From Dermacentor variabilis (Eukaryota; Arthropoda; Arachnida; Ixodida; Ixodidae), in the NCBI RefSeq assembly GCF_050947875.1, contig NC_134568.1, positions 264,224,815-264,288,814 of the forward strand: a DNA stretch of 64,000 nucleotides, in the 5' to 3' direction. A model generated the notes under the pieces. The model was not told the origin of the DNA and searched no databases. It saw nothing but the letters and a program-made list of their open reading frames with translations. Shown here one piece after another: positions 1 to 64,000 of the stretch (its first letter is position 1; each line of letters opens with the position of its first letter). The position numbers and the translations under genes are program-made.

Positions 1-691
1 TGCACGTATGGCAACCCTTAAAGGTTGCCGTCTGACAAAGGCGTCCGAGAGTGACGAAGGAGCGGTGACAGGACGGGCTCGAGGCGTTAACAACCGACAC
101 TCCCCCGCTTAGAAGATTGGAAGGATGTGCATGCATTCGATAGCTTTCAGTGGGGAGTAATTGATCGTCACGAACAATCGCCCGATGGCTCGCGTCTATG
201 GGCTGTCGCGTTGGCTATGACTTCATTGGCGGCGGCAATACAGAGAGAAGGCCCCTAAAGGAAAAAGCAGACGATCTCTTGTGAGTGACTGTGGGGTCCA
301 CGCTTCATGTGCAGCAAAAGTGTTTGGCTGACATGTTCATGGTAGCACTCTCTACGTATCGCGAACACCTTCTTACATCATTCCACGTCGCTTCTTACAC
401 CAAACAACCGTTTGAGAGCAAGTGCCTATCACTGGTGATATATCGATGTTTCAAACCAACTGCTCAATATGGAAATTAGAAAATTAACTAGTCTTCACTA
501 ACAATTACCTGCTAGTCTCCTGCTAAACCAATCTCACGAAATATCAAACAAGATAGGCTCACAGTAAGATGGCTGCTTCAAGTGATTAACACTGATAAAA
601 CAAGAAATGTCGCTGGAGCCGGCATTTCGAGTAAGGGTCTTGGAAAGTTGGCTTCTCTCCCCAGTGACATTCCTTGTTCCACTACGGTTGA
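1..691. other. Window edge and 3' flank of the repeat-protein gene
   Basis: No convincing exon or named repeat is visible. Possible 3' UTR of the minus-strand gene if its terminal exon at 692-749 is right; I found no clear AATAAA on the minus strand here. A short palindrome lies at about 11-30. The gene could also continue beyond base 1. Confidence 0.3.
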
Positions 692-749
692 TCACGTCAC
701 GAAATACAGTCCCACTTTTGTAAATATTGTTGCTGAACTTGATATCCGT
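692..749 (-). CDS. Candidate terminal exon of the repeat-protein gene
   Basis: After an AG acceptor (751-750) the phase left by the 789-969 exon reads 18 codons, then TGA at 694-692. The tail is short, serine/threonine-rich and lacks cysteines. It is supported only by phase and splice consensus. The real last exon may be a class B exon outside the window. Confidence 0.3.
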
Positions 750-3700
750 CTTTAAGGTGGTAGAAAAATACGCGCGACATTCGCTCACATCAATCTATCA
801 TTAAACGTCCGGCACTTATCGGTTAAGTTTCTCAAAAGCTTTCTTTTCCCAGATATTGTTTCCGAATAATTATTTGCTGCAATATGCATAGTGTAGCTAA
901 GGAGCTTTTGATCATCTGACGTCTCTGTACATATAGGAAGTGCATTATAGGGTACGTGTATGCGCTTTTCTGTGGCCACTAATATACGGCATAAACTAGA
1001 AAGCACGCTATAAGTGTTTGTTGAAGGTTGAGCGATATCATTTTCATGGTGTGCCTGTCAAGCCTTCAGGTGACTTTTTTGTTCGCGACCTCAGATAATT
1101 TTGGTGTTCAAATAAACTGTTGAAAAGCCCTAGCCATACCGGTAGAAACTTTGGTTGAGCAAGCAGTCTTGACGGTTGTCACAGCGGTGGTCGTGGCGTT
1201 AACAACATCCGGATGCTCCAGGAGATCCTCGTAGGTTTGGCATGCACTTGTTATCTTGTCTGCGACGCAATGCCTGTAGTCCTGGTAATGACTTTTGAAA
1301 TGGAATGAGAAAAAAAAGAAAAAAAGAAAACAATGAGGAGTTGTAATAACTGTTAGAAACACCGCGATCCTACCTGCACAGGAGCTCGGAACGACGGCTT
1401 CCTGAGGAATGAAACTGGCTGGGCTGGCTGATTGTAATGAAGCCCATGCATTCCGTTATATTTTCCAACAAGCTCGACTTGTCGCATACCATTTGAGCTA
1501 TGTGCCAAAAGAAATGTAACAAGAATCATTGAACAAATCATCACAATCATCAGCAGCATCGTATTTTTATGTTCACAGCAGGATGAAGGCCTCTCCCTGC
1601 GACCTCCTATTACCCCTGTCCTGCGCCAACAGATTCCAACTTGCGCCTGCGAATTTCCTAATTTCATCACCCCACCTAGTTTTCCGCAGTCCTCGACTGT
1701 GCTTCCCTTCTCTTGGCATCTGTTCTGTAACTCTAATGGTCCACCGGTTATCCATACTACGCATTACATGGCCTGCCCAGCTTTATTGTTTTTCTCTCAA
1801 AGTTAATTACAAGTTAGGCTATCCCTGTTTGCTCTCTGATCCATACCGCTCTCTTCCTGTTTTTTAACGTCACGCTTAACATTTATCGTTCCATCGCTCT
1901 TTGCGGGGTCCTTAATTTGTTCTCAAGTTTCTTTGTCAACCTCCAAGTTCCGGCCCATATCTTAGCACCGGTAGAATGCGGCGATTGTACACATTTCTTT
2001 CCAATGATAGTGGTAAGCTCCCAGTCAGGATCTGGCAATGCCTGCCGTATGCACTTCAACCCATTTTTATTCTTCTGTAAATTTTCTTCTCTTGATCAGG
2101 GTCCTCTGTGAGTAACTGAACTAGATAAACGTACTCCTTCACTGACTCTAGAGGCTAGCTGGCGATCCTGAACTCTTGTTCCCTTGCCAGGCAATTGAAC
2201 ATTATCTTTGTCTTCTGCATATTAATGTTCGACCCACTCTTACACTTTCCCTGTTATGGTCCTCAATCACTTGTTGTAATTCGTCCCCAGTGTTGCTGAA
2301 CTGGACAATGTCATCTGCGAACCGAAGGCTGCTGAGATATTCGCCGTCGATCCTTACACCTAAGCCTGTCCAGTTTAATAGCTTGAATACTTCTTCCAAG
2401 CACGCAGTGAATAGCATCGGAGAGATTGTGTCTCCTTGTCTGACCCCTTCCTTTATAGGCATCTTCCTACTTTTCTTGCGTAGAATTAAGGTAGCTGTGG
2501 AATCTCTGTAGAAAATTTTTAAGATATTTACGCAAGCGGTCTGTACTCCTTGATTACGTAATGCCTCTATGACTGCTAGTATCTCTACTGAATCATATGC
2601 CTTTTATTCCGTAGAGATACCAGCAGTGGAATGTTGCTCTCTACTAGTTGCTTTCAGTGAGCGCAATAGAAGCGGCTATAGCTCAACATAGCTCGCCTTG
2701 TACTTGGTCAAAGTTTAGTATTTTTAAATTAACAAAATCCTTCCTGAGTTCCAGTTTGAGCCATAGTAACACGCATATGCTGCGCTCCCCATACTTTAAG
2801 CGATAGTTACTTGCTCGAATGTTCTCGTTTGTCCAATGTCCATTAGTTCGTTCTGATTACTGAGCGCCTGCAGTGTTCAAACATTTGTGCGTAGCAATCG
2901 CCTTTCAAGGCCATCTTTCTTAATACATAATATTCCATGTTATTTAAAATGTAAGTGATGTATACGGTGAGTTTCATGTGGGAACGAAGCGACGTTAGGA
3001 TATTTTTAATTCGAAAGATATGCTTATTTACTGAAAAATGTATTTCGTCAAAAGTACATTATTACAAATAAGCAGTTAATTCTAAATACCTTTGTAATCG
3101 ACGGCCAGAGTGCATGTCCAGTTGTACTTCTGGATGATACGGTACAGTAGCCTCTTTATGTTAGCACTGTCGGGCACGGCTAGGTTGTCGCAAACTTGAA
3201 ACATGGCCAGCTTAGCACAGTTTTGTGCTTCCCTCAGATTCCTAGAAATTTGGTATTTATTTATACGTATATGTGTATATACAGCACACGTATACTTAAG
3301 TGCGGGGATAGCGAACTTACATGCATGCTGTCTTGATTCGTTCTTTGTCCCTGGGATTATCGCTGTACGGCTTGACGTCGTACTCGACGATTCCTATGCA
3401 CTCGTTGAGACTTTCTTCTAGCTTCTGCTCGTCACACTCCGTATCTGCGAATACCACGCACGACGCTTAGTAAATACGTCCTCATGAGAACAGGTATTTC
3501 TTCGGTAATATTTTCTTTTCCATTTACCTTGCATAGCAGCATCGCAAGCCCATTTGTATTCTTGGTAACTTTTGGATATCTTTGTCCAGATATTGTCCTT
3601 GGATAAAATTTTGCTGTGTCTGCACTTCATATCAATTGTGTAGTCCAGACACTTTTGATAATCTTTGATGCCTCTGTATAGGGTAGTCAATATCGGAACG

Positions 3701-6700
3701 TTGGACTCTGCTGCAACGCCAAGCTCTGAACTATGCGCAGACTAATAAGATTTGAATACACTCACTTGCATGCAACGTGTAGTTTTCCGTAGTGATGCTT
3801 GTCGACTATGTTTGGAAGTACTTTGTACGTAAGGAAACCATTGCAGTGAGTAAGGTTCTTAATGAGCTCGGTTTCCCGGCAGAAGATGCCTAAAGATAAG
3901 ATTGTCCTGTAAGTACTCCTTTTAATATTGACACGTATACATTGTGGCACTCTGGGCAAGTTAGTATTCCACTTTTTAGAACTGTACAAGCGCAAGGAAA
4001 ACACGGACAAAAATAAGCACACATACACGCACACACAGGCGCCGGAAGAAAAAAATGCGCACATACACGCACACAGGCGCCTGTGTGTGCGTGTATGTGT
4101 GCCTTCTTTTCGTCCTTGTTTTCCTTCCTTTTGTACAGTTGCTAAAAACGTATACATTCGTTATCTTTTCCCGTTTACCGTCTTTCACCGGCTAACAGCT
4201 AGGACACTATAACACAAAGCTATTCCAAACTTTTCTGTTCCAATTCTGCAATCAGCCCTCCACGAGTGGTGAGAAAATTTTTGGGGTCACCCCCAACTGC
4301 GCCTATCTGTGACGCGACGTCCCGAAAACAGCGATAGCTTCTCATCTGACATGACGTGTAACACTGATTATGCATAATTAAACCAAACAAAAATTATAAT
4401 TATTACTTATTCGACGCCTTTTCGCCATTAGCCTTCTACTATTAGTCGAAAGTTTTCGGGCTGTGCCCACTTCGCCTGTTTTTAACGCGACGTCGCGTTA
4501 AAGATGCATGAATATACCGAACAAAATTGAATTTTTTTCTGCATAGCCAGAGACTGCCCTGTTCCGAAAGGAATAAAGATGGCCAATCAATCAGGCACTC
4601 GCTACTCGCACCTGCCAGTATGCATTGATTTTCATATAATAATAAAAAAGCTTTTTTGCCTGGCAGTAAAACGTTATCGAGTGCTTTCGGCACGTATATG
4701 ACATCGCTCTGCCAACTATTCTTTGCTGAGGACACTTTTTAGCGGCATTCTAAACCTTCCATTGCACGCCGCCGCAATGTTTCGACCAGCCACAGCAGGC
4801 TAAGTAAGGGGAAGCGGACCAATCGTAGACGCCGGCACCAGCCTCTTCATCCGATTACCTAATTTCACTGCTCTGGCTCGGCCCCATCGAAACTCTCTGC
4901 ACTTAAGCGTGCTCCTCGCCTTTTGTCATCCAATTAGATAAAAAAAGAACGCTCAGCGTAGGCAATGTTATTCGTTTTGAGAAAGAACAAATGTGACCTA
5001 CGAACGAGGAGACCGTTTTATTGGGCTGTTCAGAGACAACACTGTGGTCACTGCCCGATGCTTTCTTCGGGTCGGCGGTTACGTAAATTTGACGTCAGAA
5101 GATTGGAATAAAACAGATTGGAGTAGTTCTACGCTATAAGGCCCCTGTTACAAAGTTATCGCTCGGCGCAAGACGAGCCGATCGACGATAGTCGTCGCCG
5201 CTATCGTTCTGCTCCGAGTGTTACTTGCTTTGCTGAGCCAAAAGCTCGCCCAACCAAGAGTTAGATTCATTACTCGCTGTTTGGTACTGATTGGTTCCTC
5301 GCCATCACTATATCGCGACAATCTCATTAGGAAATAAAATGGAAACATTTAGACTACTAACCGGTTTCACATGTCCAGTTGTACTTGCTGAAGACTTCGT
5401 TGGTGTAATACCTGACTACCATATCCTCAAGGGAAGTAGCGTTGTGCTTGCAAGTCTGCAGCACGGTGTTGATGCACAGCTGGTAATCCCGTACGCCACT
5501 GCATATGTTTATTTGAAGATTAGCGCGCACAGCAAAATTTATTGCAACATGTGCAGCAGCAATGTTCGTTTATTGGGTTCTACAATAAGAAACAGTAATC
5601 AATTAGCCATCATACAACGTCATAATGAAAAGTTACGTAAGTGGAAGTGCCAAAACACCAAGCTCGCTGAAGCTGTACTCAACAACTACATCCCGGCTTG
5701 CCCAGCTAAATGCCGCCAAGACTTAGAGGAGAATAAAATACAGCGAAGGGCTCTGCGCGAATTGCACCATATGTTTAAAAATGCTACTTCCCATTTTAAT
5801 TGTTTATTTACTTGTTATGTCCCCTTTTACTTACCCATTGCAATTACCCAGGCGGGCGTTCGCATACACGGCTACACGTTATGTCAAGGCCTAAAGATGC
5901 GCGCTTAAAGTGGAACGTGCAATAAAGTGGAGACAAATTTTGATGTAGAAGCTGCGCAATAATATCATCAGTCCGCTTTTACGCCTCGAACCAGACAAAA
6001 GAGAGAGCAGTAATTTGGCTTTATTTTCTTCTTGCGATTGCGGTAGTAAATCGGTCATACGCTAAACAGCACAGAAAAGCTCAGAAGTGTCCCGCAACTT
6101 GAAACCGGGCGCTTTTTCCAGAATGCGTCAGCAACTTCAATCGTACATCCGCAGATTTTGCGAAACGCGTCTGCGAATGTTTATTGTAGTATTAGGTGCC
6201 GCTGTGTACGCAGCACTTATAGAAGCTCATCGGGAAAAGGGACCAATAAAGACCTGTGTAGCATTTAACACGTGGTTAGTCGCTTCTCGACGTCGTCGAA
6301 AACTTTCACATTCACACCCTGCGCGAATAAATCGATGAAATAAAATTTAGCAGACCAATTATAATTAACTGGCTGCGCGCAATGCACGCTTTGTATAACT
6401 GTCACGAAAGTGATAATTGCCAGTCACTCAAATGTAGCACCAAGCTACAGAGGAAACGCGTATGGTTTTCTCAGAAAGAACGGTTCGGAGTTGCAGAAAA
6501 ATTGTACTGGTACGGCAATGAAACCCGGTTTTCGAGGCGGTCACTGTACCATCTTAGCTGGCCAGAAGGCTGGAAAATTGCAGCGCGAGGCAGAATTGAT
6601 CGACAACTCGAAGAAAATGTACACTGAATATGGCAAATCGGTTCTGCGGAAGACCTCAAAGTTGGAGGAAGGTTCCCTTTCAACCTTTCTTTCATGAACT

Positions 6701-9700
6701 TTCCTCCATCTTGAAGGCTTCCGCAGAACTGATTTGCCATATTCAGTGTACATCTGCTTCGAGTTGTAGATCAGTTTGGCGCAGTGCTGCTATCTGCTAG
6801 CCTACTAGTCAGCTCAGACGGTAAATCGACCGCCCCGGAAAGGCAGAGTGTCGTCCGGGTTTGACCCACAGACCAGGACGAATTTTTCTTCAACTGCGAA
6901 GCTTTCTGAGAAACCCGCATGAGTTTGTTTCCCTTGTAGCTTCGTGCCACAGTCGGGTTAATGACAGTTTTGTCTTTCGTGAACCTTCCTTCACCTTGCG
7001 GGCTTTCGTATAACTGACTTGTCATATTCGCGAGTAGGAAAATAGCATCCATATGAATATAGAGTTGGTGGCATATGGCATAACACTTTTTGTTATATAT
7101 TTTCGCCACTTCGTTAGGATAACTGGTATACTTACCACGTCATAAAGTGTATTGACACCTAATTTCTTTGAGTGCGTCGCAATTACAGCCATGGTTAACT
7201 GGGTCTAGAAAGGCTCACTCACTAGCTTTGCTGTGGGGCAGCAAGCTTTGAATAGGTGGTTACAAAGTTAAAGTTAAAAACTGTACGACCATCTGCTACT
7301 TGTACTTTTCCTGACAGCTGTGATCTTTCCTGTGCGGCGAGGCAATCCGCCAGGAATTTCACGCTGTTAAAGGTCTACTCACACGCAAGCAGTCCGAATT
7401 TTAGATTCGATGTCTGTGTGCTGTACGTTAGGGATCACGTTATAGGCGACGAATGGGTAGCAGTTCTTGAGGTGTTGTACTATATTCAGGTCGTTGCAAG
7501 CAATTTCTTCTGCAAAGATGAAGTAGAATTTCATTGTTAAGCAGCTTACTAGCAGATGAAGATTATTCGCGACAAGAAAAATAAGCGCGAGAGAATCTCA
7601 TGAATTGTACAGTGCCTTACCCTCTATGTCGCTAGTGTCGGGCACATCACAGACCCATTTGTATTGATCGTAGAGCTCATGCGTATAGCGACGAATTTCA
7701 GGCGTTTCAAGAACGGCGCTGTTGTACTGGCAAGAACTAAGCACGCGAGATAGCACACATCGTTGAAATCCCAGGAGGGAGCTGTAAGAACGAATACCCA
7801 GTTAGTGCAGCCGAAGCCATGAGGCTATATTGTCTCTTTAATGTAATAGGAACACCCATAGGGCTGAGTTCGCATAGAATGCACTCACTTGCAAGCTTTT
7901 CGCAGCTGCAGAGGGTTCGTTTTGTCTTTGCTCATTGGAATTACAGATATAGTAATGAAGCCAACGCACTCAGTAAGGTTTCCGAGAAGGAATTCTTTGC
8001 GGCACATATCTGTAAAATAAAGCACAGTAAAGAATCAAAAGTACTTGTACATCGAACGAAAAAAAAATTGTGTCGAACGGCTCTGCTGGCGTCAAGAGCG
8101 TTAAAAAAAATGACGGTCTTAGAGAGATTACTCCAACGCTTTTTTTTTTTTTTTTTGTAAGCGACCACTTGCCATTGTAGCTGCTGTCGCGACAGGTCCA
8201 ATTGTAAGCGCCGTAATGCCTGACAGCATATTTCCACACGTCATCATCACTCATCACGTCCTCACTGGCGTTGCAAGTTGATTCTACGACATTTTGAACA
8301 CACGCTTGGTAACTTCTTACAGCCCTAAAAAAAGGAAAAGAACACGTGCTCTGTATCAGATAACCAGGCGTACACTACCTCCACAAAACCTTTGCAAAAG
8401 CACGACAGAATACGCACATGCAGGATTCGTCCAGTTCAGAAGAGTCACTGATAAACTTCGCCCTTGGGATGACCTTGTATCTTATAAAACTGTAGCACTC
8501 CGCAAGTTTGGGAACCAGCTCTTTTTTGATGCATGTATCTAGCAGAAAGAAAAATCGCGTTGCGTTGGAAACCTTGTTAGAATTTTAATACTGAGTTTGC
8601 TTCAATAGCTGCAAATTATTTTGTGGGCACGAATAACTTTCGGCCGCTCTTCGGGTTTAATGAAGTGGCCATTAGAAGATGAGAACGTGCAAGAAAAAGC
8701 CAGGATTTTAAACAAGCTGTCAATTTCATACAAGTGCGGAAGCATGGGAGAGTCGGTAGTTCATTATGATACACAAATGGCTTAAGCAAATAAGGAAGGG
8801 GAGAGTTAAACTCTGCATGTATCCCCCCTCCCCCCAACTACTTTGCCAATCTTATTTTGTAAAGCATTCATACCATCGCAAGGCTTATTACGTATACGAC
8901 TTTATCTCGATATACCACAAAAATTGTTTTAGTCTTACCTGGTTCCGTCGGTGCATCGCAAATTTCACTGACATATTTGCTGATTGTCTGCGTGTAATAC
9001 TGGACTCTCTTCGACTCAAGGACTTTTTGCATACCAGAGCAAGGCAGATTCGTGTGATATTTCACGCACTCGTGGAAAAGTGTCAACTTTCTGCAATTTA
9101 AACGAACACTGAAGCGTTCACACATGACACAGAAAAATATTTTGGGCGAAAGTCGGCATTTCTTTGGGTTTGTTTTAAGCAGAGTGTCGAATCGAAACTT
9201 TCTCGTTCCGGTTTTCGTTTCAGTTCACCAAAAACGGTTCAGTTCCGGTTCAATTCGGGAGAGAAAAATAAATGTTCAAACCGGTTCGAGCCGGTTGAAG
9301 TTCGTTTGCATAACTGAAGAATATTTACAGAAAAACTGCGCATTCTTTTTGTATATGAAGTCGACGCTACTGCCAAGCTGCACTGAAAGATTACGCCTGT
9401 TTGTTCTTCACGCCACAGGTAGTTAAAAAGCATTATGTAAATCCAACACAAATACTGGGATCTATGTGTAGCGAAGCTTATTGAGGAGAAAGAGAGAGAG
9501 ACGATTTTATATTGAGAAAACGCAGAGTTCTCCAGCCTCCTACTGAGCTCAGGAGGAAAGGGGGAGTGAGGATGAAGACAGTACGATGCGATTACATACA
9601 CCTTCGTATTCGAAGGGCTAGTTCACACCCTCGAATATATGCCTGCGTTAACGAAAAATTCTGAGAGAGCCTTAATGGCTCGCTTCATTGATATGTCCGG

Positions 9701-12700
9701 TCAATGGCCCAGTAACACGTTTTCACCGAACGGCCTGTTGTTAATGGGCGCTAAAGGCCGATCCACACGAAGGACCAAGTCTGCGGACCGATCGGTCACG
9801 TGATGCAAGGTCACGGCCCGCCGCGGTCCGGTCCGGCGCAGAGCACATCCACACGGCGGGCCGCCATATAGCAGACGGCAGAGCAGACCAACCAGCTACA
9901 TTAACGCTTTTTCGTGTTATCATTGTAATCATTCCGGCTGGAGTCCCGCAAAGCCGGGAACTGCTCAACGAGGGATACAAAATAAAAAAAGCTCTTCGTC
10001 ACTCCAAGAGGACATGGTGTTTGAAAAATATATCTGCTGCACGCACGTGTAGGCGGAACGGCGGACATGAAACGATTGGCTTTTGCTGAGCCGAAAACTA
10101 GATTGCATATGGCTGGACACTCTGCTGCCGCACAACATTCGTCGGCTACACCAAAATCGCTGCGATCTGCATGCGGTCCGCCGCCAAAACTGAAGCGGGA
10201 AAAGCCTCGGTGATTTGTTGGACCGCGAGGGCCGCGGTCTTGCGCGGGCCAACGGCGGTCCGCACGAACTGGTGACGTCCTATCACGTGATGCGCGGACC
10301 TCGGTCCAAAAAAGCAATTTGGTCCGTCGTGTGGATCGGCCTTAACGAACAGATCAATGCCTGCCGTTCAAAGTCATACTGGGGACAAACAACAGGTATA
10401 TGTGCTCCACTTTCTCAGGTACTTTGCACGCACCACAGTCTAGCGAGTCCGAGGGTTGGATGGGATGCAAATATTGTCGCGTTAACACAACACTTTGTCT
10501 GCACGACGCAATACGCTGAAAACCGTACTAACGGTGCTGCTAATTTTAACGTCACGGGATCACGAGTATGTACAAATGAGGTAGCATAGTTGAGCCACAA
10601 GGGCAGGCAATGCATGGATGAAAAGCACCTGAAAAGACGGCCAACCTGACCCGAAAACCGCTATTTTTTCCTGTCGGTTTCGCTCTAGAGTGAAAAGAAT
10701 TTCATCGTTCCGGTTAAGTTCCGGTTCGAGTAAAAATAACGGCTTTTCCCAGTTTTCGGTGCAGTTCCAGTTCGATACCCTGGTTTTAAGTGGGGAAAGC
10801 ATCACGTTAAGTTAAAGACAGACTAGTAGATTACAGTACAACGGGAAGCTCACAGACACGTGTGCGGCAAGTGTGCTTATTAAATGTATCACTTAGCATT
10901 GTAACGTATATTGTAATTCTGTAACGTATTCATCCCCTTTAAGAAGAAGAAAACTATCGCTACACTTAAACAAATAAAAAAGCGTCTGGCGAGCAGGCCT
11001 AAAATGTTTCCCAGTACTGAACAAGTGCCTTTTCAAGGGGAAGAAACTTATCAGCACAGAAAACGCAGCCGTCGTCGAAATTAACTTTCACCCCCTTCGC
11101 AAGAAGTGCATTGTTGCAGGGCAACAGTGTTCCTCGCAGAGCACCGAAAAAACGAGAATCCAGGTCATTATTGTTAGCGCAATGTGGTCGTATCTAACAA
11201 AAAAAAATCTAACTCCTTGATTTCCTTCTTCTCGTCCACTGCATAGCGAGCGTCTCGATTCTGACAGCATTGGTGCCTTCAAGTAGCATACGAGAGTTTA
11301 TTTGCCAATCACCTGCTTTTAAGTTCATGTTCTACGTGGCGCCTATGTTTAAATGGATGTTCCACATCCGCCGCCGGCCGTGGCCTTGAAGTGGTGGTGC
11401 TGGCTAACAGTCCCAGGATCGGATCTTGCACAAATACATCAATATCAGAGCCGAGAATTCCGACGTCAGAACAGCCGTCCCCGTAGCTCAATTGGTAGAA
11501 TATCGCACGCGTAATGAGGAGGATGCAGGTTCGGCACTCACCGGAGGCAATTTGATCCTTTTTCTACTTTCATTTGTCTCCACACTTCAATTATGTGGTT
11601 AGAATATGAAAATAGTTACACCTCACATTCACACTGCGCCCATTTAAGGTTTCCAGATTTAAGAAACGGCGGTACTACGATTATATCCAAAAAATGCGCG
11701 CACGATTTCCAAGCTCCCGGAGGTGTGCACGTTCGACGTTTACGGGTGAATTTTTCGAGCACGTGCATGGAACCGTCCGCCGCGCCTATTTCTCTGTTTG
11801 TGTGACCACCTTTCAGAAACTATTTTTACGCTATGCTAAGCTCGCGAGCCCTGCTATGCCTTCCGTGTTTCGTTCGGCAGCCGCTTAGTGACAACTCCGA
11901 TTTCGCGACAAACATACCTACCCAGCAAGATCTTACCTTACGAAGAAGCTTTAGCTCGGGGGCTCCTAACTGAATACATCGAAACGCTTAAGTCACTTTT
12001 CTCGGCAACCACTGCATTGAATTTAATGAAGTTTGTTACATTTAAAAGAGAAAGCTACAGTAGGAAGAATATTTTTTTTATTTAGGCCGTCGAGTTCCTG
12101 TATAATATTGTTCGAAATTGCAAAACTTCGATAAACTACCACGTTTACAACTCTAACTCCGCAATGAAAAACAATATCACAATTCTGTAAACTGTAACTA
12201 ATAATACATCTAAAGTGGACAAACTTGTTGCATTAGGCACCGCTTTTAAATATAGCACTATCATGTAAGTAGGACGTTTCGTAAACGTTGTAACATATTC
12301 ACTTGAGCTGCAAATTCATATATGAAATGTGTTCGCTTTAGATGCTCTAACGGATGCAGTTAACAGCACTTCGATATTTGTTTTTCATGAAGCGAGTTAC
12401 AAATTTGTAAACTTCGTGCTTCTATTTCTTTTTTTCTTGCTTGCCGATTTTGGACATCCTTTAAAAAATCTGGCCATAAATAAACTTTCTGCTTCATACA
12501 GTCACCAGAATTTTACTTTCTCTCTCAAATGCAACAAATTTTATTCAAATCGGTTCGGGCTGTCTCACACAAGTATTTATGCGTACTGCATGCATTTCAA
12601 TAAGCAGCATCGGAGTTGACCCCAAGCTAAAGTTTCCTCTTAACAAAATTGAAGCCCTGATTCCACGCCCGAACTACTGAAAGTAATAGAACTTAGTCAC

Positions 12701-15700
12701 CAGTTGCACGTGTTTACAATTTTGTGCTTGCAATTTTTTCCCTTCTTAAGACCGGCCGCCGTGACAGCCTTTTAAGCTTTACAAATGATTTACCCTAACA
12801 TTAACACAGCGCCTGTTGTGCTTATGCTGCGGGGTAATTCGGCCTGGCTGCAACGCTGCGTTAATGGCAGATGAAAGACTCGAACTGCAGTGCCTTCGTG
12901 AGCGCCGCATTTCCCATGTAACATCCCTAGGCCAAACAGTATATCTGTTGTGAGTATCGCATATATTACCAAGAAGTTCATGCTGAAAGTGACCACCAAT
13001 GGGGATGTTGGGTGGGAAAGTAAAAGCGACGCTGTACTCACCGGCACTCTTCGATAGTTTTTTTCAGCTTCTTTGAGTTTAAGATATTGTCGATGAAACC
13101 CAAACAAGTGGTCAGATTCATCTGAATCTCATCAACGTTACATAAGGCGTCGGACAAATGTGAATTGCCTGAAGGAGAAACGAAAGAATAAAAGCTGGAC
13201 GGTGACCTGGAGGGCTTAAGCAATGTTACTTAAGCATACCAGGCAAACAAGTCCAGTTGACTTTTTGGTATAATTGGTCCTTATAGCTCTCAATCTGTGC
13301 TGCGTCAGTCGGACTTAGCCTAGACTTCGGGCATATTTTTTCCGTCGCTGCGTTGACGCACTCCTTGTAGTTGACAAAGCCTCTGAAACCACACAACAGT
13401 CATAATTTGAGGCCAAGAATTCTTGCAAAAATTGAATCGCTTGATAGAAGTGAACGAGAAAAATATGCTCACTTGCAAGCCGCTGGTCTCGTCGTTTCCT
13501 CGCCGTACTCGATTATGTTAGGCAGGATGTAATCTCTCATGTATCCTGAGCATTCTGAGATCACCTGGATAATACCTTCTTTATTGCAAGTGGGCTCTGC
13601 ACATGCAACAAGACAAAGCGGGTGAGTGTTGTGGAAAACTAGTGCCAGTTACGTGTTTATTCTGAGAAATAGCGCTTCCATAGGGCACAAACCTTGCTTT
13701 GCAAATGCCTCACACACGAAGCGATGGTCACTTGAGAGGAAATTTCCGCTTGACATTTCGTCGATCGATTTCGGTGAATGACATACCTCTTGAGTAAGAT
13801 ACCACTGACAAAAGTTGTAATCCCCCAGTCCGCTGCGCATGAAGATAAGAAGTGAACGACGTTTCTTGAAGTCATTCTATTTTAAGACTAATTCCAGTCA
13901 ACTCCAGCAATGTCTTAATTGGCTATTCTTACACCCGAAAGTTTATTTTCGCATGAATCACAGTGAAGCCCTCGTGAATACACTTGCCTGCATGCCTCAG
14001 TCATACGCAGAAGGCTTCCGTTAGCGTTAACAAGAACCTGCGTTAGCAGAAACCCTTGACAACTGTGGAGAGCTTCTTCAAGCTTGGCTTCATCACACTT
14101 TTTCCCTGCAATAAAATTACACCCATTGAAACGTCGGTCACGTCGGGGCTGAAAGTGGCCGCTACTGCGATACGCGAGAGATCACCGTGTGATGTGTCTG
14201 GCTGGCAGGTCCAATAGTACTTGAAGTATAGGTCACGCATGTAGTGTTTCACCTCGGCCGTCTCGGGCATGTACTGGTGATCCTGGCATATTTCTGATAC
14301 TATTCCCTGCACACATCTCTGATAGTCCATCACAGCGCTAGAATGTAAAGGGAAAGCATGTTGCATTTACCAAACGAAAAGGAAAATAAATCGCTAGGCT
14401 GGGTGTCTCACCTGCAGGCCAATTTTAGAGAGCGACGGTCAGTCTTACTGGCAGCGTTTACTGCTGCTTTATGCGTTATGAACCCTGAGCACATGGGTAG
14501 CCGTTTATGCAGCGCCTCAGTGTTGCAGAGCTGGTCTGGAAACAGATAATCAGTTCTCTCGAGTTTTTTTAAGGCTGGAGTGACCATGAATTCGCAGTGA
14601 CGAGCTTTAAGCGTCGATAGTATCACTTACTTTTCGCAGTCGCGTCACATGTCCAACTATACTTCTGGTATATGTCCCTTGTGTAGTATAGGATGCTCGA
14701 CGAGTACATCACCTTCGACCCCTGACACTGTCTTGGAACAGTCATCTTAACGCACCTCTGAAAGCCTTTCAGGCCACTGAAAGCAAAAATTTAATTGCAA
14801 CGCTCATTTTCCGCAAATAGGCGTATGCACTTCAAACGCACAAATATCGTCTTACTTGCAAGCCAAGTTAAGTCGGCTCTGATCCGATGTTTTCTTGAGA
14901 TGCGGAAGAACGTTGACAGTGATGTAGCCAGTGCACTGTGACAGGTTCTTCACCAACGCCGCTTCCTCACAAAAGGGAACTTTGTACGATATTACGCAAA
15001 GATAGAAATCACTTTATGGTCACAATAGATAGCCGCGTACAATAGGCTCTCTAAGAAAATGAAACTTATTTACCTGAGCGACACAGGTGTTCGTACTTTG
15101 AGTACAGATGACTTGTATAATATTTGATGTCATCGAGCTTCAGTAATACAGCTTGTCGAGAGCATGATGTATTGAGAGTGTCTGTCACACACCGCTGGTA
15201 CTCTTGGACGTAGCTAAAGAGAGATGTGGCGTGTGCGAGTTAAATTGAGTGTAGTATGCATAACCAGTGAAACAACAGCAGGTTCGTAGAAAAAAAAAGA
15301 ATGCTGACCAATGTCAAACGCTTCTAATTGATGTTTGCAAACTGGGCGATGACGAGTTGTCAGTCTCTCTCAGATCTGCTAAAATGGTCTATGGAGTTGA
15401 ATTATCGACCTTTAAGTAAAGCTTGTAGAATAGGTGAAGTACTAGTTTATGATCAGGTTTCCGAAAATAATTCGCGTACACACGTCCGCTGCGTAGGCTG
15501 CACACGCAGGCGCAAGGCGAACTGGTCAATTTCTAACTTTCAATAAGTTCACCTTCGCTGGTCCAGTGCTCCTACAACTACGTTTTCGCGGTGGCCAGTA
15601 ACATTTTTTTCTCTTTTTCTGACGGCATTGAAAGCTGTACTTCTCGCTCCCTTAGTACTATATATTGCAAGAATTTAAACATAGAACGTGTATAGTCTTT

Positions 15701-18700
15701 TTTTGTTTGTGAAAAGAGGGCTAAGGGTGATAATTTCTGCGGACACAGGACAGATTGACCAGAACTGGCCTCGTTTTCACGTACCTGCACGTGTCCTGAT
15801 TGTACACATCGTAGTCTGTAGAATACTTCTCAACATGGACGAACAAGAATCCAACGCACTGTTTCAGCTTCGAGATTATTCCTTGTTTTGTGCAACTTTT
15901 GTCTACAAGGAGAGAAAGTCACAGGTCAAAAGAAAATCTCAAACCAGTGGAACTTCAGCGGAACTCGAAGTTCCAGGAGGAAGTCAAACGCGTAGTACTG
16001 CCAACCGCGAAATGAATACGCTTAGGTAATCATGCGATATACACGTCACAGCGTCAGCAGCTTGCTACTGCTTGGTGCAAGCGAGCTTATTCGAGGGGTT
16101 GCAGCCGAACCGAGTTGTCGCTTCTCATTGCATAAAACCCAACGGATCCTAAAACTCTTTGTCTAATAGTGCCGGACGTTTCACCTCTCGCTGCACGAGG
16201 CTATCAAAAAGATACAATCTCTCCACCCCCTAATTTCCCCCCCCGGCCTTATTTTCGCTTTCTTCGTATGCATCAATGTGACAGTTTGCGAAACGTGGAC
16301 GACGAACAAAACAGTTACCCCGCGACGGCCAGTGCGTGCAGCTTGGAATTGAGATGTGCGCTGCGTAGGACGCGCACGCAGGCGCAGGACGCACCAATCA
16401 GTTTCTAACTTTCAAGAAGTTCGCATTCGATGGCCGAGTGCTCCTACATCTAAGTCTTCGCGGTGGCCAGTAACATTTGCTTTCTTTTTCTGACGGCGTC
16501 GAAAAAGAACCTGGCATACACATTTCTGCCAGGTATCCGCCAAAAAAACGCGCCTTCGATATTGCGTTTGCTATATTTTTTTTCGTGGCTTCCGCGTTCC
16601 AGAAACTGACAACGGTGCTGTTCAATGACGTCAGTTACTGGTCGTTTCTGAGAACTCCGGCATCGTTACAGCGGTAGTTTAATGCAGCATCCCATATTTA
16701 TTTGCGAGAATGGACGGATTGCTGTGCCACTTCCAGTACCGCGAAGTCCGATCGTCGTCGTTGGAGGCTACCTACTATTGCAATGCAACTTGAATGTTAT
16801 TGTGAACGACAATCGAGCGTTACCGCAGCGTTATGAAATGGCCGCTCGATGGTTGTACAAGTAAAACGGCCTCCGCCGAGAGGCCCGCAACAAGTGGACT
16901 AACACCCGGTCTCGCACACAAGCGGCGTAGCGTATACCGCCGGACATGTGGCTCAAAAGATGTGAATAGCGATTTTCCCTCGACCTTTCGCATGTGTGTC
17001 AGTCACAGTTCATTCTACACTGCTTACCCATTGCCCCTTTTCTTTGACAAACCCATGAGTGGTTGTCATATTTTTCATCGATAGCTTTTCGTGCTTCCAT
17101 GGTCACTTGATTGTTGCGCAAGCTGCCGCAAACCTTGTTCAGTTTCATGTTTGCGCAGAACACGTAGTCTTGAAGGGCTCTGTAGGAAAATACACACGCA
17201 GTAACTTACGTTTGTTGGCAGTCCAGCATATTTTAACAGTTGCGTTTTCAAGGCATTATGCTACTAAAACTTTAGGTGCCTTTAGTACTTTGGCAGTTGT
17301 TATGCATCAATACAATCCTATGTACAAGAAAACCTATTGAGCATGGAACATGTTTGGAGCCAACTGCCAAGCGTAACAGCCTGCTGTCGACATTCTAAAG
17401 AAAAAATATGAGTAAATAAACGGCAGATTTGAGCGACCCTGTAGAATCACGATCCAACTTCAGGAGAAGCCTTGACATCATGATAATTTCACACAGCACA
17501 CATAATTAACCTTCCATATTATATTGCACAAAGTAAAATGAAGTTTAGCTCGGAGACAACTCCGATATTCATATACATGTACATACACATCTCAAAGGCA
17601 GAAATATTTTCCATCACGGAACCAGTATGAATAAAAGTCATTGTATTTGATTGAGAAAAATTTGAAACGTCCCACTCGCAAATTAGCGGTATATATATAT
17701 TTCTTTTTTTCGTCCACTAAATATGCCTCAACAAATGGAATATAGTTTTGTATTGCTGCGTTGCTGAGTTCTAAGCTTGACGCTAAAATATTTTATTTTT
17801 AATTTCCAAATTTTCGTTAACTTCTAGTTGTTTTAAAAAATAGATAGCCTAAATTAATAAAATTTGCTGCCTACAATCAGTATACGTATTTTAACTTTTT
17901 CACTTAAATACAAACAGCCTAATCAGCTTCGGTGCAATGAGAACCGAGCAAACAAATTTCTAATTCATCATGTGTTTAGATAGGAGCTTTCAAGGAAAAG
18001 CTTCCTCTTAAATATGGGACAAGCAATTTGCCAGTTGCTCGCTCTTTCTTTGAATGTACAAGGTTCAGGTAAAAACAAGCATGTAAATGGAATACCAGCA
18101 ACAACAGTAGGTCAATTACTAGATTAACAAGCGCTGTGCCCAACACAGGAGCAAGACTGAAAAAGTCCAAGAAAGAGAGCCATAGTATGACCAATGCACA
18201 GCTACAAAGCTAATGGGCCTTATTTCATGAGGAATACGTGCATAAATGGAAACAATCGTTTACACACACCTGCAGGACTCTTCAAGTTGGGCGGCGTGAG
18301 AGGACTTGGAAAGCTGTGGTGACGGGAACCCAACAATGAGCCCTTCGCACTCCCTAAGCTTTTTGTTCACGTAGTTGCGAAAGCATCTTGGATCTGCAGA
18401 AACAGTAGGTGATAAATGTTCAAAGCTGTCTTGTAGTAGCAAGAAAGACGCAGGTCATACACCTCCAGTCACGGCGTGCGCGTTTGTGTGCGCGACTTAC
18501 TTTTGCCATTTTTGTGCAGTCGGGGCAAGAAATAGACCGCAAACATGAAACTTGGAGTAAATTGAACATCTTTCTTACCTCTCGGTTTTACCTCTGCGTG
18601 AAATATATTGCTACATACACTAAACAAGCACTAAACACACTACTATGTTTTTATAGACACTACTATAAAGACACTACTACTACTTGTGCTTCGGTAGCAA

Positions 18701-21700
18701 TTGCGAAATGATTTTTTACCCTTTCTAGAAAGGCTTGCAAACAACTGGTGCATGTAATTCCAGCGGGTGATTCAAATCTTTTTATGAAGACACATAGCAT
18801 GGCTGAATGTACGTTAAATAGATATTTAATTACTCTGTAACTATAATGACTCACTACAAAATGCACGAAGAGTGGTTCCACCACCTTGGCTTGCTTTCAA
18901 TGGAGTCTCCAGCAACTTGGCATAAAATTACGTCAATTTCGCACGTATACCGAGGGAACTCGTGACTGAAGGGTATACGCCGAACAATGCGTCGTTTCAT
19001 CATTAGTGTCTTTGTAACACACTTTTTCGTCTTTGAGCTGGGGAAGAGAAGGGAGGGCTTTATCTGCGCCCTAGCCCTGCATATATGAGATGTGTAACAG
19101 AATTGGCGACCACAATTCGAAACAAGTGGTGATTAGCCCAAATACAGCGTTCGAGTGCTTACCAGCCTTGGACGAGACAGACTCTTGTAGAGAGGCCCCC
19201 AGTTGCAGATAGTCCCGCGTGAACTTTACTACGTCTAAGCTATCCTCCGGTACGTGAGCCGTGCTTCCGCAGACATCACGTATGACCATCGAGACACAAA
19301 CTTCGTAGTCACGTTGGTACCTACAAATATGTCATTGCAAGGTATGACAAACTGTAGCCAATGGGAAGAATTCAGCACTCTTATCCTGAACAAAAAGCAA
19401 GTTGCTTAACTCAACGGCTGGATTGCCCTGTTAACGATTATTCGATTTCGTCCTCGCGATTATGATCCCAAACACTTGCTTTATGAAAATGTTAATGCTT
19501 TTTTATTGATGTACAGAACTCGGCAGTATTAAGTACGAAGTGCTCACCTCGTGTAGGTCTCCAGATCATTTTCCTCTATATAGGGCATGTTTGTTTTAAG
19601 TAGACGACCCACGACAAAGCCAGAGCACTCGGGCAAGCGCTCAGTCAAGTGAGCCTTGCTACACGCTGGTGCTGCAGGAAATAAAAAATAATGTTGAGTA
19701 AAACAACAGTACAGGTGACGTCAAGAGGCACTGGGGCCTCATTGGACGAGTAAACAAAGCCGCATACAAGAGTGCGATCTCGTTGATATGCGTCACATAA
19801 GTCGCCCACAGCGACGTAACGTCCGAACTTTATTAATGCGAAAGCATTATATGGCTCATGAGGCGGAAAATCCGGCGTTGGCGTTACCACGTCATGGTCC
19901 AAAAAGGCTGCGAACAATCGGCCTTTGGTGGGAGTCGAACCCACGACCTTCCGTGTTAATGAAGGCGAAGTTAATTAAGGTACTAATTAACATATCGTTA
20001 ATTAAGGTGCTCGAACCCATAACCTTTGGTATTAAGACGATATTAATTAAGGTACAGTCAATTAAGGCACTCGAACCCACGACCTTTGGTGGAAGTCGAA
20101 CCCATGATCTTGCATTGTGCGCACATTGTGACGAACAGCGTTGGTCTTGTCACGGCGCTTCTGCTGACATGGGCGCTTGAGCCACGTGACATCGGACCTC
20201 GCCGCGCTTCTGCTGACGTGGCCGCAATGCTTTCGCATTCATCCACGTAGGGATAACTGAGTGCCCCTTGAACTTTTCTGTATCGGAAAATCTTTATGCC
20301 AGAGTAAGGTTTTTTTCTCGGTATGAACAAATGGGGGAGCCTATGACGTATCTTAAAGCCCTGACCCCGGTATGCCGTCGAACACTAACTAGAATCAGTG
20401 AGTGCACACTCGAGAACCGGGGCTGTTCATTTTATGCCCTGAGTGAACAAAGGTCATATAATCACCCTTACGACAAACTCCAGCCTTATTTGCATAAGGC
20501 TAAGCGTTTTCGTTGAAAGCGCGGAACAGCTGTAAAATTGAGTCGAATTGGTTTCTGATAATTCGGTTTATGGGGCAGAACTCAGCATTACTGGGGCAAA
20601 TCCCATTCCAGATCACACGATTTTCAATAGGTACAACAAGCAGGCCATGTAACATTTCAGACGGGGAACCACATCAGTCAGTCAAGGAATGAATCAATGA
20701 AAACTGTGAACGTTATCTACAGCCTACTTGCAATGTCACCATGTAGCATTGTGGAAGCTACAGCAGGCGTGAGCTATTCAGGATCGGGGATTGACAGCGA
20801 TTGTTTTGATCGGACTATAGTTCATCCTAATATACTGTGCAATTCCTTTTAATCCATCATGCCAACTATTCAAACTTGCTGGTGTTTGTCGTGATAACAT
20901 TACCGGAGAGCTTCTCAAAGCCAATTAAGAAAGATAGAATTACTCATTTGGAATACAATTAGGATGAGATCATCGTATTATTGCAGGCCGCGAAAGCTTT
21001 GTACGTAACTCTAAAGTATAACTAACGCCTCGGCTTCCCCGTCCGTGTATAGCATGATTGGTCAACCGGAGGGCCCGACTATGACGTTGTCCATTGTTAG
21101 CGGTGAACAAACTGAGTAAATACCCGCCGTGTTAGCCCAGCTAGTGGCTATGGCGTTGCGCTGCTGAGCTATGGTGGATATGGTGAGCTATGGTAGCTGA
21201 GCTCAAAGGCTCCATCCAGGCCGCAGTGGTCGCATTCCAATGGGGGCGGATTGCAAAAAATCCCGTGTAATGTGCAGAGGATCTCATGTTAAAGAACTCT
21301 AGGCAGTCTAAATTAATCCGGAGTCCCACACTACGGTGTGCCTCATAAGAAGACCGTGGCTTCGGCACGTAAGATGCCGGAATTTAAATCTAATAAATTC
21401 CACTGTCCACATTCACAAAGCCCTACGCTAGTAATAGTTGTCATTGGCAAGCCGCCTTCGCTATTTGGCGGCGCCTGTTCTTGAGAACCGCATTGCCATA
21501 AGGGAGTGGTTAATAAATATGGGACCTGATTCCTTGATGCCAATTTTAGTTATAACAACGCTTCGCGATTTTTATTGACACGATTGTAGACAGCTTATGT
21601 AGTTTTAACAGTGTCGTTAACAGTAACAGCTTATTTCAGACGTACACGCACATAAAAAACGTAATTGGAGGCTATCTTAATGCAAGGGTGGTGGTTACAT

Positions 21701-24700
21701 TTTGATTACAGATTTTAGCGGTTGGTTTCTTGAAGTTTACGCTAATCACTGACAAACACAAACGAAAAACGCACTAAATTTTCTTACTGTATACTGTTTA
21801 TGGACAGATTAACAAGAGCTCGTCACTATAACATGCTAGACCATTACAATACGAGCGCGAACTGAGCTCGTCATGGAACTGAAGATTTATAAAAAAAGAA
21901 CTCATAGGCCCTCTCTTATTGTTTCTTCTTTATCGAAGTGCGGCGTAGTAGTACACACACAAGAAAGTGACATTAACAAGCCTTGCTGCTCCACACTGCA
22001 TTCCTGTAGTACGCACCGACTAGCCCACTAACGTTTTCAGCGACTCAAGTCAAGGTGCCCACAGTGTTAGCTTTTAGTCTGGCAACCTGCGACTTCTGTC
22101 ACAATGCATGACGATCAGATGGGGCTCACCTGATGGCCTAGCCTCGATGACTCTACAGATCCAGTTGTACTGGTAGTAATACTCCCGAAGATACTTCTGC
22201 GTTGCAACCATTTCGATGCCATCTGGTTCAAAGCACTGTTTCGGGGCAGTCTTGTGGACGCACTTTTGAAACCGTTTCACATTTCTAAATTAACAATGAA
22301 AGGTTCACATCGCGTTAGTGACCACAGAAGGTATTTCAGAGGCAGCAGTAACCACCGATACCGACTGAGAATTACTCACGTGCAAGCGGTGGCCATTTTG
22401 CCGAAGTCAGAAGAGTCTTTCGAATAGGGTACAACAAACGTGTCCACAATACCATCACAGACGGATAAGTTCTTGAGAAGCTCTCTCTCGTTGCATGTTG
22501 TCGCTGCATCAAAAAGAATCACAAGTGAAGCCTCTGAAAGTAACGTCACCCTTCAATCTTTTACCAACCATTTTGTGTCCGGCAAGACCTCAGTACTCGT
22601 TGTCTGACTTCAGCGCTGTACTTGGCTACCCGCTGGTCTTTCAAAGCTTCTTTTGGGTTTCCGCAAAGTGAATTCAGAACAGTGCTATAGCAGTTCAGAT
22701 GTGCATGAGAAAGCCTGCATGAAAAAAAGTTAACAATACGACTATTCGTTTCTCGGAAGATGGCATTCTAACCTGTTTTATTAAAACGCCTGTTGTACAC
22801 AACTTACGTCCGCCCCCAATTAGAATATACCTCATCCGTTTGGGATCCTCATTAGATCACATTAATTACCAGAATAAATCTGTACAAAATGGCTCTGTTC
22901 GTTTCATCCTAGCTAACTACCATCGCACTGCTAGTGTTACATTAATGAAGAGTACCCTTCAAATCCAATTATTACCTCTTCGCAGGAAGGAATCACGCAT
23001 TTCCCCTTTTCATAAAATCAACTACCACTACACATCTCTTCGCCTTCTTTAGATTCACCCTGCGCGTTATTATTCAGCTCGTCGGGATCACGTACATATA
23101 GTTAACATACCCCGTCATAACACCGTCGCATGCTCACAATCATTCCTTCCTGGGACTTCAATCGACTGGAATAATCTATCTACATCATTAGTAAGCATCA
23201 GTAACCCCGCTTGTTTTAAGAATGCACTAATCAACATAAATAATGTATGGTAACAAATGGTGTAATTACGTACTTATTCCTGGATATTGTCTGTTTGGTA
23301 AAGTGTACTCTTCGTGCATTAAATTACTTGATATTATATGTTTTTTCCGGTTGCTTTGTAAATATTACTTGTTTTTTCAATATCTTTTGGACTGTGTTCC
23401 CTGCACTGTGAATTGCTAGAACTAATTCTCTATTTTTTACTCTTGCAATGTATTCTCGCCCCTCCCCTCTGCAATGTACAACTATGTACCTTGAGGGTCT
23501 CACAAATAAATAAATAAATTAATAATAACTGCTAGGATTAGTTTCGTGTTTACATTGCTACAAAATTTTCAAACAATGGGCGTGTATTACCGGTAACCTA
23601 CCTTAACCGAAATGCGCGTTTCAATATTTGTCCTTGCCTCAACTATCATGCTCGAGTAAAATAATACTAACCAACAGGAAACCGACGAGGGACCAGTTCG
23701 CCATGTGTTGTCCACATATGCAGAAGCTTCTTCGGTTAATTTATCACAGTCATGTAGCTTCCCTAAAACGACGTTAATGTCGCAATCGTACTCTGCAAAA
23801 AAAAGGCAAATTACGGTGCTTATGCGAAACATTTAACAATCACAATTCCTATCATGCAAATAGATGGCGTTTGTTGTGACCAAAAGTTTAGTGTAACTAG
23901 AAAACAACGTAAATTGCAGTTTTGTGTAGTGAGCCCGAGAAATGCTTATTTGAATTTTGCCGGTACTTCGTGCTCACGTCTCAGTTAAGAGCGGATCAGA
24001 CGACAGCATATGTGCCGTGCAAGTACGATCGAAAATCTTAAGGACAGCTTCAGCTTCCAGCGCATTCTTTCTTGTCCGATGTGTTTCAACTCACCGAAAC
24101 AAGTCCAGTTCATCCCTCGTCCTATCAGGTCTCTGAAGTAGTAAACGTCCCACTGGTGGAACATGCGCGGGTCATCCTCACACTTCGACGACAGAATGTC
24201 TTGCATGCATGTCTTAAAGGCCCTGACGTCTCTGCGAAAAAACAAAAATAGAATACTCCTTGTAAGCGCGACTGTTCAAAATATCATCTTAGTGTCTTCT
24301 CATGGTTTACCTGCAGTGCCTATGCAATGTTTCTCGGCTCGAGAACGAAGATTCTTGCTGAAAACTTGAGGCGCCGGCGAGTTGATAGCAGTCTTTGAGG
24401 CTTTCCCTTACATAGGTCTCTTCACAGACAGGTCCTGAGTACAATAAACGATATGTAAAACAAGGTTACTCCTTTCACAAAGAAATTAACAATATCAGCC
24501 TAGAAGACATTAGGGTATCAGCCGGTAGATTTCCACTTACCGCCACTGCGGTCGCATATCCAAGCATACTCTGAAGCTTTGTCCAAGTGTCTTTGGACAT
24601 CCATAGAGTTGAGCACAGACGGGTCGCTATCGCAGCCGGTATCAATTCGTGCTTGCCTAATGCACCATTCAAACTTTTTGACGTAGCTGAGAAAACAATA

Positions 24701-27700
24701 TCGAAGTGAGCCCTTTTCCATGATATAAGCCAATTCAAATATTAAAAAAGAAGTTTTACCTGCAGGCTTTCACTAGCCCAGTTGAGTTGCTCATCCGAAT
24801 ACTTGGCAAAACACCAATTTTGATTATCTTGTCGCAGTTGTCCAGTTTCATAAGCAGTGAGTCGTTATCACAGTTGTTATCTGTTCGGTCATTTATAGGC
24901 TTGTCAGTGCTGAATCACAGCTTTCATGCATGAAAGACGTCGTTACTCACCAAAACATGTCCAGCGTAATGATTGCACGACAGTTGTGGAGTACAGGCCA
25001 ACAAGTTTCTCGGATTCAAGAGATAGCGAGTCTTTGTCAATCGTTTTGACCTCTCTTTGCGCGCACTTGTCGTATTCTGCGAGTCCCCTGAAAACACACA
25101 GAATGCGAAATGATACATAGCTTACACCGCTTTATACGAAATGCGCGCAATTATGATTGGAGCTTTTTCAATGTCAAGTAAGCTTTCCAACAGCGACACA
25201 CGTACACAATGGCTTGGTGCTCTTCGATTAATCGAAGTATCAATGCTTGAGTTGGCTTCTCTTTAGGGTGTGTCTAACGCGCGTAAGTGTCTAGTGGGAC
25301 ACCTAAAAACACTATTCCTCTTATTTAGAGTCTTTAGTCTTCGAAGTTCCTTCCATTCGACTTTGGTCCCGAACTTCCTTTCTTTTGTACTCTGGCCGTG
25401 TTAATATGGGTCGCCTAGTACATTCTCAAACGTGAAGAAAACTCAAGTAGCAAGCAGGACGAAATTCAGGATGGACAAAAACAGTGTTCGTTGCTTTATA
25501 GCACTTTGTTTCTCTATCCTCAACTTCGCCCTGCATTTCGCGCTTTTCCTTCATATTTCTTTGCTACTCATTTGCTGCTATTCTCCAAAAGATTAATTTC
25601 TTACGTACTTTCTGGGAAGGTTCGTTTAAGGCTGAGAAGTTTAGTGTGATCAGCTGTTTCTCGGTGACATGGTTTTCACACGAAGAGGATTTACTATTAT
25701 GCGTGGCACTGACAGGTGTAACGCATTGATATCCCGATTTGCTCTTGGGAACCACATCCGCGCCTTTAATATCGAAAAATTATGAGCCAATGAAGCTCTT
25801 TAACACCATAGCTGTAACTGTGTGCTTCTGCATCACAATTTGCATTTGTCAGTACAGTGTTGTTTGTGCCAATGGAGTCGTCGTGCTTTAGTCACCGTTG
25901 TCGCGTTTGCGGTAATACATAATTGTACGCACACGTCACTCTTCTATCGTTAGTGTTGCTTCCTGTCGCTATTGTTCTTTACCCAATTAGTAACTCACAT
26001 ACGTCGCATTAACACCTAGATGTCCTTGGTTGAACCTAAGAAACATTCATGAGACCTTCCTTTTTATATGTTACTAAGAATCAACGTACCCGCAATCGTA
26101 AAACAGTGGTTGAAATCATGTTGCAAGAATGTTACCTATATGTAACACCTTAATATTCCATAAACCTACTGTCCCTCCCATCGCAATACCGCTGGTCCTT
26201 CATCCCTTTCATCTTCTGTTTGGGCGGGACCCAGCGTTACCATTTGACACTATCATTCGCGCTGCCGTCCATTTGCGTAGACTCCCATCATCACGACGTT
26301 ACCGATATTCCGGGAGCCCTTGTGCTTCGATGAACTCCAACTCGGCATGTTGCACTCTGTGAAAAATTGCTTTCCTGGAAATCCGGATCCTATCGTGTCT
26401 TAAGACGCGTAATAGCCGTCACTTACGAGATAGGCCTGCTCGAGTCATCTCCCTCCGTTTCACCGCCTACAGATGTTGTTCACGTATCCCGCCTTATACT
26501 TTACCGCTCGCCCACACCATAGCAAGCACCGTGACGGTGCTTCAGCAGCTGGGGGTCATGTCACTGTACCATTCCTCTAGAGGAGCGTCGATGAAGAAGA
26601 CGTTTTTTGATATGGCGCACACTCTCGACGACATGGTTCAATGCTTGATCGCCTAGTAAATATATCGTATGTGCGTTTTCCTTTCGTGTCTACCTCCACG
26701 TAATAATTTCAAATATAGCGCGGAGATGTCAGATTTACGTTGCATAGGTGGTGTACTGCGACTTTCACGGACATGCGTGGCTTCCCAGTATATCATGGTC
26801 TTTTGCTGATTGTTTCCTATAATGAATATTAATTGAGCTGAAGGCGCTGTGTTGCAGATGCAATGGCCAGAACGCCCACACAGCAAGAACAGATGCATTG
26901 CGTGCACACGTATGTGCGTGTGCGCGCACAAGGAACTGCGGTGTACTCATTCTTCTAAAAATCCTACCAGGCACCAGTAGCATATTGAATTAATCAGTTT
27001 TAAAAGCGAATTGTTTCAGAATACGCAATGTAGATGTACACATATAAGCTGCAGACATGACAACTTCGAATTATAACTTGGGCACATGAGAAAATGTTTT
27101 TTTAACAGAGACTGTAAAATGAAGCCTCTAAGAGGACGACTATTCATCTGTGAACTGAAAGAGGTCTATATGTCAAGTTGTTACAACATACTCTAGAGAT
27201 CACGCGATAAAATCTACAGGCCGTCAGTTTCCTAAGTCGAGGCAACATAGTCATGGCGCCCTGGATTTCTCTGTCAAAATCGAATCTGCCTGTGACGGTC
27301 TAGCAGTGTCTGTCTTGAACTTAGACATCAGGACCTAATTCGTACATCGCAGATACATTTGTGGTTTAATGGATATATATATATATATATATATATTAGC
27401 TATATGTAGAAGATTATTCAGCCACATTTTATGTACACGACAAGCAGCTCAATCAAACCTGAAGTTACAAGTCGCTTGACTCTTAACTGCCTCATACCCG
27501 CGATTTGCATCGCTGTTCTCTTTCGCGGTTCAAGCTTTTTCGCACCCCAGTTATCTGTCTCTACCTATACCTTTTTTTTTTGTGCTTTTAAGCAACATCA
27601 CGCATGCCACGAGCATCTATCTCTGAGCGCTGGTATGACACCGTCACACTGCGCAGTGCTGGTCTGTAGTCATTCATTTTTGTAAAATCAGTAACAAAGT

Positions 27701-30700
27701 CAGTGACTACATTCTGGCATATTCTTTGTATTTGAAGCGTTCGTTGCTCGACCATTCACAGTATCACATTAAAAAGATTTCTTTTCTGTCTTAACTCTCT
27801 TGTATCTCTCTCTTGTTAACAGCCGTTTCCAAGTAGGCTTCCTCAAACCTGCGTTTGCAGCAGCTAAATAATAATACTGAAACAACGCTTTAAAATACGT
27901 AACTGGCGTCATACTTGCCAGTGTTCTTTCTTTTTTTACCGTCGAATGTCTAATCTTAAAAAGGTAGAGAGAAGCTATGGGCTTGTAACTATTTCAGTTG
28001 AAAAGGCCGTTGAAATAGCATGCGCAAAGGTACCATTCCAAGAAATGTCTTCAGTATAATTTTCTCCCATGAGAAAAAAAAAAACCTCAAGCGTTCTGAG
28101 TACTTCCCAACAGGCACAATTGTTACAATGTCATTTTATACCCACTGCAAGCGATCAGATAGGTGAGGACAGAATAAAAAGATAGCACATACGGGCTCCG
28201 CTAATCAGATTGTCGATATTGAAGAAAAAAAACTAACACCGCGCTGAAATTGGTCACGCAGTAGATAAAAATATCCGGCGATCGCATCCCCGTCGTAAGA
28301 AAACAAGGGGGAGGTGAAGCGGCGGAGCAGGAAGACGACCTTTCGCTTTTCTAATGTATGCGACACGTACTGCGGAGGCAGCTGTATCTAGTTCTTGTGT
28401 TTTGTTATACGGAAGGCACTGCTGGTCTTCGGCTTTCTTGTCCCGTTTTCAAAAGCTGAAAATTCACTTCACGAAGTAGCAGACTCCCTCCTCTCCCCCA
28501 TTGCAAAGGCATACAGGAGCGACGTGAAATAGTGAAAAAAAATGCATTCTGTAAATTGTACACTCCACTAGCATATATAGCGTATACTCACATGTGAATA
28601 CATGAATTAAATAATATTTCTTCTCATTCCGTTATAAATATTTCATACATATTAATTGAATGCAGATACTACGATCACATATGCTATAGCAGGTATAATA
28701 TGGTACCCGCCGAGGTGCCTTAGCGGCTATGGCGTTGCGCTGCTATATAAGCACGAGATCGCGAGATCGAATCCTGGCCGCGACGGCCGCATTTACATGC
28801 GGAACGAAATGCAATAACGCCTGTGTACCGTGCATTAGGCGCACGTTCAAGAATCCGCAGTGGTCAAAATTATTTTGGAGCCCCCCACTACGGCGTGCCT
28901 CATAATCAGATCGTGGTTTTGGCACGTAAAACCGCAGAATTTTAATATAAAGGTATAATCTCGACAGGTCTTCCCAATATACGTGAGCGACTGTAATGCG
29001 ATAATATTATGGCGTCCTATCATTCAGCGACTGCCACATCAAGGGCGCTATAACGTAAAACTATTCCAAACTTTTCTATTCCATTTCTGCTATCAGCCCT
29101 CCACGATTGGTCAAAAACTTTTTTCGACCACGCCCACTTCACGTGTCTGTCACGCGAAGTCACGACAACCGCGATACCTCCCCATCTGATATGATGTGTA
29201 CTCACCGATTATGCATGATTTGACAGAAAAAAGAGAAACAGTTATTTCTGATTCGACCCCTTTTCGCCATTAGCCCTCGGCTATTGGTAAAAAGTTTTCG
29301 GGCTGCACCCACTTCATCTGCCTGTCTCGCGACGTCACAAAACCGCACAATCTCACCGCGTCAAAGTGACGTGTACGCGATAAAGATGCATTAATATGCC
29401 GAACAAAACTGCATTTTCTTCGGAATAGCCGCAGGCTGCCCCGTTCTGAAAGGAATAAAAGATGGCTGCCGCCGATCTCTGAGACGCTGGCTACTCGCAC
29501 CTGCCGGAGAGAATGGGTGCACTTACGTATAATAAAACTTCTTGCGTGGCCGTGTAACGTTTTCGAGCCTTTTCGGCACGTTTACCACCTCATTCTGCCA
29601 ACTCTCCTTCGCTGAGGGTCAGTTTTAGCGTCATTCTTAAGCTTCCGTTGCATGCCGGCGTGATTTTCGATCAGCCACCACAAGCTAAGTAAGGGAAAGC
29701 CGACCAATCGCAGATGCCGGCACCACCCTCTTCATCCGGTTATCGATTTTCAGTGCACTGGCTCTGCCTCAGTGAATCCCTCTCCACTTGAGCGTTCTCC
29801 TCGCTTCTTGTCAGCCAATTAGACACGACAAGCCGCTCAGTGTAGGCAATGTTATTCGTTTTCAAGTAAACAAAAGTGACCTGCTATGAACGAGGAGAGA
29901 GTTTGATTGGTCTGTTCAGACAACGCTGCGGGTGACCGCCCGGTGCTTGCGTCGGTGGTTACGCAAATTTGACGTCAGGAGATTGGAATAGAAACATATT
30001 GGAATAGTTTTACGTTATAGGGCCCTAAGTCCCTGCCCCTAGCATGGCTATCCCAGAACTACTACGGTCTCAAGTCCCCATGACTACCGGCTTGCAGGCG
30101 CCGTGTACAAGGCGCGTGTAGCGTAGTTTTGTGGCACCACATCGCTTACAACGTTGCTACAGCTTGCAGGACTCGGACACGACCTGGGCGGCATCCAGGC
30201 TACTGACGACGACTACATGCCGCCGTGTTGGTCACAGGCCGGCGGAAAGTAGTCCCTATTTTGTATATGAGCGCTGCCTGCCGTCGCCGTGTCCTTCTCG
30301 ACTCCGGCCAGCGGTCTCCGCTCCGCCTGCCATGAGTCGGGATAATGAAAAGATACTATGCCAGTGCCAATGCCTTCTTTCGCGCTTCCTCACATCGCGC
30401 TCTGCCCAGTATGAACGGGATCAGCTGGCAGTGAACTGTAGATCCCAAGAGTGGCATAGAATCGAAAGCAAGGAATCGCTATACATTATACCGGCCCTGG
30501 GCCTGCATAAGATAATGATTTCTTTCCGTCAATTAAATACCTTCATCATCCACCACTCGCGTCTCATGGTTATAACGTACGCGGAGCGCTGCCCGGGCCA
30601 CTGAGGAAGCGCGGAAAGGAATGGGCATTGGCATCGCCCCTTTACATTATCCGGGCTCTTCTGACGCGCCTTACCCACGTGACCTGTGCCTCTCTGTTTC

Positions 30701-31360
30701 CGCTCTTAGATCAAAGCCCGCTCCCTTACCCCGCTGGAGTTCTCAGTCCACATTATCCGCGAAGACACTGGAGTGTGTATAGTTTAATGCTATCGCGCCA
30801 ATAATATACATATACTATATGGCTTTACCATATACTATGTGCTATATACGATTGCACAATAGTAGTCATATGCATCGGATTTGCATGCATTTATGATTGC
30901 TGAAAAAAAAGCGCGACATAGAAAAATGCAGAGAGAACATAGAGCATTGCCCAACCATAAGAAACGTGCGCGAGACAGTCGAGCAAGTATTCGATGTATT
31001 TCTGTGCATGTAAGCAATTTAGCAAGGGCAGAGAGGTGCGTCGAAGGATTTTACTTCGATTTTGCGCAAGCTATTTGAGATACGAGTGAAATTAATAAAA
31101 ATGTTAGTCGTCAACCAACCATGCGATGCCTTCTCTTTTTCCCCGTGTGTTGCGCATTTCGACCAAGTTTTCACGTTACTTTAGCGCTCCACCGGGCCCG
31201 TTTACGCGCGCAAATGCGATTCGGTCGAGAAAACGAAAGATCAATGAAATTGCCAGGTTTTACGTGCAAAACCACGGTTATGACGCACACCGTAGTGGGG
31301 TACTCCGAACTAATTTTGACCACTTTGGCTTCTTTAGTGTGCACCCAAGTCTAGGCGCAC

Positions 31361-31398
<38 letters not shown>

Positions 31399-31408
31399 GC
31401 GTGTGCGT

Positions 31409-31455
<47 letters not shown>

Positions 31456-34400
31456 GCATTCCGCTCTTATCGAAATGCGGCCACCGCGGCCAGGACAAAA
31501 CCCGCGACCTCAAGCTCAGCAGCGTAACGCTGTAGCCACTAAGATACCATAGCGGGTGAAAGGTGTTTCCACGGCGTCTTAAACAGCACAGGGAAGAAGA
31601 AAGAAAGCAACTCAAGGTCAAAGTATTCGGAGCCTGTGAAATATTCATAGTGCTTAAAGAAATTAAATGCGCTTGTCTTGGCAACACGTGCAGCAGAACA
31701 TTAAGAAAACGGGAGACCGTCATTCTCCCACCGCGATACCATCTTATGACGTTCACCGCTCGCGCAGGGACCGCATGGGACGCAGTGTACATTGCATGTG
31801 TGTCCAAATGTCGCTTTCGTAAGCACCAGCGCGAGAATACAGACTGATTGACGTCCAGTTCCGTCCAAAAAAATTTTATTTAACACTTCAACGTAGCCTG
31901 CCGAGTTGCCTCACATATGCCTACACATGTACATATTAATGTGGGAAATAGTATAGAATCAAATGGAAATAATCGTCGATATTATGCCAATTTACTGCAC
32001 GAATTGATAGACTGCGTTTGTACGTACCTCTACTGCTCATGTTTATATTCTTCCGCTGAACTAAGTGTCCCGGCTACTAAATTTGCAAACATTTCACAAC
32101 AGCCTATATGCACGCGTTCCGCCATCCTGTACGATCGCAAAAAATTTTAAATTATAAAATAAGTTTTGAATTTGCACGCATTCTTGCCGCGCAGTACAGT
32201 TCTAGGTTGCTAGCGGTACGTGTATAGCGCTATCAAGTTGCATATTTTCGGCTTATGCGTTTGTGAAAGTAGATGCACACTAATATTTGTCAAGAGTGTT
32301 TTACCTTAACATCCAAGAATAAGTTGTGCGTCTCACCTTAAGAGCATGGTAATGCTGGTTAGGCGCAGTACTATGACAAAAGATATTCGCCAAGAAAAGC
32401 GCTCGAATGGCGCCGGCGTTTCCGCACACTGCTTCCGACTCAGATGATACGCGAGAAAAGTTGCTATGGCTCACAACACACCGCCATTAACGTTAAGTTA
32501 ATAAATGCAATCCGACGGTAGCGTGCAAACTAAAGCAAAAGCTCAGCCACCATTTCTTTGCAAAGACACGATTTATTACCTCGGCGGGCCGCCTAAAATA
32601 ACTGCACGCAGTTCCCTCTCATATTGTTCAGCGGTGTTTTTACCAAAAAAAAAAAAAAAAGAAATGAAAAGAAAAAAGTTGTAAGTATTGCTCCCAATAT
32701 TTTATAACACTATGCACTTACGGAAGCACTGCTAACCTCACGCGCTCGCGACGTTATTGTAAGACCTGTGCGCACAGGATATTTCGTTGATTAATGACCT
32801 ATCGTGATGTCGCAGCTCTGGCTTTGGCAGACATAGTGCTTCTTAAGATCGAGGCGAACATAGCATGGGGGTGCCATGACGGTGTATAGGCATATGACAC
32901 CGTCATATAGGCGAGTGTCATGCGCTCTTTCAGAAAGCTCGGAAAGAGACCAGAAAGAAAAGAACTAGTGGCAGAAAAAGGAACCGGGAAATCGGCTTGC
33001 TCAAAAAACAACACAGGCCACCCTGATCAAACAGCCCGCAGGGTAAAGAAATAAAATATGGCGTTTAAGGTCTCGAAGCCGCAAAGTGGGTAATCAGGGG
33101 CGCCATATTCGAGGACTGCGGATTAACTTTGGCCACCTGGTGCTCTTTGATGTACACCGAAATCACGATATAGGCGCACATTTGCATTCGCTCCCATCGA
33201 AATGCGGCCGCCGCGGCCGGGAATCAAAGTAGCGACTACGTGCGACGGCCATGGCCACCGAGTCACCGCGGCGGCGTACACTCCGTAGAATGGGCTTGCT
33301 TAAATTACCATTGCTTTTATGAACATAAAGCATTTATAAACTTTGATGTTAGGGTTTACTTTGGACTAAGCACTTGTGGACGTCACACAACTCCCACCCC
33401 TCCTGCGCATATACACTTATGTGCATACACTTTGCAGACGTTCCAGTGTGGTTTAAAATTCCAACAGCGGCATACGCTACTTATAATTTTGTCGAATGCA
33501 TGGCTTAACGCGTGAGTTGCCTCAGAAAGAGACTTTTGCGATTTATTGGTGCGTAGTAAATGCTAATCACGATAGCCAATAGGACAACAACAAGACGACA
33601 GCTAAAACATCAGCTAGCCAATTGCAAACCACGCTCACGCAAGAGCAGGGCCCGTATTCACAAAGACCTATTACAATATAATTGTTCGTAAGAAAAAATT
33701 TCAGCCAGTCCTGATGCTAGACATATAAGCGGAGACGGCCAACCGATGGCAAAGACGGCGTAAGAACGAAAAGCTTTGTGAATTCAGCCCCAGATTTTAA
33801 AATCGAATTTCGCAAAGCTATTCACTCGCAAGAATTGTACATCGCGAAAGCACTTGGCGGCACTAAAGACGGTGACGAGATAGGTACAACAACACATATC
33901 TGTGTGTTGTATCGGTCTTGTTACAGTCTTTAGCGCCGGCAAGTGTTTTCCCTATATGTGGTCAACTAGTTGAATTCAAGAAACTGATCATCATTTGCCG
34001 ACCACATGCGCCAGTGTTGTTCGACATCACAGTTGGTCGACATCTATTGAAAAAAAAAAACATTTTTACACTAGAAGTGTTCGTAAGAGCACATACTAGC
34101 CAATCGTGATGTCGGGCATTAGTGAAGGCGGCCGACCAATAGCGAACTGTACTTCTGGCGGACGAAAAGCTTTGTCAATTCGCCACCCTGTTCTTACAAA
34201 CCTTTCAGGCAAACAATAAAACGGGTCGTACGAACAAGTACCAGCCAAAAATGATTACGAACATATAGCGAAGGCGGCCTGCCCTTCACAAATAGCTATC
34301 ACGAAAGAAAAAAAGAAAGCTTCATGAATTAGGTCCTAGGGACGCGAACGGGTTCGCAAAACTTTTTGCCAGCGATTGGCCACCTACTCGGCGACTTCAT

Positions 34401-37400
34401 CGTTATTATGGCAAGCTCTATCATGATTTACAGGCGGCTGACCGCCGAACAATCAGGAGACCTTTTGTGAGTACGGGCACTGCAGAGGCGACTCGCACGA
34501 ACACTGGCTGGCCAGTGGGGACACTGAACATATTATTAGCGAAGGCAGTCATCCGATGACAAAAAATCTGACGAACGAAAGGCTCTATGAATTAGACCCC
34601 GAACCTACAGAGCATCAGGGGCGGTATTCCCGGAGGATCCCTTTCGGCGATACTATCACTTTCGCGTGACGTAATAAACGGCGCGTTGGATGATTCGAGG
34701 GGTCTTGCTCCACGAGCTAATAAGCGCACATCGAAAGTGACCTCTCCGAAAGCGATCGCCCGAAAATACGTTCTCAGTTTGTTCACCAAAATTGTGTTTG
34801 TGACGGGATATCAGTTACATGACATCCTTATAAACAAGAAAAAAATAAAAGCAATAAAAAGAAAACGTTCAGCAGGGTTGTCGCGAAGTAAACTAAGGAA
34901 ACGTTGGCTCACCAACAGGCTTTCCGAACGACGTCCTTGTTATCCGAGTCAAGGAAAGGAGCCACCTTTTTACCAAGTATTGTGAGGCACGCTCTCAACC
35001 CAGACAGAGCGTCAGTGCCATTTGCCGCATGCTTTTCTGCAGCAGTAGAGAAAAAGGCAACACATAGCAGATGAGATAAATGTCAGTGCAAACGCACAGT
35101 CAATAAAAAGAGAGAAAAGAAAACGTGGTCGCCTACATTCGCTTTTGGTTTGTTTTTTGGAACACGTCATTGCACAACGTTCAAGCAGTCTTGCACCCTT
35201 ACCGTACACTTCAATTGCTTTGCAGCTGCTGTTGACAAATCCAACCAAGTTAGCCGCCAAGGACCGAACTTCGTCGTACTGGAACAGCGTCATCTGCGAC
35301 CGACATCGCCCTTCTACAATTGCGCGTACGCAGTCCTCGTAGGAATTCAGGAGCCTACGTGGAGAGAAAGCGTCGAGTCATCTGCTGTCGAAAACCAGAC
35401 AACGACAGTGCCTGCATTATGAACACGAAAACCCCCCACAAATGAGAGAGAGAGAGAACGCTGAGGCTTCTTGGTCACCAGGAACGTTTCAGCTTGGCTC
35501 CTAAATGCAATTCTTCCTTAATAAGAGCTGTCAATAAAGTTGTCTCGTCGTGCATCAATAGGCTACACCGTTCAAGCGGTAGCCAAAATGTGTAAACCCA
35601 CGAAAGAGACCTTAGAATCAAAACGCCCATGACTGAATCGATTATTGGGAAGGACCTGTATTGTGCTCCGCCAAGTACTCACATGCATTCCTGAACTCTT
35701 CTGCCAGAATCCAAATGTTGCGAGGAGAACGCCAAGTTTCTCAATCTCAGATCACCAGAGCTGGAATTTTCCGCGTCGTCCCGTCGGAAAGCTCCATGTT
35801 TAAATGCACCGTAACAACGAAGCACATCGTCAACCAACGCTTTTGTCGTGCAACTCGATTCTGTTGGGGTATACAAAGAACAGCAGACGTTAGTTGCTAT
35901 GTTCTCTTGAAGCGCAACCATCGTACGTTATTATTATGAAAATCTCAAAATAGTTAACTCCATTCTCAATACGAATGAGCGAAATGCAAGAACGCAGTTG
36001 TCCCGTGCATTCGATGCACGTTAAAGATTCCCTGGTAGTCAAAATTAATCCAGATTCCTCCACAACGGCGTGCCTCATAAATCATGGTTTTGGCACGTAA
36101 CACCCCAGAATTCACTCATACCAGTGAAGTTGAGACAATGAATTCGTCATTTCTACCACGCACTGATAAAGTACACAAAGATTATTTTCGCTAGTTTCCA
36201 TTTTAAACCCCGGTGTTCTAGAACATTGCTCCACTCGACATTCCACCTCGACTTTAGAAAGGTAACGGCAGCTCCTGCCCTCGTAAGAACCGGACACTGC
36301 GCTGCAACGACACTCCAGGACAATTCTAGAGAGGAGTAGCGTTTCACGGTTGACTCGCTGGAGTGGAGAAAGAGTGCTTTTTCTTGGACGAGTCGTAATT
36401 GAATATTGGCATGGGTGGGGCTTTTTAAGACACGGACACAGTCAGACACACAGACAAACAAACGGGAGCTTTATCTATGCGTCTCACTGTGTCCGCGTCT
36501 TATAAAGCGCAACACATACCAGTATGGAGGAAGACCTTCGAGTCTAGGATCGTTTGAGAATAGAGAGGTGGCGGCGCCAAGTGGCCTACCATAGAGATTT
36601 CAAAGGCAGCACGCCATTTGTAACAATCATCAAGGGTAAAAATAAAAGTTATGCAGTAAGCGAAGCTTCCAATTGTTCGAATGACTTGGCCTTCTCTAGA
36701 CGCCTTGGGACCCCTAGCCTGCCTCCTCCTCACATCCACTTCCTCTTTCCACCCCACGTTCACGAAAAAGTCCTTGCGCTATAATCGTTAGTAAGAGATA
36801 GCTACGAAGCAATCATAGCGTTGCCCATATTAGAGCAACCAGCCGGCTAATGGCAAAGAGCACTAATGAACAAGAAAAGCTTTGTGAATTCGGGGCGTCG
36901 TCTTTTAGCTAAAGCAGCCTCACGTGTTGCGTTACTCTTCACCGATCGATAGGCACTCCATTTTTATCTATCTTTGTAGTGTTACACAACGCGCAAAGCC
37001 AAAGTGCCTGGGTAAAGCACGCCACTCAGGCGCGCCCTCTCTGTTGCGACCGAACGTACATGTGCACCAGGCGCGGCGGGAATGACGTCATAACTGACGC
37101 AACTATTCACTCGACTCCGCTCCCTACACGTACCCTCCTCCTCTCTACCTCTACACATTTCCTCACAGCCGAATGAAAGTGTCCGTGGATTCGGCCGAGA
37201 GCACGAGAGCGAGAGTGAAGAATGTCCTAGAAAATTGTGGAAAGAGGTTGACTCGAAAAATAGGCAGCGTCAAAAGATTACTGTTTTGTTTCAGCTGCTT
37301 TATCACGGCCAAAGCATCTCATACACTGTTTTAAGAAGGTTATAATCAAACGCGCCGCAGTAATGTAACAAGCAGCTCACCTCCCAATGGTACACGAACA

Positions 37401-37990
37401 AATGACCTTGATGTCGCGCCCAGCAGCGTTTCTACTTATATTAGCTCCTGGACATAGAATAATATTGAGCTCACGCAGGGATGAAAGCCACCCGGTCGAA
37501 ACGCCTGTACGGTCGCCCGAGTGTTCACGATACCGAGAGCTTCACGAATATTAAAAAGCAGCTGCACAGATTAGCAAACTAAATTTCTTTTTCAGGTGGA
37601 ACCACATGATTACCTCGCTGAGTTTGTAGCCACTGCAGCCCCGAGCGGCGAGAAGCTAGTTGATAAAGTCTACCATGTAGTATAAAACTCGTAGCAGAAG
37701 TCAAATGAACATAAACATACCTGTGAGTACTCTGACAGGAAAGAAACAGGCAAAGACGACAAGAACCAACGATATCACTTGTAACAGTACGCTTAAGAGA
37801 GCTCGCCACCTTGCTAAGCCTGTCGACCTGCCAGGAAAGAAGAAATCACAGCTCCGGTAAGTTTAAAAACGCATTTGTTCACCCTACGCAATAGTCAAGT
37901 CTACTTACATGACTCATCGGCAGTTGAAGTCGCTTTTTCTGCCAGCACTCAGCATGCAGTAGCTGGCATTGAAGGGTACAAAGAGACGTG
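692..37990 (-). CDS. Giant secreted protein gene built from about 19 two-exon, six-cysteine modules
   Basis: Whole-gene entry; exons are listed separately. I see a signal exon, then 37 or more exons alternating between class A (C-x11-C...C, ends phase 2) and class B (C-x8-C...W-x-C, ends phase 1). Every adjoining pair is phase-compatible except one gap (35,203 to 25,087). Listed coding exons sum to about 5.36 kb, near 1,780 codons. Hydrophobic N-terminus, paired cysteines and recurrent N-linked sequons suggest a secreted extracellular glycoprotein. Family unknown to me: the C-V-x7-C spacing of class B loosely recalls the DUF1397 / 27-kDa haemolymph glycoprotein family, but that is a guess. 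The reading frame is closed in every intron. Alternatives: two adjacent paralogues (35-38 kb and 1-25 kb), or alternative splicing of modules. Sure of the exon array, unsure of function and of both ends. Confidence 0.85.
789..969 (-). CDS. Divergent class A-like exon (long form)
   Basis: 181 bp, acceptor CAG at 972-970, donor AT|GTGAGC, phase in and out as in class A. It has only two cysteines: one in 'PICTETSDD' and one in 'NLTDKC'. It carries 'RNLT', the sequon class A exons place just before their second cysteine, so it may be a rearranged class A exon closing the array. Confidence 0.55.
1140..1291 (-). CDS. Class B exon
   Basis: 152 bp; 'YRHCVADKITSAC' gives the C-x8-C pair and 'VKTAC' the last cysteine, but the usual tryptophan is missing. 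Donor CCG|GTATGG, phase 1. Pairs with the class A exon at 1374-1497. Confidence 0.85.
1374..1497 (-). CDS. Class A exon
   Basis: 124 bp; 'MVCDKSSLLENITEC' shows C-x11-C with an N-I-T sequon before the second cysteine; ends 'ELLC'. Acceptor TAG, donor AG|GTAGGA, phase 2. Confidence 0.87.
1540..2620 (-). mobile_element. RTE-clade non-LTR retrotransposon, 3' relic
   Basis: Minus-strand frames show reverse transcriptase pieces: 'KEGVRQGDTISPMLF' and 'SLRFADDIVQF' around 2,200-2,460, and the RTE C-terminal signature 'WNLLAQDRGN' near 1,600. An ATC/ATG-rich tail lies at about 1,540-1,562. Stops and frameshifts are many, and the 5' part is missing. It sits in the intron between exons 3090-3241 and 1374-1497, in the same orientation as the gene. 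Confidence 0.85.
3090..3241 (-). CDS. Class B exon
   Basis: 152 bp; 'NCAKLAMFQVC' gives C-x8-C and 'YNWTC' the terminal W-x-C, with an N-W-T sequon. Acceptor TAG (44-42), donor AAG|GTATTT, phase 1. Confidence 0.9.
3321..3444 (-). CDS. Class A exon
   Basis: 124 bp; 'TECDEQKLEESLNEC' gives C-x11-C; ends 'KTAC'. Acceptor CAG, donor AT|GTAAGT, phase 2; AT joins G of the next exon to encode Met. Confidence 0.9.
3528..3673 (-). CDS. Class B exon
   Basis: 146 bp; 'YQKCLDYTIDMKC' and 'YKWAC'. Acceptor CAG, donor AAG|GTAAAT, phase 1. Joins the upstream class A exon through a split Lys codon. Confidence 0.92.
3766..3889 (-). CDS. Class A exon
   Basis: 124 bp; 'IFCRETELIKNLTHC' with an N-L-T sequon before the second cysteine; ends 'HVAC'. 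Acceptor TAG, donor AA|GTGAGT, phase 2. Confidence 0.92.
3974..4148. repeat. Foldback (inverted-repeat) element rich in CA/TG
   Basis: Arms at about 3,974-4,040 and 4,073-4,148 are mutually complementary ('aactgtaca' against 'tgtacagtt'; the CA-rich left arm ends 'aggcgcc', the right arm starts 'ggcgcctgtgtgtg'). Probably a foldback MITE; similar small ones occur at 36.4, 33.85 and 63.5 kb. Confidence 0.7.
4201..5145 (+). mobile_element. Non-autonomous TIR DNA element, copy 1 (about 0.95 kb)
   Basis: Left end 'ctattccaaacttttctgtt' and right end 'ctacgctataaggcccc' match the better preserved copies at 29,043-30,025 (same orientation) and 53,583-54,568 (inverted). No transposase frame is visible. 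The most diverged of the three, in the 5362/3889 intron. Confidence 0.75.
5362..5498 (-). CDS. Class B exon
   Basis: 137 bp; 'YQLCINTVLQTC' is the only C-x7-C in the set; 'YNWTC' ends it with an N-W-T sequon. Acceptor GCAG, donor CCG|GTTAGT, phase 1. A long plus-strand frame across it (5,291-5,908) is antisense chance coding. Confidence 0.9.
6433..6951. repeat. Head-to-head inverted pair of tRNA-derived SINEs
   Basis: The left copy reads 'agctacagaggaaac...tttctcagaaag', and the complement of the right copy reads 'gaagctacaagggaaac...tttctcagaaag'. The inner 55-bp arms around 6,617-6,672 and 6,698-6,752 ('gtacactgaatatggcaaat' and its complement) are nearly perfect. The axis is near 6,685. 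A tRNA-like 'gggttcgacc'-type box is decayed. Known in ticks as Ruka-like SINEs; the family name is from memory. Confidence 0.65.
7383..7509 (-). CDS. Class A exon
   Basis: 127 bp; 'IACNDLNIVQHLKNC' gives C-x11-C; ends 'RTAC'. Acceptor GCAG, donor GT|GTGAGT, phase 2. Joins the 5362-5498 exon through a split Val codon across a 1.9-kb intron. Confidence 0.9.
7621..7781 (-). CDS. Class B exon (longest)
   Basis: 161 bp; 'FQRCVLSRVLSSC' and 'YKWVC', followed by an acidic tail after the last cysteine. Acceptor ACAG, donor AGG|GTAAGG, phase 1. Confidence 0.9.
7889..8009 (-). CDS. Class A exon
   Basis: 121 bp; 'MCRKEFLLGNLTEC' gives C-x11-C with an N-L-T sequon; ends 'RKAC'. Acceptor ACAG, donor AA|GTGAGT, phase 2. 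Confidence 0.92.
8173..8315 (-). CDS. Class B exon with a GC splice donor
   Basis: 143 bp; 'YQACVQNVVESTC' and 'YNWTC' (N-W-T sequon). Acceptor TAAG. The phase-correct donor is ATG|GCAAGT, a GC-AG intron; nearby GT options give the wrong phase. Just downstream is a 16-base T run (8,141-8,156 on the plus strand). Confidence 0.88.
8418..8538 (-). CDS. Class A exon
   Basis: 121 bp; 'TCIKKELVPKLAEC' gives C-x11-C; ends 'DESC'. Acceptor TAG, donor AT|GTGCGT, phase 2. Confidence 0.9.
8939..9090 (-). CDS. Class B exon
   Basis: 152 bp; 'FHECVKYHTNLPC' and terminal 'VSEIC' (no Trp). Acceptor GCAG, donor CAG|GTAAGA, phase 1. Preceded by a 3.95-kb intron. Confidence 0.88.
9180..10790. mobile_element. 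Outer element with GGTTC-rich ends, interrupted by a second element
   Basis: The flanks at 9,200-9,300 and 10,660-10,780 both consist of interspersed 'ccggttc' / 'gttccggtt' motifs and read as two halves of one repetitive (possibly hAT-related) unit. Its middle is occupied by the TIR element at 9,752-10,344. Borders are approximate. Confidence 0.4.
9752..10344. mobile_element. Palindromic MITE with 25-bp terminal inverted repeats
   Basis: The left end 'taaaggccgatccacacg' and the complement of the right end 'taaggccgatccacacg' match over about 25 bp, continuing with 'ggaccaa'. Subterminal GC-rich blocks ('cgcggtccggtcc', 'gcggacctcggtcc') are also inverted. No transposase. Family unknown to me. 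Confidence 0.7.
11474..11660 (+). repeat. tRNA-derived SINE
   Basis: The head 'cccgtagctcaattggtaga' is a tRNA A-box region, and 'gatgcaggttcggcactc' fits a B box 45 bases later. A pyrimidine-rich body ('tttctactttcatttgtct') follows. Not a functional tRNA: the acceptor stem does not pair. Confidence 0.6.
13042..13168 (-). CDS. Class A exon
   Basis: 127 bp; 'LCNVDEIQMNLTTC' gives C-x11-C with an N-L-T sequon; ends 'IEEC'. Acceptor TCAG, donor CG|GTGAGT, phase 2. Confidence 0.9.
13240..13382 (-). CDS. Class B exon
   Basis: 143 bp; 'YKECVNAATEKIC' and 'VNWTC' (N-W-T sequon). Acceptor TCAG, donor CTG|GTATGC, phase 1; the following intron is only 71 bp. Confidence 0.92.
13473..13596 (-). CDS. 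Class A exon
   Basis: 124 bp; 'PTCNKEGIIQVISEC' gives C-x11-C; ends 'PAAC'. Acceptor GCAG, donor AA|GTGAGC, phase 2. Confidence 0.92.
13693..13832 (-). CDS. Class B exon
   Basis: 140 bp; 'YNFCQWYLTQEVC' and terminal 'HRFVC' (Phe/Val in place of Trp-x). Acceptor GCAG, donor AAG|GTTTGT (weak), phase 1. Confidence 0.85.
13988..14105 (-). CDS. Class A exon with a GC splice donor
   Basis: 118 bp, the shortest class A exon; 'KKCDEAKLEEALHSC' gives C-x11-C and ends 'TEAC'. The phase-2 donor directly after TGC is AG|GCAAGT, a GC-AG intron with otherwise perfect consensus. Confidence 0.88.
14186..14337 (-). CDS. Class B exon
   Basis: 152 bp; 'YQRCVQGIVSEIC' and 'YYWTC', the family consensus. Acceptor TAG, donor ACG|GTGATC, phase 1. 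Confidence 0.92.
14412..14535 (-). CDS. Class A exon
   Basis: 124 bp; 'QLCNTEALHKRLPMC' gives C-x11-C; ends 'KLAC'. Acceptor CCAG, donor AG|GTGAGA, phase 2. Confidence 0.92.
14631..14776 (-). CDS. Class B exon
   Basis: 146 bp; 'FQRCVKMTVPRQC' and 'YSWTC'. Acceptor TCAG, donor AAA|GTAAGT, phase 1. Confidence 0.92.
14856..14979 (-). CDS. Class A exon
   Basis: 124 bp; 'PFCEEAALVKNLSQC' gives C-x11-C with an N-L-S sequon; ends 'NLAC'. Acceptor AAAG without a good pyrimidine tract, donor AA|GTAAGT, phase 2. Confidence 0.88.
15074..15213 (-). CDS. Class B exon
   Basis: 140 bp; 'YQRCVTDTLNTSC' and terminal 'YEHLC' (Trp replaced). Acceptor TTAG, donor CAG|GTAAAT, phase 1. Confidence 0.9.
15214..18269. 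other. 3-kb intron with a diverged direct repeat
   Basis: No class A or B exon found. Two copies of a block of about 160 bp lie at 15,486-15,640 and 16,345-16,510 (shared 'gtgctcctaca', 'ttcgcggtggccagtaac', 'tttctgacggc'). 16,670-18,200 is AT-rich with a (TA)n patch near 17,690; nothing recognised. Confidence 0.55.
15486..16510 (+). repeat. Direct repeat pair (about 160 bp, 0.86 kb apart)
   Basis: Both copies carry 'cgctgcgtagg', 'acgcaggcgca', 'tttctaactttcaa' and 'ttcgcggtggccagtaac' in the same order and orientation. They could be ends of one element or a local duplication. No coding content. Confidence 0.6.
18270..18393 (-). CDS. Class A exon
   Basis: 124 bp; 'PRCFRNYVNKKLREC' gives C-x11-C; ends 'EESC'. 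Acceptor GCAG, donor AG|GTGTGT, phase 2. Flanked by the 3-kb intron on its 3' side. Confidence 0.9.
18933..19063 (-). pseudogene. Possible decayed class A exon
   Basis: In the intron between exons 19163-19320 and 18270-18393. After GCAG (phase 2) it reads on to 'VCYKDTNDETTHC' (C-x10-C, near the class A spacing), but hits TGA and has no phase-2 donor. Neighbouring exons already join in phase, so it is not needed. It could be chance. Confidence 0.25.
19163..19320 (-). CDS. Class B exon lacking its last cysteine
   Basis: 158 bp; 'YEVCVSMVIRDVC' keeps C-x8-C, but the W-x-C position reads 'LQESVSS'. Acceptor GTAG, donor CTG|GTAAGC, phase 1. Its partner class A exon (19548-19671) lacks its third cysteine. 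Confidence 0.88.
19548..19671 (-). CDS. Class A exon lacking its third cysteine
   Basis: 124 bp; 'PACSKAHLTERLPEC' gives C-x11-C, but the final Cys is replaced by Thr ('LETYT'). Acceptor GCAG, donor AG|GTGAGC, phase 2. Confidence 0.9.
19832..20241. mobile_element. TIR element carrying tandem tRNA-like boxes
   Basis: Ends are inverted: 'aatgcgaaagcatt' on the left, 'aatgctttcgcatt' on the right. Inside, the motif 'tcgaacccacgacctt' or close variants recurs at about 19,935, 20,010, 20,072 and 20,095, alternating with 'ttaattaaggt' at 19,970, 19,997, 20,043 and 20,058. It looks like amplified tRNA B-box segments (complement 'gggttcga'). Confidence 0.65.
20242..21121. other. Intron sequence without recognised content
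   Basis: No class A or B exon, repeat family or coding frame that I can support. Part of the 2.5-kb intron between exons 22130-22284 and 19548-19671. Confidence 0.4.
21124..21400 (+). repeat. tRNA-derived tick SINE
   Basis: Head 'ctagtggctatggcgttgcg' resembles a tRNA A box. The body has the marker segments 'ggccgcagtggtcgcatt', 'ttaaagaactctaggcagtc', 'cactacggtgtgcctcataa' and the end 'ggcacgtaagatgccggaat', shared with the copies at 28.7, 31.3, 33.1 and 36.0 kb. Confidence 0.75.
21401..22129. other. Intron sequence without recognised content
   Basis: AT-rich; nothing supported on either strand. Confidence 0.4.
22130..22284 (-). CDS. Class B exon
   Basis: 155 bp; 'FQKCVHKTAPKQC' and 'YNWIC'. 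Acceptor TTAG, donor CAG|GTGAGC, phase 1. Confidence 0.92.
22380..22503 (-). CDS. Class A exon
   Basis: 124 bp; 'TTCNERELLKNLSVC' gives C-x11-C with an N-L-S sequon; ends 'ATAC'. Acceptor GCAG, donor AC|GTGAGT, phase 2. Confidence 0.92.
22569..22714 (-). CDS. Class B exon
   Basis: 146 bp; 'LNCYSTVLNSLC' and terminal 'LRSC' (no Trp). Acceptor GCAG; the donor ATG|GTTGGT is taken for phase 1, although a GT 4 bases on would give the wrong phase. Confidence 0.82.
22790..23525 (+). mobile_element. CR1-like non-LTR retrotransposon, 3' end
   Basis: Plus-strand frames read the C-terminus typical of CR1/L2-type ORF2: 'VRPQLEYTSSVWDPH', 'QNGSVRFILANYHRTASVT', later 'DWNNLSTSLVS'. It ends in a short (AAAT)n-type tail at 23,505-23,522. 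Several stops. Inserted antisense to the host gene in one intron. Confidence 0.75.
23672..23792 (-). CDS. Class A exon
   Basis: 121 bp; 'YDCDINVVLGKLHDC' gives C-x11-C; ends 'SVSC'. Acceptor GCAG, donor TG|GTTAGT, phase 2. Confidence 0.9.
24095..24231 (-). CDS. Class B exon
   Basis: 137 bp; 'FKTCMQDILSSKC' and 'MNWTC' (N-W-T sequon). Acceptor GCAG, donor TCG|GTGAGT, phase 1. Confidence 0.92.
24311..24434 (-). CDS. Class A exon
   Basis: 124 bp; 'VCEETYVRESLKDC' gives C-x11-C; ends 'HRHC'. Acceptor TCAG, donor AG|GTAAAC, phase 2. Confidence 0.92.
24541..24686 (-). CDS. Class B exon
   Basis: 146 bp; 'FEWCIRQARIDTGC' has C-x9-C, one longer than usual; 'YAWIC' ends it. Acceptor TCAG, donor GCG|GTAAGT, phase 1. 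Confidence 0.92.
24760..24880 (-). CDS. Class A exon
   Basis: 121 bp; 'NNCDNDSLLMKLDNC' gives C-x11-C; ends 'VKAC'. Acceptor ACAG, donor AG|GTAAAA, phase 2. Confidence 0.92.
24951..25087 (-). CDS. Class B exon lacking its middle cysteine
   Basis: 137 bp; 'EYDKCAQREVKTID' keeps the first Cys only; 'LRWTC' closes it. Acceptor TCAG, donor TTG|GTGAGT, phase 1. It opens in the phase that only a class A exon leaves, so an upstream class A exon is expected but was not found. Confidence 0.88.
26150..26640 (+). mobile_element. Ty3/Gypsy pol relic (integrase C-terminal region)
   Basis: Plus-strand pieces resemble the end of a tick Gypsy polyprotein: 'HLLFGRDPALPFDTI' at about 26,205-26,250 (the integrase 'P-x-LLFGR-P' motif) and 'YHSSRGAS' near 26,570, where Gypsy elements often end in 'LKPYHS'. 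Frameshifted and without RT or LTRs nearby. Confidence 0.6.
27371..27396. repeat. (TA)n microsatellite
   Basis: Uninterrupted AT dinucleotide run of about 26 bp. Confidence 0.95.
28705..28952 (+). repeat. tRNA-derived tick SINE
   Basis: Head 'gtgccttagcggctatggcg', then 'gagatcgaatcctggccg' (B box), 'cactacggcgtgcctcataa' and end 'ggcacgtaaaaccgcagaat'. The most complete copy of this SINE in the window. Confidence 0.8.
29043..30025 (+). mobile_element. Non-autonomous TIR DNA element, copy 2 (about 0.98 kb)
   Basis: Left end 'gggcgctataacgtaaaac' and the complement of the right end 'gggccctataacgtaaaac' form a TIR of about 28 bp running into 'tattccaa'. Collinear with copies 1 and 3; no transposase. 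Internal short inverted 'gacgtca' boxes recur. Confidence 0.88.
31240..31560 (-). repeat. Reverse-oriented tick SINE split by a (GT)n tract
   Basis: Starts 'ttttacgtgcaaaaccacg' (complement of the SINE end) and finishes 'gcagcgtaacgctgtagcca' (complement of the head). A GT-rich tract at 31,361-31,452, with a central (GTGTGC)n block, has expanded inside it. Confidence 0.75.
31361..31452. repeat. (GT)n microsatellite with a GTGTGC core
   Basis: About 92 bp of GT repeats interrupted by five GTGTGC units. It yields spurious Cys-Val frames. Confidence 0.95.
33095..33285 (-). repeat. Reverse-oriented tick SINE, partial
   Basis: Shares 'gaaatgcggccgccgcggcc' and 'tgcgacggccatggccac' with the other copies; its 3' part is degraded. 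Confidence 0.6.
33650..34610. repeat. Diverged array of a 'gctttgtgaattc' repeat, with a foldback
   Basis: Variants of 'gcgaaggcggcc...cgaaaagctttgtgaattc' recur at about 33,730-33,790, 34,125-34,190, 34,260-34,335 and 34,540-34,600; another is at 36,830-36,895. A stem-loop with arms of about 48 bp at 33,849-33,951 ('cggcactaaagac' against 'gtctttagcgccg') sits inside. Confidence 0.6.
35203..35354 (-). CDS. Class B exon (first module)
   Basis: 152 bp; 'NSYEDCVRAIVEGRC' gives C-x8-C; 'VNSSC' replaces W-x-C but keeps a sequon at the N-W-T position. Acceptor GTAG, donor ACG|GTAAGG, phase 1. Confidence 0.9.
35683..35860 (-). CDS. Class A exon (first module, long form)
   Basis: 178 bp; 'SSCTTKALVDDVLRC' gives C-x11-C; an insertion of about 18 residues precedes the closing 'VQEC'. 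Acceptor ACAG, donor AT|GTGAGT, phase 2. Joins the signal exon through a split Glu codon, putting the first cysteine just after the predicted cleavage region. Confidence 0.9.
35965..36115 (+). repeat. tick SINE, 3' half
   Basis: Only the distal part: 'cccgtgcattcgatgcacgt', 'tccacaacggcgtgcctcat' and 'ggcacgtaacaccccagaat'. Confidence 0.65.
36400..36515. repeat. Small foldback element
   Basis: 'aagacacggacacagt' near 36,427 is complementary to 'actgtgtccgcgtctt' near 36,486, with 'tttt/aaagcgc' flanks. Same style as the element at 3,974-4,148. Confidence 0.65.
36900..37700. other. Intron 2 remainder
   Basis: No exon is needed here by phase. Contains a GA-rich 'cgagagcacgagagcgagag' stretch near 37,195; otherwise unrecognised. 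Confidence 0.4.
37721..37827 (-). CDS. Signal-peptide exon
   Basis: 107 bp. In the phase given by exon 1 it encodes 'MSTGLARWRALLSVLLQVIS', continuing 'LVLVVFACFFPVRVLT': a basic N-terminus, a hydrophobic core of about 20 residues, then small residues before the first module. Acceptor GCAG at 37,829-37,828, donor CAG|GTATGT, phase 1. A type II membrane anchor is the alternative reading. Confidence 0.82.
37909..37990 (-). CDS. 5' exon ending in a split start codon
   Basis: Exon ends ...GAGTC AT|GTAAGT at 37,909; AT plus the G of the next exon makes the ATG that opens the signal peptide. A second ATG seven bases upstream is out of frame with it, and two short upstream frames lie in the putative 5' UTR. 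The transcription start is unknown, so the 5' limit is arbitrary. Confidence 0.6.
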
Positions 37991-38791
37991 GTTCTAGAAG
38001 TCACGCGCTGGGCCCGAGCAAGGAGCACTTCTTTTTCTTCCGCTTGCATCGCCACCTACATGCAATTAAGGTCGCTTTTCATTCCAATGTGCAAAGGAAG
38101 AAATTTACGAAGCAAGAACACAGGCGATGGAAACAGATGCCCAAATCTGTAACAGCAACATAAAAAATACATAAACAGGAAATGTGCAATGAAAAAAAAG
38201 AAAGAAGAACTGAAGGCAAACCTCACGCTACTACTGAGTGAGAAACATGCGAAAGCATAGGTAGTGTCCATCTTGGTGTGTCTGTGTGTCAACCGTTTTT
38301 TTACTTAGCTGTTTGTTCTGGTCATCGTTTATGTTATGTCTATTCATTAGTCATGTCAATTCAGTGCCACTTTGAGCGACCACCAATTGTAACGCGTGCC
38401 ACCTGCTCAAGTGTCACATGAGTCGCGCCGCCCTGCACACAGGAATGAATGAATGAAACACTTCATTCAAAAGGAAAGAGGAGAAGGGGTCATAGAGTCT
38501 CATGGGTGAGGCCCTCCGTCCAGGGCTCCACTGGAATATCTTGTGTAGACAATATTTCGCTTACTGTGGTGTAAAACTACTAATAGACCCCACGCACTAA
38601 CTTCAACCGTCTCGTTTTCGAGGTGCCTGCGCTTCGCCATCCTCGTCACTTCAAAACGCGCAGCGCGTGGGTCGTGCGTTTCGGCAGAGCAGCGCTTTCC
38701 TGCCGCTTCGGCACTGCATTGGCGCCTATCAGCTTCTTCACGACTTTCATAGGCTGAGGCATGTTGACTATCTTTGTTACTTCTTCTATCT
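37991..38791. promoter_or_regulatory. Presumed promoter side of the repeat-protein gene
   Basis: Upstream of the first exon on the minus strand. No clear TATA box; a short GAAT repeat near 38,445. Beyond 38.4 kb the sequence looks like intergenic repeat. Confidence 0.25.
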
Positions 38792-39845
38792 AGGGGTGTT
38801 AGACTAGTAAAGTATTCAAATCGAATCGAATACGAAAATTCGTGAAAAACGACCTGCAGATATCGAATCGAATATCAAGTTTTCTTTATTTCTAAACACA
38901 GAGAAATATAACGTAGGCGTCGAGCCCCCTGGCACAAAAATACTTGTTGATATTATTTACGTTGGTTATTTAAAGGCATATTTAAATGTATGTAACAGTT
39001 CGCAAATGAAGGTACTTGTAAATGAGAAACAACTGCTTTGAAATATCTAGGCCACAAAGACAACGACAGTAATGGAAAAAATAAGGAGCATCATGTCACC
39101 AGATGCACGCAGAATGTTGAGGTCGTTCAGGGAAAGAAGTGGTGATACTACAGCAACTGGACTGGACTGGAAAACGTTATTGTGGTCCTACAGGACACGC
39201 TTAGCGCGCAGCGGGCCTCTGCCACGTAGGGACCGACAGGGAGCACTAGGCGGCCGCTTCGCGGGCCTGCTGGTGGACGGCCCATTGATGGTCGGCGAGT
39301 AGTGAACTGCTGAGGAACTTCTCCCACTTGTCCGAGGTAGAGTCAGGAAGAGTGTTTCCACGCTCCCAGAGCGTGTGTGCGAGTGTCGCCGTGTCTCCGC
39401 ATGAGGGGCACGTGTCGCTGGGGCACGCGTCCCGATTGTCCTCTAGCTACAGCAACGTACACTGTTGTAAAGTTGCGAAAATATGGTGCGAATAGCCAAA
39501 TGCTTTGTCTAAATGAAGACAACAAATTCTCATGGAGGCTGCCTAAAAGTGAAGCATTCATAATACATGACGGAAACTCATTGAGCAGTAGTACTCTGTG
39601 CGCTCGCTGAGAAACTGGCGCCCTGAGCTGCAGCCACAGCTCCCTTGCACAATTATCATCCTGATCAGCCCTGATTTCCATCGTTATCTCTCCTTTGAAA
39701 CTCCAATAAGTGTTGCCATTCCCTTAAATATTGGAAAGAAACTAATGTTCAATAATTTCTAATAGCGAATTCTTGAATCGAATATGAATCGAATAGCAAA
39801 GATTATTCGATTCGTATTCAAAATGTCAAATGTTCTCGCACCCCT
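38792..39845. mobile_element. hAT-like non-autonomous element with a non-LTR insert
   Basis: Outer ends are inverted: 'aggggtgttag' plus 'attcaaatcgaatcgaata' on the left; 'attcgattcgtattcaaaa' plus 'cacccct' on the right. Flanks 'cttctatct' and 'cttcggtct' could be a degraded 8-bp target duplication. The centre (39,140-39,450) holds an unrelated non-LTR fragment. Confidence 0.6.
39140..39450 (-). mobile_element. Non-LTR retrotransposon 3' fragment (I/R1-like)
   Basis: The minus strand reads 'CPSCGDTATLAHTLWERG', the C-terminal CCHC-type knuckle of tick I/R1-like ORF2 proteins, then 'QQAREAAA' and 'LSVPTWQRP'. It ends at tandem 'ggact' units (39,157-39,172). Heavily 5' truncated. Confidence 0.65.
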
Positions 39846-40475
39846 ACTTCGGTCTCATTTCCCCTGCTCACTATCACAATTACCAGGGCCCACACATCCC
39901 ATCGTAATCTCACCAGTTTTCTCGTAAAAAACTGATTAGCATAGAGTGCTGTACACCTACTAAGACGCAGGCCCCGTTTTTCAGCCGTATCGCTCTTTGA
40001 GAGACGACTCTCCACCTCTCCGTGGTTCCAAACCAGCCCTTGATCGAGAGGGTCGCGCCAACCCATCCGGGCATTTCTATGCGCTTGGCTGATTTCCGCT
40101 GTCTCTTCTTTCCCAGACCGGCGCGCGCTACCTCTTAACGCTCTTCCTCACCCTCTACAGAGCACATCAGTCCCACCGGCGCGCGCCTGCTCTTGCCATT
40201 ATTCCTCACTTCTCCCCCAGTGCGCAACGCACTCCACCTATTTTCCACTCCCGTGGGGATGGGAGAGCAGGTTTCGAGTACAAATATCGCTGTAGTACGG
40301 CTCCCTTTCTGTAAATGATTTTGCATTAAAATATTTCACGAGCGGTGCAAGGGAAGTTGTATCGGGCTACCACGCGCGTGCAATTTTTAATGCGATTAGC
40401 TTTCTTACTAAACTTCCTGCACTTTCCGCCGGCAATATGTCTATCTGTGTCTCTAACGGTTTACCCGCCAGCTTG
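39846..40475. other. Unrecognised intergenic sequence
   Basis: GC-moderate, with repeated 'ggcgcgcgc' patches; no coding frame or named repeat supported. Confidence 0.35.
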
Positions 40476-41760
40476 GGTCACTGGGTACTCGATGGTCTAA
40501 TGGGTAGAGCGTCGGGCTGCTGTGCTGAGGGAAGTTTCGAAACCAACTTGGGACACTGGGTAGTGTAAGATTTGTCGGACGATCTCACCGCTGGCATACA
40601 GTTGTAGGAGTTGTCGGACGATCTCGCCGCTGCCACCATTTGTAAGGGCTGAAGGCTGTAGAGAGGAAATTGGGAGGAACTAGGTGAACAGGGTTTATTT
40701 ACAGTATTTACATTTTAAACAAGTGATACATTCACACAGTCTAGCGTGACTCCCAAATGGCGCACGCAAGACGACCATACAGCAAACGAGCGCACAGCTC
40801 CAAACACTCAGCACGACCACTGAGCACGACGACGAGCACACTCTAGCAGCGACTAACAGCTGCTTATAAACACTCCGTTCGACATCATCGTTCGACGTCA
40901 TCGTAGACTAACCGCCTTTTTGGAGGAGGTGGGCTCACACACACGCGTACGCACTTTCAGTGCCCCCCTCCGAGGGCAGTCGACCTTCGCAGCACTCGGA
41001 GATGACCTTCGCAACGCGGCCGTCGTGGTGTCCATTGTCCTGCGTCCCCGTAGCCAGATGGTCACGCCCAACCCAAGCCGGCGCCTCTAAATTCCAGAGC
41101 TGACGTAGTCCGCAGTTCTCTGAAGTAAGATCATGGTTGGTTAGCGCTGTCCTCGCTGGTTCTCTGTAGGGCGCTCCAACCGCGAGTCTATCGAAACACG
41201 TGCAGCGGGCTAAAATAACTTTGCAGAGCAGTACCCCTGCAGGCCGATCCTAACAGTAGGTGACACAGAGCATGTTCCACTCTTCAATGAACCTCTTTCA
41301 CACCAACTTGGGTCACAGGGTATGTACCATTGCGCGGGTATGTGCGGCTGTTCAATAAACATATTTGACGCTAACTCGGTTCACTCAGTATGTGGCGCTG
41401 CGTATGTGATGCTCATCAACGAAACTATTTGACGCCAACTTCTGCTATTGGGTATGTGCCACTAGATATGTGCCACTCTTAATATTTCTGAGGTGCTGGG
41501 AGGATTTGTACCCACGCGCTATATATTTAGGTAATCTTGCCTGAATATATTGGCACACGCGTCACGCGCGGACTTCGCGGCGTCGCCGATAGATGGCGCA
41601 GCGTGTCCAGTGGGAAGCGCGCGAGAGGAGTCCGACTGCACACACGCCTCATGCATGACCCGTCTAGGCGTTGGCAATATGGTGTGTCGCTAGATTGCTT
41701 GAATGCTAATCGCATTATGTTGACATTCATCGTGTGATGGGTTCTGCCGGAGTTTTTTTT
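40476..41760 (+). repeat. tRNA-headed repeat with tandem tail, split by a solo LTR
   Basis: Head 'gatggtctaatgggtagagc' (tRNA A box) and 'gaagtttcgaaacc' (B box). The tail repeats 'ccaacttgggtcac(a/t)ggg' with 'tatgtgc' spacers at about 40,545, 41,302, 41,375 and 41,430. Followed by 'tggcacacgcgtcacgcgcg', another common tick segment. Confidence 0.6.
40564..41255 (-). mobile_element. Solo LTR (692 bp) with GTAG target duplication
   Basis: Ends 'tgtaagatttgt' and 'gatcctaaca' give TG...CA on either strand. GTAG flanks it at 40,560-40,563 and 41,256-41,259, and removing it restores the tRNA-headed repeat tail. 'tttatttac' (complement of a polyadenylation-type signal) near 40,695 suggests minus orientation. 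No internal retroelement genes. Confidence 0.8.
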
Positions 41761-42655
41761 TATTTCTAATCCCGACAGGCCAAAGCCATTAGCTATAGTA
41801 GTCATAGCTTGACCGTAGGGATCTCACCCCAATTTGCACTTTCTGATGAGGACGAGAGTAGTGTTTGACAATTTAGTGGCGTCATGCCGACGGAGTCTAG
41901 AGGGAATCGGAGTCGAAAATAGTCGCGCCCCAGATGTAGTGACGGGCTAAAAATATCAAATAATATGCTATATATGTATGCAAGAACCTGATGGATATTT
42001 ACCTTGTCGTTCTTCATGTTCTCGGACAAAGGCACAATCCTATAGTATACACGCCGTAGTAGATTTGTGTCATTGTCTAAGAACAGCAGCAAGATAATAA
42101 CTAACGATCACTGCGAAGTGTGCATAAAAAAGTAGAAGAAAATGCACATGACTATTTGATCTAAGAATTTAAGTAAGAGAACCCGAGAAAATTAATGCGA
42201 ATGGTGAACCTTCTTTAGACCGCCTCCAGGTAATTAGGATGTACTAAGCAATAAGAGCGCAACGACTCAAATGCACGCCAGCGACGACGAAACTTCTACA
42301 AAATATTTCGACAGCAAATTTGTGGTATCTCCAAATTCGTGAAGTACTTAAGGCGTAAATAACGACTACGCTGTGTTAGGGTTGTAATTTTGAATGTGAC
42401 ATTTAAACTATACGTGGATTAACCGCTTCATTTGCAATTATGGCGCCCAATGTGTTGGGGACCCAGTCTTTACTGGGTAACCAACACATTGTAAAAGAGC
42501 GAACAATTATGCAGTATTCGTGAAACTGGGTATCTTACAGAAGTTTTATCAATAAAACAGAGAAATTGTAGTTTCGTCAATAATACAAAGCAATGACGGG
42601 ATAGCTGCACAGTAAGCACTGCACTGTTTCGTCTTTTATTGGTTAGAGTAGGCAT
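41761..42655. other. Unrecognised intergenic sequence with one hairpin
   Basis: A 19-bp-arm hairpin at about 42,447-42,492 ('caatgtgttggggacccag' against 'ctgggtaaccaacacattg'). Otherwise nothing recognised. Confidence 0.5.
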
Positions 42656-43260
42656 TCGGATATGCGCGCGAGCAATCTGCTTTAGAGAAGAAAGCTTCCT
42701 TCAATGTCGAGTTCGTTTGTACCGAAGTCATCTTCGCTCATGTAGCAGGCGCTACCCATTGGTTCGAGTGCGACGGCTCCTTCCTTCTGTTTCTTATCCT
42801 ATCTTTCTCTTACCGCTGCCTTCGTTTACGTTCTTTTCCTTCAGCACTGTTTTATACATCAGCTGCGAAGGGTGGCGTCAGCCGATCATAGCTATCTGGG
42901 CACATTGTTATTTACTCTTCTATCATCGGCAGTAAGTCTTCGACAGTTCCGTGTGGTATCGGTTGTGGGAAACATTCACGATGTACGCGGAGCCAATCTC
43001 CCATCGAGAAGAAAACTTCACCCATTATGGAAGTAGCGTTCCCAGGGTGGTGAAGTTGTTTTTGCCTGAGCACATGGCTATACGCACCAGGAGGATTGGT
43101 CCTACTGGTGAAATAGAGAAGCACGGCTATTTTTTCACTTCTTTCCTATCCTGCCATTTGCACTTTACACTGGCTTCAATTAGGTTTTTTTTTTTCAGCT
43201 TAGTGCTGGTTTGTATGTAAGCTGCAGAACGCAGCGTAAGCCAATCAGGTTGACAGGCTG
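42656..43260 (+). repeat. Diverged tandem duplication (about 320 bp)
   Basis: Paired landmarks: 'gagaagaaagcttcc' / 'gagaagaaaacttca', 'tttgtaccgaagtc'-type starts, 'cagctgcgaagggtggcgtc' / 'agctgcagaacgcagcgtaa' and 'agccgatca' / 'agccaatca'. Confidence 0.5.
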
Positions 43261-43619
43261 ATCCGCGTCCGCCCTATGTAAACACGGTTTTGCAGAAGTA
43301 CACGTTGACCATCTGATGTGGACATGTCCCAACTAACTAAGCACTGTAAGCGGTGCCCTTCAGCGTTACATGCGAAAGCGAGAGTTCCGATGCGAATGTA
43401 TTGAGTGTCTTATTTTTCCACGTAGACCAAAGTCTATAGGCGAGAAGTGTTGCGTTTAATGGAGTTACTCGACGACGTAAACAGACTTTTTCTTCTTATG
43501 AAAAGTGGTTTCCGCACACATCACAAGAGGATCACCTCCCTTCCATCCTTTCCAAATCTTGAATTACCGCAATAGCCAAACATCTGGCCAAGAGTGCGCT
43601 TATACATATTTTAACGGTT

Positions 43620-46095
43620 TCATCATCATCATCATCATCATCATCATTAACCTGTTTACGCCCACTGCAGCGCAAAGGCCTCTCCCATACTTCTCCAACT
43701 ACCCCGGTCATGTACTAACTGTGGCCATGTTGTCCCTGCATACTTCTTAATTTCATCCGCCCACCCAACTTTCTGCCACTCCCTGCTACGCTTCCCATCC
43801 CTTGGAATCCAGTCCGTAACCCTTAATGACCTTCGGTTATCTTCCCTCCTCATTACATGTCCTGCCCATGCCCCCCCGCCATTTCTTTTTCTTGATTTCA
43901 ACTAAAATTTCATTCACTCACACTTGTTCCCTCACCCAATCTGCTCTTTTCTCATCCCTTAACGTTACGCCCATCATTCTTCTTTCCATAGCTCGTCGCG
44001 TCGTCCTCAATTTAAGTAGAACCCTTTTCGTTAGCCTCCAGGTTTCTGCCCCGTACGTGAGTACTGGTAAGACACAGCTGTTATAAACTTTTCTCTTGAG
44101 GGATAACGGCAACCTGCTGTTCATGATCTGAAAATGCCTGCCAAATGCACCCCAGCCCATCCTTATTCTTCTGATTATTTCAGTCTCATGATCCGGATCC
44201 GCAGTCACTACCTGTCCTAAGTAGATGTATTCCCTTACCACTTCCAGTGCCTCACTACCTATCGTAAACTGCTCTTCTCTTCCGAGACTATTAAACATTA
44301 CTTTAGTTTTCTACAGATTCATTTTTACACCCACCCTTCTGTTTTGCCTTTCCAGGTCAGTGAGCATGCATTGCAATTGGTCCCCTGAGTTACTAAGCAA
44401 GGCAATGACATCAGCGAATCGCAAGTTACTGAGCTATTTTCCATTAACTCTTATCCCCAATTCTTCCCAATCCAGGTCTCTGAATACCTCCTGTAAACAC
44501 GCTGTGAATAGCATTGGAGAGATCGTATCTCCCTGCCTGACGCCTTTCTTTATTGGGATTTTGTTGCTTTCTTTATGGAGGACTACGGTGGCTGTGGAGC
44601 CGCTATATATATCTTTCAGTATTTTACATACGCCTTGTCTACACCCTGATTCCGTAATGCCTGCATGACTGCTTAGGTTTCGACTGAATCAAGCGCTTTC
44701 TCGTAATCAATGAAAGCTATATATAAAGGTTGGTTATATTGCGCACATTTTTCTATCACCTGATTGATAGTGTGAATATGGTCTATTGTTGAGTAGCCTT
44801 TACGGAATCCTGCCTGGTCCTTTGCTTGACAGAAGTCTAAGGTGTTCCTGATTCTATTTGCGATTACCCTAGTAAATACTTTGTAGGCAACGGACAGTAA
44901 GCTGATCGGTCTATAATTTTTCAAGTCTTTGGCACCCCCCTTCTTATGGATTAGGATTATGTTAGCGTTCTTCCAAGATTCCGGTACGCTCGAGGTCATG
45001 AGGCATTGCGCATACAGGGTGGCCAGTTTTTCTAGAACAATCTGCCCACCATCCTTCAAGAAATCTGCTGTTGCTTGATCCTCGCCAGCTGCCTTCCCCC
45101 TTTGCATAGCTTCCAAGGCTTTCTTTACTTCTTCCGGCGTTACTTGTGGGATTTCAAATTCCTCTACACTATTCTCTCTTCCATTATCATCGTGGGTGCC
45201 ACTGGTACTGTATAAATCTTTATAGAACTCCTCAGCCGCGTGAACGATCTCGTCTATATTAGTAATGATATTGCCAGCTTTGTCTCTTAACGCATACATC
45301 TGATTCTTGCCTATTCCTATTTTATTTTTGATTCCTTTTAGGCTTCCTCCGTTCCTGAGAGCATGTTCAATTTTATCCATATTATACTTCCGTATGTCAG
45401 CTATCTTACGCTTGTTGATTAACTTCGAAAGTTCTGCCAGTTCTATTCTAGCTGTAGGGTTAGAGGCTTTCATACATTGGCGTTTCTTGATCAGATCTTT
45501 CGTCTCCTGCGATAGCTTACTGGTATCCTGTCTAACCGCGTTACCCCCGACTTCTATTGCACACTCCTTAATGATGCCCATAAGATTGTCGTTCATTGCT
45601 TCAACACTAAGGTCCTCTTGCTGAGTTAAAGCCGAATACCTGTTCTGTAGCTTGATCCGGAATTCCTCTATTTTCCGTCTTACCGCTAAATAATTGATTG
45701 GCTTCCTATGTACCAGTTTCTTCCGTTCCTTCCTCAAGTCTAGGCTAATTCGAGTTCTTACCATCCTATCGTCACTGCAGCGCACCTTGCTGAGCACGTC
45801 CACATCTTGTATGATGCCAGGGTTAGCGCAGAGTATAAAGTCTATTTCATTACTAGTCTCGCCATTCGGGCTCCTCTACGTCCACTTTCGGCTATCCCGC
45901 TTGCTGAAGAACGTATTCATTAAACGCATATTATTCTGTTCTGCAAACTCTACTAATAAGTCTCCCCTGCTATTCCTAGAGCCTATGCCATATTCCCCCC
46001 CTGACTTGGGGGAATTACCGGTATACGTATCTGGAAATAGCTCAAGGGTGATAAGCAGGAATACCCGAGTTAAGCATGCGGCCAAATTTCATTGG
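43620..46095 (-). mobile_element. RTE-clade non-LTR retrotransposon, 5'-truncated and frameshifted
   Basis: In minus-strand order: endonuclease C-terminal part ('SRNSRGDLLVEFAEQNN' near 46,000, 'NEIDFILC' at 45,840, 'SDDRMVR' where 'SDHRMV' is usual), then a 376-codon frame 45,803-44,673 with RT blocks 'KNYRPISLLSVAYKVFTR', 'QAGFRKGYSTIDHIHT' and 'YIAFIDYEKALDS'. A stop follows, then 'NLRFADVIAL' (second Asp of the catalytic pair lost), a maturation-like segment and the RTE-type end 'WPQLVHDRGSWRSMGEAF'. The 3' tail is (ATC)n at 43,620-43,648. Full-length RTE is about 3.2 kb; here about 2.5 kb. Dead copy. Confidence 0.9.
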
Positions 46096-46560
46096 AATTT
46101 GCGCCAGTGAACGAGCATGTAACCCCTGATCTGCCTCCGACAACCGCGGCGGATGCTCTAGTATTATGGAAAAGGGGCGCCAAATCTAATTTCATACGCA
46201 TCTAGCGGCATATTCCTTTTCGGCATTGGTTCCTTAAAGGGGCCCTGAATCAATATTTATCGAAGTGGGGAAATCCATTTGAAGTTAAAATAGGCTATTT
46301 CAGAAATACTTTGCCGTTAGAATCACTTTAATGCGTTCAGCAGAAGCGGCGTTATTGGCATTCAAACACTACCTTCGCGGTGCTTCCGCTCCTTCTTCAG
46401 TGCCTTGAACTTCGAAGGCAATGGCGGAGCGGGGCGTGCCCACAACACTCCGCCTACTGAAAGTCGTCGTGTCGCGCAGTTCATATTTGATTTTGAATGT
46501 TCACGTACACAGGCGGAAAGTTTTCATTTTTCCGGGGGTTGGGGGGGGGGGGGGGGCGAC
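46096..46560. other. Intergenic sequence with a GC-rich stretch
   Basis: 'aaaggggccctgaatcaata' (46,237) is typical of an interspersed tick repeat end, from memory. A G run at 46,538-46,556 precedes a TA run (46,579-46,596). Confidence 0.35.
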
Positions 46561-46804
46561 CAGCTTTCCGAACGCCCCCCATATATATATATATATTTAT
46601 AGATCACCTGTCGGAGAATATGACAATATGAGCATTTGCAAGACCCTCATAGTCGGAGACAGCTCAGTTTTACAGCCTGAGTCCTCTCGCACCACCAAGA
46701 ACTGGTGTCGCTCGATGGTGTAATCTTCCTTCGTGTAATTGTCGTATACTTGGCTATCACTAATACTGCTTCGCCTTTCCGGTGAAACTGCAGCCTCTCT
46801 CTCT

Positions 46805-46932
<128 letters not shown>

Positions 46933-47042
46933 CTTTCGCTTTTTCTTTGAGTCTGAGTATAAGCGCCGCTACGCATGACTGCTGTTGATTCTAATTTCTA
47001 GTGAATCTGGCTTGGCCTCATTTCGGCTACTGAGTGAATTAT

Positions 47043-47260
47043 ACAGCGTGCTCCAACTATCATGCACCGACTTAAAAAGGGAGCAATAGTGATGCTCAAG
47101 CAGCCAGTAATTTTTTGTTACTGAGATTTATTTCGGTAATTGCAATTAATTAACCAACTCGAGAAGTACTGTCCTAATTATCAAAGTGTCAATGGCACAT
47201 CTGTAGGCACCTCCAAATGGCATTTAACTGCGATGTTTTAAGCCACGTATAAGTGCGTAC
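47043..47260 (+). mobile_element. Terminal fragment of a mariner-like element
   Basis: 'acagcgtgctccaactatca' matches an 'acagggtgttcc' TIR type. The block 'ttactgagatttatttcggt' and 'tttgataatt'-type segments are shared, in reverse, with 58,440-58,560. Confidence 0.55.
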
Positions 47261-47593
47261 AATATTTTCCGACTGGCAAAGAAACCTCCCGAAATATGAA
47301 AAATACGAAGTGACTGCACTCCCACCCACATCCCCATAGAGCAGCGCCCTCAAATAAGCTCATTGAAAGCAACTGCATTGCCTGTCGCAAACCCGAAGAG
47401 ACAGCGCATCACCTTGATGGTACGGAAGGAGCAGCAACAGCAAGCTTCGCGTTACAAAGCCATAGCTTCCTCTCATTTCTACGGCACACTTATTATCCGT
47501 CTCTCAAGGCCGACTGATCACATTGATAACAAAAGTCCCTTGATAACGAGGACGAAGCGCCGCTCTGACCACGCGCGAAACACGAAAAGCATT

Positions 47594-48420
47594 TGTTGCG
47601 GCTTAGGTTGCGGTTAGGGCAATGAATCCACCAAGCCCATCGACTGCTATGTCAGGTTGTAAGAATGAAGGAAAATAGATTTATTAACTTAGTTACACGG
47701 CTGCAGTTACGGAAGCCCACTTCACGCCGGAGCAAGTTAACCGTCCGAGTTCCCATCATGACCCTATATCCCACTGCTCGAAAAGTGTCCGCTTTTAATA
47801 CCGTTGTCTTGACTAGGCGAGTCGACTAGAAAATCTGAAGGCTGTGCAGCAGCAAATCCCAATCGACTCTATTGCGATACCACGCCCATGCTCGCAACAC
47901 TCCGCAGTAACTCCGCCTCCGAAGCCTGATGGTATGGATTTGCAACAGGATCGCAACCTGCGAAGCCAGGGTCGCCGTGGTTGTTTGGTAGCATTGGATG
48001 CCCCCTTCCCCGCACTTTCATCCTTAGTTCACGCTGTCAGGTAATGGTGGGGTTGGTGGCCTTTTGTGGACACGTATAAAGTCGGTGTCCACGCTGCGTT
48101 TACCTCTGGATAGGTGCTGATGGATGGGTGGTGGTTTGGCTCGTGGCAAACGTCTAATTAACGGCGAATCCCAGGTCGCCTTCGTTGTTTGGTAGCACCA
48201 GAGAATCCCTTCGTTGTTTGGTAGCACTGGATGACCCCACCCCTTTCATCCTTAACTCAGGCTGCCAGGTAATGGTGGGATTGTGGCCTTTTTTTGGGTG
48301 GGACCCTTCAAGAGTCGGTGTCCACGCTGCGTTGGTGCCTGTATAGGCCCTAATGGATGGGCGGGTGCTTGCGTTATGGCAAACGCCCAATTAACGCCTT
48401 TGTGGTGTTGAGACGTAACA
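47594..48420 (-). repeat. 3' LTR of a Ty3/Gypsy element
   Basis: 827 bp; on the minus strand it begins TGTTACGTCTCAAC and ends GCAACA. Its partner is 51,654-52,370 plus 56,601-56,672. The sequence just before it on the minus strand (48,440-48,421) is purine-rich ('ggtggcggaggtgtt'), a polypurine-tract candidate. Confidence 0.85.
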
Positions 48421-48789
48421 AACACCTCCGCCACCAAGAGATTCGACCTGAGAGTGACCAGATGTCAGGTTGCGCGAAGCGTCGATGTTCGATCGCGGCC
48501 TCGGGGCTCGTTCTAGTTAGCAGTTATGGCTGACGGCACACGGCCGCTCGAGGCCCCAGCCCTCGCTTCGTTCTGTCCACCAGCCTGGGAATACACAGGC
48601 ACACACGCACACTGGTCGGCGTGCCCGAGCGACACGCCTATCGGACGCTGTCATCCCAGTATCGCTCTACAATGTTCTACCCGTCTCTCTGTCTCTCTCC
48701 TTTTTAGTTGTGATCAGCTCTCCGCAAGACAGAGATTAGTTGCCTTTCTACATAATATTGGTAACGATTCATGCCAAACGCGTTCCTAA

Positions 48790-49060
48790 AAAAATGCTCT
48801 GAGCTCGTTGCCCCGGCCCAGCACGTCTGCATTCTTATTCCGGCCAAATGCGACCATCTCATCCGTCTTCTGTTTCTTTCCCACATTTGTTTCAGCCATG
48901 CAAAAGGGCCATGGTCACTCTCGACCGTGAATTTAGTGCCTTGAGTATCGCATCCTAGTATTTGAATTGCCCCCCCATACCATGCAAAAACATTCTTTCT
49001 CCGAGGTGCTGAAAGCCTCTTCTCGCGGCGTCAGTTTTCGACTGAGGTGCAGCACAGGAT
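48790..49060 (-). pseudogene. Gypsy RNase H relic
   Basis: The minus strand reads 'GTKFTVESDHGPFAWLKQM' around 48,935-48,880, matching the Gypsy RNase H pattern 'F-x-V-x-[ST]-D-H-x-[AP]-L-x-W-L', followed by degraded 'RRRMRWSHL'. No intact frame. Confidence 0.75.
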
Positions 49061-50135
49061 GCGCTTCACCGCTTTCGTTGATTTGGGCAAGGACGACACC
49101 TTGACCACGGTTGCTGCGTCACACCAGAGAATGCATTCTCAGCAGAAGCCTGGCAAGACAAGTACATGTCGTGAAGGTAAAGCTTCCTTCTCAAAGCAAT
49201 CCACATAATAAGCCCCGTCAATCTTGCCCTTTCGTGCGACTCACGCACTAACACTTCTTTTCTCTTGTCCACAAAGGACCTGCGCTGATGCAAAAACGAA
49301 AAAATGTTGCGTAAATTACACGCTTGAAATTACACCAAGATTCGAACTTATTTCTAATTTATGTCCTGCAGGCTCTAAGCGATACTAAAACGCTGCCGTC
49401 TGATGAATACACGTGTGAGACGCGCACAAACGCGTTGCCTCTTTGTGTCCGCGCCCGACACACCCAAAAGAGACAGTACTAACACTTTCTAAATCGTGCA
49501 GTTAACAACGGCTCTGCTAATTATAGAGTCTTTCTTCCAAGGAAAAAAATCTCACGACCACTTATGAAATTGAACTCCTACTGAAGCGCGTCCTACAGGT
49601 TTATACCAAATAAGCTAGACTTTGCGGTGCAAGTGCATATTTAAAAAAAAAATGAAGCCTATCCGCTAAAAAAAGAACGACATATCCAAAAAACAGTTTC
49701 CAAAATTTATGCGCGCGAAATCCGTCTCCTTAAGCCGTACTCGAGGCGGGCGCTGTGTGAAAGCTCCTGTCAAATTTTTCAACCCGGGAATACAGATGGC
49801 ACGTATGTCATTCCCCTCGCTGCAGAGCCCCGATGCCTTTCATACTGTCCACCTGCCTTTCTGGCATTGCCCTCGCAATGCACTGCCTGGTATGGCCAGG
49901 TCACCGTAGCTTAAACACCGCGTTCTCCCGTGTCATACACGTTACACCTCGAAAAAAACAAAACGAGGGGGATCATGACTGCCCCTTGGCTTTTGTCCTC
50001 CTCCGTGCCCAACGTCGCTTTCTTTGCAACCTCGTCTGACGACTCGGACGCGCTCTGATTCGAAACATTCCAACCGACAAACGCGCCTTTCTAAATCTTT
50101 CCCTGCGCTCCCCACAGCGTTTAGTGGCTTTAGAT

Positions 50136-51195
50136 TTACTCGGCCGCGTTGTCTTCTCTCCGGCATTTCTGAATTTGCGACGCCTCTTTCTCTTGACACT
50201 GTTTCTGGTTCTCAGTTCCGAGTGCCTTTCTTTTCTTTCCGCGGGCGGCTCCTCGGCCTGACCAACTTCCTAAATTTCTGACGGGGAAATCATAAAGATT
50301 TCCTCCTTTGGCACTGTGTTCTTCATCGTAATTCAGCGTCTGACTCTCTTCCTGAATTTGGGAAGGGGAACTCGGAAAGATTTCCTCCTCCTGCTGAACT
50401 ACGTCTCCCGAGCTAGCCACTTCAACCTCCATCTCTGCGCTGTGTTCCGCGCCGTAGCACAGCGCCTGCTCCTCCTTCTGATTTTCTGTAGAGGAAATCA
50501 GAAGGATTTCCTCCTCCGGCTTAACTACGCCTCCCAAGCTAGCTACTTCATCCTCACTCTTTGCACTGTGTTCCGCGTCGTAACACAGCTCCAGACCTTC
50601 TTCCTCCATTTCGGTCGAGGAAATCGGTTCCTCCCAAAATTCCTCTGAAAACAGCTTGAATTTAGCGAGCAAACGCGCCTTCACTAAACTGTACCTGCCA
50701 GCCTCAGCTGCACTCAGTCGGACTACGACCTCCACTACTTCTCCCGGCATCAACTCAAACAACCGCTCCGGCCATGTGTCCTGGTGAAATGATCGTTTTT
50801 CACAAATCCATTCAAAATTATTCAGGTCGAGACCGATGTCATTGCCTGTTTCGTACGGCTGAAGCAAACTCGCTATTTCCACGTTTGTGGAGGCGCCGTA
50901 TCCGCCCTCCGCATTAATCTCGCTCGCTCTAGTCGTATTTTCGCTAGCTCAATTTCAGCCCTGCCTTCCGTTTCTCTTCCGCTCTTTCTTTGCTCTCGCG
51001 CTCCCTCCGCTTTTCTATCCTCTCGTGCTCCTGCTCTTCCTTTTTGCGGCATATCTTTTTCCAGGCATCTATGAGCTGGTCCTTATCGAAAACCACTTCA
51101 TCAATCGCAGTACGAATTACTGGCTTCCTCACCCTATAGGTAATCTCCATATCAAGCTTTGCTGTTAATAGCAACAACTCCTCCTTCTTTAACAC
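50136..51195 (-). pseudogene. gag of the defective Gypsy element
   Basis: Two frames: 51,195-50,944 has an N-terminal 'KKEELLLLTAKL' helix and an Arg/Glu-rich coiled coil ('REEQEHER'-like). 50,882-50,136 carries the tick Gypsy gag core 'LLQPYETGNDIGLDLNNFEW', then 'ERLFELMPGEVVEVVVRLSA' and 'YSLVKARLLAKFKL'. A frame change lies between them. An acidic, threefold repeated 'CYDAEHSAK' segment follows (about 50,590-50,310). Confidence 0.82.
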
Positions 51196-53582
51196 TGTAA
51201 ATATCCATGTTTTAATTTCGAGGGCTAACTACAACTTTCCCTGTATTGACCGCACACCCGGTGGCGATCAATCACAGCTAATTGCCCGATAGAACCGTGT
51301 CCTTATCGTCCTGCAAAAGGTGCTCGCTCAAGCACTCACCTAAGTTTGAACTTGCGAAGGTGGTGTCTCCCGGAGCCACGTTCCCAGGTCCTCCGATCCC
51401 AGATCGTGGAACTGCCTTCTGCTGCTCTTTCCAAATTCCTCGAGTCGTCCAAGACTCCACGCCGTTACTGCGATGGTTGTGCGTCCCTGAGCCATGAAGA
51501 GGAGGTCTGCTGATCCCGGATCCACAGAAGTCGCTCTTCCGTCCGTAGTTTCCCTGGATCTTCGAAGTTCGTGTCTCTTGGAGCCATGTACGCAGGTGCG
51601 CCGATCCGAGATCGTGAGGACTGCCTTCTTGATCTCACCGCTGCCAACCAGTTTGTTGCGGCTTCGGGTGGCGTTAGGGCAAGGAATTCACCAAGCCCAT
51701 CGACTGCTACGTCAAGTTGTAATAATGAAGGAAAAATGGTTCACTAGCTTAGCTACGGAAGCCCACTAAATGCAGGAGCAAGTTAAAAGTCCGAGTTCAC
51801 ATCAGGACACTCTGTCCCATTGCTCGGAAAGTCTCCGCTTTTAATACTGTCGTTTCTTCTAGGCGAGTCGACTAGGGAATCTGAAGACTGTCCAGCAGCA
51901 AATAACAGTTACAAAGACTCCGTTGCGATACAACGCCCATGCTCGCAACACTCCGCAGTAACCCCGCCTCCAAAAGCCAACGGTATGAATATGCGGCAGG
52001 ATCGCAACCAGCGAATCCAGGGTCACCGTCGCTGTTTGGAAGCATTGAAAGCCCCCCCCACCCCTTTCATCCTTAGTTGAGGCTGTCAGGTAATGGTGGG
52101 GTTGGTGGCCTTTTGTGGACCCGTCTGGAGTCGGTGTCCACGCTTTCTTGACCTTTGGGTAGATGCTGATGGATGGGCGGTGGTTTGCCTCGTGGCAAAC
52201 GTCTAATTAACGGCGAATCCCAGGTCGCCTTCGTTGTTTGGTAGCATTGCATGCCCCCCGCCCCTTTCATAGTTATCTCAGGCTACCAGGCAATAGTGGG
52301 ATTGTGGCCTTGTTGGGGACCCGTCAAGAGTCGGTATCCACGCTGCGTTGGCGTCTGTATGGGGCCTGATCAGGCACGTACGCAGAAATTTTTTTCGGGG
52401 GGGGGGGGCAACCTAAGGTAACTTTTCTATGGAAATGAGGGGGAGGGTACATTCACTAGTACAAATGTGAATAACACCCACCATTTGCCATAAAGACGCA
52501 TAAAGCCGCAAAAGAGAATTGAAATAACGTGTACCTCACAGGTACGCCTGTGAGATACACCTCTTCTTTACTTGGCGAACAAAGAACCACATCAAATGGA
52601 CTCGCGCATGAAAGGTGCGCAGGAAGAACCTTGCCAAGAACGAGTTAACAAGTGACAGTGCAAAATAGAGATTTCTAGTAGCGCTTTTCAATAATAGAGA
52701 TTTCTAGTAGCGCTTTTCAATTAGCTCTGGAAGAATTGTAGAGAAATGTATATTTGCGGAACAAGCACAGTTCTTTTGGGTCCCTCGTTTGCTTCTCTAC
52801 CAAGTAGCAAAACCGACTCGTGTAGTTATTTGAGAAGTTGCGTAACGATGCGTGGTCACCAGTCCCGTACAAGCGCTTAGAGCGCAGGACACCGCGGTTC
52901 TAGACGTACTGCGCCCACCGCGGAAGGTTAGAAAAACGCCCCCATTAGCACAGCAGGGAAGTGGCTACGTCAGGCGGCCCGATTGATAACTGTAGAAGCG
53001 TCATTCAAAACACACGGAATTATTCTTCACTTCGGGCGGTATTTTTTCTACTTCCCTTTTAAATGAAAGATGTTGATTCATAAATCTTTTCACAAACAAT
53101 TTTCGCTTTTCCTCCCTCTTCGGCTGTTGCCTTGGCCTTCTCCCTTAGTACATCGCTTAATTTCTCATCTCCTTGCGACTCTTGTTTCCAGTTGCCAATT
53201 TTTCACGAAAATTGCTGTACAATAACGGAAAAATCAGACGAGGTAACGGGTGACAGTCATATTGCTGATTGGTTGGACGGTTCTTGCAGGGTCTGATGAT
53301 GGACGCTGTTTCGCAATATTTTATTTTCCACCTTATCGAACCCGTATCGAGGACATATGGTTCCGAGGATCTGCCTGCGTCGCGGCGAGCCGTCACTCGA
53401 GGAAATAATGAAGCAAAAGGAAAAGTTAAACGCAACTGGCGTTTTCTCCGGCCACAACTCGTTCCACGAGCATACAGACCAGCCGACTATAAACTGAATC
53501 CCTTTCCTGGCCCCTGGATCAGTCTAAACAAAGAAGGTTGAACTAAAGAAGCATCGGGGATACGCGTGATCGCTGAACAGAT

Positions 53583-54568
53583 GGGGCCGTATAACGTAAA
53601 ACTATTCCAATATGTTTTTATTCCAATTTCCTGACGTTAAATCTGCGTAACCGCCGACACAAGCATCGGGCGGTCACCCGCACGGTTGTCTGAACAGACC
53701 AATCAAACGCTGTTCTCGTTCATAGGAGGCTACTTTTGTTTGCTTGAAAAACGAATAACATTGCCTACACTGAGCAGCTTGCCTTATCTAATTGGCTCCC
53801 AAGTGGTGAGGAGAACGCTCAAGTGGAGAGAGATTCGATGGGGCCAAGTCACTGCACGAAATATCGATAACCGGATGAGAGGGTGGTGCCGGCGTCTACG
53901 ATTGGTCCACTTTCTCTTACTTAGCTTGCGGTGGCTCGTCGACAATCGCGGCGGCATGCAACGGAAGCTTAAGAATGACGCTAAAACGGATTCTCAGCCA
54001 AGATGAGTTGGCAGAACGAGGTCGTAAACGTGCCGAAAGTTCTCAGAAACGTTACACGGCCGCGCAAAACGTTTTATTACAGGCAAATAAACCCATGCAC
54101 TCCGGCAGGGGCGAGTAGCCAGTGCCGAAGCGATCGGTAGCAGCCATATTTTAATCCTTTCGGAACGGGGCAGCCTGCGGCTATTCAGAAGAAGATTCAG
54201 TTTTGTACGGCATATTAATGCATCTCTAACGCGTAGACGTCACTTTGACGTGGTGAGTTTTTGCGCTTTTGTGACGTCGCGTGACAGGGAGGTGAAGTGA
54301 GTGCAGCCCGAAAACTTCTGAACAATATCCGAGGGCTGATGGCGAAAAGGCTCCGAATCAGAAATAACTAGTTTTCTTTTGTCCGTTTAAATCATGCATA
54401 ATCAGTGTGTACACGTCATATTAGATAGGGAGCTATCGCGGTTTTCGTGATGTCGCGTGACAGACAGGTGGAGTGGAGGTGGTCCAGAAAAGTTTTTGAC
54501 CAATCGCGGAGGGCTGATTGCAGAAATGGAATAGAAAAGTTTGGAATAGTTTTACGTTATAGCGCCCC
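53583..54568 (-). mobile_element. Non-autonomous TIR DNA element, copy 3 (inverted)
   Basis: Reverse-complement relative of the 29,043-30,025 copy over its whole 985 bp. Ends 'ggggccgtataacgtaaaac' and 'ttttacgttatagcgcccc'. Nested in the insert that interrupts the 5' LTR. Confidence 0.88.
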
Positions 54569-54854
54569 TAGTGACATAAAAATTGTGTTGCGCATTATAA
54601 ATAAAATAAAATATTATAATTAAAGCAATAAACTACGCCCGGCCTGCTGCAATAGATGGTGACAACTGAATTCATCTTGAGTTAATCGCGCGGGCACCGA
54701 ATCGATGAGAAAACTGGTGTCCACACCCTAGCAGATGCTGGTAACTACCGCCATCCAGAAGGAGTGAAACAATTGACAACCATTCCACTCTGTGAAGTTG
54801 TAATGGCAGCGAAAGCTGACGACACTCAAAGCTCTCAAACGAAAAGCAAAGTAT

Positions 54855-56265
54855 TTCACCTCCGCTGCGGGTCGGTAAGATAGTGCAATATTCGGCCGAC
54901 CCTCGGCGGAGGGGAAGCAGGCGTAAGTACCCCCCATACGTGGCCATTCCCGAAGATAGTGCAACACCTGGGCCGACCCGTGGTGAAGGTCAAGCAGGCA
55001 TTAAGAACTCCCCATACGTAGGCCGATCCCAAAGATATTGCAATACTGGGCCCATCCGCGGCGGAGGTGAAGCAGGCGTTAAGCGCTCTCCGTACTTGGG
55101 TCCATCCCGAAGGTAGTGCAATGCCGGGCCAACCCTGGTGGAGGTGAAGCAGGCATTAAGAACTCCCCATACGTAGGCCGACCCCGAAGATGTTTCAATA
55201 CTGGGCCCACCCGCGCCGGAGGTGAAGCAGGCGTTAAGCGCTCCCCATACGTGGGTCCATCCCGAAGGTAGTGCAATGCCGGGCCGACCCGCGGTGAAGG
55301 TCAAGCAAGCATTAAGAAGTTCCCATACGTAAGCTGATCCCGGAGATATTGCAATACTGCGCCTACCCGCGGCGGAGGTGAAGCAGGCGTTAAGCGCTCC
55401 CCATACGTGGGTCCATCCCGAAGGTAGTGGAATGCCGGGCCAACCCTGGTGGAGGTGAAGCAGGCATTAAGAACTCCCCATACGTAGGCCGACCCCGAAG
55501 ATGTTTCAATACTGGGCCCACCCGCGCCGGAGGTGAAGCAGGCGTTAAGCGCTCCCCATACGTGGGTCCATCCCGAAGGTAGTGCAATGCCGGGCCGACC
55601 CGCGGTGAAGGTCAAGCAAGCATTAAGAAGTTCCCATACGTAAGCTGATCCCGGAGATATTGCAATACTGCGCCTACCCGCGGCGGAGGTGAAGCAGGCG
55701 TTAAGCGCTCCCCATACGTGGGTCCATCCCGAAGGTAGTGGAATGCCGGGCCAACCCTGGTGGAGGTGAAGCAGGCATTAAGAACTCCCCATACGTAGGC
55801 TGATCCCGAAGATATTGCAATACTGGGCCTACCCGCGGCGGAGGTGAAGCAGACGTTAAGCGCTCCCCATACGTGGGTCCATACCGAAGGTAGTGGAATG
55901 CTGGGCCGACCCGCGGTGAAGGTCAATCAGGCATTAAGAACTCCCCATACGTCGGCTGATCCCGGAGATATTGCAATACTGGGCCTACCCGCGGCGGAGG
56001 TGAAGCACGCGTTAAGCGCTCCCCATACGTGAGTCCATCCCGAAGGTAGTGGAATGCCGGGCCGACCCGCGGCGAAGGTCAAGCAGACTTAAGAACTCCC
56101 CATACGTAGGCCGATCCCTAAGATATTGCAATGCCGGGCCCAGCCGCGGCGGAGGTGCAGCAGGCGTTAAGCGCTCGCCATAGGTGGGTCCATACCGAAT
56201 GTAGTACATTTCCGGGCCGACCCGTGGTGGAGGTGAACCAGGCGTTAAGCACTCCTCATATGTGG
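54855..56265 (+). repeat. 78-bp satellite array with a 311-bp higher-order period
   Basis: About 18 monomers of 77-78 bp marked by 'gaggtgaagcaggcgttaag' or 'aaggtcaagca(g/a)gcattaag', each with 'cccatacgt' and 'gatattgcaat' / 'ggtagtgcaat'. Alternate monomers are more alike (dimer of about 156 bp), and blocks of four (311 bp) starting near 54,990, 55,301 and 55,612 are almost identical. The array is stop-poor on the minus strand, which yields repeated frames of 65-104 codons that I do not consider genes. Confidence 0.92.
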
Positions 56266-56672
56266 GCCCATCAAGAAGATTCAGAAGGGCGCGTTATAGG
56301 TTAACGAGTCCACAGGGGTATGTGCCGTTGATCTTGGACCCTTTTTGCACTATCGCCTAGATCGGCCCACATGATTTTTTCTGTTAAAACCCGCCGAAAA
56401 AAAAAACTACGGAATTTAGTCATACACTGCTTTCGCTTCAAAAGGCAGCAAAATGTTGAACGCCGAGTAGGTTGATTTGTCGACGCTTTAGGAATGTGTG
56501 TAAGGAGTGGTGCCTTGGGCGGATAGAGGGGGCGGGGGGTATGGCGCTTGATTTCGCGGGGGGGGAGGGGTCGCCCCCCCCCCCTGGGTATGTGTCTGGC
56601 CCTGATGGATGGGTGGGTGTTTGCCGTATGGAAAACGTCCAATTAACGCTTTTGTGGTGCTGAAACATAACA

Positions 56673-57045
56673 CAATGGAATAAGCGTGGAATGTTCCAAA
56701 ATCCTGGCTCTGCTCGCACCACATCGATAGAGTAAGCGCGCAGCTATATATCGCGCCAGAAACTTGCTTCGGACCAAAGCCAAATTAAAGTGATGATTTT
56801 ATTTTCATGAAAGTGCATGCGTGCTGAAAAAACAGGTTCGTGGCAAAAAATAAAAGCGAAACAAATAGACCGAGAATTGACTTACGTGTAGAGAATAGGC
56901 CAAACCAATGCATTCAAGAACGGAAATATACCACTTCTACATGAGCCGAATTGGCAATCGGGATTCCTGCACACAAAAAAAATACAAAAAAGAACATCAT
57001 ATTTGAGTGTGCCCTTAATATCTATGAATTCGGAAGCTCCGTTGA
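56673..57045. other. Intergenic sequence
   Basis: Flank of the Gypsy element; no coding or repeat content recognised. Confidence 0.35.
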
Positions 57046-58652
57046 AGACCAGCTGCTGCTTAGAGGACGTGTTCGAATACGCCTTCTTCTGCAGCTACGC
57101 AGTACTGAGTCTGCTTTATCGCATCTTCAGTGGCTTTCTTGATGACCGACGGTGGGATTCTACGCCAGGCATCCATTAATCTTGTCTTGCGCGTACGTCT
57201 TCATCATGTAAGCACGATCTTTCACATAACCCCAAAGAACGAAATCGAGTGGAGGGAGGTCAGGTAACTTGGCCGGTCAATTTACATGCACGTGCCTTCC
57301 AATATATTGCGCATGAGAAGTCGCATCCTGCCAGTTTCGTGCTCAGCTACTGCTGTGTTCTGGTGCCCCATCTTGCTGATGCTACACAAGCGGAAGACGA
57401 GGCAGCGGGACTTCGCTGAGAGACTCATCAACCACTCTTTCAAGAATTTCGTCCTCGTAACGCTGTCCAGTCAGTGTGTGATCGAAGAAGATGGGACTGG
57501 TTATAGCACCGGCGTAAATTCCGCACCCCACATTGAGGGACCAGTGGTGGTGATGCCGATTGCACTTTACCCAGTGTGGATTGGAGTCACTTCAACAGTG
57601 TGCATTATGCAAATTTACCTGGATGTTTCTCCGGAAATCGGCTTCATCTGTGTACATGATGTTGCTCAAAATGTCCGTTGACGCATCAGCTTTTGTGAGG
57701 ACCCGATTCGAGAAATCTAGGCGATTCTACAGGTCCCTATCTTTCAAGCATTGGTGCTGGTTAAGGTGGTACGGGTAAAAAGCTGTAATTTACTATCCTC
57801 CAAATTGATAAGTTGGAATTTGGTACCTGGGTGGCCACCTCCCGCACGATAGCATGATGGTTTGATGCCGGTTTGTCTCAGGTTTTCATCATTTCAGATG
57901 ATAGTCCACGCGTTTCATCTACTGCCACACTTCCATGACTGTTATATATATGCGGCATTCCTCTTATTGCCACTTGCAGCTCCCAAGGCAAGCATCATGT
58001 TTTCCTCCTGATCATTAGAGAAAGGCATGGCGACTAGGACGAAACAAAACGCGCCTTTAAACATTTGCACTGACGTTGTAAATTTGCTTTTGCGGTGATC
58101 GGTTTTGAGGCAAAAAAAAACAAACAATCCGTGCACCTTATCTACGCTAAGACAACAGCTGTCACAGCTTTTTTCCAAATAACACCAAACGCGACGTGTT
58201 ACTTTGGCCGGGGCACGGCAGATAAGGCACTAGCTCGATCACGATGCTTTTCTCTATTTCCTTTATTTCGTTCTGGCTAGCTCAGAGGGAGCTTGTTCGA
58301 GGGCGTCGCTTTATAATGCGGCTGGAAGCGCAGTCACGAGGTATTCTCCATATTTCGCAGGGTTTATTTATAAGTCGGAAAAAGATTAGTGCGCCATTAG
58401 TACGTCGCTGAAAATACCGCTATGAGGTGTCCCTTGGCTGGGCCTACAAATGCCTCATTGACACTTTGATAATTAGGATAGTACGCCTCCAGTTAGATAA
58501 TTGATTACAATGACCTAATTAAATCTCAGTAACCAAAATATTACTGGCAGCTACTCTACTATACCGGAAAAAATATTCACTAGATTTTCTTCTAGTAACG
58601 CATAACCCTTTTTATAAATCTTGGTGAATGATAGTTCATAGGGACACCCTGT
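57045..58652 (-). mobile_element. mariner-like (IS630/Tc1) element relic
   Basis: On the minus strand 57,690-57,050 reads pieces of a DDE transposase: 'TDEADFRRNIQVN', 'HQQDGAPEH' (the 'QQDGAP' around the second Asp) and, further down, the 'P-x-LP-x-F-x-SLG' equivalent of 'SPDLTPLDFFLWG'. Frames are broken. The outer end near 58,652 reads 'acagggtgtccctatgaac' on the minus strand, a TIR of the same type as at 47,043. 57,780-58,430 has no recognisable coding. Confidence 0.65.
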
Positions 58653-59517
58653 ATATATTTATGACCTCTGCATGCAACTGACGATCTTTCCATCCCTAAT
58701 AAATGTCATAAATTATTAGAAATGTTTTTTTTTCATGAGTCGTTAGCATTGTTTACTGGAAAGAGAAGCAATACTGAGACAAATATAATTCACGTGCATT
58801 TCACACGCCGTTGATGAAAGACTCTGCCGAAGGGGCCACTGAAGTCAATAGGTTTTTTTTCGCAGAGTCAAAAAAGCACGCAAAACAATTTGAAGCGATG
58901 TGAACATACAGCAACATATTCACTATCTAGGCTTAGGCTATCCATACCCCTAGAAATAATCAATTGGCTACCTCCTTCTCTTTCACAAATATAATTAATC
59001 TTGTACTGTGTATATATTTAAATATATTGTGTATGTGCATAATGTTTACAGTGTAAATTTAAAACAATGTTAAGTGAGAAAATGCGGATGAGGCAGCCGC
59101 AGCTGGTGTTTCTAATGTGCTTATGCTCCTATTGTCAGGATTCGCAGAAATAAAGCGAAAGTATGAATTAAAAGCCGTGCACATCTGCGCCTACAATGAT
59201 GTGGTAAGCTATTAGCCACAATAAAATTTGAAGTGAAAAGGTCGAGGCAAGTGAAAGAAACCTCAAATGATGTGGGTATAAAAGCTCTGGTAATGACACT
59301 TTGGGTGCGTGGGGTGGGGGGGGGGGGGAGATGGGGATAGGTTTCGGCATCACCGGGGGCGGGGTGCTCTGCCCCCCCCTCCCCCGTAAAACCTCGGAGC
59401 GGGCTCGCGTCCCGGAGCCCCACTGTAGTCAGCGCCTATGCTTACGTAAACGCCACTACATCTGATTTTGGTGCTGTTGTGATCGGCCATTTACCCCGCG
59501 ACAACCGCCGGTCACAG
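58653..59517. other. AT-rich sequence and a G/C-run block
   Basis: 59,310-59,390 has a G run followed by 'gggggcggggtgctctgccc' and a C run, similar in style to the insert ends at 52,400 and 56,575 and possibly an end of the same transposon family. Confidence 0.4.
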
Positions 59518-59995
59518 TTGTCGCGATAATGGGGAACGGGCCGACGGCCTCGCCAAAATTATTCTCAATTGGTATTATTTATAGCCACCAGTGGAGCTCC
59601 TCTGACAGGAAAGGTTTGGGCAATTAGTGAGGCGACCGTCTTTCACCTGTCATCCACACAAACTGGCGCGTCCTCGCCGGAGACGGGGTCAGTGTGCTAT
59701 TCCCCCCTCTCCTGTTCGTGTCCAGTGATATGCGTGTGTTTTGGACGAAGCTCCTTTCGGAGGGAAAGCGCAACAAACTTCCGGATTGGTGGAACCTGAT
59801 GTCACCCGTCTCCTGACTCCGGATTGGGGGAAGGCGATTGAACAATAAGAACACAGGGGATAAAAAGAGCGACGGACGCCTGGAACGATCGCCCGCTACA
59901 ACTTCTTCATGAAGTTATTTTTTGCACTTATCTGAAACTCTTGTAAATATTTAATATAAATTTGAGTGTAAAACGCCTTGGATATCCTGGGCCCA
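59518..59995 (+). repeat. LTR-like block (Ty3/Gypsy type)
   Basis: Begins 'tgtcgcgataatggggaacg'. Has a TATA-like 'ggggataaaaagagcg' near 59,857 and 'ttgtaaatatttaatataaa' near 59,941 in the positions of U3, R and polyadenylation signals. No second LTR or internal genes seen, so solo or truncated. Confidence 0.45.
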
Positions 59996-61210
59996 GCCCC
60001 ACGTTCCCTCATTCCTCCACGATGAAAGGATATACATCTTCGGACCTCCAGTCGCAACAGCGCCATACGCGAGCCAGACGTGGTTTCCCTCAGCGAGCCG
60101 CAGTACGTTAAGCCGGTAGGCTCGTCGCGGCACCCCGCGGCGGCCGCGGTATGTATGCTACGTAGCAATACACAGCTACATGAAACTGTAGCACGTATAC
60201 GCAGCGTTTGTTTTGTGCACGACAGGGCTTGAGTACGTGATCGCTCTCATATGATCCAGCTTGACGGACGTGTAGCAGCCGCATTTAACTTGCGCATTTT
60301 TAGCTATGAATAGCTCAATACGATGCGAAGCCGGTCAAGGCGTCCAACCAGGAGCGGCCAGGAGTGAGCGCGCGTTGGCAAGCGTGCATGTGGTCTGACT
60401 TTAAGTTTCGCGTGGTGCGAGGCTAGTTGAGTGTTCAAAACTATAGTCGAAATTAGCGAGACCCGACGGCTACGACACCTATAAAGAGGGTGGCCAAAGT
60501 GTAATTCATACGCGGACGGCCTCAGCCAAGCGGGAGCGGGATAGTCGGCTTCTTCCGAAACTACGCGATTGTTATCGAAATTGGAAAGCAGATTTTCGCT
60601 TACTTCAGCCTGTTTATTGAACTGCGTCAATAAATATACACAGTAACAGTAGGAAGAATCGCACTGACTCAAACAGCTTTCTTGATTGATGTCAGCTATT
60701 GGCCAATAGCAGCCGCGCATGGGAATCTGCTATATTACGAAATAAAGCGTCCAGAAAAGAGTGATGAGCAGGCTTCTGTTGAAAAGAGAGCGTTTGAAAG
60801 AAAGGTGATTTCGCGCTCCGCTTGCGAGCTCCACGCCCCACGCATGGCTGCAAAACTTGGTTGAGATGTTTACAGCAGCGTATGCTATCCGCGGACTATG
60901 TTTCTTCACCAAGCACAAGGGCTGGTTGAAGACCCCTTTAACAACCTAAAGGAACACGCCTTCTCAGCAGTATGGCAAAACGTTCTCCATTGTTTCCAAC
61001 CTACAGCATATAAAGAAGCGGTACTCCAAATGAACAAATGGGCCCTTCTTCTGCGTCCAAGTCTTACTTTCTAATGTGCCCATTCATACTTTGTAGAAAC
61101 GCACTTTCACAAAGCCATCCCTGCCGTTCGCAGTCCCATCGGACCAGCCGCTGCCGAATCCGCGCTCTCGGCCAATTCCTTGTGCCACCGTGCTGCACTG
61201 TTGTTTTGTT

Positions 61211-61211
<1 letters not shown>
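59996..61211. other. Intergenic sequence
   Basis: Frames up to 138 codons (60,304-60,720, minus) have no recognisable domain; I see no gene. Confidence 0.35.

Positions 61212-61241
<30 letters not shown>
61212..61241. repeat. (TA)n microsatellite
   Basis: About 30 bp uninterrupted. Confidence 0.95.
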
Positions 61242-61243
<2 letters not shown>

Positions 61244-61499
61244 TAGCGCAAGTATTCTCGCTCTTCTTTGTTATGTGACTCTTGTTTTGCGTGTCCATTA
61301 CTTTCTGTCGCGTTTGTGCAGCCCACATCGATTGCGCGACAGTGGCCATTGTCGGGGACACTACTTTGATAGTCTATATAGATACAGATGTCCTGAGAGC
61401 CCATATCCGCCACCCGACTCGGATTGCCTTACAACATCTTGCTTTCTTGCCAGCAAAAAGGTCACATTCAACCTTTACCAAAAGTGTTGTAAGACATCA

Positions 61500-62550
61500 G
61501 TCCTACTTGCCATCAGATTTTAGGCCTGCTACACGATTATCAGATCCATTGTGGTGTCTGCACCGGCCGCAAGTGCAATTGACAATTCCAGGAATCAGAA
61601 AGAAAGCTGAAGCGCCGTTGAAAGCTTTGAAACAAGCAACTTTGGAACACATTCACAACGTACACAGATTCCGGCAACATGTCTACACAGATGGTTCCGT
61701 AAAACTCAACAGCTCAGCTGCTGCAGTCATCATCCCGGCAAAATCTGAAGAAATCAAATTAAATACTTCATGTGTGACCACATCAACGGGTGCTGAACTT
61801 GCGGCACTAAGTGCTGCACTTGATTTCATTAATCAGGAAGCACCGCAACAATGGACAGTCTATTTAGTGACTCCAAGGCAGCCCTTCAGTGCATACAAAG
61901 CCCAATGCGCCACGGACCCAATGAACAACTGGCCTCAGAAATTCGACGCATGTATCATCGTAGCCATGAGAAGGGACACAACATAATCTTTCAGTGGCTT
62001 CCAGGACATTGCAGCATCAGCGGGATGACCAAGCCGACGAAGCCGCCCTTTCTGCACATGAAAGTGGCCAACGTGTCTTGATTCCGCTTTCGCGGACAGG
62101 CGCTGCGGCTGGGTTGCGACTGATGTCCCGTGAATGTACTTTGCCTCTCTGGGACTCGAACGCTTTCACCATGTGTCGTTTGCGTTCGTTGTCTCCGGAC
62201 ATACGGATGCACCTACAGCCTGGGTTACAATGACGTGAACAGACCATGCTCTACCGTCTGTGGCTAGGCGTTGCATTTACGAACTCGTATGCTTTCCTTA
62301 TCGGAATGGCCAACAGCCCCACGTGCGACACATGCAACATCGACGAGATGCTCGCACATATTATCTGAGTCTGCCCGCGATATAATGCCCAGGGACAAGT
62401 GCTGTGCTGAGTACTGGACCAGTTGGACAATCGTCCACTATCAGAACTGAAAGCTTTAGGTCAGTACTCCCTCAGAACATCCACGCTAAAGGCCTTACTC
62501 GCGTTATTAAGGTTCCTACGATATGCGGGGCTTCACAATAGACTGTAAGA
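61500..62550 (+). mobile_element. Non-LTR retrotransposon fragment with an RNase H domain
   Basis: The end of ORF2 of an RNase-H-bearing non-LTR element (I/R1-related). 'HVYTDGSVKLNSSAAAVI' has the first catalytic Asp, 'STGAELAALSAAL' the Glu, 'FSDSKAALQCIQ' the second Asp (after a frameshift near 61,850), then 'FQWLPGHCSISG' and 'QADEAALSA'. A C-terminal knuckle-like 'CDTCNIDEMLAHI' is near 62,320. At least two frameshifts. The RT part is absent. Confidence 0.8.
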
Positions 62551-63060
62551 ACGCCGCCCCCTACCACTCTGTAGTGCACGCGGTTTAGTCGTGCTCGTCT
62601 CTATTTCTTTCCATCTCCCCCTTCCGCTCTCTTTCTCTTTTTATCCGCCTTCACCCTTCCCGCCGTGCAGGGTAGCCAACCGGAACTGCCTCTGGTCAAC
62701 CTCCCTGCCTTTCTATGCATCCTATTTCTCTCTCTCTCTTCTTGCAGCTTATTAAGAACGGCCTGCTCAGGCGCAAGTTTTGCCAGCCATTTGCGACAGC
62801 GGCGGCAACCTTTGCTTGGAACGCCACCGTTACGCTCTAGCCTCGTCGCCATTGTGACTAAACGCGGTCGGCGGACCAACTATTGTTACTGAACCCGCCA
62901 CCGCCCACCTGGTCGGCCGCGAGCGGGGGAGTGCCCGCGCGAACGTCTACTGATGCCTCTTCCCACGCGGCGGTCGAGACGCAAGACAATGGGCTACCGG
63001 CCGCGCTGCGGGGGTCAGCTCCGAGTTCCACGAAATCCGTGTGACGTCAGTTCCGGACCG
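62551..63060. other. GC-rich intergenic sequence
   Basis: Pyrimidine-rich 62,600-62,760; 'tgttactgaacccgcc' (62,884) could be a TG-starting LTR edge leading into the block at 63,067-63,480. Confidence 0.35.
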
Positions 63061-63063
63061 TGA

Positions 63064-63066
<3 letters not shown>

Positions 63067-63139
<73 letters not shown>
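63067..63139. repeat. (TG)n microsatellite
   Basis: About 73 bp of uninterrupted TG. Confidence 0.97.
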
Positions 63140-63144
<5 letters not shown>

Positions 63145-63279
63145 CGTGTCTGTGTAAGCCGTCCCGCGGAGAGGCGGCTTGTTTACGATGACTGGACGAA
63201 CGTTTCCGTCACCTTGGAATCGAGGGGGGGACCGAGTGTTTATAAACCGTTGTTGTGCGGATGCACGATATACTTTCTC

Positions 63280-63400
63280 AAGCAGTCATGTTAGACTGAT
63301 GCACTTTTCTCTCGCAGTCATGTTAGACTGATGTACTTTCTCTCGCAGTCACGCTAGACTGATGTAGATACTGTAAATAAACCCATATTCCTCCTTCTCG
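63280..63400 (+). repeat. Three tandem 31-bp units in an LTR-like tail
   Basis: 'gcagtcatgttagactgatg' recurs at 63,281, 63,317 and (with two changes) 63,345, spaced by 'cactttctctc'. The last unit leads into 'ctgtaaataaacccata', a polyadenylation-type signal, and the common tick LTR-like text 'ttcccttcaacaacg'. Confidence 0.6.
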
Positions 63401-63530
63401 ATGAGAAGCAGTCCTAGCTTCCCTTCAACAACGTCCTCAGCGTGGATAAGTTGGACGACGGCATGGGCCAGCTACCTTCTAATTCATGCAGAAGGGCAGC
63501 GGATTGGGCGAGTTGGTGTTGCATGGTAAC

Positions 63531-63637
63531 AATAAAATTCAAACAGCGCTAAAACGACAGGACCACAATGAGGAGGAGACGTGTTTGTCTCCTCCTCATT
63601 CTGGTCCTGTCGTTTTAGCGCTGTTTGAATTTTATTC
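63531..63637. repeat. Near-perfect foldback, arms of about 50 bp
   Basis: 'aataaaattcaaacagcgct' is matched by 'agcgctgtttgaattttatt'. The arms continue inward through 'aaaacgacaggacca' to 'gaggaggagac', leaving a 6-base loop at about 63,581-63,586. A single mismatch. A recently formed or homogenised foldback MITE. Confidence 0.9.
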
Positions 63638-64000
63638 TAATTCATGCCCGACTCCAATCTTGACAACGAGTTGCGAACGGTGGGATTGAGCCCCCAATCC
63701 TGACAAGCCCAGGACTGGCCATTTCCGCAGTGCTCGGATCTCCAGCCAGTGCATCTGTGTCCATCTATAATCACCATGGGCGGCACCTGTTCGTGAAACA
63801 CATTAATGCCAGGCCACAATATTTGGAGAAAAAGGCGGACCGAAGACTGCAGACCACAGCACACAGAAGCGCGCGCGTTTCTTGTTGTACTGTGTGGTCC
63901 TCTCCTAAAGGGAACATATTAGTGTAAAGCACGCATGTATCTTTCTTTGTAACAAGCGTGCGCTTGTAGTTGGTGACACTTGCACCTTTATACACCTGTG
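63638..64000. other. Window edge
   Basis: Nothing recognised. Confidence 0.4.

Follow-up and report, generated by a model that had tools for sequence, protein, structure and literature searches.

The locus raises two questions: whether the minus strand of this stretch of Dermacentor variabilis DNA (64,000 nucleotides, here called the window) carries one gene built from many copies of a phase-symmetric, two-exon, six-cysteine cassette, as an earlier note on the sequence proposed, and what kind of protein such a gene would encode. The array is real and well resolved, and its relatives are already present in the databases as unnamed proteins. With a probability of roughly 0.57, it is a gene for a very large secreted, multivalent protein of the beads-on-a-string type, with at least 20 modules. 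The analysis gives exact exons for a module not covered by any Pfam model, and it points to a family of tick proteins of roughly 2000 residues and upwards for which the databases offer no other label than uncharacterized or hypothetical. Ticks rank among the major vectors of disease, and a large cysteine-rich protein that is secreted or exposed on the surface is a candidate for a role in feeding, the gut, immunity, or development.

Gene model and exon design

The cores of the two exon types, A and B, were located by a pattern scan, and profiles made from these cores were then run over all six frames. Of the 38 exon cores found by the first profile search, 36 had E-values below 1e-9 and the other two had 3e-4 and 0.045, values that are flattering as the profiles were made from the window's own exons. 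The best plus-strand match to the exon profiles had an E-value of 0.89. In the resulting gene model, a 5' exon and a signal-peptide exon precede 20 exons of each type, A and B, which run from 35860 down to 1140, the signal exon and the module exons together spanning 1140-37827. The 3' end of the 5' exon (37909-37949) carries the AT of a start codon that is divided by a splice junction, AT at 37909 and G at 37827, and is followed by the donor GTAAGT. The signal-peptide exon (37721-37827) supplies the G, encodes a hydrophobic stretch (19-aa hydropathy 2.79), and leaves in phase 1. Joined to the 40 module exons, it gives a stop-free coding sequence of 1860 aa, which contains 23 N-glycosylation sequons compared with 12.2 ± 3.0 in shuffled sequences. 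The alternating A/B array after a signal exon thus stands as originally described, with the count raised from 37 exons and about 19 copies to 40 module exons and 20 modules.

All modules lie on the minus strand, and the introns between their exons are 65-9825 nt long. M01 (35203-35860) consists of A 35683-35860 and B 35203-35354, and M02 (24951-35036) of A 34913-35036 and B 24951-25087 with the 9825-nt intron between them. The A exons of these two modules are the least secure of the model: that of M02 has a profile E-value of 0.032, and that of M01 is without a profile match and was located via phase and splice sites. They are followed by M03 (24541-24880; A 24760-24880, B 24541-24686), M04 (24095-24434; A 24311-24434, B 24095-24231), M05 (22569-23792; A 23672-23792, B 22569-22714), M06 (22130-22503; A 22380-22503, B 22130-22284), M07 (19163-19671; A 19548-19671, B 19163-19320), and M08 (17028-18393; A 18270-18393, B 17028-17179). 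The middle part of the array is formed by M09 (15074-15902; A 15785-15902, B 15074-15213), M10 (14631-14979; A 14856-14979, B 14631-14776), M11 (14186-14535; A 14412-14535, B 14186-14337), M12 (13693-14105; A 13988-14105, B 13693-13832), M13 (13240-13596; A 13473-13596, B 13240-13382), and M14 (8939-13168; A 13042-13168, B 8939-9090). The last modules found are M15 (8173-8538; A 8418-8538, B 8173-8324), M16 (7621-8009; A 7889-8009, B 7621-7781), M17 (5362-7509; A 7383-7509, B 5362-5498), M18 (3528-3889; A 3766-3889, B 3528-3673), M19 (3090-3444; A 3321-3444, B 3090-3241), and M20 (1140-1497; A 1374-1497, B 1140-1291). A dispersed repeat pair (4195-4947 and 29036-29832; four pieces, 77-85 % alike) lies within two of the introns.

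M20 is either followed by a donor (GTATGG at 1139) or reads through to a stop codon shortly downstream, within a few codons. In the range first given for the gene, 692-37990, the profiles detected no module exon at 692-1139, and the last module found ends at 1140. A search for the 3' end of the gene in window positions 1-1291 revealed neither AATAAA nor ATTAAA on the minus strand, and this end probably lies outside the window.

The proposed phase rule holds throughout. The length is 1 mod 3 in every one of the 20 A exons (118-178 nt) and 2 mod 3 in every one of the 20 B exons (137-161 nt). The first exon lists had demanded the expected phases, and the test was therefore repeated with the phase left free and with the two outermost cysteines of every modelled exon as the sole anchors. 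The best acceptor was in the expected phase in 38/40 exons and the best donor in 34/40 (binomial P 2.6e-16 and 2.2e-11, respectively, against one third). In both acceptor misses the model site ranked second. The six donor misses comprise two in which the model donor ranked second, two in M07, in which the flanking cysteines are lost, and the two GC donors of the array (M12 A exon and M15 B exon).

Each A+B unit has phase-1 introns on both sides and a phase-2 intron within, so that copies can be gained or lost without a frameshift. Such a class 1-1 arrangement is associated with shuffled extracellular modules, for which it is the classical phase rule. The exon design of the array is a new instance of this known principle, with a module that is as yet without a family of its own. 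Its regularity makes questions on isoforms and copy number directly testable.

A transcript-like relative

A relative of 356 aa (P0008) is encoded on a public contig of 1214 nt. It aligns with residues 1365-1717 of the window protein over 353 aa at 76.2 % identity with zero gaps. The alignment crosses seven predicted junctions, from the GC-donor junction of the M15 B exon through the junctions of M16, M17, and M18 to the entry junction of the M19 A exon, a stretch that takes up about 5 kb in the window. As the 1214-nt contig covers what spans about 5 kb here, it would most simply be a spliced transcript from a related species, provided that the gene in that species has similar introns; the alternative is a processed copy. 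This gap-free crossing adds transcript-like evidence to the proposal, which is supported, that the gene consists of phase-symmetric six-cysteine cassettes of two exons each. An AlphaFold2 (AF2) multi-module model of P0008 (pLDDT 70.0, pTM 0.33, 7 alignment rows) says nothing firm on the packing between modules.

Tick relatives and evolution of the array

With 1672 aa of the spliced protein as the query, 5.8 billion proteins were searched. Among 4032 candidates, three relatives were found, all of them from ticks and all named uncharacterized or hypothetical: P0001 of Rhipicephalus microplus (LOC142775098), P0002 of Ixodes scapularis (LOC115318895), and P0003 of Amblyomma americanum (V5799_014033). 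They are 2235-2327 aa long and have 25, 24, and 25 module matches, respectively, some of them partial or weak. They share with the window protein the tandem arrangement of modules of about 90 aa and the six-cysteine spacing of the module, and they differ from it in being other members of the family rather than orthologues (23-24 % identity). The remark in the earlier note that its author knew of no described tick protein of this architecture comes close, in that our literature search found no paper on such proteins, but these three are present in the databases. Queries with a single module or with four modules matched only short sequences, in a search limited by the word filter and by length limits for other arthropods; several of these fit exons of the window locus when judged by eye. 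P0002 and P0003 have a hydrophobic C-terminal tail, which is missing from the P0001 model; with such a hydrophobic end, the paralogue in Ixodes and Amblyomma may be anchored in the membrane.

P0002 and P0003 are collinear at the level of single modules (0/300 permutations as high). No collinearity was found between the window array and P0001, P0002, or P0003 (73, 117, and 246 of the 300 permutations, respectively, scored as high), and the window protein, P0001, and the P0002/P0003 pair are not clearly collinear among themselves (34 to 270 of 300). The paralogous arrays have either grown separately or diverged past recognition. Orthologous module pairs of P0002 and P0003 are 45-87 % identical (n=21, unpaired modules and the mosaic P0002_06 being left out), whereas the modules within the window have a median identity of 24 % and at most 39 %. 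The copies in the arrays are therefore old, and every position has been kept individually. The 100 % maximum within P0003 was disregarded as an apparent short alignment with free ends. A tree of 90 module rows (4 of 94, partial or weak, were dropped) is mostly unresolved, with 20 of 87 inner branches well supported, and shows chiefly P0002/P0003 pairs.

The mosaic Ixodes module bears on the suggestion that the cassette can be duplicated or skipped, both of which the phases permit. Its A half resembles one Amblyomma module and its B half the next (29/41 and 35/51 identities, compared with 10/40 and 15/49 for the other pairing). This corresponds to the loss of one B+A pair without a change of frame, for which deletion, splicing, or an annotation error may each be responsible. 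In the R. microplus model, residues 722-758 of P0001 form an A half without a B half, possibly through a skipped exon or an annotation gap.

Cysteines and predicted fold of the module

At least six cysteines are present in 18 of the 20 window modules, and little is conserved across modules except the cysteines and some core residues. An AF2 model was made of one P0001 module, not of a window module, with 45 others as the alignment. It has three helices (pLDDT 88.8, pTM 0.81), and the cysteines are at positions 4, 16, 41, 50, 59, and 86. In the six-cysteine consensus of the earlier note, the C3-C4 spacing is corrected from about 9 residues to 8. As read from the helix limits, without distances, C1-C5, C2-C4, and C3-C6 could pair in an up-down-up bundle.

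The pattern of cysteine loss was followed in an alignment of 93 module rows, of which 19 came from the window (M02-M20). Some cysteine column is missing in 11 rows: three are partial (P0001_01, P0001_09, and P0002_23), three are apparent alignment shifts (P0002_21, P0003_22, and P0003_24), one is a single loss (P0003_03), and four are double losses that represent three events. C1 and C5 are lost together in M02 and in the orthologues P0002_22 and P0003_23, and C3 and C6 are lost together in M07. These pairwise losses independently suggest the bonds C1-C5 and C3-C6 and hence C2-C4; P0003_03, which is without C1 alone, counts against the pattern.

Distant kinship

All 20 window modules stay below the Pfam cut-offs, and so do P0001-P0003 as whole proteins. 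Weak rows were obtained for the 46 modules of P0001-P0003 with 16 families in all, among them DUF19 (10), RGM_N (6), DUF1397 (4), and NRN1 (3). None of 20 shuffles with fixed cysteines matched any of these four families, while 8/20 drew some other Pfam row (E 0.01-0.45). DUF19 (PF01579), the commonest of the weak matches (best E 9e-4), gave no row with P0001-P0003 as whole proteins and a row with 1/20 window modules, M15, which at 14.2 bits missed the cut-off of 23.2. Neuritin itself matches DUF19 weakly (E 0.003). The registers of the two matches differ, M15 lying at profile positions 100-138 and neuritin at 10-84. The domain named in PMC8021180 and PMC6055854 is DUF1943, not DUF19.

Neuritin (NRN1, PF15056) is a single domain, unlike the tandem array. 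Its human sequence, with the spacing C-x9-C-x24-C-x8-C-x7-C-x27-C, resembles the folded tick module, C-x11-C-x24-C-x8-C-x8-C-x26-C. One of the 20 window modules has an NRN1 row (17.5 bits, missing the cut-off of 27), and the best of the three rows among the P0001-P0003 modules has an E-value of 0.024. In profile comparisons, neuritin scored 18.9, a value reached by 0/100 cysteine-fixed shuffles, with an hhalign probability of 14.9 % against a single sequence. RGMA scored 16.3 (1/100 cysteine-fixed shuffles; hhalign probability 6.9 %), and RGMB appeared in a PDB sequence search with an E-value of 0.48. The RGM N-terminal domain (PF06535) gave rows for 2/20 window modules, the best with 19.7 bits, and 16.8 bits for the whole array, all below the cut-off of 24.2. 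This domain is described as a three-helix bundle with three disulfides (PMC7354924). A similar bundle is predicted for the tick module; unlike in the latter, the first two cysteines of the RGM domain are only 4 residues apart.

The RAMP ectodomain (PF04901) also has six cysteines, and RAMP1 was the top row, not significant, when the predicted module was submitted to Foldseek; unrelated helical proteins score equally high in such structure comparisons. The cysteines of RAMP1 pair 1-5, 2-4, and 3-6. PF04901 gave no Pfam row with the window array, its modules, or P0001-P0003. The profile score of RAMP1, 12.2 (hhalign probability 0.9 %), was reached by 4/100 cysteine-fixed and 16/100 free shuffles, and membership of the RAMP family is not supported.

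Several other matches were set aside. Cdc37, the TP53-regulated inhibitor, and acetoacetyl-CoA reductase had E-values of 0.16 or worse in PDB sequence searches, and the structural rows for PtcA, lpg2328, and MIT were taken as a common helical arrangement. DASH_Ask1, a fungal intracellular family, passes the cut-off for the summed array (23.2 vs 20.7 bits) with no single stretch passing, and was taken as noise, a chance helix-like match. It recurs weakly in 3/18 window modules and, below the cut-off, in P0001-P0003. As this family is surely unrelated, recurrence by itself is weak evidence of kinship; this behaviour of DASH_Ask1 and the discordant DUF19 register are the reasons why our confidence in the favoured explanation is no higher than the value given at the outset. 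For the module to belong to a distant neuritin/RGM-N/DUF19-like group, we consider the odds to be even.

Nature of the protein

According to the favoured explanation, a signal peptide would be followed by 20 or more modules in tandem, about 90 residues in size. Each module is probably a three-helix bundle held by the predicted disulfides C1-C5, C2-C4, and C3-C6, and perhaps distantly akin to neuritin, RGM, and DUF19 with their small helical domains of extracellular location. The signal peptide, the cysteines, and the excess of sequons argue for an extracellular location. The many separately conserved modules suggest multivalent binding, and the protein might serve as a multivalent binder or scaffold outside the cell.

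The many diverged copies, in which little is kept but the cysteines and some core residues, and the compactness predicted for the modules would suit a structural spacer or matrix protein of the cuticle, cement, egg, or gut, in which the modules provide length and stability and have no specific ligand each. The positions seem to be separately constrained, with the 21 orthologous pairs far above the 24 % median within the window, which argues against this role, and we regard it as unlikely. It is less probable still that single modules act in the manner of RGM, neuritin, or RAMP as a co-receptor or ligand trap for growth factors, receptors, or peptide hormones of the tick or its host. The resemblances on which this idea draws include no significant family match, the RAMP1 score is reached by some of the shuffles, and a shared fold says nothing on function. 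A decaying array, be it a pseudogene or a group of exons without expression, could account for the two cysteines that M02 and M07 each lack and for the two GC donors. The missing cysteines fall in predicted pairs, the frame is open over 1860 aa across the signal exon and 40 module exons, and P0008 is 76 % identical and gapless over seven junctions, all of which makes decay very improbable indeed.

A bolder version of the favoured explanation, which we hold to be rather improbable, is that these giant extracellular proteins form a tick family founded on a neuritin/DUF19-like module as yet without a name, and that the family makes active use of the phase-neutral A/B design: in-frame removal of A+B or B+A pairs by alternative splicing would yield many isoforms. 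If true, it would provide an arthropod with a combinatorial recognition repertoire of differing sets of binding modules.

Other features of the window

Upstream of the array gene, a minus-strand open reading frame at 44673-45803 matches reverse transcriptase over its C-terminal part (RVT_1, E 7e-12) and marks a retroelement. A plus-strand RNase H-like reading frame at 61282-61986, below the Pfam cut-off, is probably another retroelement remnant. A 248-aa reading frame on the minus strand (50136-50882), without a Pfam match, contains 2.5 copies of a 126-bp tandem repeat, and a tandem array with periods of 78, 155, and 311 bp occupies 54877-56280.
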